IMG/VR virus record: IMGVR_UViG_3300018984_000079
Coordinates: 1 to 47,922 of that record
DNA: 47,922 nucleotides
Direction: 5' to 3' (one strand)
From: a virus
A program made the position numbers and the translations under genes. Under the pieces are notes generated by a model. That model searched no databases. It had not been told where the DNA came from and was given only the letters and a program-made list of their open reading frames with translations. Positions 1 through 47,922 of this stretch are shown here, one piece after another. How positions within the stretch are numbered: position 1 is the first letter of the stretch; every line of letters begins with the position of its first letter.

Positions 1-477
1 ATGAAAATAGCTTATAATTTCCAGTCTGCCATAACTGAGTTTAAAGAAGAGATTACTTCTTTAACTATTTTAAATATGGCTTCGGATTTTCTACAAGGAA
101 AATCTCCGTACGTCGAAGGTTTGCCAGAAACTTACAATTTTTACTGTCAAGTAAATGGCTACGATTTCTGGGATAGAATCAAATATTTGACCACAAAAGA
201 TGTGGATGTATTTGATTTAGAAGTGTTTATTAAAGCCCCAATTTCGTTTTTAGATGTTATAATTCCTCAAGGCATTCGTTTATCTAACGGTATAAAAACT
301 TTTAAAGATTTTAAAGATAATGGCAGTAATCCAGTTTTTACTTTGCCAGACGGAAAAATAGTTTTAAGAACTAATTTATTTGGAACAATAGCTACAAAGG
401 AAGAAACGAAAATATATCTGAAAAATAATTACGAGCTTTTGTACGATACACAGGTGCAAGACCTCCTTGTTGTATAA
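1..477 (+). CDS. Hypothetical protein, AT-rich
   Basis: A 158-aa protein that I do not recognise. It is soluble-looking, with no signal peptide or membrane segment, and rich in Lys, Asn, Phe and Tyr. Its base composition is clearly more AT-rich than the phage genes that follow, so it may be host-derived or a transferred cargo gene. The ATG falls on the first base of the window, so the true start could lie further upstream. About 90 bases of AT-rich sequence separate it from the portal gene. Confidence 0.5.
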   Translation: MKIAYNFQSAITEFKEEITSLTILNMASDFLQGKSPYVEGLPETYNFYCQVNGYDFWDRIKYLTTKDVDVFDLEVFIKAPISFLDVIIPQGIRLSNGIKTFKDFKDNGSNPVFTLPDGKIVLRTNLFGTIATKEETKIYLKNNYELLYDTQVQDLLVV

Positions 478-566
478 TGTGGCTTGTGATGCCTTTACAA
501 AAGCAATATATAAACAACTTGTTGATACTTCCAGCAGGTTTTTTTTGTAAAATACTATGACAATGA

Positions 567-1781
567 ATGTCAACAAAAAATACAGCGTCCAAATTCTTCA
601 CTGTAAACCTAGCAGACGTAAAGATACCAGATGTAAAGCCAACCCGCATCAAGTTTAATGAGTCAGAGGACTTCGTAAAATGGGGAATCGGCAATAAATG
701 GCCCAATTACCTAATTGAATCAGTACAGAAATCTACAGTCCACTCAGGATACATTCGTCGTCGCCGGTCAATGATTTCGGGCGAGGGTTTCTCGGTATCA
801 GACAATGCAAAAGAAGCTTTGAAGAAAATCAATGGTGAAGGGATGTCGGCTGACAAGCTCTTGAAGCGGGTAGCCGTTGACCTATCTATTCTTGAAATGA
901 TGGCAGTACAAGTCATCTGGTCTAAGGACAGAAAATCAATCGCCGAGCTTCACTACGTTGATTCGTCTAAGATGCGCCCCCACAAGGTTACAGACGAATA
1001 TGACAACGTGCTTGGTTATTGGCTTTGCGCTGACTGGCAGGATTACAAAAGGCAGGAACCCGTATTCATCGAAGCATTCTCGGCAGACCCGGCCAACATT
1101 GGCAGGGGATATAAGGCTGCCCAGCTAACGGATAAACAGAAGAAAGCCGACGTTGGCGCTCAACTGTTCGTCCACTTCAAGCAGACTTTAGGTCAGAGTT
1201 TTTTCCCTGAGGTCTCTTACACGTCCTGCCTCAATGCGGTTGAACTGGAAGGTGAGCTTTCCAAATACGGCCTCAATACAGTATTGAACGGCTTCTTCGC
1301 AGGTGCAATATTGGAACACGTTGCCAATATGACCGACGAGGAGAAGTTCCAGTTTCAACAAGACGTAAAGAGTAATTTTGTTGGCTCTGAGAACGCTAAC
1401 AAGCTGATGATCATTATCTCCGAGCAACTGGACACTGTTAAGATAACGCCCTACAATTCTGCTGACAGCACATCGTTGTTGAACGCCCTGAAAGACAATG
1501 CCATAGGCCAAATCTGCACCGCCCACGGTGGCGATTCTATCCTAGCCAACGTCACAAAAGACGGCAGCACATTGGGTTCCGATGGTAAATTATACAACAC
1601 TGCTTTACAAATTTATCACAACACAGTTATCCGTGAGTTACAAGAAGGCCCATTGGAAATAATCACCCACTACCTGGAAAGCAAAGGCTTCACTGACTTC
1701 GACTTAGACATCACGTCTCGCTCAATGACCACTGAGGAACTGGACAACCAAACCAAACTTGACGAACAAGACTTTTGTTAA
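567..1781 (+). CDS. Phage portal protein (second element)
   Basis: A 404-aa protein resembling portal proteins of Bacteroidota siphophages: an N-terminal stretch with a 'KWGIGNKWPNYLIESV' type motif, a central region with aromatic and acidic blocks, and a C-terminal segment carrying 'DNAIGQICTAHGG', comparable to the membrane-like clip region of portals. Portals form the dodecameric ring through which DNA enters the capsid. It shares the 'KWG..N.(F/W)P' signature with the portal at 19.1 kb but is otherwise diverged, so it belongs to a different phage. No terminase or capsid accompanies it in the window. Function is inferred from motif, size and the lysis genes that follow. Confidence 0.7.
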   Translation: MSTKNTASKFFTVNLADVKIPDVKPTRIKFNESEDFVKWGIGNKWPNYLIESVQKSTVHSGYIRRRRSMISGEGFSVSDNAKEALKKINGEGMSADKLLKRVAVDLSILEMMAVQVIWSKDRKSIAELHYVDSSKMRPHKVTDEYDNVLGYWLCADWQDYKRQEPVFIEAFSADPANIGRGYKAAQLTDKQKKADVGAQLFVHFKQTLGQSFFPEVSYTSCLNAVELEGELSKYGLNTVLNGFFAGAILEHVANMTDEEKFQFQQDVKSNFVGSENANKLMIIISEQLDTVKITPYNSADSTSLLNALKDNAIGQICTAHGGDSILANVTKDGSTLGSDGKLYNTALQIYHNTVIRELQEGPLEIITHYLESKGFTDFDLDITSRSMTTEELDNQTKLDEQDFC

Positions 1782-1809
1782 GGTCATTTTCTTTTACACT
1801 CGGAACGAA

Positions 1810-2124
1810 ATGAATGAAAAACTGAAGCGGGTGGGCCGAGTCGCGCCATACACCCGAGGCGGACGGATAGCGACGAGAAACCTTGATCTGATACCACCAG
1901 CAGACCATCCAGCCTCAAGAGCCTTGGATGCTGGAACCTTCCGCTACTATGACATCTCACGCAACAGTGCTGTAGTTGTCAACGGGGTATCATCCGGTTT
2001 AGATGCCAATCCCAACCTGAAGAACCTGCCGGTGCAGGGACAGTGGCGCAGTATGGCTAGAGATCGCATATCAGTTGTCACGGCATACTGGGACCTCAAT
2101 GAAGAGGTTTGGAAACCATTATAA
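1810..2124 (+). CDS. Hypothetical phage protein
   Basis: A 104-aa basic protein. I chose the ATG at 1810 over an upstream in-frame start at 1759 that would overlap the portal C-terminus. Its N-terminal half is rich in Arg and Gly and the C-terminal half ends in 'YWDLNEEVWKPL'. I do not recognise a domain. Its position directly after the portal and before an adaptor-like gene suggests a small virion or head-completion protein, but that is only context. Confidence 0.5.
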   Translation: MNEKLKRVGRVAPYTRGGRIATRNLDLIPPADHPASRALDAGTFRYYDISRNSAVVVNGVSSGLDANPNLKNLPVQGQWRSMARDRISVVTAYWDLNEEVWKPL

Positions 2125-2142
2125 AATCTTACCCAACAACCA

Positions 2143-2673
2143 ATGCGATTTATAATCGATAAGACTTACCTCGTTGAACGGACAACAGTCAATTACCAAA
2201 AGGACGAATCATCCATACGAGTAGCCTTCAATAACGTGGACTTCTTCTACTTACGCAAAGTCCTGACCTCCGGGCTACACGGTTTTTTCACCAGCTACGC
2301 CAACACATCAACTACCAATCCAGTCACGCTGACGGTTATTCAGTTGGAAGCATACAAGCTGGCTCAGTATTACTTTGCCCTGATGGTCCACTGGGATTTA
2401 CTCGCGATGACAACTGTAGCCACAGTTGAGATAGGCCCCATCTCGTCTGAAAGGTTAGCCGACCTGGCCCAAATCAAGGAGCGACGAAACGAGCTGTACA
2501 ACCGAGCCGAACAAGTGAAGTCGGAGCTACTGGCATATATTAACAACAACCGCGCAGAGTTCGAGCAGTACTACCCGTTCGAGAAGGTAGACCAGAACCA
2601 AGACAAAGTAATCACGAATGGCACGTCTCCAATCGTTTTCGTCAACGAACCCCAAAAATATTATGGGATATAA
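2143..2673 (+). CDS. Head-tail adaptor-like protein (DUF6712-like)
   Basis: A 176-aa, mostly helical protein with many Tyr and Gln residues and a 'RLADLAQIKERRNELYNRAE' helix. It occupies the same place after the portal as the larger protein at 20.4 kb, and both look like the DUF6712 type found next to Bacteroidota phage portals. A role as head-tail connector or adaptor is inferred from this parallel. The main prophage version is nearly twice as long, so this one is either a short family member or reduced. Confidence 0.45.
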   Translation: MRFIIDKTYLVERTTVNYQKDESSIRVAFNNVDFFYLRKVLTSGLHGFFTSYANTSTTNPVTLTVIQLEAYKLAQYYFALMVHWDLLAMTTVATVEIGPISSERLADLAQIKERRNELYNRAEQVKSELLAYINNNRAEFEQYYPFEKVDQNQDKVITNGTSPIVFVNEPQKYYGI

Positions 2674-2699
2674 CCTATTGAGAAAAGTAAATCTGCAAT

Positions 2700-2909
2700 A
2701 TGGAATATATACCTAAACCACGAAGCACAGTGACACACGCACTCATCGAAACTACAGGCTATGTCGGAGCAATCAGTTCTGTTATGTGCTTCTTACTAAA
2801 CTACTTCCAGCACGCCACGGTCAACGAGACCTTCGTGACGATCATCTCCGTGCTGACGATAATCAACTTATCCATCAGCATCGTGCAAAAGCTGTTCGGT
2901 AAAAATTAA
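2700..2909 (+). CDS. Holin-like small membrane protein
   Basis: A 69-aa protein with two predicted membrane segments (about residues 20-37 and 44-62) and a short basic C-terminus ending in KLFGKN. Size, topology and position just before the lysozyme fit a phage holin, which opens the inner membrane so the endolysin can reach peptidoglycan. It sits 12 bases before another small membrane protein, so the pair may be holin and antiholin or two cooperating holins. Confidence 0.55.
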   Translation: MEYIPKPRSTVTHALIETTGYVGAISSVMCFLLNYFQHATVNETFVTIISVLTIINLSISIVQKLFGKN

Positions 2910-2921
2910 GAAATCTGACTG

Positions 2922-3104
2922 ATGGACCCAGAAAACCTGTACAAGCATCCCATATCAACCTTTCTCGGCTGCGTGATTTCGCTGCTGCTCATTGGAGCCG
3001 TGATGCACTACAAACCCGACAATGAAATTGCGCTGACAGTTCTCGGTTTTATTCCGGCCATCTGGGGTTCATTACTCGGCAAGAAAAAGTCTTCCGATGA
3101 ATAA
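2922..3104 (+). CDS. Second holin-like small membrane protein
   Basis: A 60-aa protein with two hydrophobic segments (about residues 12-29 and 36-52) and a charged tail (GKKKSSDE). Its stop codon directly abuts the GTG start of the lysozyme gene, indicating translational coupling in one lysis operon. A holin or antiholin role is inferred from topology and neighbours. Confidence 0.55.
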   Translation: MDPENLYKHPISTFLGCVISLLLIGAVMHYKPDNEIALTVLGFIPAIWGSLLGKKKSSDE

Positions 3105-3536
3105 GTGTTCAACCTATCCCAAGCAGGTCTCAACCTCATCAAGCGATTCGAGGGCTGCACATTAGTTGCTTACTTGTGTCCGGCCAATGTCTGGACCATT
3201 GGCTACGGTCATACGGGTTCCGATGTGTGCGAAGGCCGTGAGATAACGATGTCGAAAGCCGAAGAGCTTTTGCGCCAGGATGCCAAAAAGTTCGTTGACG
3301 GAGTACACAAGCTAATTACGGTAGTTATCAATCAAAACCAGTTCGATGCACTGGTATCGTTCGCATTCAATCTGGGTTTAAGCGCTTTGAAAGGCGCTAC
3401 CCTTCTGAAGTACGTCAATGAAAAGAAATTCAACGCCGCAGCCTTAGAGTTCGTCAAATGGAATAAGGCCAACGGTCACGTCCTGAACGGACTTACCCTC
3501 CGCAGACAGGCAGAGGCAAAACTGTTTATCAAATAA
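3105..3536 (+). CDS. Phage lysozyme, GH24 endolysin
   Basis: A 143-aa muramidase of the T4/P1/P22-type lysozyme family, which cleaves the MurNAc-GlcNAc bond in peptidoglycan. The catalytic signature Glu-(8)-Asp/Cys-(5)-Thr is present as Glu16 (RFEG), Cys25 and Thr31 (WTIGYGHTG). The conserved 'QFDALVSFAFNLG' segment and C-terminal 'LRRQAEAKLF' are also there. No signal peptide is seen, so release would depend on the holin-like proteins upstream. It starts with GTG immediately after the preceding stop. Length is normal for the family and the gene looks intact. Confidence 0.9.
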   Translation: MFNLSQAGLNLIKRFEGCTLVAYLCPANVWTIGYGHTGSDVCEGREITMSKAEELLRQDAKKFVDGVHKLITVVINQNQFDALVSFAFNLGLSALKGATLLKYVNEKKFNAAALEFVKWNKANGHVLNGLTLRRQAEAKLFIK

Positions 3537-3553
3537 AATTCTTTCCGCCCGCA

Positions 3554-3799
3554 ATGAAAGCATATCATATTGTAAAGCTCTTATTAGGATATAGTTTCTT
3601 TGGAACTCCCTTGTTTACGATATACCTCTTAATAGGAGCGATACTCGCTAGTCTATCAACTGAAATGAATAAAGGCTATGGACTGATAGCAGGTAGCTTT
3701 ATAGTTGATGTATCAATATCTATGTTCGTGCTAGCTATATCATCCTTAGGATACGTTGTTACACGTCATTTTACCCAAAAGGATGGTGATAGAACATAA
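3554..3799 (+). CDS. Small two-segment membrane protein
   Basis: An 81-aa protein with hydrophobic segments at about residues 7-34 and 44-68 and a charged C-terminus. It follows the lysozyme by 17 bases in a noticeably more AT-rich stretch. It may be another lysis-related membrane protein or a cargo gene; I recognise no specific family. Confidence 0.45.
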   Translation: MKAYHIVKLLLGYSFFGTPLFTIYLLIGAILASLSTEMNKGYGLIAGSFIVDVSISMFVLAISSLGYVVTRHFTQKDGDRT

Positions 3800-3858
3800 T
3801 GTATCTTGCTAGTTGGTTGCAGACCTTCAAAGGCTAACCTGTTAATTTTCAATATTTT

Positions 3859-4017
3859 ATGCTAATAGATAAGGTAATAGAAGCTATTACACCGCCCTGG
3901 CTGTTGCCATATTCTCAGAGAACAAAGCATTCTATTGAAATTATCTCAACCGACTTCCATTCTCACTGGTCAAAAAGCTTCTTGTTTGCATATATGAATT
4001 ATCTAAAAATAACCTAA
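3859..4017 (+). CDS. Possible small ORF in otherwise gene-free stretch
   Basis: A 52-codon open frame beginning at ATG 3859 in the 276-base gap between 3800 and 4075. The peptide has a short amphipathic N-terminus, a Pro-Pro-Trp segment and aromatic C-terminal residues. There is no recognisable domain and no strong ribosome-binding site, so it may not be expressed. Nothing else convincing is visible in this gap. Confidence 0.25.
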   Translation: MLIDKVIEAITPPWLLPYSQRTKHSIEIISTDFHSHWSKSFLFAYMNYLKIT

Positions 4018-4075
4018 CCTTTTCTTTAAAATATTTTATTTTATCAATAAATTATGCTATTTTTACTAGTCAATA

Positions 4076-4429
4076 ATGACGCAACAACAATCAAACTTTC
4101 TTAGAAAAATGGCAAAATCATCCACTCCCGCAGTTCAGTCCGAAGTTCCCGCAGTAGAAGTTCAAACTATCCCTACAATTGAAGAGCGTGTGCTAGCGGT
4201 CGAATTGATCGTTAATGAACTAATTAATCGTAAGCCTGCCGCCCGTGAACTAACTGACGAGCAACGCCTTGAATTGAATCGTCGGTCTATGGAGAAAAAG
4301 CGCCAGCAAGCGGCTGTAGCAAAGGGATTCGACGACTGAGAGCAAATGCAAGCAGCTAAGGCCGCGGGTTTCCTATTGGGTGCTCCCTACAATCAGTGGT
4401 TGGCGACTCAACAGCCCACCCAAGAGTGA
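4076..4429 (+). pseudogene. Hypothetical protein with in-frame TGA at 4337
   Basis: An 87-aa frame (4076-4339) rich in Gln, Ala, Glu and Arg, ending in 'AVAKGFDD'. The TGA at 4337-4339 is followed in the same frame by 29 more sense codons (EQMQAAKAAGFLLGAPY and onward to TGA at 4427). The two parts read as one continuous Ala/Gln-rich helical protein of about 117 residues. The sequence could be a nonsense-mutated gene, a stop-readthrough product, or an 87-aa protein followed by a coincidental open frame. It is followed by a rho-independent terminator at 4452. No known family recognised. Confidence 0.45.
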
Positions 4430-4451
4430 CAGCTACTCACCCACCAATAAT

Positions 4452-4480
4452 AAGGGACCTTATGTAGGGTCCCTTTTTTA
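4452..4480 (+). terminator. Rho-independent terminator
   Basis: AAGGGACC pairs with GGTCCCTT around a short loop and is followed by a run of T. It closes the left-hand gene block on the plus strand. Confidence 0.8.
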
Positions 4481-4573
4481 TTTTAATGTTATACCAATGT
4501 TAAACCCAATGAAAAACCCCTTATACATCATATTGAAAATCAATACATTAAATCCAAAAGGGTTGTAGAATGT

Positions 4574-4611
4574 AAGGGATTCGAACCCATGACCTCCGCC
4601 CTGTCAAGGCG
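4574..4611 (-). pseudogene. tRNA-Val(GAC) fragment, candidate att site
   Basis: Read on the minus strand, this gives an anticodon stem-loop with loop TTGACAG (U33, anticodon GAC, A37), a variable loop AGGTC and a T-arm with GGGTTCGAATCCC. The D-arm and 5' acceptor strand are absent, and the sequence after the T-loop no longer makes a good acceptor. tRNA 3' portions are classic targets of phage tyrosine integrases. The missing 5' half points to higher coordinates, so the integrated element would extend rightwards from here. Assignment as an att site is inference. Confidence 0.65.
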
Positions 4612-4715
4612 ATATTTGTTCATATTGGCTATTCTTACCCAACCAATCAGAACAAAAAGCGGTCAAATTTAAAGAATTTGGGACCTATTGCAAACAGGAA
4701 GACAACGAGTATAAA

Positions 4716-4739
4716 AATTTGTTGTACCGATGTTGTACC
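4716..4739 (+). repeat. GTTGTACC direct repeats, possible integrase arm sites
   Basis: GTTGTACC occurs at 4721-4728 and again at 4732-4739. The longer form AATTTGTTGTACC (4716-4728) is repeated exactly at 47907-47919, over the first codons of the integrase gene. Matching short repeats at the two ends of an integrated element fit integrase-binding arm sites. Confidence 0.55.
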
Positions 4740-4743
4740 AAAA

Positions 4744-5346
4744 TTACTGCTGGGGCTCAGACAGGTATTTGGCAACAGTGCGATGAGAAATGCCCAGTTG
4801 GCGGCCGATAGCCCGATCAGAAGCGTTTTGAAGTTTCAGTGCCAAAATACGCCTGCGCAATTTTTCGTCTAGCTCAGGTCTACCGAACGGCTGGCCAGAT
4901 TTAGTACCCTTCACCTTTGCCCGGGCGATGCCGGCGTTGACTCGCTCCAGGTGGCGTACCTTCTCCTGCTTGGCTAGCGTAGACAGCAACGAGATAATTA
5001 CGTGCTTGAACATACCAGAGCTATCAATGTACTGTTCGGTCAGGGATCGAAAGGTCACTCCATAACTCTCTAACTGGTCGAGGTAATGAATGGACTTTAC
5101 CGTGCCCTCCCGGCTGAACCGATCCAGGCTCCAAAACAGCAACATTTCGAACCGGTGCTGGTAGGCATCATTCATCATACGCTTGAAGTTGGGCCGATCG
5201 GCTTCAGCTTTGCTGCCACTCACTACGTCGACGTATTCATCTACAATCTCATAAGCGTGAGAAGTACAGAATCTCCTCAGTTCGATGAGCTGGTTTTCGG
5301 CGGATTGGTCTTTGGTGGAGACCCGGGCATAAATGGCGATCTGCAT
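4744..5346 (-). CDS. Serine recombinase, resolvase/invertase family
   Basis: A 200-aa small serine recombinase that breaks and rejoins DNA through a phosphoserine intermediate. The catalytic domain starts with 'IAIYARVSTKDQ' (Arg8, nucleophile Ser10), followed by 'WSLDRFSREG' (Arg75, Arg79). A helical linker leads to a C-terminal HTH around residues 165-198 (ASDRAIGRQLGISHRTVAKY). Length matches resolvases and invertases such as Tn3 resolvase or Gin. It lies 3 bases after the AlbA_2 gene, so the two form an operon next to the presumed element end. No obvious invertible segment was found, so it could be a resolvase, a second integration function or transposon-derived. Confidence 0.9.
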   Translation of the reverse strand: MQIAIYARVSTKDQSAENQLIELRRFCTSHAYEIVDEYVDVVSGSKAEADRPNFKRMMNDAYQHRFEMLLFWSLDRFSREGTVKSIHYLDQLESYGVTFRSLTEQYIDSSGMFKHVIISLLSTLAKQEKVRHLERVNAGIARAKVKGTKSGQPFGRPELDEKLRRRILALKLQNASDRAIGRQLGISHRTVAKYLSEPQQ

Positions 5347-5349
5347 AAC

Positions 5350-6285
5350 CTAATTAAAATCAGCGAGTTTAATAGATAAAATGTGACCAGTTACAAGCTT
5401 TATTGTTAAATCAGATACTTCTAAATGCTTTCTATTTTGATACATTTCAGACATCAGTTTAACCATTTTCTCATTGTTATAATGAAATATAGTATGACAA
5501 AGAAATTCAATTCCACCATTATAAATTCCTTTAGGAGAAATCAGCAGATTATTTTCTTTATATGAAAAGGTTTCAAAAAAAAACATTTCATCCTTATAAG
5601 GCCCTATTTTCAATTCCATAGAACTTATTGCAACAGGTCTCCTCCCAGTATTTTCTAATGTCAAGGGTGTTCTAAGTCTAAACTGTATCTCCCCATAACC
5701 GCTTAAAAATGAAATATTATTTCTAGGGTAGTAAGCAGATAACTCATATTCAGGAATAATATTCTTCCGATCATAATACATCAGCTCAATATCATGCCTG
5801 GAAGCAATTAGTGAGTCTGTATTTTTTCTTACGAAAATCCTTTCTTTTTCAGATCGAGACTTACCGTCTTTTGTGAAAGTTTGGTAATTCACGATTAAGT
5901 GAGGTTTATCAATAGAAGGAGGAATATGAATTACATTAAGAGTTGACCCTTCAAAGTCCATTGGAATTACACTGAATGAAAATAACCTATCTACTCTACT
6001 AGCAACAAGATTGGTTAAGTCACTAAGATCGCTCAAACCTGAATCAGTAAAAACGGTATTATACAGAAGATTTTTGTCCTCATCGTATCCAATTACCATT
6101 AAGCCATCAGGGCCAAAGGTGTTAGCAATAGCACAGGCGTGTCTTAAAAATTGATTGATCCCCTCTTCTGTTTTAAGATTAAACCATTGTCTTTTGAAAT
6201 CAAATTTTGAGTTTTCAGATTTATTGCCGTTCCTGCCTTGCTGAATTAATGTGGTTACTTCACGGACTATCTCATCTCGCGTCAT
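5350..6285 (-). CDS. AlbA_2/Schlafen-type putative DNA-binding protein
   Basis: About 311 aa from the ATG at 6285. An in-frame extension up to 6444 is open but looks non-coding (Trp/Lys-rich, no family match). The N-terminal 160 residues match the AlbA_2 (Schlafen AlbA_2) pattern: 'SKFDFKRQWFNL', 'FLRHACAIANTFGPDGLMVIG' and a later 'KERIFVRKN' block. The remaining half is beta-rich with no recognised domain. AlbA_2 proteins are thought to bind nucleic acid, and some act in phage defence. This one is co-transcribed with a serine recombinase near the end of a prophage, a typical cargo position, so a defence or regulatory role is possible but unproven. Confidence 0.75.
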   Translation of the reverse strand: MTRDEIVREVTTLIQQGRNGNKSENSKFDFKRQWFNLKTEEGINQFLRHACAIANTFGPDGLMVIGYDEDKNLLYNTVFTDSGLSDLSDLTNLVASRVDRLFSFSVIPMDFEGSTLNVIHIPPSIDKPHLIVNYQTFTKDGKSRSEKERIFVRKNTDSLIASRHDIELMYYDRKNIIPEYELSAYYPRNNISFLSGYGEIQFRLRTPLTLENTGRRPVAISSMELKIGPYKDEMFFFETFSYKENNLLISPKGIYNGGIEFLCHTIFHYNNEKMVKLMSEMYQNRKHLEVSDLTIKLVTGHILSIKLADFN

Positions 6286-6459
6286 GAGGATATTAGTAAG
6301 GATATAGTGTGGACATAAAGGTACTCTTTTTTGTCCACCTTTCCACCCATCGAAAACAGCGAAATTTTGGACATTTTTTGCCCAATTTTTAGGGAGGGTT
6401 TTTGTCCACCCTTGATCAGGATAAACGAGCGTTTTTACCAGCACAGTAAAACCAACAAA

Positions 6460-6494
6460 ACGGGGCTGTTTTTAACAAGGAACGGGGCTGTTTT
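6460..6494 (+). repeat. Two direct repeats upstream of the AlbA_2 operon
   Basis: ACGGGGCTGTTTT occurs at 6460-6472 and again at 6482-6494, a period of 22 bases (about two helical turns). TTTTTGTCCACC also occurs twice nearby (about 6328 and 6400). They lie between the divergent AlbA_2 operon and the first late promoter, so they may be operator sites. Confidence 0.4.
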
Positions 6495-6578
6495 CAAGGA
6501 ACGATTATTTCAGTACACCCCCTTCCTGCTGCGCCTTCAGGTGTTAGAGTAAAAACACTTATTTTTCACAAAGCCTTG

Positions 6579-6612
6579 TCCTTTCCGCCCTAGGATTGAT
6601 TCCCGTATTTCG
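6579..6612 (+). promoter_or_regulatory. Phage late promoter-like element 1
   Basis: TCCTTTCC (6579-6586), then 18 bases, then GTATTTCG (6605-6612). The ATG of the first tail gene follows 15 bases later. It is one of five elements with the same box, the same spacing and a TAnnTTCG-like second box; this copy deviates in the first two bases of the second box. Confidence 0.7.
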
Positions 6613-6627
6613 ATTGAAATTTATGCT

Positions 6628-7131
6628 ATGATCTCCATCCAGATCCCCGTCAAGGCGCACGTATATAAATATCTGACCCGTCAATTCGGGCCGGACATGA
6701 CGCTATCCAGATCCAACTCGGTTGGTTTGTTGCTTATGCATTTACTCAAGCGCAATTCAAATGACAAGCAGTATGACTACGTGACCAAATCTTATGAGAA
6801 TAGCTACACGGTACTGATTCCGAAGCCTTTTGTATTTAATCGCGGCATTCGCTATCTAAGCACGTATTCGGCGATGCAGCTCAACAACTTCGTGGATGAC
6901 CTGATCAAGGAACAGTTTTTCACCTTCATGGAACTCCAGCTATCAGCCGGCATGATACGCCGGGATGCGATCTACAAGTTTCGGGAGCGCTATGGATTCG
7001 GGGAAGACGAGCTAGCCTTCGACACCCTAAAAAAAGCCTTTTATCGACACGAGCGATCACGGCGGACACCGGAGGCTCCATCTAACCCGCTAGGCCATGC
7101 CTCACTCTCTGCTTTCGCTCGCACGGCCTAG
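6628..7131 (+). CDS. Hypothetical phage protein
   Basis: A 167-aa protein, basic and largely helical, with 'VKAHVYKYLTRQFGPDM' near the start and 'YKFRERYGFGEDELAFDTLKKAF' near the end. It resembles small conserved proteins found at module edges of Bacteroidota phages, but I cannot give a function. It is the first gene after late promoter element 1. Its 3' end overlaps the next gene by 35 bases, so the extreme C-terminus, rich in Arg, Pro and Ser, may be loosely constrained. Confidence 0.6.
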   Translation: MISIQIPVKAHVYKYLTRQFGPDMTLSRSNSVGLLLMHLLKRNSNDKQYDYVTKSYENSYTVLIPKPFVFNRGIRYLSTYSAMQLNNFVDDLIKEQFFTFMELQLSAGMIRRDAIYKFRERYGFGEDELAFDTLKKAFYRHERSRRTPEAPSNPLGHASLSAFARTA

Positions 7132-7654
7132 CGGCGACAATCTCGGCGGCCTGCTGGCCCTGCAATTATTCAAAGCCTCGGATGTAGTCAGGCTTGCTGA
7201 TCACGACGGCGTTATTCTGCCTGAGTCCTTACAGATGAGGAGCGGCGTTACCATAGCCGGCATGTATTTCACGCCCGGCACTGCGGCTTTTTCACAGGAC
7301 GCAGCAGAAACGGATCAGGGAGACCTGTACAAGTGGAAGCTTGCCTTCTCAGTTCCCAAACTTGCGCCTGACATTCACTACTGGCTCCAGGCCCAGCGCG
7401 GCTATGATCTCATAGCTATCGTTATGGACGGAAATCGCAACTCGCTGATGATTGGCAATCCCGATTACCCCCTAACGCTAAAGGCTAATCTGGACACGGG
7501 CAATAAACCTTCAGCCAAAAATGACTACGGATTTACTCTTGTCGGCGAAAGCCCCGACCCGGCGCTGTTCTATTTAATGTTCGAATCTGCTTTGCCTCCT
7601 CCGCGCAAGGTGTTTTCGTCTGGATTTTCGTTCGGATTTTTACGCATCCCCTAA
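7097..7654 (+). CDS. Hypothetical phage structural protein
   Basis: A 185-aa protein without membrane segments. It is beta-rich (TIAGMYFTPGTAAFSQ, YGFTLVGESPDPALFY) and has a Phe/Gly/Ser-rich C-terminus, like small tail or fibre-associated proteins. It starts inside the preceding gene and ends one base before the fibre gene start, so it is part of the same operon. A virion role is inferred from the neighbours only. Confidence 0.55.
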   Translation: MPHSLLSLARPSGDNLGGLLALQLFKASDVVRLADHDGVILPESLQMRSGVTIAGMYFTPGTAAFSQDAAETDQGDLYKWKLAFSVPKLAPDIHYWLQAQRGYDLIAIVMDGNRNSLMIGNPDYPLTLKANLDTGNKPSAKNDYGFTLVGESPDPALFYLMFESALPPPRKVFSSGFSFGFLRIP

Positions 7655-7655
7655 T

Positions 7656-9008
7656 ATGGCTCTATCTATCAACGACCTGAAACAGCTATCCCGGCAGCTT
7701 TTCCAAAACAATATTTCCCAGCAGATCGAGCCCGTTCATTTGCGTACGTTTTTTGATGAAGTACTGGAGGCGCTTGCTGAAAACACCACCCCGACAAAGG
7801 AGAACGCCGGCGTGGCAGTCCAGCTGGTCAACGCCCTGCTGGGCGGAGCTGGCAATGATGCAAACACCCTTTTTAAGCTTCGCGGGCTAATCAGCACGCT
7901 GAATAGCCAGGTTGCCGGCAAGGAAAACGCCGGCGTGGCTACCCAGCTGATTGCTGACCTGAAGGGAGACGTGCCAGGCAATCGGGATACGCTTAAAAAG
8001 CTGTCCGACGCCATCGACGGCCTGATATCGGTGGAACGCAATGTAGCGGATATTGCAGCCCGCAATACCCTGTCCGACAAGCGGGACCAGCAGAATGTGT
8101 ACGTGGCCAATGCCAGTGCAGACCCCACCGTTTCGGGCGGATGGGCGATTTATAAGTATATCCTGGCCACTACTTCTTGGATTAAGATTGCTGAAGGAGA
8201 AAGCATCGATGTAGATTTCTCTCAGTACGCCACCAAAACGGCCGGCGAATTGGAAATAGACTACACGCCTTCCGAAAATGATAACGCGAACGGCTTCTTT
8301 GCCGGGCTGCTAACTTCCGGCAAACTAAAAATCAGGGCTGCCCTTAACAAAATCGTGGCAGTACTAAAAACCAAAGCGGATTTGGTCAATGGCAAGGTGC
8401 CGGCATCGCAGCTTCCACCGGTGGCCCCGGCCAGCACTGCCGGGATTCCGGCCTACAACCAGGTAAATGCTTTTTTGATCGGTGAACAGGCACTTTCCGG
8501 TGCGCGATATTGGCAGGCCAAGATCAACATTGCGGCCAACACCCAGAACTCCGCACCCCCTACCGATCCGGGAGTGACCGAGAATACCCATTGGCTGGAA
8601 ATCTCTAGCACGCATCTTCAAAACACCGATACCGCTTTGAAGCGCAGCACTGGCCAGGTTTTAAGCGCCGACATCATTCACGCCGGCATTGTTCCGACTG
8701 TGCTGGCCAGCAGTTTTGGCGGCGGGACCTTGTCGATCAACCTGGACAATGCACGGATTTTTACAATCACCCTAACCGGAAATATCACCGGGTTCACTTT
8801 TACCGGTGGCGTGGCCGACCGCTTCTATTGGGTACGCTTGATTCAGGACACAACGGGTTTTAGAACGATTGACGGCGTCGATGCAAAATTGAAAGTGCGC
8901 CAAAATCGGATATTAAGATTAAGTACAGGACCGGGCGAAATTGATACTCTGGAATTGGAATATATCCACGCCAACCACGTAATCGTACGCCCCGACTATG
9001 CATCTTAA
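7656..9008 (+). CDS. Tail fibre-like protein with repeated N-terminal motif
   Basis: A 450-aa protein. The N-terminal third carries two related segments built around 'KENAGVA(V/T)QL(V/I)' (residues about 46-80 and 86-118), followed by a helical stretch with 'NTLSDKRDQQNVYVANASAD', and a C-terminal beta-rich region with Gly/Thr/Ile alternation (TLTGNITGFTFTGG). This pattern is typical of trimeric phage tail or side fibres, with a helical attachment region and a beta C-terminus. It overlaps the following LamG protein by 11 bases, suggesting coupled synthesis of interacting fibre components. Receptor binding is inferred. Confidence 0.65.
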   Translation: MALSINDLKQLSRQLFQNNISQQIEPVHLRTFFDEVLEALAENTTPTKENAGVAVQLVNALLGGAGNDANTLFKLRGLISTLNSQVAGKENAGVATQLIADLKGDVPGNRDTLKKLSDAIDGLISVERNVADIAARNTLSDKRDQQNVYVANASADPTVSGGWAIYKYILATTSWIKIAEGESIDVDFSQYATKTAGELEIDYTPSENDNANGFFAGLLTSGKLKIRAALNKIVAVLKTKADLVNGKVPASQLPPVAPASTAGIPAYNQVNAFLIGEQALSGARYWQAKINIAANTQNSAPPTDPGVTENTHWLEISSTHLQNTDTALKRSTGQVLSADIIHAGIVPTVLASSFGGGTLSINLDNARIFTITLTGNITGFTFTGGVADRFYWVRLIQDTTGFRTIDGVDAKLKVRQNRILRLSTGPGEIDTLELEYIHANHVIVRPDYAS

Positions 9009-10899
9009 CAGCCAATTGACCGATAACCGGGCGCCGGGCGCCCCTTTAGCGCACTGGTTCGACCGCTACGGGGCAGATATTGCAGGCAGTACGGTATTTG
9101 ATAGCGTAGGCAAACAGGCGCGTCCTATTCAGGTAGGCCGCTGCTATCAATTTTCGGGAAGTCAGTATGTTGACTGCGGAAATATTCCCGCGCTTGAAAT
9201 CCCGTTTTTCATTTTGTCTTTTGTCTTCATAAGAACAGGGCAGACAGAAGGAAAAAATGTTATGTGCATTCAATCAAGCGGCGGAAACAAAGGCATTATA
9301 GTAACTTATAATTCCGTTTTTAGTAATACGCTTTCGTTTCATTTTGGTCCTAATGTAATAACTATTCCAGCTCCTGTTGGTACGCAATTAGAGTGTATAT
9401 TTTATAGAAGTTCAGGTGATATTATACTGATTGCCAACGGCGTAACTTATAGTAGTATCACTATTGGCATGCAATGGGGAGACTCCACGAAGGCAACACT
9501 ATTAGGCGCTTTTCAATTTGCAGGTGCAGCTAACGAACCGATTCAGGGGCAATTGTTTGCCGTTCAATACGCTGTTTTTTCTGAATCCCGGCTGGCTGCT
9601 TTGCAGAAAAATATTTTTGAAATTGTTCCGGGTTGTGAATTTGCTTATAAATGTGACGAACAGGACGGAACGGTGAGCTATGATAGTTCTGGAAATGGAC
9701 GGCATGGTGCAATTATGAATACAGCCATGGCAACTTTTCACGCTACGCAAAACTTATATTCCTACCAAAATCAAGTCGGATATAATAAACCGGGTTCGGT
9801 TTTTATTCCCGGCAATGAAGCTAGTCCAGGTTTTGATGTACTAGGCAATCCCTTACAAAACCGCGGGCGGGTAAAATACAATGGGCGATTAAAAGGAAGC
9901 AATTGCGCTACTTTTTCGGGTAACCAGCACGTCGATTTCGGTACGACCCCAGCGGTTGAAATACCCAATTTTATTGTTTCCTTTTGGGCAAATACGGGAG
10001 AAAGCTTTCCCTATTCTACCCTTGCGTGTATTGCTTATAATGATGATTCGTCAACAGGAAGGGGCGGTTATCGTATTCGCAAAGGTCCCAGCAATAATCT
10101 AATGGTAGACAAAGGCAATGGGGGGGCTATTTTGGCCGAAACCAGTACTATTTTCAACCTCGTAGGGGCTTGGAATCATTTTACAATTGTATATAACAAT
10201 CACGTAGGGCAAATTTATGTTGATAGCGTGGCGGATGGCCCCCCTGTTGTTCTAATGCCTGCCAGTGGGTTAGATTATCCACCGCAAAATGCACCCCGGA
10301 AAACAGCATTAGGCTGCATTTTGGAAGGATTGAATCAGGCATCCCCGCAAAACTATTTTACAGGAGGAATTGCTGGCTTTCAAATTGCCCCCTATTTAGC
10401 TGAGAATTTAGCCAAGGTTTTAGCCAAACAGGATTTAGATAACCCAGTTTTTCACGCCCCCTTGGCAGAAGGGGCCGGGGCAACCTGTTACGATGGCTCC
10501 GTGAACGCACGGCACGGTACGCATTACAACGCAACCCTAGCCACGTGGGGCACTAAGCAGGATAAGTATCATTTCAATTTAATGAAAGGCTTTACGCAGT
10601 CCGGGGCCGTACGAATCCCTGCAAGGGGAAACGGCTTAGATGCGCTAGGAAACGGCTTAACGAATCCGGCATCAAGAGGGCATAACGGGGCCGAAACACT
10701 GGTGGACTTCACGGGCGGGGTCGCCTCTCCCTTTGCGATTCAAAATGCATTGCCCACAGCATTCGCGTTTGGAAACAGCTTTCAAGCAGGGAGTAAATAT
10801 GTAGACTCCTCAAAAACAACCTCTCTAAACAACTTTTTAGTATATCCTCCCCTGACTGTATCTCAGTCATCAAGAGTAAAAAACTTTCTTAAACAATAA
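8998..10899 (+). CDS. LamG-domain tail fibre/host-recognition protein
   Basis: A 633-aa protein with concanavalin-like (LamG/Laminin_G_3) modules. 'FSGSQYVDCGN' at about residue 50 and 'FSGNQHVDFGT' at about residue 305 are equivalent starts of two lectin-like domains. Each is followed by a separate linker module (about residues 214-300 and 484-585) with 'YD(S/G)S.N.RHG' and a 'G.D.LGN.L.N' segment. LamG folds bind glycans, so this is a likely receptor-binding protein on the tail. The third lectin-like part at the C-terminus is shorter. About 290 gene-free bases follow, containing the next promoter element. Confidence 0.75.
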   Translation: MHLNSQLTDNRAPGAPLAHWFDRYGADIAGSTVFDSVGKQARPIQVGRCYQFSGSQYVDCGNIPALEIPFFILSFVFIRTGQTEGKNVMCIQSSGGNKGIIVTYNSVFSNTLSFHFGPNVITIPAPVGTQLECIFYRSSGDIILIANGVTYSSITIGMQWGDSTKATLLGAFQFAGAANEPIQGQLFAVQYAVFSESRLAALQKNIFEIVPGCEFAYKCDEQDGTVSYDSSGNGRHGAIMNTAMATFHATQNLYSYQNQVGYNKPGSVFIPGNEASPGFDVLGNPLQNRGRVKYNGRLKGSNCATFSGNQHVDFGTTPAVEIPNFIVSFWANTGESFPYSTLACIAYNDDSSTGRGGYRIRKGPSNNLMVDKGNGGAILAETSTIFNLVGAWNHFTIVYNNHVGQIYVDSVADGPPVVLMPASGLDYPPQNAPRKTALGCILEGLNQASPQNYFTGGIAGFQIAPYLAENLAKVLAKQDLDNPVFHAPLAEGAGATCYDGSVNARHGTHYNATLATWGTKQDKYHFNLMKGFTQSGAVRIPARGNGLDALGNGLTNPASRGHNGAETLVDFTGGVASPFAIQNALPTAFAFGNSFQAGSKYVDSSKTTSLNNFLVYPPLTVSQSSRVKNFLKQ

Positions 10900-11118
10900 A
10901 TTGAACTAACCTCATACGAGAAGTCAAGGGGAAGGTTAAAAAATATCAACGCTTTTACCGTCCGATTTGTCCCCTGAAAGTGCAATCGAATAATACAAAC
11001 ATACAAAAATAAATTACACCCTTCTTACATTTCTCCCCAATTTATTTTTGGAGGCTTGCTGATACCTTCCACAAACTACTAGGTTTTATTTTTATCCCCT
11101 CTCCACTGACTTACCCAG

Positions 11119-11152
11119 TCCTTTCCGATAGGCCACCCGCCCGATAAGTTTA
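11119..11152 (+). promoter_or_regulatory. Phage late promoter-like element 2
   Basis: TCCTTTCC (11119-11126), 18 bases, then TAAGTTTA (11145-11152). It precedes the protease/capsid block by 36 bases. The 220 bases before it (10900-11118) hold no gene that I can see. Confidence 0.7.
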
Positions 11153-11188
11153 CATTCCGAAACTACGGCATAACGTAATCTCTTTATC

Positions 11189-12529
11189 TTGGCAAAACAT
11201 CGCTTACTTCTTACTGTTTTCCGATCCGCTTGGCTGATCGAGTCTAAGTCAGCCGAATCACTACTCCCGCTGCTGGGACGCTACATGGCCGGAGAGCGGG
11301 TTGCCTTCTTTGATGATGACGAAGAGGAGGAAGCTCCACAACCCTACGCCGTGTGTCGGGTAATGGATCTGGAGAGCAACACCTTTCAGATGAAAAGCTA
11401 TAGCACCTACGATGAGGCGCCGGAAGGATCCATTGCGGTTATTCCTTTTTCGGGTACCATTTTTAAAGAGGACTACTGCGGCACTCCCGGATCGGCCACG
11501 CTTTCGCGCTGGGTGCAGGATGCAGATAACCATCCCAACATTGCCGCGACCATCATTAGCATGGATAGCGGCGGAGGCACAGTAGACGGCACTTTCGAGT
11601 GTGCCGATGCCGTGTTTGCCACTCAGAAGCCACTGGTTTCCTGGATAAATGGTATGGCTTGCAGCGCAGCCTACGGTATTATCAGTGGATCCAACCTGAT
11701 CGTGGCCTGCCACGAAGTAGCTGAAATCGGCTCAATCGGAACGGCTATCAAGGTGATGGACTCTTCGGAGGCGATGACCAAGTACGGCTATAAGCTGCAC
11801 TACGTCACGGCTGACGACTCGAAAGACAAGAATAAGGCTTATTTCGAAATGCTGAAAGGCAATTACGACCTGATCAAGCAGGAAAGCCTCAACCCGACCA
11901 ACGACGTCTTTCTCTCTACTGTAAAACGCAACCGCGAAGGCAAACTTCAGCTTGATAAGAATAATGAACCCCTGACCGGAAAGGTCTATCTGGCTAAAGC
12001 TGCTATTGATAACGGGCTGGTCGATGAGATCGGCACGCTTGAATATGCGATCAGCCGTGCCCAGGAACTGGCTGAATCATCCACTAGTACACCATCCAAA
12101 TCAAATAACATGTTCGGGAACAAATACCCCAAAATGTCGGCGCTCAAAGGCAAAACAGCCGACCAAATCACCCTGGAGGACATCAACCAGGTGAACGAAG
12201 AATTATCTGCCGCCGGCATCGAAGGCATTACAGTAGTAAACGCCCAGGTCATTGAGGCAGCAGAGCAGGCTACCGCTGATCTGACTGCGGCCAACACGAA
12301 GCTGGCTACAGCCACTACGCAGGTAACGCAACTGACCAAGGAGCGTGATGAAGCGCAGGCCCTGGCCGACAAGTACGGCAAGCAATCCGGAGCAGTTCCT
12401 ACCAACCCCAGGCTGGAAGGCCAGGAGAAGCAGGAAACGCTAAACGAGACTTCTCAATCAGTGATTGACAATTTACCTCACAACAAAGCGCTTGACGAAA
12501 ACCCGCTATTCGCCGGCCAAGCCAAGTAA
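11189..12529 (+). CDS. S49 prohead protease fused to scaffold-like C-terminus
   Basis: A 446-aa capsid maturation protease of the SppA/S49 (ClpP-fold) type. Key parts are the 'IPFSGTI' strand (residues 85-91), the oxyanion-hole segment 'MDSGGGTVDG' (125-134), the nucleophile Ser159 in 'NGMACSAAYGI', and a lysine-rich loop 'SKDKNKAYF' near 211-219 that would supply the general-base Lys. Residues from about 320 form an Ala/Thr/Gln-rich coiled coil ('LTAANTKLATATTQVTQLTK'), like a scaffolding domain that the protease removes. The start is a TTG at 11189; the first ATG-type alternative is at residue 33. It lies directly before the capsid gene, as expected. Confidence 0.8.
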   Translation: MAKHRLLLTVFRSAWLIESKSAESLLPLLGRYMAGERVAFFDDDEEEEAPQPYAVCRVMDLESNTFQMKSYSTYDEAPEGSIAVIPFSGTIFKEDYCGTPGSATLSRWVQDADNHPNIAATIISMDSGGGTVDGTFECADAVFATQKPLVSWINGMACSAAYGIISGSNLIVACHEVAEIGSIGTAIKVMDSSEAMTKYGYKLHYVTADDSKDKNKAYFEMLKGNYDLIKQESLNPTNDVFLSTVKRNREGKLQLDKNNEPLTGKVYLAKAAIDNGLVDEIGTLEYAISRAQELAESSTSTPSKSNNMFGNKYPKMSALKGKTADQITLEDINQVNEELSAAGIEGITVVNAQVIEAAEQATADLTAANTKLATATTQVTQLTKERDEAQALADKYGKQSGAVPTNPRLEGQEKQETLNETSQSVIDNLPHNKALDENPLFAGQAK

Positions 12530-12588
12530 TCTCCTTTGATTTAATTTTTAACTCTAGGCAGTCATCCTGCCCTTAAACAATAAGCAAA

Positions 12589-13533
12589 GTGAATATAGCA
12601 GACATAAGAGCCGAATTCGGGGCGTACTACATTGACCAGGCTCAAAATGCCTCCCGGATTTATCAGCAGGTTTTTCGTCCGTCGGTGACGGAAGAAATTT
12701 TTACCCCCATCATCACCGATGAAACGATCTGGAGGGCTTCTGAGGCGCGTTTTCAGCGCGTTTTACAGCCTTTCCAAAAGGCCTGGACACCGATTGGCCA
12801 GACTACTTTCGTACCGGTAGCGATTCAGCAGTTCCCCATGAAGGCCGACGTCGAGGAAACACCCGACGATCTGGAAGCTTCCTGGCTGGGATTCCTGGCC
12901 AGTGAAAGCACCGATCGCAAAACCTGGCCCTTCATCAAGTGGTGGATTGAAAACCAGATCATTCCGCAGATCAAGCAGGACCTGGAGATGAATGAAATCT
13001 ACAGCGGCTCCTTTGTTGCCCCGACGGCCGGAACAGCGGGAGCGGTCAGTACCTCGATGGACGGCTTGAAGAAGCTGATTACGGCTCAGGTCACCGCCGG
13101 CCGCATTACACCTTTCGTTACGGGAGCACTGTCTGCCACAGATGCCACTTTCGTCGATCAGGTGGAAGCTTTTGTAGATGGCATCAACCAGAAGTACGCC
13201 AGCGTGGCCATGGAATTGTGCATGAACGAAACCAGGGCCAGAAAATTTAAGCGCGGGTATCGGGCAAAGTATGGCAACAACGCTAATTTTTCCGATACCA
13301 ACGGGAAGGTAGATTTTACCAATATCACCTTAAGGCCCTTGCCTTCCATGAATGGCTCCAACCGGATCTTTTGCTCGCCCAAGTTCAATCTGATACGCAT
13401 GGGTAAGAAAACCAAGAACATGAACAACTTCCAGGTTGAGAATGTAGATCGTAAAGTAAAGATCTACACCGACTTCTGGACCGGCGTTGGCATGGTAATT
13501 CCGGAGGTTTTCTTCTGCAACGATCAGCCCTAA
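12589..13533 (+). CDS. Major capsid protein
   Basis: A 314-aa protein after the protease-scaffold gene. It has an extended N-terminal arm with 'IYQQVFRPSVTEEIFTPIITDET', a central region with 'WIENQIIPQIKQDLEMNEIYSG', a 'SMDGLKKLI' helix and a beta-rich C-terminus, in keeping with an HK97-fold capsid protein of Bacteroidota phages. The start is GTG at 12589. A short GGCAG/CTGCC hairpin (12557-12571) sits in its leader and a longer hairpin follows the stop, as often seen around very highly expressed capsid genes. Identification rests on position, length and fold-like pattern. Confidence 0.75.
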   Translation: MNIADIRAEFGAYYIDQAQNASRIYQQVFRPSVTEEIFTPIITDETIWRASEARFQRVLQPFQKAWTPIGQTTFVPVAIQQFPMKADVEETPDDLEASWLGFLASESTDRKTWPFIKWWIENQIIPQIKQDLEMNEIYSGSFVAPTAGTAGAVSTSMDGLKKLITAQVTAGRITPFVTGALSATDATFVDQVEAFVDGINQKYASVAMELCMNETRARKFKRGYRAKYGNNANFSDTNGKVDFTNITLRPLPSMNGSNRIFCSPKFNLIRMGKKTKNMNNFQVENVDRKVKIYTDFWTGVGMVIPEVFFCNDQP

Positions 13534-13588
13534 GTCTTCCAAAAAGGAACGCTCATCGATCATTCAACATTATTTTCAACTCATCCCC

Positions 13589-13616
13589 GGGAAGCGACTG
13601 TAACAAGTCACTTCCC
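13589..13616 (+). terminator. Hairpin after capsid gene, possible partial terminator
   Basis: GGGAAG-C-GACT pairs with AGTC-A-CTTCCC with one mismatch. It is followed by TCTC, not a T run. It may be an mRNA-stabilising hairpin or a weak terminator that raises capsid expression over downstream genes. Confidence 0.45.
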
Positions 13617-13633
13617 TCTCACTTACAAGAAAA

Positions 13634-13957
13634 ATGGCTAATAACACAGAATTGACGCCCGAAGAAATGAAGGCAAAAATCGCCGCTCTGGAGACTCAAT
13701 TGACCAAAGAGCGTGAGGATAACGACAAAGTAAACCAGGAACTACTGCAAAAGCTGGAGGAAACCTCCCTGCAGAAAGACGCGGCCGCTCCCGTGGTTTC
13801 GCTCGAAAAAGTGAAATACCGGGTCGTGATTCCTAGGTTTCAAATCGGAGAAAAGGTTTACGAAGCTAAGGAGGTAAAAAGCAATAGTGACCTACTCAAA
13901 GCGCTTGTAGAGGCCGAATCGGGTGTGCTCGAGAAGGCAGAAACTCCAGCGGCGTAA
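13634..13957 (+). CDS. Small coiled-coil virion protein
   Basis: A 107-aa protein with an N-terminal coiled coil (residues about 8-45, 'EEMKAKIAALETQLTKERED') and a C-terminal beta-rich domain ('YRVVIPRFQIGEKVYEAKEV'). Gene position between capsid and tail tube suggests a head-decoration, head-fibre or head-tail joining protein. I do not recognise a named family. Confidence 0.5.
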   Translation: MANNTELTPEEMKAKIAALETQLTKEREDNDKVNQELLQKLEETSLQKDAAAPVVSLEKVKYRVVIPRFQIGEKVYEAKEVKSNSDLLKALVEAESGVLEKAETPAA

Positions 13958-13999
13958 GCCGACCAGGTCCTATGGTTTAACACTTTTAAAAAACTTATT

Positions 14000-14539
14000 A
14001 TGCCTATTATTTTTCAGGATATGTTGCGGACCGATGGCCGCAACAATGACGGCGGCCTGTTGGTATTTACGTACTGGGCCTTGTATACCGATATTTTAAC
14101 TTTCCCCAAGGTGCCGGCAGCGCCAGCCGTCTTGGCTGACGCGGTAACGATTGCAAGCCCCTTCGTGATGAAGACCGGGAAGCGGTTCTGGCAGTTTCAG
14201 AGCACTTTACTAACCTCTTCACTCGACAGTGAAGGGGTAGGTGAGCGGGATGGCCGTTCGGCGGAAAACAAGATAACGCTGAAGCGGACCGGTAATGAAG
14301 CCGAGATTATCGGCTGGCTTGAGCAGGTGAAAAACTCCGATCTGATTCTGATTGCAACTCAGATCAGTGGTAGTAGACGAGTGATTGGATCGGAAGGACT
14401 GCCAGCCTCTTTGGAGAAATTCTCGATCAAATCGGGAGCCGCAGTCAAAGACGAAATTTCGGTAACGGCTGAATTTATGAGTGTAGGGCGCATTGCTCCC
14501 TTCTACACGGCGGCCGTGCCGCTCACCCCGGCCGTTTAA
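14000..14539 (+). CDS. Probable major tail tube protein
   Basis: A 179-aa beta-rich protein. A segment with 'SLDSEGVGERDGRSAENKITLK' is followed by 'NSDLILIATQISGSRRVIGSEGLPASLEKFSIKSG' in two adjoining parts, ending in 'EISVTAEFMSVGRIAPFY'. The pattern of an exposed loop followed by a final beta hairpin is typical of phage tail tube subunits. Size also fits, and the tape measure gene implies a long tail. It forms an operon with the small gene that follows. Assignment is by pattern and position. Confidence 0.55.
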   Translation: MPIIFQDMLRTDGRNNDGGLLVFTYWALYTDILTFPKVPAAPAVLADAVTIASPFVMKTGKRFWQFQSTLLTSSLDSEGVGERDGRSAENKITLKRTGNEAEIIGWLEQVKNSDLILIATQISGSRRVIGSEGLPASLEKFSIKSGAAVKDEISVTAEFMSVGRIAPFYTAAVPLTPAV

Positions 14540-14551
14540 CCCTTCTAAGCT

Positions 14552-14773
14552 ATGAAAACAGAAACAGCAAAGCCCTCCCCGGCACTGGAGGGCAAATTCG
14601 AAATAGTTGGCGTAGAGCCCGGCCTGATCAACTTTCCCGAATTGGGCAACGTTGATCTGCGCTCGGTGTCGCTGGAGGTGGCCGAGCAGCTGTACGCTGA
14701 TAATTGCCCCTACTTAAAGAAGGTAGCAGTAGCAGAAAAGAAAGACAAAGCCCTTCCTAACGACAGCAAGTAG
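14552..14773 (+). CDS. Small phage protein after tail tube gene
   Basis: A 73-aa protein with 'GKFEIVGVEPGLINFPELGNVDLRSVSLE' in its first half, then a helical 'VAEQLYADNCPYLKKV' and a charged end. It is the last gene before a terminator. I know no function. It may be a tail or head completion factor, or an accessory of the tail tube. Confidence 0.55.
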   Translation: MKTETAKPSPALEGKFEIVGVEPGLINFPELGNVDLRSVSLEVAEQLYADNCPYLKKVAVAEKKDKALPNDSK

Positions 14774-14802
14774 TTTAATTGGTTGTTTAAAGTGAATAAA
14801 TA

Positions 14803-14833
14803 AAAGGGTCTGGTTATTTATCAGGCCTTTTTT
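14803..14833 (+). terminator. Rho-independent terminator
   Basis: GGTCTG pairs with CAGGCC (one G-T pair) across an eight-base loop and is followed by six or seven T. It ends the protease-capsid-tail tube block. Confidence 0.75.
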
Positions 14834-14846
14834 AATCCTTGCCACG

Positions 14847-15170
14847 ATGGGAAAAAAGTTTTTTGTCAAAGACGAGCGGGAAGATGATCTTCCTGATGGC
14901 GAAAGTAAAGTAGACCGCCTGGCCAGAGTTGAAGAAATCATGGCCTTTGTCAAGCTACAGTTTGTGGCGGCCAAAACCCTCCCTGAAGCTGATTTCACCT
15001 TAAGTACCCGAGAAGTCTACGAGCGGCTGCAAAAACATTACCCAACAGCCACATACGGCCGCAAGGACATATTCGACTTGTTGGGCAAACTGGGGTATAC
15101 GTACGTGATTACCGATGAAATGCATTTCCACTGGCTGTTCAAAGAAGCCAGGGAAACACAAGCGTTTTAG
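14847..15170 (+). CDS. Hypothetical protein, possible winged-helix fold
   Basis: A 107-aa protein. After an acidic N-terminus it has a helical region and 'TLSTREVYERLQKHYPTATYGRKDIFDLLGKLGYTYV', which looks like a winged-helix DNA-binding core, ending in 'FHWLFKEA'. It lies between a terminator and late promoter element 3, at the entry to the terminase block. A DNA-binding or packaging-related role is plausible, but I do not recognise the family. Confidence 0.55.
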   Translation: MGKKFFVKDEREDDLPDGESKVDRLARVEEIMAFVKLQFVAAKTLPEADFTLSTREVYERLQKHYPTATYGRKDIFDLLGKLGYTYVITDEMHFHWLFKEARETQAF

Positions 15171-15172
15171 GG

Positions 15173-15206
15173 TCCTTTCCATAGCAATTGCCGGCAATTA
15201 CCTTCG
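15173..15206 (+). promoter_or_regulatory. Phage late promoter-like element 3
   Basis: TCCTTTCC (15173-15180), 18 bases, TACCTTCG (15199-15206). The next ATG is only 5 bases further (15212), which would give a leaderless or nearly leaderless mRNA. The spacer contains the palindrome GCAATTGC. Confidence 0.75.
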
Positions 15207-15211
15207 GGTAT

Positions 15212-15805
15212 ATGTCGGCAATTGCTATTTGGCTCCGGTCCGGGCAGAGTTACCCGGAAGGATGCGCGCTCTTCGAAAAACATGGGACGAACGAGCCCCT
15301 AAAACGTCTCCTGAAAACGGGGGAATCGCCTTTTACCCGATCCAAACTGGTAGAGGAACTAACCGCGCTTGTCAGTCAGCCTTCATCTGCTGCTGCGGTC
15401 GTTACCAGGCAAGTAGATCAACCACTTCCGGATGCGGTAAAGCAACTCAACGAGCAACGGGCAAAGCTATTCAAGGAAACCGCCCGGCTGCACGCACAGC
15501 TGCCCTTGCTGGCCACCAATGAGGAACGGCTCCAGCACGCCCTAGTCATTAAGCAGAATTTCAGACTCATCAATCAGTACTGGGCCCAACTGCGGCAATT
15601 CGAGCAAACGGGCCAGCTCCCCGGTGCGCCGGTGCCTTCGGAACCTTTATCCCTGCTGCCCACGGATCCCTTGGAGATGCACGAGCGGCTCAGAAACGTT
15701 CGTACCTACATCTGCAAGCACCGAAACAACCCCAAGCGAGCTGACCACGTGGCCGGCTGGATCACTGAGAGAGACGAACTGGAAAGGAGGCTGCAGAATG
15801 CCTAA
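15212..15805 (+). CDS. Hypothetical protein in terminase operon
   Basis: A 197-aa helical protein from the ATG at 15212; an in-frame TTG at 15188 lies inside the promoter-like element and is less likely. 'IWLRSGQSYPEGCALFEKHG' near the N-terminus resembles a conserved leader of Bacteroidota phage proteins encoded before terminase. The rest is rich in Leu, Gln and Arg with 'LEMHERLRNVRTYICKHRNNP'. It overlaps the next gene by 8 bases. It may be a packaging accessory factor; function unknown. Confidence 0.6.
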   Translation: MSAIAIWLRSGQSYPEGCALFEKHGTNEPLKRLLKTGESPFTRSKLVEELTALVSQPSSAAAVVTRQVDQPLPDAVKQLNEQRAKLFKETARLHAQLPLLATNEERLQHALVIKQNFRLINQYWAQLRQFEQTGQLPGAPVPSEPLSLLPTDPLEMHERLRNVRTYICKHRNNPKRADHVAGWITERDELERRLQNA

Positions 15806-16370
15806 GCAATCGAATAAGTATCAGGAAGTAGATATCTATTTGCTCCACGTCCAGGATCCGGAAGCCCATCCTTTGCCCGAGCACGTCAAAAATCGTGTCG
15901 AGCGCTGGGAGTTTGCCGACAATCTCATTCAGAAGCACGGGATCTGCAAAACCTCCATTCAACTGCACAAACTCAAATTCAGCATCGACCAGGCAACCGT
16001 CTACCGGGATTTCGACAGCGCCATGCAGGTCTTTGGCTCGATTCACCGCAACCAGAAGGATTATATGCGCCACGTGCACCTGCAAAAGGTATACAAGGCG
16101 CTGGATTGGGCAGAAGAGGAAAAAGACATCAAGGCCTACATCCGCGCCGTGGCTGAGCTAAGGAAAAATGCCGGATTTGAGAAGGAAGATATGGAGGTGC
16201 CCGACTGGAGCCGGCTGCAGCCTCCGCAGTGGATTGTGGGCTTCTTTCCGGAGATGCTTAATAATCCGCTTCCCGAGAATTGGGAAAACCAGGTACAGAA
16301 GCTGATCCAGACCAAAAGAAAGAAGGATCTCTCTATTGAAGACGCCCAAATTGTAAACAACGATGAATGA
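15798..16370 (+). CDS. Putative terminase small subunit-like protein
   Basis: A 190-aa protein from the ATG at 15798, overlapping the previous gene by 8 bases and the large terminase by 8. The N-terminal half has 'RVERWEFADNLIQKHG' and 'FSIDQATVYRDFDSAMQVFG', consistent with an HTH that recognises packaging sites; the second half is helical with 'YIRAVAELRKNAGF'. In tailed phages the gene immediately before the large terminase is usually the small subunit that binds pac or cos DNA. That role is inferred from position and the HTH-like region. Confidence 0.6.
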   Translation: MPKQSNKYQEVDIYLLHVQDPEAHPLPEHVKNRVERWEFADNLIQKHGICKTSIQLHKLKFSIDQATVYRDFDSAMQVFGSIHRNQKDYMRHVHLQKVYKALDWAEEEKDIKAYIRAVAELRKNAGFEKEDMEVPDWSRLQPPQWIVGFFPEMLNNPLPENWENQVQKLIQTKRKKDLSIEDAQIVNNDE

Positions 16371-18003
16371 GCCCCAAAAGCTGCATTATAACGTTCCTCA
16401 GCTGCTCTTTCATCTGATCAACTGTTCGATCAACGTTTGTCTCTGGGGACGCGCTACGGGCAAAACTGAAGGCCCCATGGCCTTCTTTACGCTCGATAAC
16501 ATCCACAAGATGCCCCGCTCAAACGGTTTTCTGCTGGGCACCACCTACGAGCAACTGCTGACCCGAACAATACCACCCCTGATTGCTGGCTGGGAAAAGC
16601 TGGGTTACGTGGAAGGCATTCACTTTTTCGTCCGAAAATTCGCTCCTGATTACTATAAATGGGATAAGGCCTATCGTCACCCGCTCAAAGCCGAGCACTA
16701 CATTCATTGGCATAATGGATCCGGTATATACTTAGTTTCTCAAGACAGACCCGGCACGATCAATGGCGTGCGCACCCAATGGGGAGCCGGTGACGAAGCA
16801 AAGTTCCTTAATAAGGAGAAAGTTGATAATGAAACCCTGCTGACGATGGCTGGCCACGCCGACAAGTTCGGTCACCTCTCTAACTACCTTTCCCTGCTAT
16901 TTTGCTCGGATATGCCCACTACCTCCAAAGGCAAGTGGTTGCTGGAGTATCAGAATATGATGGATCCGGAAACGGTAGAGGCCATCCTGATGGTGCAAAG
17001 CCAAATTATCGAGTTACAAGCCCAAATGCAAGCGGCCAGCGAGTTAACCAGGCAAAGGCTACAGCGACGGATCAATCAGTTTCTGGAGTACTTGAATGAG
17101 CTGAGGAAGGAAACGGTATATTTCAGCCTAGCCTCCACGATTGATAATATCCACGCCCTGGGCCTGTCTCCCATCAAGCAGTTTAAGCGCACCCTTTCCG
17201 ACTTAGCTTTCCAGATATCTGTGCTTAATAAGCAAATTCTGGCTATCGAGAATGGCTTCTATGGCCTGCTGAATGAGGACGAGCACGGCTATGAAATGGC
17301 TAATTACAGCTACATCGATAACCTCTATGGTGAAGGGTATCGCAAAGACCTAAAGAAGGATTGTAGGTGGGATGCAGATGTACAGCCCTACGAGCCTTTA
17401 GATATCGCATGTGACTACAACAACGCCATCAACTGCGTATGTGTAGGGCAAGAGAACCACGGCAAGGGGTGGGAGTATCGCCTGCTTAACAGTATGTACG
17501 TACTGCGCCCCTTGCTGCTCAAAGACTGTATTCAGAAGTTCCACGAATACTATAAGCCCCACAAGAGCCGCTATATCAATTACTACTACGATCACACGGC
17601 AATTGCCGGCAATGCATCGACTGACATCTCCTTCTCGGACGAATGGATCGAGGGTCTGACTAACCTGGGCTGGCACGTAACCCCTCACTACATAGGGCAG
17701 GCCCCTTCCCACCATTCCCGCTACCTGCTCTGGAGTAACCTACTGCAGGGACAGGACAGCCGATTACCTCGCTTTGGCTACAACATCACTAATGCCGGTA
17801 GCTGGTCCACTGCTGCCAAGCAGGCCGGGGTGATTAAGAAAGGCGAGTTCTTTGAGAAGGATAAAAGCTCAGAGAAGCAAGGCTCCGGCATTCCACCTCA
17901 GGAGGCCACCCACCAGACCGATGCGGCTGACACCCTTATCTACGCCAAGCTACGTGCAAGGATCGGCAAGGAGACTGAGTTCTTCGATGCCATGGTGATC
18001 TAA
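16363..18003 (+). CDS. terL: Terminase large subunit
   Basis: A 546-aa DNA-packaging motor. The ATPase domain has Walker A 'GRATGKT' (residues 29-35) and a Walker B-like acidic pair Asp144-Glu145 in 'GAGDEAKFL'. The C-terminal RNase H-like nuclease domain shows candidate metal ligands Asp351 ('CDYNNAIN') and Asp410 ('YYYDHTAI'), with a final 'HQTDAADTLIYAKL' acidic segment. A coiled-coil-like insert lies around residues 205-250. The protein uses ATP to translocate DNA into the prohead through the portal and cuts the concatemer. Intact length. The 210 bases after it hold no clear gene. Confidence 0.9.
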   Translation: MNEPQKLHYNVPQLLFHLINCSINVCLWGRATGKTEGPMAFFTLDNIHKMPRSNGFLLGTTYEQLLTRTIPPLIAGWEKLGYVEGIHFFVRKFAPDYYKWDKAYRHPLKAEHYIHWHNGSGIYLVSQDRPGTINGVRTQWGAGDEAKFLNKEKVDNETLLTMAGHADKFGHLSNYLSLLFCSDMPTTSKGKWLLEYQNMMDPETVEAILMVQSQIIELQAQMQAASELTRQRLQRRINQFLEYLNELRKETVYFSLASTIDNIHALGLSPIKQFKRTLSDLAFQISVLNKQILAIENGFYGLLNEDEHGYEMANYSYIDNLYGEGYRKDLKKDCRWDADVQPYEPLDIACDYNNAINCVCVGQENHGKGWEYRLLNSMYVLRPLLLKDCIQKFHEYYKPHKSRYINYYYDHTAIAGNASTDISFSDEWIEGLTNLGWHVTPHYIGQAPSHHSRYLLWSNLLQGQDSRLPRFGYNITNAGSWSTAAKQAGVIKKGEFFEKDKSSEKQGSGIPPQEATHQTDAADTLIYAKLRARIGKETEFFDAMVI

Positions 18004-18215
18004 TCAACCTTTTCCCCTCATATATCGTCGAAAACAGTCCCGGCAATTGCCGCCGACCGACAGCGCGCGTCGTGATCAGTTATGTGAGCGATATTTAACA
18101 AAATGATTCCAAACGCGTTAAAAGGTTGACCAATAGCTCTTTAATTATTTTTTGCTGCGAAAAGTGTGCATTTAGATGATTTGAGGCTATTTTTCAGCAT
18201 TAAACCCCTGATTCT

Positions 18216-18449
18216 ATGCGTAAATCCCCTATTCCAGCCAACCCGGCGCAAGTAAGTCGGCTCAACCAGCTGAGAGAATTCTCTAAATCCATAGGCTTTG
18301 AATTTCGAATCAAGGAATCCGAGCTGACGGATATTGTCGCCGGCGTGGACCGGCAGCACGAAATGGTCAAGGGGGAGAAAAACGGCAGCTTTCCCGTGGA
18401 TGTTTGTGAGCTGACAGGCCGAAAGCTGAAGGATGGTAGTTTGGTTTAA
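18216..18449 (+). CDS. Small hypothetical protein
   Basis: A 77-aa basic protein with 'RLNQLREFSKSIGFEFRIKESELTDIVAGVD' in two adjoining halves and a C-terminal 'VDVCELTGRKLKDGSLV'. No domain recognised. It sits alone between the terminase and portal blocks with about 210 AT-richer bases before it. It overlaps by 4 bases a convergent minus-strand frame. Confidence 0.5.
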   Translation: MRKSPIPANPAQVSRLNQLREFSKSIGFEFRIKESELTDIVAGVDRQHEMVKGEKNGSFPVDVCELTGRKLKDGSLV

Positions 18450-18676
18450 CGGATCTGCGTAGCCGAAACCTTGCGGAGCGATTGAAAGAACGCCCTCTTC
18501 TCCGACTGTTGCTCTATTTTTTGAAACTGGCTGTACATTCTCCAACTCAGGGCAACGACATTGTGGTCTACATTCCACCAACCCTCACAGTCTGCACCGT
18601 CCAAGGCCGACGAATACTGGATCAGCACATCAATGGATTCCTCATTACGCGGATAAAGTGTAAGTCGGGTTTGCAT
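18446..18676 (-). CDS. Possible small protein opposite to late genes
   Basis: A 76-aa frame from ATG 18676, with 'TLYPRNEESIDVLIQYSSALDGADCEGWW' split by no stop and a basic, Gln-rich C-terminus. An upstream extension to 18790 would run through the late promoter element and is unlikely. It points against the late transcription. Codon pattern looks plausible but nothing is recognised, so it may be a cargo gene or spurious. Confidence 0.35.
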   Translation of the reverse strand: MQTRLTLYPRNEESIDVLIQYSSALDGADCEGWWNVDHNVVALSWRMYSQFQKIEQQSEKRAFFQSLRKVSATQIR

Positions 18677-18722
18677 AGAAAGCCTTTTTAGCAAATAAGG
18701 CAAAATATATTTGCATTTCCTG

Positions 18723-18756
18723 TCCTTTCCCACCCTAACTTCCTTCTCTACCTTCA
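18723..18756 (+). promoter_or_regulatory. Phage late promoter-like element 4
   Basis: TCCTTTCC (18723-18730), 18 bases, TACCTTCA (18749-18756). The GTG start of the portal block follows 24 bases later. A separate host-like TATATTTG lies just before it at about 18707. Confidence 0.7.
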
Positions 18757-18780
18757 CTGCCCAACAGTAACGCTTTGCCT

Positions 18781-19095
18781 GTGAACACAATTGCCATAAA
18801 AGAGGTGCTTAGAAAAATGGAGTTACGCAATCATCACGGTAACGCAATTCCCTTTTCCCTTCAGTTCATCACTTGCGATGAGAATCGCCTCACCGGTGGG
18901 GAGATCATTACCGCCGAAGGGGTGATTCTGGCACGTAACAAAAAGCAGAGGGTCCGATCAAAACCAACCCCATCTGGCAGGGCGGCCAACGAGCACGATA
19001 ACGGCACCCGCAACCTATTACTCCCGAACGGGGAGATCAGAAAGTGCCATATGTGGCTCATCGTAAAATTTAACGGTCAAGAAACCCACTTATGA
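18781..19095 (+). CDS. Hypothetical phage protein upstream of portal
   Basis: A 104-aa basic protein from the GTG at 18781 (an in-frame TTG lies two codons upstream). It contains 'GGEIITAEGVILARNKKQR' and 'IRKCHMWLIVKFNGQETHL'. Its stop overlaps the portal start by 4 bases (ATGA), so the two are translationally coupled. Small proteins of this kind before portals are common in Bacteroidota phages; function unknown. Confidence 0.6.
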   Translation: MNTIAIKEVLRKMELRNHHGNAIPFSLQFITCDENRLTGGEIITAEGVILARNKKQRVRSKPTPSGRAANEHDNGTRNLLLPNGEIRKCHMWLIVKFNGQETHL

Positions 19096-20435
19096 GTGTA
19101 CACATATCAGGGGACTTAAATGCTGCCTATTTGGTCGATCACGAGGCATTCGTTTCCCTCTCTTCCGGAAAAACCAAGGCGGGCAAAAAGGAAACGCCGG
19201 GCACCTCGCCCGTCGTCAAGCAGATGGGTGGCGGAAAGATTGCCAAATGGGGCGATAGTAACCTGTTTCCCCAGGAAGTCGTAGCCACCTGTCGCAAAAA
19301 CACGCTCGTTCCCTCGACCTTAGACTGGAAAGCCCGGGCACTCTACGCCGGCGGGCTGATGACCGGAAAAATATCCTACGATTCGGATGGCAACGAGAAA
19401 TTCAAACCGGTTCGTGACCCTGATTTTGAAGCCTTTCGTCGTACGAGCGGATTGCACCTCTACCTGATCGAAGCTATCAAAGATTTTTACTGGTTTTACC
19501 ACGCGTTTCCGGAGTTGGTGCTCTCGGCTGATCGAAAGAAAATCAACTCGATCAGCACGCAGGATGCCCAGTTTTGTCGGTGGGAAATGCAGAATGAAAA
19601 GACGGGCCTGGTTGAAAATTGCTACATCAACGCCAACTGGGAAAGCAACGAGAACGAGGATAGTCCACTTACAAGCAAGGTTCCGGTACTGGATCCGTAC
19701 TACGATCCGGCCACTTTTCTGCAGTACGGCCGCGAATACAAGTACATCTACCCGCTTTCCTACCCCTCCAGCGGGAAGGTATACTACCAGTTAGCCGACT
19801 GGCATTCCATAATCGAATCGGGCTGGCTAGGCTTTGCCAACTACCTGCCCGAATTCAAGCAGGCCCTGATGAAAAACCAGATCACCGTCAAGTATCACAT
19901 CGAGATTGCTGACTGGTACTGGGAGAAGAAGTACGGGCAAGCGTGGGCTTCCTGCCCGCAACCGGTCAAAATGCAGAAAATGGAGGAAGAACTCAAACGC
20001 TTTAATGATATGATGTCGGGAGCGAAAAATGCCGGGAAAGCAATCATGACGATGATGCAGACCGATAAGCAAGGCATTAATCAATTCCCCGGCTGGAAAA
20101 TCACGCCCATCGATGACAAGCTGCAATCCGGCGCCTACATCGAAGACAGCCAGGAGGCCTCTGCCCATTTACTCTACGCCCTGGGCGTGGATGGCACATT
20201 GATCGGCAGCGCACCGGGTAAGAATATGGGCTCGGGTTCCGGCTCTGACAAACGGGAGGCCTTCAATATGTACCTGTCGATGTGCCAGATCCACGCCGAT
20301 ATTATTCTTTCACCTCTATATCTCATCCGCGACTACAACGGCTGGGATCCGGAGTTGGAGTTCAAATTTAAACAGCCTTTCCTGCAAACGCTCGATAAGG
20401 TTTCTCCCAAACAACGCGCAACTACGACCGAATAA
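19092..20435 (+). CDS. Phage portal protein (main prophage)
   Basis: A 447-aa portal. 'GGGKIAKWGDSNLFPQEVV' near residue 50 is the signature shared with the left-hand portal. A wing-like alpha/beta region follows, then a long helical region ('VKMQKMEEELKRFNDMMSGA'), 'YIEDSQEASAHLLYALGVDGTLIG' in two steps, and a Gly/Ser-rich 'SAPGKNMGSGSGSDKREAF' loop preceding a final helix, matching the stem, tunnel-loop and crown order of portals. It forms the DNA channel and contacts terminase and adaptor. It starts in ATGA overlap with the preceding gene and ends one base before the adaptor gene. Confidence 0.85.
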   Translation: MSVHISGDLNAAYLVDHEAFVSLSSGKTKAGKKETPGTSPVVKQMGGGKIAKWGDSNLFPQEVVATCRKNTLVPSTLDWKARALYAGGLMTGKISYDSDGNEKFKPVRDPDFEAFRRTSGLHLYLIEAIKDFYWFYHAFPELVLSADRKKINSISTQDAQFCRWEMQNEKTGLVENCYINANWESNENEDSPLTSKVPVLDPYYDPATFLQYGREYKYIYPLSYPSSGKVYYQLADWHSIIESGWLGFANYLPEFKQALMKNQITVKYHIEIADWYWEKKYGQAWASCPQPVKMQKMEEELKRFNDMMSGAKNAGKAIMTMMQTDKQGINQFPGWKITPIDDKLQSGAYIEDSQEASAHLLYALGVDGTLIGSAPGKNMGSGSGSDKREAFNMYLSMCQIHADIILSPLYLIRDYNGWDPELEFKFKQPFLQTLDKVSPKQRATTTE

Positions 20436-20436
20436 G

Positions 20437-21417
20437 ATGGCTCTTTTCAAAACCACTGAGGAACTGAAGCAATTTGTTCCTGCGACCGTAACATTCGATT
20501 TTGATGCGGTTAATTCCTACATCAAACAGGCGGAGGTAAAATTTCTGATGCCCTACCTGGGCGTCAATCAATTCACGGAACTGCGCGTGGCTTACCAGGC
20601 CAACGCCCTCGCCGGCGCGCAGACCAAGCTGTTGGAACTGGTCCGTACTCCACTGGCCAATTTTGCCTTTGCCCTTTTCGTACCAGTTGGTCAGTTACAG
20701 ATCGCCTCAAGTGGCATCCAGCAGAGCGGCTCCAAAGACAAAAAAACAGCCGCGCAGTGGCAGATTGATGAACTCCAAGCGTCTTTTTTCAACACCGGCT
20801 ACGACTCTATCGACCCGCTGCTGGAATATCTAGAGGAAAACAAAACCTTGTTTCCCGCTTGGGCTGCATCGACTGCCTACACGGTCCTAAAGCAGTTTTT
20901 TATCAATACCGCCAAGCAATTCAGCGAATTCGTCTGGATCAACGAAAGCCGGCGCACTTTCCTGGCCTTACGGGCCCAGATGAAGAAAGTAGAGGAGCTT
21001 GCCATTTTACCCATCATTTGCAAGTCACTTTTCGCTGAGCTGAAAGCCCAGATTCTTTCCGGATCAATCAGTCCAGCTAACCTGGCTCTTTTGGAGCAGA
21101 TTCGTCCGGCGGTGGCACACTTGACTATGGCCCGCGCCATCGACGAGCGCTCCGTGATTCAATCCGAAAACGGCATTCAGGTAGCCAAAAACGCTGGATC
21201 TACCTACACAAAAGGAAAGGAACCAGCTTCCGATGCTCGGCTACAGCGACTCAAATGTCAGGCGCAGGCGGACGGCGAGACCTATCTGGCGCGGATCCGG
21301 GAATTACTGGAGGCAGATCTGACGACCTACCCGCTCTACCGGAACAGCCCTTGCTATCAGTCCAAGGCGCACCGGCTTTATGAAAATGATCCGGATTCAG
21401 GCCTTTATGTTTTTTAA
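20437..21417 (+). CDS. DUF6712-like head-tail adaptor
   Basis: A 326-aa helical protein following the portal. Early residues 'TFDFDAVNSYIKQAEVKFLMPYLG' fit the DUF6712 type seen next to Bacteroidota portals, and the middle has a YLEENKTLFPAW segment typical of this group. A connector function between portal and tail is inferred. The left-hand remnant has a shorter equivalent at 2.1 kb. The C-terminal third is more polar ('RLQRLKCQAQADGETYLARI'). Confidence 0.6.
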   Translation: MALFKTTEELKQFVPATVTFDFDAVNSYIKQAEVKFLMPYLGVNQFTELRVAYQANALAGAQTKLLELVRTPLANFAFALFVPVGQLQIASSGIQQSGSKDKKTAAQWQIDELQASFFNTGYDSIDPLLEYLEENKTLFPAWAASTAYTVLKQFFINTAKQFSEFVWINESRRTFLALRAQMKKVEELAILPIICKSLFAELKAQILSGSISPANLALLEQIRPAVAHLTMARAIDERSVIQSENGIQVAKNAGSTYTKGKEPASDARLQRLKCQAQADGETYLARIRELLEADLTTYPLYRNSPCYQSKAHRLYENDPDSGLYVF

Positions 21418-21431
21418 TCCCACTTATATAT

Positions 21432-21965
21432 ATGAAAACTACACGATTCTTAAAGGCTGTTGAGGACGTTCTGATCCACGAAGGCGGCTACAATAACAGG
21501 GTGACGGATAAAGGCGGGGCAACCAACTGGGGTGTCAGCCTTCGTTTTTTGAAGTTGATCAAAAAGGATCTTAACGGAGACGGCCGCGTTGATTGGCTCG
21601 ACATCAAGGGATTGACTAAGGAAAATGCTGTCGACATTTATTGGCTCAACTTCTGGAGGCCAATCTACGATATGCTTCCGGTCCGGCTGGGTGCAAAGGT
21701 TTTTGATACAGCCGTTAACGCCGGTCACTCCCGCGCCCACGTACTGCTACAGCAATCGCTTAATGCCTTAGGCAGCAAAATCAAAGCTGATGGTTTGGTG
21801 GGCAACGTAACGCTTTCGGAGTGCGCCAAATACCCTGAAACAGCCATTCTGAAGGCGTACTCAATTCAGCAAAAAGCATTCTACGACTCTCTGGTGAAGG
21901 AAGATCCCTCTCAGGAAGAATATATCAGGGGCTGGACCAAACGCGCTAACTGGCTGCCTAAGTAA
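21432..21965 (+). CDS. GH108 N-acetylmuramidase endolysin with EF-hand-like loop
   Basis: A 177-aa endolysin of the glycosyl hydrolase 108 family. The catalytic Glu17 is in 'HEGGYNNRVTDKGGATNWGVS', the hallmark segment of the family, and the C-terminal peptidoglycan-binding part ends in 'GWTKRANWL'. Residues 46-57 (DLNGDGRVDWLD) form a near-perfect EF-hand/dockerin-type calcium loop inserted in the catalytic domain, a feature known in some GH108 enzymes. It cleaves the glycan backbone at lysis. No signal peptide, so it depends on the holin downstream. It is unrelated to the GH24 lysozyme of the left-hand remnant. Confidence 0.88.
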   Translation: MKTTRFLKAVEDVLIHEGGYNNRVTDKGGATNWGVSLRFLKLIKKDLNGDGRVDWLDIKGLTKENAVDIYWLNFWRPIYDMLPVRLGAKVFDTAVNAGHSRAHVLLQQSLNALGSKIKADGLVGNVTLSECAKYPETAILKAYSIQQKAFYDSLVKEDPSQEEYIRGWTKRANWLPK

Positions 21966-22174
21966 TGGATAGAGCTCCTGATTTTGAGCAATTGTACCGG
22001 GCGCTGCTTTATCAACTCAATCATCGCATAAGCGGTCCGGCCTGCTCGATTCAGGGCATTATGAATCTCAACCTGAGTGATCAGGAAAAACTGCAACTGA
22101 TCGCTGCCTGCATGGTTAAGCTGGAAGAGGTAATGAAAGACATTGAGCGGCAACACACAGAACACAATTTATAA
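21965..22174 (+). CDS. Small protein resembling a histidine-kinase dimerisation helix
   Basis: A 69-aa protein whose ATG overlaps the endolysin stop by one base. Residues 16-35 (LYQLNHRISGPACSIQGIMN) resemble the H-box of HisKA domains in Bacteroidota kinases, where the pattern is (F/L)xxHxxRxPxxxIxGLxxL with the phosphorylated His. A second helix (residues about 40-62) would complete the helical hairpin. There is no ATPase or receiver domain. It may be a dimerisation mimic, a kinase decoy or only a coincidental helical protein. Its place in the lysis cassette, before the holin, is unexplained. Confidence 0.6.
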   Translation: MDRAPDFEQLYRALLYQLNHRISGPACSIQGIMNLNLSDQEKLQLIAACMVKLEEVMKDIERQHTEHNL

Positions 22175-22175
22175 G

Positions 22176-22697
22176 ATGCCACAGAGCGATACCCTGCACG
22201 TAATTACCAAAGCTGCCAGCACCATGGCTGAGCCACTCCAGGCCACTTCAGCCGATGGCGTGGTGGCTTTCCTGCAGGCGCACATCTGGCAGGATCCCCG
22301 GGCCATTTACTTTCTATTGATTGCCTACGGAATATCGCTGGCCCTGAAGTGGCATATTGTCTATAATGATGGGAAGCTGACGGCTAAGAAAGGAGGAAAG
22401 GATTTGTTATCATCTATTACTAATATCTCCGGGCTGCTTGTGTTACTGTATTTAGCATCAAACCTGGGTCATTTTATCAGTGCCCTGGCCTGGTTTCCGG
22501 ATTGGGTCTATGGGGCGATTATGCTGAATTTATTTTACAAGGTGACTACCAACCTTTCGCAGTTGGGCTATATCACTCCTGAACTATACAATACTATTGA
22601 GGGAAGGCTTAAAATGTTAAAGAAAAAACATGAAACAGATGATACTGAAGATCCTCCTGCAGGCCAGGAAGACAATATGGACAGCCATAAAGAATAA
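22176..22697 (+). CDS. Putative holin with several membrane segments
   Basis: A 173-aa protein from ATG 22176. It has hydrophobic segments around residues 41-57 and 82-98, plus a further one near 105-125, a basic stretch between them (NDGKLTAKKGGKD), and a charged C-terminal tail rich in Lys, Asp and Glu. This matches the larger holins of Bacteroidota phages, and it follows the endolysin. It would form membrane lesions that release the enzyme. It overlaps the next gene by 68 bases. Confidence 0.65.
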   Translation: MPQSDTLHVITKAASTMAEPLQATSADGVVAFLQAHIWQDPRAIYFLLIAYGISLALKWHIVYNDGKLTAKKGGKDLLSSITNISGLLVLLYLASNLGHFISALAWFPDWVYGAIMLNLFYKVTTNLSQLGYITPELYNTIEGRLKMLKKKHETDDTEDPPAGQEDNMDSHKE

Positions 22698-23088
22698 ATT
22701 AAGCGTTGATTTTGCTAAGGTTGGCACGCATGTTCAAATCGGATTAATGGCTTTGATGACCTTATATGTGATTCTTACGCGTCAGCAGACCGAGCAGGTA
22801 GATGAGAATACCGTCCAAATTAGAGAGGTAACTAGAAAAATCATTCAGTTAAAAGACTCTGTGCGAATCGTTGAGGAGGCTAAAAATGCAAAAATTGATT
22901 CGATACACAAGGAATTCAAGCAGCTGCAGGAAATCACGCTCCGCAACGATAAAGCTGTGACACTAGTTCAAAAGCAAATTGATGCATTGCAAGCGGACCG
23001 TAAAAACGTCGGACCCAAGATCGAAAAATTGACCGACGAGCAAATGGTGCGGTACATGGAAACCCTGAAAATCGAGGAAAAGAAATGA
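22630..23088 (+). CDS. Inner-membrane coiled-coil protein, spanin-like
   Basis: A 152-aa protein: basic N-terminus, one membrane segment (about residues 36-50, 'IGLMALMTLYVIL'), then a long periplasmic-type coiled coil from about residue 52 to 145. This is the layout of Rz-type inner-membrane spanins, which link inner and outer membranes at the end of lysis. It starts inside the holin gene, as Rz genes often nest, and overlaps the next gene by 4 bases. The family is not recognised by sequence; the call rests on topology and context. Confidence 0.6.
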   Translation: MKQMILKILLQARKTIWTAIKNKLSVDFAKVGTHVQIGLMALMTLYVILTRQQTEQVDENTVQIREVTRKIIQLKDSVRIVEEAKNAKIDSIHKEFKQLQEITLRNDKAVTLVQKQIDALQADRKNVGPKIEKLTDEQMVRYMETLKIEEKK

Positions 23089-23594
23089 AACGACTACTAT
23101 TAACACTTGTATGTCTTGCGTTGTTCAAGCTGGTTGCCGCTCAACAAGCCCAAACCAGCCAGCAACCCCAACCAAGTCAAATTGGACCTTCCAAGGCAGA
23201 AGTCAACACCCTCAAGCCGCGCCGCATTATAGTAAATGGGGATACACTATACGCTTATAACCGCACGCAGCAAAATGAGATAGCCCGATTGATTACGGTC
23301 GGAAAAATAGACCTGGAAACACTGGAAAAGCGGGAAATACAGTTGCAGAAAGTTAACAATACAGTTGAGAACCTGCGCAATATGATCTTTTTGCGTGAAG
23401 GGGAAATCCAAGTGCTCCAGGACAAAATTCAGATGCGCGACAACCTGCTTATGAAACAACAGGGCCTGGTATCGCTGCAAAAAGCAGAAATGGAGCGGAA
23501 GGACAAAAAGTTGCAGAAGCAAAGTTTTCAATCCAAGGTTCTCACCTTCCTGGGGATAGCTTTATTGATTATAGTGCTGATTGTCCTGTTATGA
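23085..23594 (+). CDS. Exported coiled-coil protein with C-terminal membrane anchor
   Basis: A 169-aa protein with an N-terminal signal peptide (MKRLLLTLVCLALFKLVAAQ), a Gln/Pro-rich linker, a coiled coil (about residues 65-150) and a C-terminal membrane segment (about 152-169). A signal sequence followed by a periplasmic coiled coil and a terminal anchor is reminiscent of unimolecular spanins, though the classical lipobox is absent. It overlaps both neighbours by 4 bases (ATGA), so the whole lysis cassette is translated as a unit. The exact role is uncertain. Confidence 0.6.
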   Translation: MKRLLLTLVCLALFKLVAAQQAQTSQQPQPSQIGPSKAEVNTLKPRRIIVNGDTLYAYNRTQQNEIARLITVGKIDLETLEKREIQLQKVNNTVENLRNMIFLREGEIQVLQDKIQMRDNLLMKQQGLVSLQKAEMERKDKKLQKQSFQSKVLTFLGIALLIIVLIVLL

Positions 23595-24409
23595 ACGGCG
23601 TATACATAGGAAAACGTTTTTACCCCGTTCCTAACACTTACAATGCACTTTCCCCGCGACAGCTGAAAGAAATTGCCGGCATCCTTCACGCCGAAATACC
23701 GCTTCCGGAAGCGCGGATCCGACTCTTACTTTCCCTGCTCAACGTGCCCAGATCCCTGCGCTTGCAGTGGCATTTCCTATTCAACATTTCGGATGAAAGT
23801 AGGTTCGATATGGAGTTACTGGCCGACTGGATACTGGAGGGAGCCAACAACCTTACCCGGCAATTACTACCGGTAGTTAAGATAGGCCTCAAAAAACTTT
23901 ACGGTCCGGCGGACGAGCTGGCAAATTTGTCTTTCGTGGAATTCATTAAGGCAGAATCGGCTTACATCGCTTACGCCAAAACACGCGATCCGGAAGCACT
24001 CAACTTGCTCGTGGCTATCCTTTACCGTCCTAAGCGAAAGGATTACAGTCCACAAAGCCCCGACTTCGATGGCGATATTCGGGAGAAGTACAACGATCAC
24101 TTGGTGGGTGACCGCGTGAAGTTGGTCAGCCGCTTGCCTTTGTCTACCAGGCAGGCGATCTTTTTGTTTTACGACGGTTGCCGAGCCCTGATCCTGAAGC
24201 AATACCCAAACGTTTTCCGGAAGCCCAAAGATGATGATGCCAAAGGCCGGGGCTGGGGTCACGTGCTCCGGAATCTGGCTGGTTCGGTGAATGAATACGA
24301 ACGGACGGCCTTTCAGCCGCTCGGCACTGTGCTTAGCGATTTGGACATGGCCATCCAGGAGAGTGACGAAATGCAGGAAAAATTAGAGGAACTTAAAAAC
24401 AAGCATTAG
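23591..24409 (+). CDS. Hypothetical phage protein
   Basis: A 272-aa soluble helical protein, ATGA-coupled to the gene before it. It begins 'MNGVYIGKRFYPVPNTYNAL' and contains 'RLPLSTRQAIFLFYDGCRALI' and a C-terminal acidic helix. It sits between the spanin-like genes and the small lipoprotein. The size and position before the tail completion gene would fit a tail-assembly factor, but I do not recognise it. Confidence 0.55.
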   Translation: MNGVYIGKRFYPVPNTYNALSPRQLKEIAGILHAEIPLPEARIRLLLSLLNVPRSLRLQWHFLFNISDESRFDMELLADWILEGANNLTRQLLPVVKIGLKKLYGPADELANLSFVEFIKAESAYIAYAKTRDPEALNLLVAILYRPKRKDYSPQSPDFDGDIREKYNDHLVGDRVKLVSRLPLSTRQAIFLFYDGCRALILKQYPNVFRKPKDDDAKGRGWGHVLRNLAGSVNEYERTAFQPLGTVLSDLDMAIQESDEMQEKLEELKNKH

Positions 24410-24415
24410 GAAGCT

Positions 24416-24604
24416 ATGAGAAAATTTACAGCATTTACAGTAATGTTAGGGATAATGCTGTTTGGTTGCGAACGCCGTTTCACTTCGCCCAACAGAAATA
24501 AAAATAAATACGAATCAGCAGCTAAGAGAGCCGCCCAGCAGACCGACAGCAGCATTTATTTCCCAAAACAGAAACCGTTTATTACCAAAATGTCAACCCA
24601 TTAG
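24416..24604 (+). CDS. Small lipoprotein, possible outer-membrane spanin
   Basis: A 62-aa protein with a basic N-terminus, a hydrophobic stretch and a lipobox 'LFGC' (lipidated Cys18), followed by a polar, Arg/Lys/Asn-rich tail. Small lipoproteins in phage lysis regions are typically outer-membrane (Rz1-type) spanins that partner an inner-membrane coiled-coil protein such as the one at 22.6 kb. Here the mature part lacks the usual proline richness and the gene is separated from its would-be partner by 1.3 kb, so this is tentative. Confidence 0.6.
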   Translation: MRKFTAFTVMLGIMLFGCERRFTSPNRNKNKYESAAKRAAQQTDSSIYFPKQKPFITKMSTH

Positions 24605-25113
24605 TGGAACTGCAAGCCTACACAGACTATTTTCTGGATGTCGCCACGCGATTGAAAGATATTGGCCATACGGAAGCCAAAGAGCGGTTTACGCGCTTTA
24701 ATATTGAGGAGGTCTTTAGCGGTTTGCGCTCCAAAATCGATCTCAACAACTTCTGTCTCTGCCTGGAGAGTTTCGAGGGTAGCCTGAGCGCTAACAATGC
24801 AAACCAGGTCTTTGATAATAATATCGGCGCTTTCGTGATTGTCAAGAATTGCCAAATCGACAATTTCGTGATGGAAACCCAGATCTGCGATCAGGCCAAA
24901 AAGATCGGCCTGAAAGTGGTAGCCAAAATGGTATATGATGTCGAACTTCGCTACAAAGGTCTGGTACCGGTGGCGCTGAAGAATTTCGATATCAGCTCGG
25001 TGCAGTACGAAAAAGTGGGACCCGTTTTTGACAATTGTTTTGGGTATCGCTTCACATTCCTTACTTACGACTCGCTGACCCTGGTCCACAACCCGAACGA
25101 CTACCTGGTGTAA
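24604..25113 (+). CDS. Tail completion/terminator-like protein
   Basis: A 169-aa protein from GTG 24604, overlapping the lipoprotein stop by one base. It has alternating alpha and beta segments ('NNFCLCLESFEGSLSANNAN', 'GAFVIVKNCQID') and ends in 'YDSLTLVHNPNDYL'. Similar-sized proteins preceding the HK97-gp10-like and tape measure genes are commonly tail terminators that cap the tail tube. This is inferred from position and length. It is the last gene of the block driven by late element 4. Confidence 0.5.
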   Translation: MELQAYTDYFLDVATRLKDIGHTEAKERFTRFNIEEVFSGLRSKIDLNNFCLCLESFEGSLSANNANQVFDNNIGAFVIVKNCQIDNFVMETQICDQAKKIGLKVVAKMVYDVELRYKGLVPVALKNFDISSVQYEKVGPVFDNCFGYRFTFLTYDSLTLVHNPNDYLV

Positions 25114-25125
25114 GCGTTTTTCTTG

Positions 25126-25159
25126 TCCTTTCTCAACCCCGCCCTGCCTGTTAGTTTCG
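25126..25159 (+). promoter_or_regulatory. Phage late promoter-like element 5
   Basis: TCCTTTCT (25126-25133), 18 bases, TAGTTTCG (25152-25159). The ATG of the tail block follows 17 bases later. Confidence 0.75.
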
Positions 25160-25176
25160 GATAAAAACGAAGCCGC

Positions 25177-25584
25177 ATGGCCGAATCAAATTTTTCCGAG
25201 GTTTTGCAAGTGGTCCAGGAGTGGGCTGCCCGCACTGATCAGATCCTGCACGCGCAGCTAAAAGCCATGGGCATTGGTATCTCCGATGAACTGTTTAACT
25301 CCCTTCGCAACCGCGTCTACCAGCAAGCCGGCGCGACCATCGGCTACGACCTCTCCTTTCTGATGCGCGGCCGCTACCGGGATATGGGCGCCGGGCGGCG
25401 TCGAAAAATCGAGTCCATCCACTCCAACGGCGATATTATCCGGGGCCAGAAAAAAGGAGGGCGCCGACCTAAAAAGTGGTATTCCCGCGCCTTTTACGGT
25501 CGGCTGAGCGCTCTCAACGGCGTCGTCTCTGCCCGGATCGCCGAGCAGGCCATTTCGGCCATTATTAACCCCCTTAAAAATTAA
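25177..25584 (+). CDS. Tail/neck protein, HK97 gp10-like position
   Basis: A 135-aa basic protein starting the tail block. It has a helical N-terminus, a central 'YDLSFLMRGRYRDMGAGRRRK' that is strongly basic, and 'KKWYSRAFYGRLSALNGVV' near the end. Proteins of this size before the tape measure gene are usually neck or tail-assembly proteins of the HK97 gp10 type. I see no catalytic motif. Assignment is from position and size. Confidence 0.55.
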   Translation: MAESNFSEVLQVVQEWAARTDQILHAQLKAMGIGISDELFNSLRNRVYQQAGATIGYDLSFLMRGRYRDMGAGRRRKIESIHSNGDIIRGQKKGGRRPKKWYSRAFYGRLSALNGVVSARIAEQAISAIINPLKN

Positions 25585-25587
25585 GCG

Positions 25588-28500
25588 ATGGCTGTTAGAG
25601 AAGATCGCGTTCAGACAACTGTAATGATCGATGGTAAGCAGGCCATCTCCGAGCTGGGCAAGCTGGAGATGGAGTCTACCGACCTGCGAAACACAATGAA
25701 GGACTTGAAAAAGGTCACCGAGCAGTACAAACAGACCGCCTCTCAGCTGGGTGAAGTGCGCAAACAGAAGCAGGCGCTCAACGAGGAGGCCAGAGGGTTG
25801 AAAAATACCCTGAAGGAACTCAAAAAAGGCACGGATGAGTATAAGCAGACTGCTTCCAAACTGGATGCGGTCAAAAAGCAGATGAGCGATCTGGATGCCA
25901 AGGCCGGCACTTTGAAAAAGTCCATTCTGGACATTAAAGCCGCCAACGAGGAATACCGCCAGTCCGGGGCCAAACTTGACCAGGTAGGGCAGAAAATTGC
26001 GGCGCTTCGTCAGGAAATGGGCGTGTCCGGGATGACGATGAAGCAGATGAAATCCTACGCCCGGGAGTTGAATGCCGAACTGGAAAACGTCACCAAAGGC
26101 ACCAAGCGGTACGACGAGCTGAATAACAAGCTCCGGGAAGTAAACGGATCAATGGCCGCCAGGCGATCCGATGCTAAAGTGAGCACTGAAGCATTTAACC
26201 CGCTTAAAAGCATGGCAGGCATGGGGGCAATGGGGGGGCTTTTCGCAGCTGGTTCAATGGCTGTAAGCGGGGTAAGCAAGTTGGTGGAAAATGCTTTTCC
26301 TGCTACTCTCAAGCTAAGTGATGAATTGGCTGATATTCAGAAAACCACCGGCATGACCAAGATGGAGGTGAAGGATCTGAACAGTGAGCTTCGCAAAGTC
26401 GATACCCGCTCCACTACGGAAGAGTTGCGCAAGATTGCTGCCATTGGTGGGCAATTGGATGTTGCTAAAGAGGAGGTGGAGGACTTTACCAAAGCTACCG
26501 ACAAGCTCAATGTTGCCCTGGGCGATGAGTTTTCCGGTGGCGTGGAAGAGGTAACCAAAACTACCGGGGCACTCCGGAACATTTTCACCGATATCAAAAC
26601 CAAAAAGATTGATCAGGATATGCTCCGGATCGGCAATGCCTTAAATGAGCTGGGAGCCGACGGAGCGGCTACGGCTCCGGTCGTAGCTGACTTTGCCTCG
26701 CGGATCGGTGGCGTGGGCATTACCCTGGGAATGACTTCTGGCCAAGTACTGGGCCTTTCAGCAACCCTGCAGGAGTTGAACGTTTCCACCGAACGCGGTG
26801 GGACGGGCATTAGCGGCATCCTGCAGAAAATGGCCGCAGCACCCGCCTTATTTGCTAAGGTAGCCGGCATGAAGGCCAAGGAATTTAAAGATCTGGTTGA
26901 CAATGATATTTTCGCCGCTTTTACCAAAGTGGTGGAAGGGGCGAATAAGAGCAGCGCCTCGGCTACCAATTTCGCCCGATTGCTTGATGAACTCAAATTG
27001 GACGGCGCCGGCGCCTCGGAGGTCATCGCCAAATTGGGCAGCAACACGCAGATGCTTTCCCAGAAAGTCGCCCTCTCCAACAATGCCCTCCAGAACACGA
27101 ACTCGATCATGAGCGAGTTCAATATCAAAAACGAGAATGCAGCTGCCAGCTGGGAGAAGATTAAAAAGTTCTTTTCCGAAGCCCTGGTCAGTACGGCGTT
27201 TATGAGCAGTCTGGAAGTTGGATTAGGCAAGCTGGCTGATCTATTCGATCTGCGGCCTGAAGCCGAACAACTGACGGAGGCCTTCCACGAGCAGAAAAAC
27301 GCAGTAGTCAATCTGGAGAAAAACACCCTTCCATTGCTGAATCGCTACGATGAACTGAAGGGTAAAACCACTCTCAATAAAGAGGAGCAAGCCGAACTGG
27401 ATAAGATCATCGGGCAAATAGCTACCACTATTCCTACGGCTATTACTGAATTTGATGCCTATGGCCGGGCAATGGGTATTAATACTGAAAAGGCCCGGGA
27501 ATTTGTCGAAACGCAGAGGGCTATTCTCAAAGTGAAGAATGCGGAAGCTATCGACGCACAGACAGAAGCATTGAAAAAGCTAGAAAAGCAGATAGCGATA
27601 ACGCAAAAAGCCCTCTCTAAGCGGGATAAAGACGGCGACTTGTTCAAAATAGAATATGTTGGACACTCAATGGCAGGTCCGGTTGCTTACAATAAAAAGC
27701 TTAGCAATGAGGAGATAGCCTCTTTACAAGCCAAGCTAGCCAAGCTGCAAGACTCAGCCAAGGGAACCAGAGGATTTCTAGAGGAGCTAAACGGCGACAA
27801 CCTGAAAGACCCAAAAATGAAACTGAAAGACCCAAAAATGAAACTGGCCGCCGCCAACCCTTCCTGGGAACAGGGCAAAATGCCTTCCATTCTGTCCGAT
27901 GCCGACCGAAAGAAAGCCGAAAAGGACCTGGCGGACCGACTCAAACTGGAGGCGGACTACTACGCGCGGAAAGCCGCGATGGAGATTGAGTTCATTACCG
28001 ACGAGCAGGAGCGCAAAATAGCTCAAACGAATTGGAGAGCCTCCCAGGAAATGGCCGAGGTAGCCAGCTCCAATGCCGGCGCCGAAGCAAAGAGTGACTT
28101 ACTGACCACGATTGGACGGAAACTGGAGCAGGATCTGCTCGCAATTGAGCAGGAATACGCCGAAAAGCGCCGGGTCGAATCCGAAAAAATGGCGCAGGAG
28201 GCCGTCCGGCTTGCTGAAGATGTGGCCAAAAAGCGCGCTGATGTTGCGATCGCTTATGCGGCCATGGACGAAAACCAGGCCCGGCTTAATTTCGACCGGC
28301 TCAAAAATTCTCGCAACGAAGAGGCTATGCACCTGGCTGAGTCTTTCCGTGTCAGAACCGAATACGAGGAAAAAGCCCGGGCCAAACAGCGCGAAATTGA
28401 GGCCACCCAGCGGGAAATGGACCAGCGGCAGCGCGATTACGAGCGGGAAAAACTTAAAAACCCCGATGCAATCGAGCCTACGGCCGTTATTGAGGCCGAG

Positions 28501-29475
28501 AAGGCCAAGAAGCAGGCTCTGATCGATGAGTTGTTTCTCTTAGAGGATCAGCACCAGCAGAATGTTTACAACCTGGAGGAGGACTACCGGTTGCGCCGCA
28601 TTGAGCGCGACCGCCAGGTAACTGAGCAGGTCCTGGGCTATATGCAGTCGGGCGTGGCCACGCTGTTCGATTTCAAGAAGATTAATCTGGACAAGGAACA
28701 ACTACAGGAGAACCGGGCCAAAAAGGACCGCATCAAGAACTTAGACAGTGAACTGAAAGCGGGCCGGATCTCAAAGGAAGAGCACGAAAAGGCCAAAGCT
28801 ACGATAGAAGCCAATCACGACGCTAAAACCCGCCAACTGAAGCGGAAACAAGCCGAAACGGAAAAAGCCAACAACATCGCTCAGGCGATTATGGCTGGCG
28901 CCCTGGCCGTGATCAAAGCTTCGCAGAACCCGCTGGGATTCTTTTCTCCGACGGCCATCGCGACGGCTGCCATGTCGGCAATCAATATTGCCAAGGTAGT
29001 AAGCACACCCATTCCCGAATTTGCTCAAGGTGGCGGTACCGGCCCGATCAATAACATTTCCAAGGGGGGATCAGTCACTCAGCCCTACCTGGCATTAGTG
29101 GGGGAAAAGGGCTCGGAATACATCGTACCCAACTGGATGCTGCAGGATCCCCTGGTAGCCGACACGGTGCGCATGCTGGAGGCTATCCGCGTACGCGGTT
29201 TTGCTTCCGGAGGCATGACATCCACGCCAGCGCCCTCGTATTCGGCTCCCAGCTCTTCGGCCAATGGATCTACGGAAAGCGCGGTGTCCACTTCCACGGA
29301 TTCGAGTGAGCCGGCCTGGGTCAGTAAGCTCAATGCCAACCTAGACCGGCTTAACTTCAATCTGGAAAATCCGATGCCATCCACTGCCATTTTAGATTAC
29401 GATTATTATCAGAAAGAGAACTCCCGAATTACGGCCAGCAAAGTCGCTGCGGGCGTAAAAAAAGCCACTAAATGA
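25588..29475 (+). CDS. Tail tape measure protein
   Basis: A 1295-aa protein, the largest in the window. The first 150 residues form repeated coiled-coil segments ('YKQTASQL', 'YKQTASKL', 'YRQSGAKL' at intervals of about 38 residues). Residues about 215-560 match the TP901-type tape measure core ('LSDELADIQKTTGMTKMEVK'), with hydrophobic and Gly/Ala-rich parts. Then come long charged coiled coils, a hydrophobic segment (about 1100-1130) and a Ser-rich tail. It sets tail length; at about 1.5 angstrom per residue the tail would be near 190 nm, in keeping with a long non-contractile tail. A 7-residue tandem duplication LKDPKMK is at about residues 740-753. Confidence 0.88.
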   Translation: MAVREDRVQTTVMIDGKQAISELGKLEMESTDLRNTMKDLKKVTEQYKQTASQLGEVRKQKQALNEEARGLKNTLKELKKGTDEYKQTASKLDAVKKQMSDLDAKAGTLKKSILDIKAANEEYRQSGAKLDQVGQKIAALRQEMGVSGMTMKQMKSYARELNAELENVTKGTKRYDELNNKLREVNGSMAARRSDAKVSTEAFNPLKSMAGMGAMGGLFAAGSMAVSGVSKLVENAFPATLKLSDELADIQKTTGMTKMEVKDLNSELRKVDTRSTTEELRKIAAIGGQLDVAKEEVEDFTKATDKLNVALGDEFSGGVEEVTKTTGALRNIFTDIKTKKIDQDMLRIGNALNELGADGAATAPVVADFASRIGGVGITLGMTSGQVLGLSATLQELNVSTERGGTGISGILQKMAAAPALFAKVAGMKAKEFKDLVDNDIFAAFTKVVEGANKSSASATNFARLLDELKLDGAGASEVIAKLGSNTQMLSQKVALSNNALQNTNSIMSEFNIKNENAAASWEKIKKFFSEALVSTAFMSSLEVGLGKLADLFDLRPEAEQLTEAFHEQKNAVVNLEKNTLPLLNRYDELKGKTTLNKEEQAELDKIIGQIATTIPTAITEFDAYGRAMGINTEKAREFVETQRAILKVKNAEAIDAQTEALKKLEKQIAITQKALSKRDKDGDLFKIEYVGHSMAGPVAYNKKLSNEEIASLQAKLAKLQDSAKGTRGFLEELNGDNLKDPKMKLKDPKMKLAAANPSWEQGKMPSILSDADRKKAEKDLADRLKLEADYYARKAAMEIEFITDEQERKIAQTNWRASQEMAEVASSNAGAEAKSDLLTTIGRKLEQDLLAIEQEYAEKRRVESEKMAQEAVRLAEDVAKKRADVAIAYAAMDENQARLNFDRLKNSRNEEAMHLAESFRVRTEYEEKARAKQREIEATQREMDQRQRDYEREKLKNPDAIEPTAVIEAEKAKKQALIDELFLLEDQHQQNVYNLEEDYRLRRIERDRQVTEQVLGYMQSGVATLFDFKKINLDKEQLQENRAKKDRIKNLDSELKAGRISKEEHEKAKATIEANHDAKTRQLKRKQAETEKANNIAQAIMAGALAVIKASQNPLGFFSPTAIATAAMSAINIAKVVSTPIPEFAQGGGTGPINNISKGGSVTQPYLALVGEKGSEYIVPNWMLQDPLVADTVRMLEAIRVRGFASGGMTSTPAPSYSAPSSSANGSTESAVSTSTDSSEPAWVSKLNANLDRLNFNLENPMPSTAILDYDYYQKENSRITASKVAAGVKKATK

Positions 29476-31238
29476 CACCTACCCCCCCTTTAGCCGCGCT
29501 CTCGTACCTGCCCCTACGCTTTGCGCACAATCCTTTAGCGCATCGAATCGCAGCCGCTGATAATATTCAGAACCGGGCCACGTTGAGGTACTTTGCTGAT
29601 CTTTACGTGCCCCAGGCCTGGCTCTCAAACAATTTCGTGAGGGAGGCCACGCGGGAAGCCCGCGAAAAGCCCCCCAAAACGGTCGGATCGGTTACCATCC
29701 GTGAGGGGGCCACACTCTACTACGAGGATATCCTGGAGGCACTGCTGTCTCTGGAAAGCCAGGCGCCGGCCTTCGATGGGCATACCATCACGCCGTGCCC
29801 TGGCCTGGTGATGCCCTTCCGGATTGAAAGCCGGGTTACACAAGGTGTCAGTACACCAGTGGGCACTACAGTTGCCACGCGGGTAGAATATGCCCTGAAA
29901 GGGGGGCTCTCCTTCGCCGACTTTGCCGACAATTCCAGTTCTTTTTTCGTCACCTACTTAAAAGAGACCGCGCAATTTCTTACCTGGCAACCAGACAATA
30001 AGTGGATCGATACGGCTCAACGAGAATTTCTGTATTTGCTCACTAACTTCACACCCCTGCCCCTGGAGCTCAGGCTGCAGGTAGTGCTTACCTTCACGGA
30101 TGGCAGCCAGAAAAGCCTGACATCACAAGCCCTTTCCACCCCCCGACTCTTTCAGGTCTACTGTTTCCCGGTGGGTTTTTCGGCACTAGGGCTCTCCAGT
30201 CAGGAAACCACGGAAGGGAAGCAGATTCGCCGCTACCAGGTGTACGTCTCCAACCAGACCAGCAGGCGCGTCTCCCAGGTGCGTACCTACCAAGTAGACC
30301 GGCGTTATTTTCGCCCGGACGAAGTGACCTACTGGCTCTATCGAAACTCTCTGGGGGGATTTGACACCCTTCGCTGTACGGGCAATCAGTCAGAAAACCT
30401 GGTTGTGGAACGCGAGGCTGGTAAGCGCTTCACCCCGCACAATTACGGACGGAGTTTTGGATCTTCCTTCCCTGCCTTCTTGTCGGGAGAAACCGACATT
30501 CTGGCCAATACCGGTTATTTTAAGGAGAATCAGCGGGCCTGGATGGAGTATCTGCAGGAGTTGTTTTTCTCAAAAGAAATCTACCAGGTCACCAATCGCG
30601 GCCTGATGGCCGTCGAGCTAGTGAGCAAGGAACTGTTAGGCAAGGACAGCAAGCCCAATTCCCTGGCCGCAAAGCTCAAATTCCGCCTCTCTCACTCCGA
30701 GCGAAACTATAGCCGGATGCCGGCAACCCTGCCTCCCTTTACGCGCCCAACCGCCTGGCGTTTCAAACCCGGCACGACCTTCTGTGTGCCGTTTGGAGTG
30801 GATCCCAATACCCAGCCTAACTGGCAGGATACGGGTAATGTGCGTTGCAAGTTCCCCTCACCGCGCACCAACGCTATGACCGAGAAGGAACAGAGAGACG
30901 TGAACCCCAATACCAAGCAGGGGCTACGCTGGATCGAGGCAGGTGCCAACGAACAACTCTGCCGGCTGGCTCCGGTCAATGCCACAGTTTACCTCTCTGT
31001 GCAGAGCACTGTCCCAAATGGATGGAGCGTATACAGTTCGGTACTGGGTTCTTTAGTACAGAGAGATACTGCTATTCAGCACCCGGCAAGCGGTATGATT
31101 ACCGTCACAGCACCCACGCGCGCCTACATCACAGTGTCGGTCAATGGGGGCATTATCCATCACCGGATCACGGGCACCCTTGCCTTCAGCATCAACCAGG
31201 CAGCACCCTATACGATTGATATTTCCAATACACGCTAA
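29472..31238 (+). CDS. Tail tip/distal tail protein
   Basis: A 588-aa protein, ATGA-coupled to the tape measure gene. It is beta-rich with many aromatic and Thr residues. It contains a long central region ('YQVYVSNQTSRRVSQVRTYQVD') and a C-terminal region with 'DVNPNTKQGLRWIEAGANEQ' followed by an Ig-like beta domain ending 'TLAFSINQAAPYTIDISNTR'. The gene after the tape measure in siphophages usually encodes the distal tail protein, the base for receptor-binding components. Family not recognised by name. Confidence 0.6.
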   Translation: MTPTPPLAALSYLPLRFAHNPLAHRIAAADNIQNRATLRYFADLYVPQAWLSNNFVREATREAREKPPKTVGSVTIREGATLYYEDILEALLSLESQAPAFDGHTITPCPGLVMPFRIESRVTQGVSTPVGTTVATRVEYALKGGLSFADFADNSSSFFVTYLKETAQFLTWQPDNKWIDTAQREFLYLLTNFTPLPLELRLQVVLTFTDGSQKSLTSQALSTPRLFQVYCFPVGFSALGLSSQETTEGKQIRRYQVYVSNQTSRRVSQVRTYQVDRRYFRPDEVTYWLYRNSLGGFDTLRCTGNQSENLVVEREAGKRFTPHNYGRSFGSSFPAFLSGETDILANTGYFKENQRAWMEYLQELFFSKEIYQVTNRGLMAVELVSKELLGKDSKPNSLAAKLKFRLSHSERNYSRMPATLPPFTRPTAWRFKPGTTFCVPFGVDPNTQPNWQDTGNVRCKFPSPRTNAMTEKEQRDVNPNTKQGLRWIEAGANEQLCRLAPVNATVYLSVQSTVPNGWSVYSSVLGSLVQRDTAIQHPASGMITVTAPTRAYITVSVNGGIIHHRITGTLAFSINQAAPYTIDISNTR

Positions 31239-31248
31239 ACCTTTTATT

Positions 31249-31401
31249 ATGCCCAACAGCGGATATATTTTCAGCTATACCATTGAGGAATATTTTACGG
31301 ACGTGCCGAACGGGGAGCCTACCGGCGTGGAAAAGCCCAATCTGCTCTCGGACCCCGACTACGTAGCACCGATTCTCAACCTCCAGGCCTGTCCGATATG
31401 A
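31249..31401 (+). CDS. Small protein between tail tip genes
   Basis: A 50-aa protein from ATG 31249, with 'GYIFSYTIEEYFTDVPNGEP' and a C-terminal 'APILNLQACPI'. Its stop overlaps the next start (ATGA). It reads like a short tail accessory protein. The ATG was chosen over an upstream in-frame extension inside the preceding gene. Confidence 0.55.
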   Translation: MPNSGYIFSYTIEEYFTDVPNGEPTGVEKPNLLSDPDYVAPILNLQACPI

Positions 31402-33281
31402 CCGAGCTGGAAATACGACTCTCCGACGGGGAGGCTCTGGAACTGGGGAATCCCAGCCTGCAGCTGGAGATGCTTTCGCCCTTGTTTGAAACCGAGCTGT
31501 GGGGAGGCACTTTTTCATATCCTTTTACCCTGCCCTGGACGCCTCAAAACGCCCGAAAATTAGGGTATTTGAACAACCGGCAAAGCGGAGCAGATCGCAA
31601 GCGAAAGTACCAGGTTGGGCTCTATTATGGAGGTTTGCTCCGGGAGTGCCTGATGGAAATACGCAGTGTATCGTCTAAGAGCGTGAGCGTGGATCTGGTG
31701 TCTCCGGAGGGAGGACTGGATGAAACGATGCGCGGCCGGCTGCTCACCGAACTTGACCTGGGTTCGGAAACCCTTCCTACCGTATCGGTTACTTCCAACC
31801 ACTATGCGATGCAGATTGGAGCGTTCAATCCGGCTTTTGGCCGGGTGCTCCGGGGCCGGTACTGGATCTATCGCGATAACGTGGAAATCGTTTATTTCGA
31901 GCTCGACAACCTGGGATCCAGGCTCGATCAGGACGAGGCCAACAACCTGGTCATCCTCTCTTCCTACATCAACGATCCGGCCATCAACTTTCCCATCCGT
32001 AGCCAGGCCTACGGAAACAGCCTGGTCATTTATCCTATGACTCCAACCGCAAGCAGTTATCGGATTGTGAGGCGGTTGGATTTATACAATGAAGCGGACG
32101 CTTTTCTGGGCTTTCAAAACCGGGAAGCCAATTTTACCCGGATCACATACCGTACCATTGCCCCCTTTCCCGATGCTGCAGTTAACAACAGACCGGGTGA
32201 CAAATACGCCTTTCCGATGATTCGTAACACGCATTTTTACGGAGATCCGGCCTCTGAGACGGCCAATAAGCAGTACGTAGGATACGTCAACTATTACGAC
32301 GGCGGGTATAAACACAATTCCCCCGGGCAGCCCCTCAAATACACGCTCTGCCCGATGCTCTTTTTACCCTTTGCCATAAAGCAGATCTTTGCTTCGTTTG
32401 GCTATACCGTAGAAGGCGATTTTCTGCAGCATCCGGCCGTGGTCAGGATGCTGGTGTACAGCTTGCAATCGCTGGATCTCCAGCAGCCGGATGCCGTTTT
32501 TCCTTTCAATACCTACAACCCGACGATTGCCTACGCCAAATTCCTTCCTTCTATCACTTTGGAAGAGCTCATGACTTCGTTACGGAATGCTTTTGCCCTG
32601 GCTTACCAGTTTGATACGCCCAAAAAGAAGCTCACCATCCGGTTCATCAAAGAGGTGCTGGAAACCGAATGCCGAACCGACTGGAGCGCTAAGTGTGCAC
32701 CGGATTTTGAGGATGATCTGACGTTTGGAAGTGAAGCAAAACTCTTGTTCCGACTGGAGAGTGACGACAATACCGCTAAAGCGGATGATCAGGGCGCACT
32801 TCCCGAGCTTTTCCAGCCGTACGGTACCGGTGAGGAGCAAATTGAAGTGGCTTTATCTTCTCTTTTGGTCAAGACCCAGGAAGGCCTACAGCTGCCTTAT
32901 ACTGAGCAGAAGGGGGTGTCGTCGTTTTTTAGGCTGGGAGAAACTAAATTTGGACTTCGGCTCCTGTTCTGGCACGGGCTGGCCAGCGGATCCCGTTCGT
33001 ATCCCAAGGCCAGCAACGAGTACGACGCCGGGGCTGGCAATCGGGTGACCCTACAGTGGGGAGGCACGTATGGGTTGTATGAGCAATTCTGGAAGGAATA
33101 CGCTGCTTTCCGCGCCCGCACCTACGCCACCGAGCAGCCAGCTGCGCTGGATGCCCGGGATTTGGCCAATCTGGACTACTTCGACCCCAAGCACGTGTTG
33201 GGCGTGAATTATTTCGTAAAGAAACTCGTGGTCACCTTGCCCTTGAGAAAGCCGGCTACGGTCACGCTTTGTAAGATCTAA
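31398..33281 (+). CDS. Tail hub/baseplate-like protein
   Basis: A 627-aa protein ending the late region. The N-terminus ('WGGTFSYPFTLPWTPQNARKLG') and the 'LEELMTSLRNAFALAYQFDTPKKKL' segment fit the tail hub (Tal-like) proteins of Bacteroidota phages, in which the C-terminal portion forms the tip. Beta-rich throughout, with no lytic motif that I can see. It lies directly before a strong bidirectional terminator that separates it from the convergent early genes. Confidence 0.6.
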   Translation: MTELEIRLSDGEALELGNPSLQLEMLSPLFETELWGGTFSYPFTLPWTPQNARKLGYLNNRQSGADRKRKYQVGLYYGGLLRECLMEIRSVSSKSVSVDLVSPEGGLDETMRGRLLTELDLGSETLPTVSVTSNHYAMQIGAFNPAFGRVLRGRYWIYRDNVEIVYFELDNLGSRLDQDEANNLVILSSYINDPAINFPIRSQAYGNSLVIYPMTPTASSYRIVRRLDLYNEADAFLGFQNREANFTRITYRTIAPFPDAAVNNRPGDKYAFPMIRNTHFYGDPASETANKQYVGYVNYYDGGYKHNSPGQPLKYTLCPMLFLPFAIKQIFASFGYTVEGDFLQHPAVVRMLVYSLQSLDLQQPDAVFPFNTYNPTIAYAKFLPSITLEELMTSLRNAFALAYQFDTPKKKLTIRFIKEVLETECRTDWSAKCAPDFEDDLTFGSEAKLLFRLESDDNTAKADDQGALPELFQPYGTGEEQIEVALSSLLVKTQEGLQLPYTEQKGVSSFFRLGETKFGLRLLFWHGLASGSRSYPKASNEYDAGAGNRVTLQWGGTYGLYEQFWKEYAAFRARTYATEQPAALDARDLANLDYFDPKHVLGVNYFVKKLVVTLPLRKPATVTLCKI

Positions 33282-33309
33282 AAAAAGCCCGGGGCGTTGC
33301 TCCGGGCTT
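33280..33309. terminator. Bidirectional terminator between late and early regions
   Basis: An 11-bp stem (AAGCCCGGGGC/GCTCCGGGCTT, one G-T pair) with loop GTT. Seven A on the left give a seven-U tail on the minus strand. It ends both the late plus-strand operon and the early minus-strand operon. Confidence 0.85.
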
Positions 33310-33330
33310 GTCTCCACACACACTTAAAGG

Positions 33331-33612
33331 CTACTCTTTATAAGGAATTGCCTTCACAAGTCTTAGATTGTTCAGATCTTCGATCAGAATTACATTCTCC
33401 TTAGGGATGACTCCCCTATTGATCCAGTTAGTAACCACGTTGGTGCTCTCCAGGTCAAACCGCTTCGCGTATTCTTTGATAGTTACCCACTGCGAAAGTG
33501 AGTACTTTTTGCCCTGGCTTACCAGGTAGTCTTCTGCCTCCTTGCGAGCGGCACGGGATTCAGCCAGCAGTTCAGCCAACTCCTCCTTCTTGGTTTTAAC
33601 TTTTTCTTTCAT
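33331..33612 (-). CDS. Small HTH DNA-binding protein
   Basis: A 93-aa protein with an N-terminal coiled coil (KVKTKKEELAELLAESRAAR) and a C-terminal winged-helix-like region ('WVTIKEYAKRFDLESTNVVTNWINRG'), like MerR/excisionase-type HTH proteins. It is the last minus-strand gene before the terminator, and two 15-bp direct repeats lie just upstream of its start, so it may be autoregulated. A regulator role in the phage cycle is inferred. Confidence 0.65.
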   Translation of the reverse strand: MKEKVKTKKEELAELLAESRAARKEAEDYLVSQGKKYSLSQWVTIKEYAKRFDLESTNVVTNWINRGVIPKENVILIEDLNNLRLVKAIPYKE

Positions 33613-33620
33613 CCTGTTAG

Positions 33621-33654
33621 TATTAATATGTTTGTTTAATATTAATATGTTTGT
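33621..33654. repeat. Two 15-bp direct repeats, likely operator
   Basis: TATTAATATGTTTGT is at 33621-33635 and 33640-33654, spaced 19 bases start to start (about two helical turns). They lie just upstream of the minus-strand HTH gene and contain TATGTTTG, a host-like -7 element on the plus strand. Confidence 0.55.
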
Positions 33655-33741
33655 ACTAAATACAATTGTATTGATATTGATGTATCTAAGAGAGGGGACT
33701 CAACGTCCCCGGTGTTTTAGCTTTCCAGCATTCGGATGGTT

Positions 33742-34092
33742 TCAATGTTGCTGCTGATCGGGTAGATCTAAAGTGAGTTGAAGCTTTTTGTAATTCCTCC
33801 CGAACCGTTTTGACTCGCTGAGTCGCGCTGATCGGCGAGCCATGCACTCAAGTCGGTCCGTATTGAGGTGGCAGCGTTGGCAAAGACACTCCAGCCGGTC
33901 GTCGGTCACCTCCCAGTTCTCCGGATCGTGATCTTTATGCGCTACCTGTAGATACACCATTGCACCAGTGACCGGGTGGGGCTGGTAGTTGGCAGCCTGG
34001 CATTTTTCGCACCGGTGGCCTGCCCGTTCGAGAATGCGCGGCCGGATCTGGGTGAACCAGTTGGGTGGGTATATGGAGTAGTTAACAGGCAT
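33742..34092 (-). CDS. HNH endonuclease
   Basis: A 116-aa HNH nuclease. Zinc ligands Cys28 and Cys31 (RCEKC) and Cys71-x2-Cys74 (CQRCH) frame the catalytic 'VAHKDHDPENW' motif with His52 and His55, and the last His is His75. These nick or cut DNA and often work with terminase in packaging. Here the gene is in the early region, 15 kb from the terminase. It shares one base with the next upstream gene's stop, so it is part of the early operon. Confidence 0.85.
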   Translation of the reverse strand: MPVNYSIYPPNWFTQIRPRILERAGHRCEKCQAANYQPHPVTGAMVYLQVAHKDHDPENWEVTDDRLECLCQRCHLNTDRLECMARRSARLSESKRFGRNYKKLQLTLDLPDQQQH

Positions 34093-34331
34093 TAGTCAAT
34101 GAAATAACGCATATCAAAAGCCTGAACTGCGGACGTAGGCACTTTGCAGGATTGGAGTTCTTTTTGGAATTGCTCGTGGTCGAAATCATTACTAACGGCA
34201 ATTCGGGTAATGAAAGCTATTACCTCTACGCCTGTATCCGTTTTTCCTTCCCAGACCCGGGCAGGAAGGCTGGCTCCGTTGGCCGTTTTCAGCTCAACTA
34301 TTTTAGTGGTGGACTCGATGGTGATTTTCAT
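34092..34331 (-). CDS. Small conserved-looking phage protein
   Basis: A 79-aa protein beginning 'MKITIESTTKIVELKTANGA', with a beta-rich N-terminal half and a helical C-terminal half ('HEQFQKELQSCKVP'). It abuts the HNH gene and is separated by 3 bases from the HTH gene upstream. No function known to me. It appears to be a typical small early-region protein of Bacteroidota phages. Confidence 0.6.
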   Translation of the reverse strand: MKITIESTTKIVELKTANGASLPARVWEGKTDTGVEVIAFITRIAVSNDFDHEQFQKELQSCKVPTSAVQAFDMRYFID

Positions 34332-34334
34332 AAT

Positions 34335-34808
34335 TCATTGAAGATTAGGCACTTTTTGAGTTTCATAAAACACGGGGAAAAAGGTTTGCTTGAAATAAAA
34401 AGGTCGCTGTTTTTTGTTTTGATATAGCACTCGATTTTTTCGCAAATACAGCTGCAAGTGGGTCCTTCCGACACCTATTTGATTTGCAATGTATTTGTTG
34501 GTGCAGTGCTCGATATGGTCAAAAATGAACTTCTCTGCCAGGGGTGTGATCTTGTGTGACCGCTTCATTCTCCTGGACTCTCTTGCAACCCTGGCGCCGT
34601 ACTCGCTAACGACGAGCTTTCTCATCCACTGATTTTCAGATACGACCTTGAGCATTTTCATCTCCAGCATAATACCAAGGAGCTTTCTACTTATTCGCTT
34701 TCGCTTTCTTTCTGAATCGTACTCACACATTTTCAGATCCATGTCCTTCATTTCTACGATGATAGTAGAACCGATTTCTTCTAGTCTCTTTTTATACAGC
34801 CACATCAT
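34335..34808 (-). CDS. Basic HTH-containing protein
   Basis: A 157-aa, strongly basic protein. Residues about 90-135 ('ITPLAEKFIFDHIEHCTN' then 'KYIANQIGVGRTHLQLYLRK') form an HTH resembling homeodomain-like DNA-binding folds. The first part is a Lys/Arg/Met-rich helical region. It begins 17 bases inside the coiled-coil gene. It is a candidate transcriptional regulator, including a possible activator of late genes, which is purely speculative. Confidence 0.6.
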   Translation of the reverse strand: MMWLYKKRLEEIGSTIIVEMKDMDLKMCEYDSERKRKRISRKLLGIMLEMKMLKVVSENQWMRKLVVSEYGARVARESRRMKRSHKITPLAEKFIFDHIEHCTNKYIANQIGVGRTHLQLYLRKNRVLYQNKKQRPFYFKQTFFPVFYETQKVPNLQ

Positions 34809-35298
34809 TTTTCAATCTATAATAGACTACCTTCAGGTTGTTATACTTTTCCTCTAACTTTAAAAGCTGTATTCTTAAAAGCTTTGTCGCTATCTCTTCG
34901 CGCCTAGACAAGAGTAAGTCATTATGTCGCTGCTCTAGGCTTTCGTAGTTCAAATACATTTGCCGAACCCGAAAGTCAGCATCGGCCAATTTCAGCTTTA
35001 GCGCCTTGTTTTGTACAACAAGCTGCTTTATACTCAGAGAGTTGGGAGTCAGCGTACACAAGCCCTTTACAATATTCAGCAGTCGCATCTGTTCGCTAGT
35101 TGCCTTGGTTGCTTCCTTGCAGGCTGCTTTTATTTCTGCCTGGACCTGCGAGTTTTCAGATTTTAACCTCAAATTTTCGTTTTCGAGCTTAAAGTATTCG
35201 AAACGAACTTGCTTCAGCTCTTCGGCCAACCTCTCTTTCTCAGCCACCGCAGCGGCTAAAGCCTTTTTATATTTTTCTAACTCTTTTTGCTTTCCCAT
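34792..35298 (-). CDS. Coiled-coil protein
   Basis: A 168-aa protein from ATG 35298 (an in-frame extension up to 35355 overlaps the upstream gene). It is almost entirely a coiled coil: 'KYKKALAAAVAEKERLAEEL' and later 'YESLEQRHNDLLLSRREEIA' show strong heptads. No enzymatic motif. It overlaps the HTH gene downstream by 17 bases, which suggests they act together, for example as a regulator with its dimerisation partner. Confidence 0.55.
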   Translation of the reverse strand: MGKQKELEKYKKALAAAVAEKERLAEELKQVRFEYFKLENENLRLKSENSQVQAEIKAACKEATKATSEQMRLLNIVKGLCTLTPNSLSIKQLVVQNKALKLKLADADFRVRQMYLNYESLEQRHNDLLLSRREEIATKLLRIQLLKLEEKYNNLKVVYYRLKNDVAV

Positions 35299-35306
35299 AA
35301 TTTTAA

Positions 35307-35558
35307 TTAAATACAGTTCGAACAAAGCGTCATTTCTTCGTCTGCCCAGGCACACCCACCCGGGCAGGCCTCATACCAGGTACAACCGCACACCTTGCAG
35401 GCCCGGGGGCTGCCGGTCCGGAGATAGATATGCGGGTTGTACAGGTGGCCGATCAGACCCACGAAGACCTGAAACTTCATAAAGCTTCTGATCGGTTTTC
35501 GGGAGCCAGCCTTACCCTGTTTAACCAGGTGGCTACAGTAGCTGCGGGGCTGATTCAT
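35307..35558 (-). CDS. Cys-rich zinc-ribbon-like phage protein
   Basis: An 83-aa protein whose C-terminal half carries a dense cysteine cluster: 'CKVCGCTWYEACPGGCAWAD' followed by 'LCSNC'. This motif recurs in small proteins of many tailed phages and probably binds zinc. It overlaps the methyltransferase stop by 4 bases, so the two are co-translated. Function is not established. Confidence 0.7.
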   Translation of the reverse strand: MNQPRSYCSHLVKQGKAGSRKPIRSFMKFQVFVGLIGHLYNPHIYLRTGSPRACKVCGCTWYEACPGGCAWADEEMTLCSNCI

Positions 35559-36550
35559 TTGGGATTGTCATTTAGATAAGTTTGTATGTAGTGTTGTTTT
35601 ATTGCCAGAAATAATTCGTAGGCTACTTGCGGTACAATAGCGTTGCCATAGGCTTTCAACTGCTTTCCTCTATTTCGCACCAGTCGGGCGGGTAGCCCAT
35701 CATTTGAGCCACAAACCGGGGGTTCAGTGAGCCGGAAGCCTGGCATTGCGAATACTCCGGGCGCCGGCTGCTGTGAAACATGGATTGCTCCAAATCCTGA
35801 ACGGTTGCGGTTGAATTGGTCGGGATTGGCAGTAGTTCCCCCCTTAATATGGCACCTGCAAGGCCGTCCCGCTCCGTTTGTGAGGGGGGAAAGGTTGCAT
35901 TTCTCGCATCGTTTGTTGTAGGGGTTGGCAGAAAACCGCTGCCCTTTTTCAGCATTGATGGACAAAGCTGGTTTGCCTTCGCGGTTGGTGTGTGAAGTAG
36001 ATCCAATATGCGTGGTAGCAGATGAGAATCCTGCTTTCGATTCCTCATTGATTTCTTTGAATTCTTCTTTTCTGCCGATCCCAACGGCGTAGGCAATAAT
36101 CCAAACCCTATCCCGTCTGTGCGGCGCCCCGACGGCACAAGCTGGCAAAACAAACGTTTCGCAGGTGTAGCCTTCAGCTTCCAGCGAAGCAAGCACTTCG
36201 TCGAGTGCCAGGCTGATGATTCCAGCAACATTTTCGCCAATGACGTAGGGCGGCCTAACTTCTCTAATGACTCTAAGCATCTCCGGCCAGAGATAACGAT
36301 TATCTGCCTTTGATTTTCGCTTTCCGGCAACGCTGTAGGGTTGGCAGGGGAATCCCCCGGAGATAATATCGACGTAGGAAAGATTTCTAACTGTTCGTAT
36401 GTCCGTGTATTGAGTCGCATTGGGAAAGTGTTTTTTACTTACTTTATTACAAAATTCATCTATTTCAACCATCCAGGTGGTAGGGATACCTGCCCAACTG
36501 GCAGCCAGCGGGAAGCCAGCAATGCCGTTGAAAAGTGCACCGTGCGTCAC
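35555..36550 (-). CDS. dcm: DNA (cytosine-5) methyltransferase
   Basis: A 331-aa C5-cytosine DNA methyltransferase. Motif I 'LFNGIAGFPLAASWAG', motif IV 'GGFPCQPYS' with nucleophile Cys69, motif VI 'GENV' (residues 105-108), motif VIII 'RRDRVW' (145-150) and a C-terminal 'AYGNAIVPQVAYELF' (motif X) are in order. The target-recognition region lies between about 170 and 300. No cognate restriction endonuclease is nearby, so it is probably an orphan phage enzyme that protects phage DNA. It overlaps the next upstream gene by 4 bases. Confidence 0.92.
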   Translation of the reverse strand: MTHGALFNGIAGFPLAASWAGIPTTWMVEIDEFCNKVSKKHFPNATQYTDIRTVRNLSYVDIISGGFPCQPYSVAGKRKSKADNRYLWPEMLRVIREVRPPYVIGENVAGIISLALDEVLASLEAEGYTCETFVLPACAVGAPHRRDRVWIIAYAVGIGRKEEFKEINEESKAGFSSATTHIGSTSHTNREGKPALSINAEKGQRFSANPYNKRCEKCNLSPLTNGAGRPCRCHIKGGTTANPDQFNRNRSGFGAIHVSQQPAPGVFAMPGFRLTEPPVCGSNDGLPARLVRNRGKQLKAYGNAIVPQVAYELFLAIKQHYIQTYLNDNPK

Positions 36551-37170
36551 CTTTGTTTATTTTTCTTAAAAACCCAGAAATAAGAATGAAATTTCCGGGC
36601 GTGACACTGCTTATTGGCAAAACCTATGAAACGGTTTCGGGCAATGAGAATAAATAGGTCAACCGCCTTGAAACCGGCATCCTTGGCCAACTCTAGCACT
36701 TCATTGTGAATAAAATAATTCCTCCGGCCGTGCACCTGATCCTGACATTTGAAAATCAATACGCCTCCACGCTTGAGAACCCGAGCAAATTCAGTGATGC
36801 TGTCGGCGTAATGCGCCCGGAGCTCAGTGAGGGTTTTGTAGCCACCATACTTGATATCCATCAAATACCCCTCACTTTCAACGTGGTGAGAAATTACAAA
36901 CGGAGGGTCAAACATCAACGATTGCAAAGAAGCTGCCGGCAGCGGCAAGGCCCGAGAGTCGGCCATCACCGCCTCGGGCCTTTTAGGAGCAAGATCAAAA
37001 CAGTATACTGGCCGCCGGATTGTATGGTAAAAACCGCCGTATCCGTAGGTGGCATCACATTCAATACCCGCCGGACAATGCAGGGCCACTATGTTTTGCA
37101 GAATTTCATCCTGATTGAATGAAACCGACATAATCGGTTTGTCAATGCAGCTGAGTTGGGAGCCTTTCAT
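36547..37170 (-). CDS. Amino-methyltransferase (DPPF motif)
   Basis: A 207-aa class I SAM-dependent DNA methyltransferase, probably modifying adenine-N6 or cytosine-N4. The SAM-binding motif is 'ECDATYGYGGFYHTI' (residues 37-51) and the catalytic motif IV is 'FDPPF' (Asp88-Pro-Pro-Phe91). A later 'RVLKRGGVLIFKCQD' strand-loop is the usual core. It is small, with little room for a target-recognition domain. An alternative start is ATG 37131, which avoids overlap with the upstream gene. It probably acts with the cytosine methyltransferase against host restriction. Confidence 0.8.
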   Translation of the reverse strand: MKGSQLSCIDKPIMSVSFNQDEILQNIVALHCPAGIECDATYGYGGFYHTIRRPVYCFDLAPKRPEAVMADSRALPLPAASLQSLMFDPPFVISHHVESEGYLMDIKYGGYKTLTELRAHYADSITEFARVLKRGGVLIFKCQDQVHGRRNYFIHNEVLELAKDAGFKAVDLFILIARNRFIGFANKQCHARKFHSYFWVFKKNKQR

Positions 37171-37621
37171 TGTTTTTCTCTGAATTTAGAAGTTTAGTTA
37201 GGCCTTCAATTCTCTCTTTCCGTCTCAGGCATACCCGGTGAGAATACTGCTGCAACTTTCTGTCGATCTCAAACATTAGCTCATCAAAATGATGATCTTT
37301 CTCATCGAAAATGAGTGTTTGATGAATGAGCATCCACCTGTGCAAGGTGAGAGAAAGCGTGCTTTTTCTGTTTGCTGAATCAACAGGCTTGGCTGAGAAT
37401 TTACTGAAGCTATACATCGTCTTGAATCTTCGATCAGTATAGACGTACAGCTGACGAAGCGTTTCCAACTCCAGCAATTCGAGGGCATCCAGGGTGAAGG
37501 GAGCCTGAATGATCCGATCAATCTGCGAGGCGATAGCGCTTGCCAGGGCCTGCACCTGGTAGATGTTGAACCGAATTGGAATCCGGTGCTCTAGCAAAGG
37601 AATTGAGTCGATCATAACCAC
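37142..37621 (-). CDS. Hypothetical early protein
   Basis: A 159-aa helical protein with 'YQVQALASAIASQIDRIIQA' and 'FDELMFEIDRKLQQYSHR'. It overlaps both neighbours (29 bases with the methyltransferase if that starts at 37170, 10 bases upstream). No known family; it is a typical early-region gene of unknown role. Confidence 0.5.
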   Translation of the reverse strand: MVMIDSIPLLEHRIPIRFNIYQVQALASAIASQIDRIIQAPFTLDALELLELETLRQLYVYTDRRFKTMYSFSKFSAKPVDSANRKSTLSLTLHRWMLIHQTLIFDEKDHHFDELMFEIDRKLQQYSHRVCLRRKERIEGLTKLLNSEKNNERLPTQLH

Positions 37622-37884
37622 ACTCCCTTCTCGAACCTCATCAAAATGTCTTCTTTCCCTCCATCCTTTGCCGGATAGCGGTTTTTATAGATCACGGCTT
37701 CGCAAACGTGGTCAATGCGATTGGCCACATTGCGTTTGTGTCGGATCAGTTCCAGGGAGAGCCTTTTCTCTCCGTTTCGGGTAGTGCCTAAACCAAAGAA
37801 GCAAACCACGTTTCCATCCCAAAAAGTAACTTTCATTACGGTTTTGGCTTCCATTTTCATTCGTTCAGTTACGGTAATAGGCAT
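37612..37884 (-). CDS. Hypothetical early protein
   Basis: A 90-aa protein with a beta-rich N-terminal half ('VMKVTFWDGNVVCFFGLG') and 'RVANRIDHVCEAVI'-like central helix (RNVANRIDHVCEAVI), ending in 'DILMRFEKGVWL'. It overlaps the replication-like gene by one base. No function assigned. Confidence 0.5.
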   Translation of the reverse strand: MPITVTERMKMEAKTVMKVTFWDGNVVCFFGLGTTRNGEKRLSLELIRHKRNVANRIDHVCEAVIYKNRYPAKDGGKEDILMRFEKGVWL

Positions 37885-39278
37885 TATTTTCTGGAATTAA
37901 GGGTGGCACAATAGTTCAAATAGACTTCCGTTGCCTGCCGGCAGCCGTGCCGGGAAATCCGGTGCAGCCAGTACTGGTAAAGCTCCAGTGGTGAACTTAC
38001 TTTCCCGGATCCAGGGGGAGCCTGGTCTTTCTGCAGGGATTTTTTGGCTTTTCTGACCTCCAGCATTGCTTTGAATTGAATCTGATAGGCTTTCTGCTTG
38101 GCCAGCCATTCGTCGGTCCGCTTGAATCCGCTTTCAAAAGTGCGGTCAAAGTATTTGATGGGATAGGGGATGAAGCGCTTGGGATCACGTTCCACGTACC
38201 GGCTGGCCAGATCTACCCGCTCCAGCAACTCGTGGTAGAACGTTTGCCATTCTTCAGGGCTGCAATCCGCTTGGAACCCATTAAAAACGTGGGCATAGAT
38301 ATGATTCTTAATCTTTCTCTCCTCCTCCAGACTAAAGCTAATCGGCTGGTAGAGAGCTAACTTGACGTAGTGCCAGAACAACACTACGTACTGGAGTAAG
38401 TTTTCAGGCACAGGCCCCAAACGCGCCATCACCCGAGCAGCAGGGGCTAGCTGCTTAGGCTCGGATTTAGTGGGCAAACGTTCGAGAATCCTGCCCCTGG
38501 TGTCTTCCGGGGGGCTTTGCCGCCGCGCCGCCCCCCCGGTGTAATGTTCATGAACTTGTTCAACTAAGGCCTTGCAGGAGGCCTCTGTAGGGGCTGAAGG
38601 CGGCGTTTTGTCGGTGTTTTGCCCCTGCCCCTGGTGTTCTTGTTTTTTTATGTTCTTGCGCTGTTCCTGCGGTTCCTGCGCCATCGGGTCAGGGCCTGCG
38701 GGAGAGGAAAGTGGCGAAGAATTCCACATTTCAACATCGCTATTAATATTATTTTTTGATGTTCTTGATATTGTAGGTGGCGAAGTTTGCATTTTGAGGG
38801 CCAAAAAGCACTTTTCGGACAAGTTAACGACAGGAGGTTTTTCGGCCTCTCCGGTCAATATCCACCGGCTAATCCACACCTCGTAATCGCGCTGTCGACC
38901 GCGAAATTTCTTCTCAAGCAACCCCAACGACTCGAGTGAATCCATGTGCGTCCTCACCGTCCTTGGACTGCAGGTAGCCTTGCCGGCCAGCCATTTTGAG
39001 TTCGTCCGAATTGAAATGATCGGGTAGCTGTCGCCGGCTGAAACAGAGGCAAACTGGCCGGCTCGTAGCGCAACCCGCCACTGGGCACAGTACAACTCCA
39101 GCAGGGCTTCGAAGATGTCTAGCCCATTGCCGCGCAACTGGTCTTTTAGACGAGTTTGAGCGGCATTGAATTCTTCTTTCCAAGCCAGAAAACGATCTTT
39201 TACCGGATTTATGGGACGCCTGGAAAGCGGCTTTGTCTGAAGTGCAATTCGATCTTTTGGTGGATTTGTTGGGTTCAT
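37884..39278 (-). CDS. Winged-helix replication-like protein
   Basis: A 464-aa protein. The N-terminal part contains 'GNGLDIFEALLELYCAQWRV' and an HTH/winged-helix ('NSKWLAGKATCSPRTVRTHMDSLESLGLL' spanning two pieces), as in phage and plasmid replication initiators. The middle is a Pro/Gln/Ser-rich low-complexity linker (about 175-250). A helical C-terminal domain follows ('YPIKYFDRTFESGF'). No helicase, primase or polymerase motif is visible. It is the largest early gene and the best candidate for replication initiation. Its coding region is bounded upstream by a terminator at 39291. Confidence 0.6.
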   Translation of the reverse strand: MNPTNPPKDRIALQTKPLSRRPINPVKDRFLAWKEEFNAAQTRLKDQLRGNGLDIFEALLELYCAQWRVALRAGQFASVSAGDSYPIISIRTNSKWLAGKATCSPRTVRTHMDSLESLGLLEKKFRGRQRDYEVWISRWILTGEAEKPPVVNLSEKCFLALKMQTSPPTISRTSKNNINSDVEMWNSSPLSSPAGPDPMAQEPQEQRKNIKKQEHQGQGQNTDKTPPSAPTEASCKALVEQVHEHYTGGAARRQSPPEDTRGRILERLPTKSEPKQLAPAARVMARLGPVPENLLQYVVLFWHYVKLALYQPISFSLEEERKIKNHIYAHVFNGFQADCSPEEWQTFYHELLERVDLASRYVERDPKRFIPYPIKYFDRTFESGFKRTDEWLAKQKAYQIQFKAMLEVRKAKKSLQKDQAPPGSGKVSSPLELYQYWLHRISRHGCRQATEVYLNYCATLNSRK

Positions 39279-39290
39279 AGCAATTCAATA

Positions 39291-39322
39291 AAAAGGCCGC
39301 TCTCCAGTGAAGGAAAGCGGCC
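39291..39322 (-). terminator. Rho-independent terminator (minus strand)
   Basis: GGCCGCT pairs with AGCGGCC, with further pairing in the loop. On the minus strand it is followed by five U, and it ends the short gene at 39333. Confidence 0.75.
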
Positions 39323-39332
39323 ATAAAGTTGT

Positions 39333-39590
39333 TTATGCTGCATAAATGGCTTTCTGCGAGCGCAGCAACGCAAAGGCGCGCTCGGCCAGAAGAATATTGA
39401 TCGCTTTACGCATTGTTGTATGCCGGAGGATCTGAAAATTAAATTCTTGTTTTACCTCAGGCGTCTCGTCGGGAAATCTCTCCAGGTGGAGCTGGAGGCT
39501 GAGAATGGCTTCATTGAGATCTTTGACTACTTTTTGTAGTTCGTGAACCGAAGCAGTTTGGATTTGGTCAATAGATAAGTTAAATTGCAT
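39333..39590 (-). CDS. Small helical early protein
   Basis: An 85-aa all-helical protein with a central 'LNEAILSLQLHLERFPDE' and a C-terminal 'INILLAERAFALLRSQK'. It stands in its own unit, flanked by a terminator. It may be a regulator or interaction protein, but nothing is recognised. Confidence 0.55.
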   Translation of the reverse strand: MQFNLSIDQIQTASVHELQKVVKDLNEAILSLQLHLERFPDETPEVKQEFNFQILRHTTMRKAINILLAERAFALLRSQKAIYAA

Positions 39591-39688
39591 ATGGGTAAGT
39601 GATTATCGAAGTAATTGCTTATTGGGAATATTAATTGTTGGTTTAGGAAATCAGGCTTGGGAACCTCATTTCCAAAAGGATTGATTAG

Positions 39689-39719
39689 GCAGGACATCGT
39701 GACGATGTCCTGCTTTTTT
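39689..39719 (+). terminator. Strong plus-strand terminator without visible gene
   Basis: A perfect 11-bp stem (GCAGGACATCG/CGATGTCCTGC) with loop TGA followed by six T. No plus-strand gene ends here. The 250 bases between 39591 and 39840 hold no protein gene that I can support, so the terminator may end a short non-coding RNA. Confidence 0.75.
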
Positions 39720-39840
39720 GTTAAGGCCCTCTCGATGCTTGAATCAGCTTGCTCATCGCGTAAAAAAGTTTAGGCAATATTCTTCCACGCCAAAAAACAC
39801 GGCGTTTTTTTGGCAATGGATGATAAGAAATTCTAAAAAC

Positions 39841-39916
39841 TGGTAGCGGGGACAGGACTCGAACCTGCGACCTCTGGGTTATGAGCCCAGCGAGCTACCG
39901 ACTGCTCTACCCCGCG
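39841..39916 (-). tRNA. tRNA-Met (CAT), initiator type
   Basis: A complete 76-base cloverleaf on the minus strand with encoded CCA. The anticodon arm is CTGGG-CTCATAA-CCCAG (anticodon CAT). The three consecutive G-C pairs below the loop and the unpaired first acceptor position (C against T) are hallmarks of initiator tRNA. T-arm GCAGG-TTCGAGT-CCTGT is intact with one G-T pair. It lies among early phage genes, in the same direction, so it appears to be phage-carried or acquired rather than a chromosomal flank. Confidence 0.9.
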
Positions 39917-40060
39917 AAATGGCGGCTTACGCGTAAGCCGTAACGCGAATCGATCTGTACCCGTCCAAAGCCTAAGCGCCAGGGTGCGTCCAGCGCCAAA
40001 TTGCCGGAGCATTTCCGGCAGTACTGCCAGGGCGATATCTCTGCGTACAGACTCGGACAT
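39917..40060 (-). pseudogene. Small ORF copy 1 running into the tRNA
   Basis: From ATG 40060 the frame starts with 'MSESVRRDIALAVLPEMLRQ' and FGAGRT, nearly the same as the 32-aa protein at 40476. It has then lost the stop codon, and the open frame continues through the tRNA (to 39833). The tail after GAGRT is tRNA-derived read-through and not a real protein. I take this as the decayed or rearranged copy of a small gene. Confidence 0.5.
39923..39940. repeat. Perfect 18-bp palindrome beside tRNA
   Basis: CGGCTTACGCGTAAGCCG is a perfect inverted repeat, 6 bases upstream of the tRNA 5' end. It could be a protein-binding site or part of the tRNA processing leader. Confidence 0.7.
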
Positions 40061-40140
40061 GGCTACTTTTTTTGTGTGGAAGAGGTAGCCATACTATTCT
40101 GACTTTCGTTCTTCAAGGCCAGTCGCTTTGACTACTATAG

Positions 40141-40178
40141 TGTTCGGTATTCCTTTCTAAGGATTGGAATACCGAACA
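40141..40178. terminator. Perfect 13-bp hairpin after early gene
   Basis: TGTTCGGTATTCC pairs with GGAATACCGAACA around a 12-base loop, immediately downstream of the minus-strand gene ending at 40183. The T-rich tail is on the plus-strand side, so it may act mainly as a 3' stabilising or bidirectional element. Confidence 0.6.
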
Positions 40179-40182
40179 GATT

Positions 40183-40425
40183 TTATTTGGGCGCATCCCG
40201 ATTCGGGCCGCCATTCTTTTCTACCTGCACATCTTCAGGAGTTACACCTTCTCCAAGAATTTCTATTCGGCCTTCATCAAACCATTGTATATCTGGCAGC
40301 CTGCCCTCCCGCATTGGCGGAACCAGGTTGTACTGAGTGCATCCAAACAGATATTCAGCCTTGCCGGTAATAATTCCTTCGAAGCCAGTGATCTTGTCTC
40401 TTCCTTTTTTGCCTAGTTCTATCAT
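40183..40425 (-). CDS. Conserved small phage protein
   Basis: An 80-aa protein with 'RDKITGFEGIITGKAEYLFG' and 'CTQYNLVPP', then 'IQWFDEGRIEILGEG'. This arrangement (D-(K)-(I/V)-TGFxG-(I/V)-(I/V)-TG(R/K)AEYL.GC.QY and a WFDE.R) is familiar from small proteins of many tailed phages; the fold looks like a small beta barrel. Biochemical role unknown to me. A strong hairpin follows the stop. Confidence 0.75.
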   Translation of the reverse strand: MIELGKKGRDKITGFEGIITGKAEYLFGCTQYNLVPPMREGRLPDIQWFDEGRIEILGEGVTPEDVQVEKNGGPNRDAPK

Positions 40426-40475
40426 TGTTAAAATATTAAAGAGTGAATATTACAAATTTCTCTTTGAGCAAATAC

Positions 40476-40574
40476 TTACCGTTTTACCGATGGGGTGCGT
40501 CCAGCCCCAAATTGTCTGAGCATTTCCGGCAGCACTGCCAGGGCGATATCTCTGCGTATAGATTGATCTGACAT
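40476..40574 (-). CDS. 32-aa protein, intact duplicate copy
   Basis: A short frame from ATG 40574: 'MSDQSIRRDIALAVLPEMLR' then QFGAGRTPSVKR and TAA. It starts 2 bases after the stop of the gene upstream, in an operon-like arrangement. The near-copy at 40060 keeps the same core, 'RRDIALAVLPEMLRQFGAGRT', with two changes only at the start, which argues that the peptide sequence is constrained. Function unknown. Confidence 0.5.
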   Translation of the reverse strand: MSDQSIRRDIALAVLPEMLRQFGAGRTPSVKR

Positions 40575-40576
40575 GG

Positions 40577-40846
40577 CTACTTTTTTTGTGTGGAAGAGGT
40601 GGCTTGATCCCTCAACTGCCTGAGTGAAACCTTTGCTTTTTGCAAGGCCTCGATCAGTTGGTTAAAGTCTTCGTCGCTTTCTAGGTTGTCTGCCTCGATC
40701 TTGCAGACTGGGGCAAACGCTCCGGTTACCGCGCTATGCCCGTACTCAAATCCGATCACGTACATCCGCCCGTACAGAGAGGGGGCGTCCAGGTCGCCTG
40801 GCTTCCTGGCGGGTTCCGATGAATTATATTCGGCCTGATCTTTCAT
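40577..40846 (-). CDS. Hypothetical early protein
   Basis: An 89-aa protein with 'GRMYVIGFEYGHSAVTGAFA' in the middle and a helical C-terminus ending STQKK. Its start overlaps the stop of an upstream 22-codon frame (ATGA), and its own stop is 2 bases before the 32-aa gene. The last few codons are duplicated upstream of the first copy of that gene. No function known. Confidence 0.55.
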   Translation of the reverse strand: MKDQAEYNSSEPARKPGDLDAPSLYGRMYVIGFEYGHSAVTGAFAPVCKIEADNLESDEDFNQLIEALQKAKVSLRQLRDQATSSTQKK

Positions 40847-40911
40847 TGAAAAAGGTTGATGCGGGTTTCGTGCTCTCGAAAATAGTTGTAATCGAAAATC
40901 TGGTCGTCCAT
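40843..40911 (-). CDS. 22-aa mini-ORF coupled to the next gene
   Basis: From ATG 40911 the frame encodes MDDQIFDYNYFREHETRINL and two more residues, ending at TGA 40843-40845, which overlaps the next start as ATGA. Such an arrangement suggests translational coupling, either a regulatory leader peptide or a real microprotein. The sequence is acidic and aromatic. Confidence 0.45.
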   Translation of the reverse strand: MDDQIFDYNYFREHETRINLFQ

Positions 40912-40924
40912 AGGAATGATTGTT

Positions 40925-41218
40925 TTAAAGTGGCAGATTCCCTTCAGGCAAGTAGGCTAAGCGCTTTTTTTTCAGATACCTTTCCACCGCTTCCGCCGGA
41001 ATGGTGACGCGCCCTCTTTTCTTCACCTGCGTTGATTCGAGCACTCCCTCATTAATGTAGTTGTGGACCGTGGATTTGGACAAGCCAGTGAGGTCAGACA
41101 CCTCCTTTGGAGTGTATGCATCCTTGCGGTTGAGCAGCTTCTTCATAGCCTGCACTTCTGAGGTGAGTGATTGCACCGCTTGGATCAGTTCTTTGATTTC
41201 GGGTAGCTGAATTTCCAT
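40925..41218 (-). CDS. Excisionase-like HTH protein
   Basis: A 97-aa protein with an N-terminal coiled coil ('IKELIQAVQSLTSEVQAMKK') and a C-terminal HTH_17/MerR-like helix ('YTPKEVSDLTGLSKSTVHNY' then INEGVLE). This is typical of phage excisionases and Cox-like regulators, which bend DNA at att sites and direct excision. The gene lies in the early operon, 6 kb from the integrase. Confidence 0.8.
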   Translation of the reverse strand: MEIQLPEIKELIQAVQSLTSEVQAMKKLLNRKDAYTPKEVSDLTGLSKSTVHNYINEGVLESTQVKKRGRVTIPAEAVERYLKKKRLAYLPEGNLPL

Positions 41219-41233
41219 ATCAGTCTTTCAAGG

Positions 41234-41536
41234 TTATGAAGCGATAGAGTGATCCTCTGAATTCATTTTCTCAAACGCTTCCTTGTTGCGCCTGCCTATT
41301 TCTGCAATCAGATCGGCAAGCTCCATTAGGCCGAGATTGCCAGCCTTGGTGTGGCGGATCTGGTCCGGCGTGTACAGCCCTCCCTCGGGGTTTCTCAGGC
41401 CCCGATCCGCAGCGACGTTAAGCACATCGATGGTATAGCCCCGCTGTAAATAATCTGCGTAGGGAGCAATTACCCGCTTGCAATACGCCCTCCTTTCTGC
41501 GTAGGTCAGAGGCTTTCCTTCAATCTGATTGTTCAT
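41234..41536 (-). CDS. Hypothetical early protein
   Basis: A 100-aa protein, basic N-terminal region 'PLTYAERRAYCKRVIAPYAD' with helical stretches and 'NLGLMELADLIAEIGRRNKE'. It is the first gene of the minus-strand early operon, divergent from a plus-strand gene at 41623. It may be an early regulator or host-takeover protein. Confidence 0.55.
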   Translation of the reverse strand: MNNQIEGKPLTYAERRAYCKRVIAPYADYLQRGYTIDVLNVAADRGLRNPEGGLYTPDQIRHTKAGNLGLMELADLIAEIGRRNKEAFEKMNSEDHSIAS

Positions 41537-41590
41537 AGTCTTGGACTTAACTTAGGTTTTGTTTATGTTTGCTGCGGCAACATTTATAAA

Positions 41591-41612
41591 TCTTTGTTTG
41601 GTCACAAACAGC
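41591..41612 (+). promoter_or_regulatory. Operator-like motif shared with the repressor gene
   Basis: TCTTTGTTTGGTCACAAACAGC closely matches TCTTTGTTCACAAATAGC at 43291-43308. Both contain TTTG..ACAAA, nearly palindromic, and both sit directly upstream of plus-strand genes in the lysogeny region. Confidence 0.5.
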
Positions 41613-41622
41613 TTATTTTAGT

Positions 41623-41862
41623 ATGATTAAGAAGTTCTTTCGGCATAACTATCCTATGCAACCAAATACTGACCCTAATCTACCAGCAGGTATACATAGT
41701 GCTCAGATTGATTTGAACGAGCTGGCAAAATTCCTCGGTGAAAAAATTCAGTTTGACCCGCTTAAACTGAATTATCAGATAGAAGGGTCAACATTGGTTG
41801 TATTCGGAGAATACGAAGACAAACCAGCGCCTTCTGAATTTTTTGATACTATGATTGTTTGA
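41623..41862 (+). CDS. Small hypothetical protein, lysogeny region
   Basis: A 79-aa protein from ATG 41623; a later ATG (residue 12) would give 68 aa. It has 'LNELAKFLGEKIQFDPLKLN' and a beta C-terminus ('STLVVFGEYEDKPAPSEF'). It is on the plus strand, opposite the early operon, preceded by the same operator-like motif as the repressor gene. It could be expressed in the lysogen. Confidence 0.55.
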   Translation: MIKKFFRHNYPMQPNTDPNLPAGIHSAQIDLNELAKFLGEKIQFDPLKLNYQIEGSTLVVFGEYEDKPAPSEFFDTMIV

Positions 41863-41874
41863 GCAGAGCACTGC

Positions 41875-42093
41875 CTAAAAGTGCTCAAACCGATTACAGG
41901 CTTTAGCCTTTTCTAGCGCTACTTCTAACCAGAATATAGTTTGGATCTGCTCTTGTAGATCACTGCTGATCTTATACTGACGTCCTTGTATTCCAAACAC
42001 TACCTTTCCATCGATGATGACCTGCACTCCGGTATATTTAGCCGGATCTGGCGCTACTTTCTGTTCTTCTTCGGGCTTTTGCTGATCGTTCAT
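41875..42093 (-). CDS. Small hypothetical protein
   Basis: A 72-aa protein with a polar Gln/Glu/Pro-rich N-terminus and 'YTGVQVIIDGKVVFGIQGRQ', ending with a helical 'WLEVALEKAKACNRFEHF'. It is convergent with the gene at 41623. No function known. Confidence 0.5.
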   Translation of the reverse strand: MNDQQKPEEEQKVAPDPAKYTGVQVIIDGKVVFGIQGRQYKISSDLQEQIQTIFWLEVALEKAKACNRFEHF

Positions 42094-42160
42094 ATATTAC
42101 TTCGATGTTACAATGATTGCGAGCAACGTCAATAGACTAGCCAAGTTGGTTTAAAGTGAT

Positions 42161-42196
42161 AGGCTGCCTTCAGCCATAGACTTTAGCAGCCTTTTT
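42161..42196 (+). terminator. Possible terminator or leader hairpin
   Basis: AGGCTGC pairs with GCAGCCT over an 18-base loop, then five T, on the plus strand, 40 bases before the gene at 42236. No plus-strand gene ends just before it, so it may be an attenuator in that gene's leader. Confidence 0.45.
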
Positions 42197-42235
42197 GCCT
42201 ATTATTGCCAGCTATACACTTTAAAAAAATTTATT

Positions 42236-42475
42236 ATGAATAATGACGATTTTGGTATTCATATAAATATGAATGATGCGTTTTTGGATAGCATCAGTAA
42301 TAACATCTTGATTCAATCTAAGTTGGATGCCATCCTGGAGTTCCAAATTGAAACTCTATCTCATTTAAAAAACATTCCCATTGAGGTGTTGCGAGAAAAG
42401 GAAGATCAAATTCGCGAGGCGACCACCAAACGGCTCATTGAAGCCATTAAGAAGAATTACCCTCCGAAAGTCTAG
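42236..42475 (+). CDS. Small helical protein, lysogeny region
   Basis: A 79-aa protein with an Asn/Asp-rich N-terminus and mostly helical sequence ('LIQSKLDAILEFQIETLSHL', 'EDQIREATTKRLIEAIKKNY'). Overlaps by 29 bases the end of a convergent minus-strand gene. No recognised family. Confidence 0.55.
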   Translation: MNNDDFGIHINMNDAFLDSISNNILIQSKLDAILEFQIETLSHLKNIPIEVLREKEDQIREATTKRLIEAIKKNYPPKV

Positions 42476-42623
42476 TTAGTATTTTATCAGCAGACACCTC
42501 AAGCCTTACCTCTTGTAGGGCTTTTATAATCACCTCTCGAAGCTCCGCTACGGTGAGGTCGGATACCTTTTTGTCATAAATACCCACAATTTCCTCAGTA
42601 CTGACTTTGCCTGTTTGTTCCAT
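42447..42623 (-). CDS. 58-aa small protein
   Basis: From ATG 42623: begins MEQTGKVSTEEIVGIYDKKV, then a helical segment SDLTVAELREVIIKALQEV and ends GNSS. It lies 6 bases after the stop of the gene at 42630, so it is probably co-transcribed with it. It is acidic and amphipathic, like a small regulator or antitoxin-size protein, but I do not recognise it. Confidence 0.5.
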   Translation of the reverse strand: MEQTGKVSTEEIVGIYDKKVSDLTVAELREVIIKALQEVRLEVSADKILTRLSEGNSS

Positions 42624-42629
42624 AAGTAA

Positions 42630-43103
42630 TTATTTTAAAGAATAGAATTGACTAATTTCTTTACACAGCTGAGGAAACTCGCACCTGAATTCCCAATTTG
42701 AAGTAATTAAAAATTCTATCGCTGCCGAACTTTTTACCCACATATCCTCCCAGAGGTCCTCGCACGTATGGCCTTGACTTGCTGAAGTCATAGTAGCATC
42801 CTTGCTGATCCCTCCCCGCCAGCCTCTACAAACTACTGCACTAATGGTAGCTCCACCCACCGGAAGCCCTATTGACCAAGGCCAATGACAAAGTATAGCT
42901 CTGAATAGAAAGCTGTAACGTCGACCCATTGGGCTTGTCAAGTGAGCGACGAATCTTATAATGCCGCAGCGATCAACCTCAAACCCAAACTTTAGAAAAA
43001 ACGCCTCTACCTCATTTCTAAAGACTATATCATAATTACTCCGATAGTAAGCCTTCTTCTGTTCGTCTAAATGGTCTAAAATATCTCTACTCATTCCGTT
43101 CAC
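42630..43103 (-). CDS. Hypothetical protein, lysogeny region
   Basis: A 157-aa protein with a helical N-terminus ('SRDILDHLDEQKKAYYRSNY'), a central region rich in Trp, Gly and Cys, and a helical C-terminus. A second in-frame ATG is three codons in. It is divergent from the repressor gene, with about 215 AT-rich bases between them. Not recognised. Confidence 0.5.
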   Translation of the reverse strand: MNGMSRDILDHLDEQKKAYYRSNYDIVFRNEVEAFFLKFGFEVDRCGIIRFVAHLTSPMGRRYSFLFRAILCHWPWSIGLPVGGATISAVVCRGWRGGISKDATMTSASQGHTCEDLWEDMWVKSSAAIEFLITSNWEFRCEFPQLCKEISQFYSLK

Positions 43104-43290
43104 CCCAGCGCGTAATTCTCCCTCTTAGGTTACCCATAAATTGACTTCTAACAATATTTTTTACTATTTCTCCTTTTTCTGTATTAATGATTTATATACC
43201 TTGCTGATGCAATTATAAAATGTTCAGCAATAGTATAAATTATTGACCATAGGTGCAAATTCTAGGTTAATAATTTATATAAAATATATT

Positions 43291-43308
43291 TCTTTGTTCA
43301 CAAATAGC
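43291..43308 (+). promoter_or_regulatory. Operator-like motif before the repressor gene
   Basis: TCTTTGTTCACAAATAGC, with the near-palindrome TTTGTTCACAAA, ends 9 bases before the repressor ATG. It matches the site at 41591. The AT-rich divergent region 43104-43317 also holds two near-identical 15-base words (TTAATGATTTATATA and TTAATAATTTATATA) and no gene. Confidence 0.5.
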
Positions 43309-43317
43309 TGTTAATCA

Positions 43318-43719
43318 ATGCGGAATCTTGAGCAGTTAACAAAGCAGGAATTATTAAAGAGGCGTATGTCGATTGAAAAATTAGCTGTTGAGGCTGGCCT
43401 TACTAAGTCTACTGTCCTAAGCATCTTTAAGAAAAACGACGCTAAAGTTTCACAATTAGAAGCTATCAGCGAGGTTTTGCAGGTGCCTACTATTTTTTTC
43501 TTTGAGGACATTGATATAGGCGTATGGAGAGAAGTGATTCAAAAGTCGAAGAGAGATGGAAACTCTGTAAGTCAGGATATATTAATTGCTTTGCACCAGG
43601 GCAATGCAGATTCTGATAAAAAAGATGCCGACTTGCAACTTTGCCAGGAGCGAGTAAAAGGATTAGAAATGTTGATTAAGGCGAAAGACGAAACAATTGA
43701 AATTTTAAAGAAAAAGTAA
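43318..43719 (+). CDS. XRE-family HTH regulator, candidate CI-like repressor
   Basis: A 133-aa protein. Residues about 8-60 form a Cro/CI-type HTH: 'KRRMSIEKLAVEAGLTKSTV' with recognition helix near 29-40, then 'KVSQLEAISEVLQVP' as the final helix. A linker leads to a C-terminal coiled coil ('RVKGLEMLIKAKDETIEILK') for dimerisation. No peptidase domain of the LexA/CI type is present. Next to divergent promoters and an operator-like motif, it is the likely lysogeny repressor. It is followed by a strong terminator. Confidence 0.75.
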   Translation: MRNLEQLTKQELLKRRMSIEKLAVEAGLTKSTVLSIFKKNDAKVSQLEAISEVLQVPTIFFFEDIDIGVWREVIQKSKRDGNSVSQDILIALHQGNADSDKKDADLQLCQERVKGLEMLIKAKDETIEILKKK

Positions 43720-43725
43720 AACTAA

Positions 43726-43759
43726 ATGCCCGTCAGTTTGTGGCTGACGGGCATTTATA
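43726..43759. terminator. Strong terminator after the repressor
   Basis: ATGCCCGTCAG pairs perfectly with CTGACGGGCAT around a 7-base loop, followed by TTTAT on the plus strand and A/T on the other side. It can serve both the repressor and the convergent minus-strand gene. Confidence 0.75.
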
Positions 43760-43779
43760 CAATTGCAGCTTCTGGTGTT

Positions 43780-45291
43780 TTAATTCTGCTTGATAATAGC
43801 TTGCTTAAGTGGTTTGGGCAACCATTGCAGGCACAACTCCCAGACGTGTTCATAGGGGATGATCTCAACCTCGGCGTATGCATCGCCCTCAGCGGGCAGA
43901 CAAGCTAACTTATCTGCCAAGTAATCGCAACGACGGCGCATCCCAGCGGGATCGAGGTGGTAGTTACTTGTGAGAATGCGGAAAAGCTTGAACAAGGTGC
44001 GGGTGCGCTCACTAAAGGGCGACTGCAAGTGCTTGCCTGTATATTCGTTCAGGGCGTCTACCCGGTAAAGCATGGAATCGAGATCGTTTTTCTTCAGGAA
44101 GTAGAGGAACTGCAAAACTAGGATCGCCACATTGAAACCAGCCTTGTCCTTGCGGTAGTGAGGTAGTTGCGAAACCAAATCATTGAAATCAAACTTACGG
44201 TCAGTTTTTTGCGGGGGTAATAGAAAGTACAAATATGCCTGGTAGAGTGTCCAGCGTTCCTGCGTTCGTGATGGAAGTTTATTTTGGTGGGGGTTCAACA
44301 GCACATTGACTAGCAGGTGTTGGGCCAGTTCGTAGTCTTGCTGGTGCAAGGCCAACAGCACGTAGTTTTCCATAAAACGAAACCAGTTTTGGTCCGCTTC
44401 ATCAAAGGAATTTAAGTACATTTCGGCGTACTGGAGCCCGATTTTGTATTGTTTAGTACGCAGGTAAGCATACACTTTTATGTATTGATTGTAGCGGTGA
44501 TCAAAACACTGCTCGTAAATAAGGCCTTCCCGACAAAATCCCTCCACCTCGTCTGTCAACTGGATTACTTCTTCAAAATTGTTGATCAATTCTAGATACT
44601 TAAGGCGAAGTATATAATAGTACTCAAATACATTGAAAGACTGAGTGAAGTGCCAGATTTCTTTTAACCTTTCAACTGCAGAGGCCACTTCAGGTAGTAA
44701 TGCTTGCCGTTGTTTAATTGATTGATTGAGGCGTATTTTTAAGCGCCAATGCAAATCCCCAGCCTCCTGTTCATATTGAACCAGTTGGCGGTAGCGGCAA
44801 ATCTTTTCTATCGTCTTTTCGTAGAGCAAAGGCTTGTGTTGCTGCACGTAGACGTATTGCAACTCTTCCAGACCCAACAGCACGAAGGGATTAAAACCCG
44901 CCTTGGTGGCTAATTCAACGAGTTTAGAAGCGAGTTTCTCGGCATACTCCAAGCATCCCTTCGCACGTAGCACCTTGGTTAAGTGGAATAACCTCAAACA
45001 CTCCTGTTCGGGCGCATTAGCCGGGTGATTACCGGCTTTTCCAAAATCCACAAAAAATAAGTTATTCAGCATCCTTTGTTTAACGCTTTTTTTTAACGTT
45101 ACGTAGCGCTGGTCGCCAGGATGACTCGCGTATATTGCCGCTGCCGCCTGCTCATCATTTTCGAAGGTGCCCTCAATAATGCCTTTTATGTACGTTAGCC
45201 TCTTGCCAGGCTTAGACTTAAGGGAAATCAACGGCAGTGGCTGCTGTATCTCCTCGCACATGATCTGAGCTAAAATCTTTAATTCTTTCAT
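43780..45291 (-). CDS. Large helical-repeat protein (TPR-like)
   Basis: A 503-aa protein from ATG 45291 (an ATG five codons upstream is also open). It begins 'MKELKILAQIMCEEIQQPLP' with a short N-terminal domain up to about residue 95, then many helix-turn-helix pairs typical of TPR-like solenoids ('YIRTLR'-type spacing; e.g. 'YLRTKQYKIGLQYAEMYLNS', 'NYVLLALHQQDYELAQHLLV'). No enzymatic motif or membrane segment. TPR solenoids bind peptides or proteins, and in some phages TPR proteins are peptide-sensing switches. A small exported-looking peptide gene is divergent from it 146 bases away. Function here is unproven; it could equally be a host-derived cargo gene. Confidence 0.65.
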   Translation of the reverse strand: MKELKILAQIMCEEIQQPLPLISLKSKPGKRLTYIKGIIEGTFENDEQAAAAIYASHPGDQRYVTLKKSVKQRMLNNLFFVDFGKAGNHPANAPEQECLRLFHLTKVLRAKGCLEYAEKLASKLVELATKAGFNPFVLLGLEELQYVYVQQHKPLLYEKTIEKICRYRQLVQYEQEAGDLHWRLKIRLNQSIKQRQALLPEVASAVERLKEIWHFTQSFNVFEYYYILRLKYLELINNFEEVIQLTDEVEGFCREGLIYEQCFDHRYNQYIKVYAYLRTKQYKIGLQYAEMYLNSFDEADQNWFRFMENYVLLALHQQDYELAQHLLVNVLLNPHQNKLPSRTQERWTLYQAYLYFLLPPQKTDRKFDFNDLVSQLPHYRKDKAGFNVAILVLQFLYFLKKNDLDSMLYRVDALNEYTGKHLQSPFSERTRTLFKLFRILTSNYHLDPAGMRRRCDYLADKLACLPAEGDAYAEVEIIPYEHVWELCLQWLPKPLKQAIIKQN

Positions 45292-45373
45292 AAGGATTAA
45301 AAACAAAATAGGGAATAGATTATGGGATTTTTTGTCTTTTAGTCTACTTTTTTTCAGATCGTGTTAACTGTTA

Positions 45374-45412
45374 TTTGCCCTTTATTTTTCCGCCGGCGGT
45401 GGAGTACTTTCG
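45374..45412 (+). promoter_or_regulatory. Promoter of the small peptide gene
   Basis: TTTG at 45374-45377 and TACTTTCG at 45405-45412 resemble Bacteroidota -33 and -7 boxes (TTTG and TAnnTTTG), with a gap longer than usual (27 bases). The ATG follows at 45438. Confidence 0.5.
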
Positions 45413-45437
45413 CATCATCAATTTAAACTCATATCTT

Positions 45438-45578
45438 ATGGCAACTCTATTCTTAGCTCTGCTCCTTCATTTCGGGCTGATTCAACCAGAAACAAACCAG
45501 AACCCAGTTCCATCCTCCTCTACTCAATCCATTGCCACTCAATCGGATGGCGGGTCAGGGGAATGGGTTGAGCGTTAA
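45438..45578 (+). CDS. 46-aa peptide with hydrophobic N-terminus
   Basis: From ATG 45438: a hydrophobic N-terminus (MATLFLALLLHFGLIQPETN), a Ser/Thr/Gln/Pro-rich middle and a C-terminal 'SDGGSGEWVER'. The gene has its own promoter-like boxes and a strong terminator, so it is a genuine transcription unit. The hydrophobic segment may be a signal or anchor, though it lacks the usual basic N-region. It is divergent from the TPR-like gene. It may be a secreted signalling peptide, an antimicrobial-type peptide or a toxin; none is established. Confidence 0.55.
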   Translation: MATLFLALLLHFGLIQPETNQNPVPSSSTQSIATQSDGGSGEWVER

Positions 45579-45601
45579 ATCACTAAATCACCGCGAACAA
45601 C

Positions 45602-45647
45602 ATAGGAAAGACCCGCAAGCTACTTACAGGTCTTTCCTATTATATTC
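45602..45647 (+). terminator. Terminator of the small peptide gene
   Basis: A 12-bp perfect stem (ATAGGAAAGACC/GGTCTTTCCTAT) with a 15-base loop, then TATATTC. It lies 23 bases after the peptide stop codon. Confidence 0.75.
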
Positions 45648-46015
45648 AAATCAGCATATTGCATAAATATTCCGTAAACTAGTGGAATGCTTTCTTGCCT
45701 GCTAGGAAAGTATTAGAGATATCGTAACAAGAAGAACCAGATCGCCATTAAGGGAAAAACGGGCTTTGTGCGATCAAAAGGCAGGTTGTGTGTTGACGCA
45801 TGTTCAAAAATAAGGCTGACAGGGCTGAGGTATAACATTTGAGGCCCCAAACCGCTTCTCCATTTTTTTCTTTTTACGTCAAATCCGTTTACATATCTTG
45901 CTGGCAACAGTATAAAGAAGACGATTAATATCTTAATCGATAAATAATCGTCTTGTATAGCATTCAAATCTATTGTTTGTCAACCATTTAAGTGTTAAAC
46001 ATTAATAAAAATCAG
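45648..46015. other. Gene-free stretch
   Basis: About 370 AT-rich bases. An 84-codon minus-strand frame (45713-45967) crosses it but has no convincing start signal or domain, so I do not call a gene. The end of the stretch probably holds the promoter of the lipoprotein gene at 46016. Confidence 0.5.
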
Positions 46016-46234
46016 ATGAAAAAAGCATTACTAGTAATCAGTGCTCTTACCTTATTTTCTTGTAATGACGGCAACGAGCCAAAGCCACAAAATGGCCGAC
46101 CACCAGTACGCAACAACGATTGGCCTTGTGGGACCTACAATGGCAAGACCCTCTATACTGGCCCAAGGGGTTGTTATTACATTACTAGCGACAACAAAGA
46201 AGAATTCGTTGATCGCCGTAATTGCAACTGTTAA
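46016..46234 (+). CDS. Small lipoprotein with PBCV-adaptor-like motif
   Basis: A 72-aa protein from ATG 46016 with a signal peptide and lipobox 'LFSC' (lipidated Cys16). The mature part is basic and polar, with 'YNGKTLYTGPRGCYYITSDN' and a 'FVDRRNCNC' end. The 'GPRGG.YY....(K/E)..(Y/F)VDR' pattern resembles the short PBCV-specific basic adaptor motif found in many small bacterial and viral proteins. It is a candidate lysogenic-conversion surface protein. An upstream in-frame extension to 45992 was rejected because it spoils the signal peptide. Confidence 0.6.
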   Translation: MKKALLVISALTLFSCNDGNEPKPQNGRPPVRNNDWPCGTYNGKTLYTGPRGCYYITSDNKEEFVDRRNCNC

Positions 46235-46480
46235 TAAGGTGTACGACCAAGCCAGTTAGGCTACTAAGTTCCTATGAAGCCTCCCAGAAAAAAATCCAGC
46301 TGGCAAATCTTCATCCAGCACATCCGCATCTGCTGGACTGCCTTCACCTTCTTGCTGGCTCCACCGGGCAGCCAGGAATACGACTGGTCATTTGGGAAGG
46401 ATAAGAGAAGAAATAATTGAGTTCTCAGACAGCAATTTGGAATTAAGGAAAAAGCACTATATTTATATTTTTCCTGCTAT

Positions 46481-46720
46481 ATGTCCCAGATCCAGATCCT
46501 AACACTTCCTGAGCTAGCCATTGCCATTAGTCAGCTACCAAACTGCCGGCATCAACTCAGGAACCGGATAGAAATCCCCCTTCAAGCACATAGGCGGGAA
46601 AATATCTGCGCCTACGAGCGCCCTTCAGTTATCGTCTTTAACCGGGTTGGCGTGCTAGAGCCTTTCGATCACGTCGAATGGCGCTGGGCCTTGAGCGGAG
46701 AGTACAACATATTAATTTAA
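46481..46720 (+). CDS. Small hypothetical protein beside the integrase
   Basis: A 79-aa protein with 'LTLPELAIAISQLPNCRHQL' and 'RPSVIVFNRVGVLEPFDHVE'. Its stop overlaps the integrase stop by 4 bases (convergent). The 245 bases before it hold no other gene that I support. Not recognised. Confidence 0.4.
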   Translation: MSQIQILTLPELAIAISQLPNCRHQLRNRIEIPLQAHRRENICAYERPSVIVFNRVGVLEPFDHVEWRWALSGEYNILI

Positions 46721-47922
46721 ACACTCTCCCACTTCTCCATTTCCTCCTCCACTAAGTCATCCACTATTTTGCCGTAGATGTCCATCACCTTGTCGCTCCT
46801 TATGCCCATGATCCGCTTAATCACCTGCTTATTCATCTTTAAGCTTAGTGAAACGGTAGCAAAAGTATGACGCGAGTAATGAAATGTCGCTTTACGTTTA
46901 ATTCCAGCCAGTTGAAAGACCTCCTGTAGCAGCCGATTAGTCCACTTATTCCCGTAGGTCACGAACACCAGGCGCTCATCGGTCGTGCGATGAGGCAGAA
47001 GCGCCAGGGCCTTGGTCGACAGTGGAATGTACACCTTCTCCCCTGTCTTGCTGGTCCGGACGTGTAATCTGCTTTTTCCGTTTTCCCCCACTTCAATCCG
47101 CTTCCACTTCAGCCTTCTGATATCAGAGAACCTCAGTCCACCCGCGAAACACGGAAACAGGAAAGACCGAAGCACATCCAGCCGATTCGTATTTTCATTC
47201 TCATTCTCATTTAAGCCTTCTACTCGAGCAGCATTTTCAAACAGACGATACAGCGCGCTCAGCTCTGCCTTGGTGAGCGGGTTGCGATCCCCGTTCGTAA
47301 AACTCACGCGCCAGTTAATTTCTTTTTTCTTACAGAACCCGGCGCTTACCGCCCGATTGAAATACGTCCGAACGAATTTAGTGTTTGTTGCCACCGTGTT
47401 GTCACCATTTCCTAAGGTGTTGCGCAGGTAATGTTCGAACTGCGTCAGCCAGGCAGAACCGATAGTGCTGATCTTAATTTTAGCCTGGTATTGCTCGATC
47501 TTGCCTAAAATACTAAGGTGATCCTCAATAGTCCTGGGTGAAAGCTCCCCCTTGCGGAGCGCTATCTCCTCCCTACAAAATTCAATGAAATCAAGCTTGC
47601 CATCCGAGATATACAGCTTCTTAATCCGCTCAAAGCTCACCTCCTTATCATCGTTCTCCAGATCCAGAATAATGCGATCTATCTTGTTGAGCTCCTGGGT
47701 AATGAAATGATTCAACTTCTGAGCATTTCCGGCCCCTTTCAGGACAACCCCCTTCTCAGCGTCCCAGTAATCAGGATGCACAAATTTCCCCAGCGAGATA
47801 AAATAAGCCTTTCGATCCATCGTAATGCGGAGCCAAAGGGGTCCTTCCCCACTTCCATCAGGCTTGATTTTGTTGGCTTTCAGGACCACCTTCCGGTAGA
47901 TCCTGGAATTTGTTGTACCCAT
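46717..47922 (-). CDS. int: Tyrosine site-specific integrase
   Basis: A 401-aa phage/ICE-type tyrosine recombinase of Bacteroidota. An N-terminal arm-binding domain (residues about 8-90) is followed by a SAM-like core-binding domain ('FIEFCREEIALRKGELSPRT', residues 112-205) and the catalytic domain with Arg264 (GLRFSD), Lys292 (TSKTG), His348-x2-Arg351 (HYSRHTFA) and nucleophile Tyr383 (MDIYGKI). The usual Leu-Gly-His segment before the Tyr is 'MGIRSD', so the second His is replaced. Residues 239-246 are an Asn-Glu repeat. The ATG is at the last base of the window. A 13-mer over its start recurs at 4716. It would integrate the element into an attachment site, probably tRNA-Val. Confidence 0.92.
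   Translation of the reverse strand: MGTTNSRIYRKVVLKANKIKPDGSGEGPLWLRITMDRKAYFISLGKFVHPDYWDAEKGVVLKGAGNAQKLNHFITQELNKIDRIILDLENDDKEVSFERIKKLYISDGKLDFIEFCREEIALRKGELSPRTIEDHLSILGKIEQYQAKIKISTIGSAWLTQFEHYLRNTLGNGDNTVATNTKFVRTYFNRAVSAGFCKKKEINWRVSFTNGDRNPLTKAELSALYRLFENAARVEGLNENENENTNRLDVLRSFLFPCFAGGLRFSDIRRLKWKRIEVGENGKSRLHVRTSKTGEKVYIPLSTKALALLPHRTTDERLVFVTYGNKWTNRLLQEVFQLAGIKRKATFHYSRHTFATVSLSLKMNKQVIKRIMGIRSDKVMDIYGKIVDDLVEEEMEKWESV

Follow-up and report, generated by a model that had tools for sequence, protein, structure and literature searches.

The window examined here, the whole 47,922-nucleotide stretch of IMG/VR virus record IMGVR_UViG_3300018984_000079, carries five copies of a two-part sequence placed before blocks of late genes, which raises the question of whether these copies act as late promoters and, if so, which protein reads them. 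The earlier note on this DNA had located the copies at 6579, 11119, 15173, 18723 and 25126, with 18 bases between the two boxes each time, and a check of the sequence returned all five as described. The pattern TCCTTTC[CT]-N18-TA..TT was matched exactly four times on the plus strand of the window (starts at 11119, 15173, 18723 and 25126), as against 0.013 matches expected per strand from 300 first-order shuffles, and no match was found on the minus strand. Scanning the window with spacings of 10 to 29 other than 18 gave at most one match each. TCCTTTC by itself showed no clear enrichment over the window (15 occurrences, with 9.6 expected); the signal is the box pair at a fixed spacing.

Some details of the original description had to be adjusted. 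Box 1 begins at least one base earlier than proposed, and the last base of the 8-base box 1 originally given is not constrained. Across the family, box 2 opens with either C or T. The second box of the 6579 copy, GTATTTCG, misses the TA and has two mismatches; the copy is nevertheless considered genuine, since both GTCCTTTC and, at equal spacing, a canonical TTTG are present at the orthologous sites of two relatives. Late promoter 5 was the top-scoring site of the window under a weight matrix derived from related phages. Not every one of the five sites stood clear of shuffled sequence with this matrix, because it had also learned the GC-rich spacers of Hymenobacter, and reliance was therefore placed on the explicit pattern and on orthology. 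The revised coordinates are collected in Table 1.

Table 1. Predicted late promoters and associated genes of the window (orthologous sites in the relatives G1 and G2)
Feature	Coordinates	Strand	Elements or evidence	Downstream block or position	Orthologues
Late promoter 1 (predicted)	6578..6612	+	GTCCTTTC 6578-6585, N19, GTATTTCG 6605-6612; predicted TSS ~6617	candidate activator and fibre block	G1:11076, G2:1724
Late promoter 2 (predicted)	11118..11152	+	GTCCTTTC-N19-TAAGTTTA; predicted TSS ~11157	head maturation protease and capsid block	G1:19037, G2:6469
Late promoter 3 (predicted)	15172..15206	+	GTCCTTTC-N19-TACCTTCG; predicted TSS ~15211	terminase block	G1:23159, G2:10532
Late promoter 4 (predicted)	18722..18756	+	GTCCTTTC-N19-TACCTTCA; predicted TSS ~18761	portal, adaptor and endolysin block	G1:26853, G2:14169
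Late promoter 5 (predicted)	25125..25159	+	GTCCTTTC-N19-TAGTTTCG; predicted TSS ~25164	25177-25584, tape measure, tail genes	G1:33254, G2:20633
Candidate late activator, family F6628, 167 aa	6628..7131	+	junction placement, motif linkage, fold		
Head maturation protease	11189..12529	+	PHROG 53, E 2e-55	first long ORF past promoter 2	
Terminase large subunit	16363..18003	+	PHROG 2, E 4e-5	promoter 3 block	
Portal protein	19092..20435	+	PHROG 11226, E 3e-7	promoter 4 block	
Tape measure protein	25588..29475	+	PHROG 25337, E 1e-69	promoter 5 block	

The terminase shares 53% identity with that of phage Mea-Yong924-1, and the portal protein 36% identity with the annotated portal of Polaribacter phage Leef_1.

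All five sites are kept in G1 and G2, two relatives with a DNA identity of about 78%. GTCCTTTC is unchanged in 15 of the 15 sites of the window phage, G1 and G2, and the spacer has diverged: over the footprint, box 1 is invariant (40/40 columns), with values of 90% for box 2, 47% for the spacer and 18% for the upstream sequence. Box 2 of these sites has T in 12/15, A in 12/15, TT in 15/15 and G in 9/15. G1 has almost no early gene in common with the window phage, yet it retains the 6628 gene and all five promoters.

Beyond these relatives, the motif proved far more widespread than the window and is common to phages without DNA similarity. The wide survey comprised 96 loci obtained through relatives of the portal protein in Cytophagales, Flavobacteriales and Sphingobacteriales. 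In these loci TGTCCTTTT stood exactly 28 bases before YAnnTTTG at 238 sites on the late strand vs 9 on the other strand, and other spacings gave about 3 sites each. Box 1 reads TGTCCTTT family-wide, and this is the most strand-biased noncoding 8-mer of the 96 loci (159 vs 7). Upon alignment of 122 TGTCCTTT sites box 2 emerged de novo (A 92%, TT 98-100%, G 84%); the predicted transcription start in this alignment is a conserved A with a pyrimidine just before it, and an ATG lies exactly at the predicted start in 44 of the 122. Loci that at first seemed motif-free carry the variants TGTCCTATT, TGTCTTTT or TGTCGTTTC, the spacing being unchanged or almost so. The Flavobacterium phages 6H and laban6-1, the genome G026 and several prophage loci encode the 6628 protein and have no recognisable box variant. 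The sites are often situated just downstream of a T-tract and hairpin. Late blocks are preceded by sites in 21 of 24 genomes, including Leef_1 and Ingeline_1, and the placement of the sites before late blocks in a single orientation, noted for the window, is also seen in the portal loci, the 24-genome set and loci anchored on the F6628 protein. Leef_1 (Polaribacter) and Ingeline_1 (Cellulophaga) are cultivated phages.

The Bacteroidota -7 box lies at -12 to -5 (PMC9723704), and the -33 consensus TTTG (PMC7366714) is separated from it by about 19-21 bases. The likening of box 2 to the -7 element was borne out by its agreement with TAnnTTTG in the sites of the window phage, G1 and G2 and in the family alignment. 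In box 1, covering about -40 to -33 and replacing or extending the TTTG box, TTT stands at the -33 place, whereas the G is replaced by T or C and the constraint reaches TGTCC. Either an activator or altered sigma specificity had been invoked. A search for sigma-70 region 2 or 4 (PF04542, PF04545) gave no hit above the cut-off in 18 family phage records, the controls being positive, and a phage-encoded sigma factor was rejected for these 18 phages. Since sigma-70 domains are lacking and box 2 is an ordinary sigma-A -7 box, the activator is favoured.

The early HTH proteins encoded around 34.3 kb had been suggested as the binding protein. This is not supported, as their genes are not shared with G1, which keeps all five promoters; the product of 6628-7131 is the preferred candidate. 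Two HTH genes of the early region, at 33.3 kb and 40.9 kb, were rejected as well, being conserved in G2 at most and not in G1. The F6628 family is found at the early/late junction in 24 of 24 compared phages; its Leef_1 member is gp39. It comprises an N-terminal 'IPVKxHVxKYL' part and a C-terminal domain (residues 79-146), the model of which shows three helices in an HTH-like arrangement (pLDDT 87). No credible match to F6628 was found in Pfam, PHROGs or NCBIfam with 12-20 members scanned, including no profile match to the Mor/C, RinA, ArpU, Ltr or LuxR families. The PDB neighbours of the model are few and mostly DNA-binding domains (among them TnpE, Mu transposase I-beta and StbA; rmsd 1.6-2.9), and as all of these fold matches are weak (E >1), we infer DNA binding with caution.

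The linkage of protein and motif was seen in both directions. In 40 loci fetched by the F6628 protein alone, 100 same-strand sites lay downstream, its own promoter counted, with none further upstream and none on the other strand. Conversely, among 120 motif-fetched loci 7 have an F6628 gene a short way upstream in the same orientation, and among 120 fetched with the reversed motif none does. A site lies 50-95 bp before the F6628 homologue in many Hymenobacteraceae prophages, as at late promoter 1. The window, portal-locus and protein-anchored counts together rule out a chance repeat as the origin of the sites. Counted against the activator model, besides the weak fold matches and the loci with the protein but no recognisable box, were the setting of the 6628 gene in the window phage, where it follows its own late promoter and the genes before that are on the minus strand, and the existence of further late genes that are nearly universal and have no known function (e.g. 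15188, 24604).

Taken together, these data make it likely that the five sites are late promoters of a temperate Bacteroidota siphophage, in which box 1 serves the F6628 activator acting with the host primary sigma factor. Box 2 (YAnnTTYG) would be an ordinary -7 element read by that sigma factor, and box 1 (TGTCCTTT, about -40 to -33), standing in the place of the -33 TTTG, a putative binding site for the phage activator, most likely the 167-aa protein of 6628-7131 produced at the early-to-late transition. This protein may recruit or remodel the host RNA polymerase at all late promoters together and boost its own synthesis through the 6579 copy. We infer that transcription starts at the sites and that F6628 binds box 1 and activates. 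On this view, the sites are one local version of a late-gene switch common to many Bacteroidota phages, and F6628, which always accompanies the switch, probably works it.

A strict search of ten whole host genomes placed the motif mostly within prophages: 31 of 40 matches lie at most 40 kb from an F6628 gene on the same strand (compared by hand), which leaves 9, where the reversed pattern gave 5. A host regulon was rejected on this basis. Strand, spacing, late-block placement, conservation across phages dissimilar in DNA and this restriction to prophages together argue strongly for the phage-specific late regulon originally proposed. Three host genomes contain two prophages each, one with a TGTCCTTT and one with a TGTCCTAT box 1, each accompanied by its own recognition-helix type of F6628. 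Co-variation of box and protein alone is no proof of recognition, since the box variants need 4 changes on the activator tree and hardly more, 5, on the portal tree, a comparison that does not discriminate between the two. What the sequences show is the motif with its fixed spacing and conservation, its confinement to the late blocks of F6628-carrying phages and the matching of box and protein variants.

The promoters could be real and box 1 be read by a host regulator or host ECF sigma factor, with F6628 otherwise employed at the junction. Box 2 is of host type, Bacteroidota hosts possess many ECF sigma factors (PMC7366714) and F6628 is a putative DNA-binding protein, but we regard this reading as unlikely: the motif is nearly confined to F6628-carrying prophages in the ten host genomes, one and the same box recurs across hosts from three orders, and the occurrence of both variants with differing F6628 types inside one host disfavours a host regulator.

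It is likewise improbable that another phage protein activates the late genes and that F6628 is simply linked to them by position. LuxR-type genes are present in Leef_1, Ingeline_1, laban6-1 and others and several unknown genes are nearly universal; however, the LuxR-type family was rejected as the activator, occurring in 8 of 24 genomes and being absent from the window phage, G1, G2 and a further genome, G3, the remaining near-universal unknowns sit inside terminase or head-tail operons, and G1 combines the 6628 gene and five promoters with almost none of the early genes of the window phage.

Box 1 might also be a phage-typical -33 element of strong constitutive sigma-A promoters that need no dedicated activator, and its TTT at -33, about 19-20 bases from the -7 box, conforms to the TTTG consensus (PMC7366714). 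We consider this very unlikely, as the constraint extends at least five bases further upstream (TGTCC), the G of TTTG is replaced, the complete motif hardly occurs in host chromosomes except within prophages and constitutive late genes would harm the lysogen. That the boxes are packaging, recombination or RNA-processing sites is hardly credible, for although their placement at block boundaries, often past a T-tract and hairpin, would fit other punctuation, box 2 agrees with the Bacteroidota -7 element at each position, the boxes always point to the late genes and an ATG is often exactly at the predicted start.

Returning to F6628 as the activator, it seems reasonably probable that it represents a new late-activator family with a promoter class of its own, TGTC-NNN-TT (about -40 to -33) together with a sigma-A -7 box. 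Phages of three or more Bacteroidota orders would share the two, with CTT, CTA, TTT and GTT boxes matched to protein types and many late mRNAs leaderless. No late promoter or late activator of such kind was found for Bacteroidota phages in the open literature searched. If correct, this would provide a readable late-operon signature for a major gut, soil and marine phage group, name a function for the unannotated F6628 gene family and offer orthogonal promoter-activator pairs for Bacteroidota, where genetic tools are few.

The predicted promoters resemble the sigma-ABfr/sigma-A promoters (-33 TTTG, -7 TAnnTTTG) in box 2, in the distance to the predicted start and in the TTT at -33, and differ from them in the reach of box 1 to TGTCC, the rigid spacing, the C or T as first -7 base and the confinement to phage late blocks. 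At the T4 middle promoters dependent on MotA/AsiA, a phage box stands in for the -35 element, with a fixed spacing to a host-type -10. The box swap at fixed spacing would work alike here, whereas protein and box differ, and the family scans performed matched F6628 to neither MotA nor AsiA. In phage P2, the zinc-finger protein Ogr (Ogr/Delta) acts near -55 on several late operons and is partly autoregulated; one activator, several late operons and partial autoregulation would be shared with F6628, unlike the zinc finger and the -55 position. RinA, ArpU and Ltr of Firmicutes phages are small regulators of the early/late junction needed for late genes. The small junction gene is alike, but here 4-6 late promoters are dispersed, theirs being mainly one. 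The late regulator Ltr is the topic of PMC13123087. C and Mor are the late and middle activators of phage Mu. In E. coli promoters, sites of Mu C are found upstream of the -35 element or overlap it (PMC4461284). F6628 has no sequence match to Mu C or Mor, and box 1 here occupies the -33 region; the way of working would nonetheless be similar, a single HTH phage activator acting close to -35 at several late promoters.

All five copies of the two-part late promoter reported in the earlier note, each consisting of box 1 and box 2 separated by an 18-base gap, were found in the window, an entire IMG/VR virus record (47,922 bases), and each lies, as had been claimed, 5' of one late block. The pattern TCCTTTC[CT]-N18-TA..TT gave four exact matches (0.013 would be expected by chance), each of them on the + strand, and at each alternative spacing (10 to 29 were tried) the pair gave at most one match. 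The second box of the fifth copy, at 6579, is GTATTTCG.

Features of the window with their coordinates
Feature	Position	Strand	Remark
Second portal-like gene	567-1781		PF04860
Phage lysozyme	3105-3536
Serine recombinase	4744-5346	-
Schlafen/AlbA_2-domain protein	5350-6444	-
Late promoter 1	6579		5' of 6628 gene and fibres
6628 gene	6628-7131	+	167 aa, candidate late activator
Late promoter 2	11119	+	5' of protease-capsid
Late promoter 3	15173	+	5' of terminase
Inverted repeat	15181-15228		13-base arms
Late promoter 4	18723	+	5' of portal-endolysin
Late promoter 5	25126	+	5' of tape measure-tail
tRNA-Met (CAT)	39841-39916		early region

The close relatives G1 (IMGVR 3300049048_000158) and G2 (3300039306_000022) have terminases approximately 90 % identical to that of the window and late-region DNA identity of 77-80 %. 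All five sites, 6579 included, occupy orthologous positions in both; GTCCTTTC is unchanged over the 15 sites of the three genomes, and invariant columns make up 90 % of box 2, 47 % of the spacer and 18 % of the upstream sequence. G1 has the same promoters as the window despite its nearly unrelated early half. The inverted repeat, ATAGCAATTGCCG...CGGCAATTGCTAT, surrounds the -7 box of promoter 3, and G1 and G2 retain most of it; GGCAATTGCC-type palindromes also occur in the spacers of further late promoters, among them those at loci L025 and L033. G2 has a stretch similar to the tRNA gene (84 % DNA identity). The second portal-like gene and the lysozyme gene of window 1-4700, together with one for a DUF6712-like protein, fall outside the region shared with G2, whose contig starts near the equivalent of 4754, and this segment is possibly a neighbouring prophage remnant.

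A further 96 loci were retrieved with a portal alignment (portals 29-49 % identical) from Hymenobacter, Pontibacter, Rufibacter, Pricia, Tenacibaculum, a Sphingobacteriaceae MAG and metagenomes. In a motif-free count TGTCCTTT was their top strand-biased noncoding 8-mer, with 159 occurrences on the portal strand versus 7 on the opposite one. When 122 TGTCCTTT sites were aligned on box 1 alone, box 2 emerged as [CT]AnYTTTG, starting exactly 28 bases past the T of TGTCC, a spacing identical to that of the window. GTCC[TA]TT-N21-A..TT matched 238 times on the late strand of the portal-relative loci versus 9 on the opposite strand, and approximately 3 times at other spacings. In the cultivated phages Leef_1 and Ingeline_1 the motif lies 5' of the portal, tape measure and capsid blocks. 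The 'Microcystis' phage Mea-Yong924-1 (L003, MZ447863.1), whose terminase is 53 % identical to that of the window, has two late promoters of the window type and a 6628-family protein very near one from the Sphingobacteriaceae MAG (L117); this phage may really infect a Bacteroidota companion of Microcystis.

In published 5'-end maps the -7 box of Bacteroidota runs from -12 to -5 (PMC9723704), and the primary sigma consensus is quoted as -33 TTTG and -7 TAnnTTTG (PMC7366714). The -7 box is standard for its class; the -33 region appears nonstandard, with TTT in position but T or C after it and conservation reaching up to TGTCC. On the 5'-end scale box 1 covers approximately -40 to -33, with +1 at offset 40 of the box 1-anchored alignment, where A is present in 63 % of sites, with a pyrimidine at -1 in 80 %. 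Of 122 late promoters (L022-L117), 44 have an ATG starting exactly at offset 40, and at most 13 have one at any other offset. This supports the predicted start; it also suggests that many late transcripts of Bacteroidota phages are leaderless, beginning with this ATG. A hairpin with a T-tract precedes many sites (mean energy -11.5 versus -6.1 for shuffles; at least four Ts upstream of the promoter in 54 %), so one block may end in a terminator that adjoins the promoter of the next.

Among 24 phages compared by gene content, the only universal family besides those of virion and packaging functions was that of a small gene, the 6628 gene, located at the early/late junction and preceded in the window by minus-strand genes. 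phmmer detected its family in 21 of the 24 and a profile recovered the remaining three; no credible match was obtained in Pfam, PHROGs or NCBIfam. In the protein model (pLDDT 82) a long C-terminal helix is followed by two helices arranged as an HTH, and the isolated C-terminal domain (pLDDT 87) had as weak PDB neighbours, with E above 1, the DNA-binding TnpE, Mu transposase I-beta domain and StbA. The recombinase and Schlafen-type genes adjoin the late region, and the recombinase family is also present in G1, G2, G4 and other relatives.

A search of viral contigs with the motif DNA only returned at least 120 stretches; 7 of the 120 listed encode the 6628 protein, each time 5' of the motif and in the same orientation, versus none of 120 listed for the reversed motif. 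With the protein only, 47 of 205 host-family genomes gave a match. Forty stretches around the gene (728 kb) contained 100 same-strand motifs at or after its promoter position, and none on the opposite strand or further upstream; N21 accounted for 95 matches and any other spacing for at most 3. In approximately 16 of the 40, as in the window, a copy lies 50-95 bases 5' of the matched gene, and positive autoregulation through a 6579-type site is plausible in the window and in approximately 40 % of the sampled prophage loci. In ten whole host genomes, compared by hand, 31 of 40 motif matches lay within 40 kb of a 6628 gene on the same strand; the other 9 compare with 5 for the reversed pattern. 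Phages 6H (L240), laban6-1 (L241) and G026 encode the protein, and no variant of box 1 was recognised ahead of their late genes.

Box 1 occurs as TGTCCTTT, TGTCCTAT, TGTCTTTT and TGTCGTTT, with constant spacing except for TGTCGTTT, whose spacing is one base shorter. The variants cluster on the 6628 protein tree (4 changes), the portal tree being almost equal (5 changes). More telling evidence for the matching of box and protein comes from three host genomes with two prophages apiece, one with TGTCCTTT and the other with TGTCCTAT boxes, whose 6628 proteins differ in the recognition-helix region.

We infer transcription from the sites and protein binding from these sequence comparisons. Between the two agents proposed earlier, altered sigma specificity through a phage sigma factor is unlikely, 18 phages of the family having yielded no sigma-70 region 2 or 4 domain, and a phage activator is the most economical reading: the phage-encoded protein would bind box 1 and cooperate with the host RNA polymerase, whose primary sigma factor would engage box 2. 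Neither the motif nor the 6628 family was found described in the open-access literature searched, and the 6628 family matched none of the profiles of known activator families. The proposed system would nevertheless work like those of T4 MotA and the RinA/ArpU regulators. It would likewise act in the manner of Mu C (PMC4461284).
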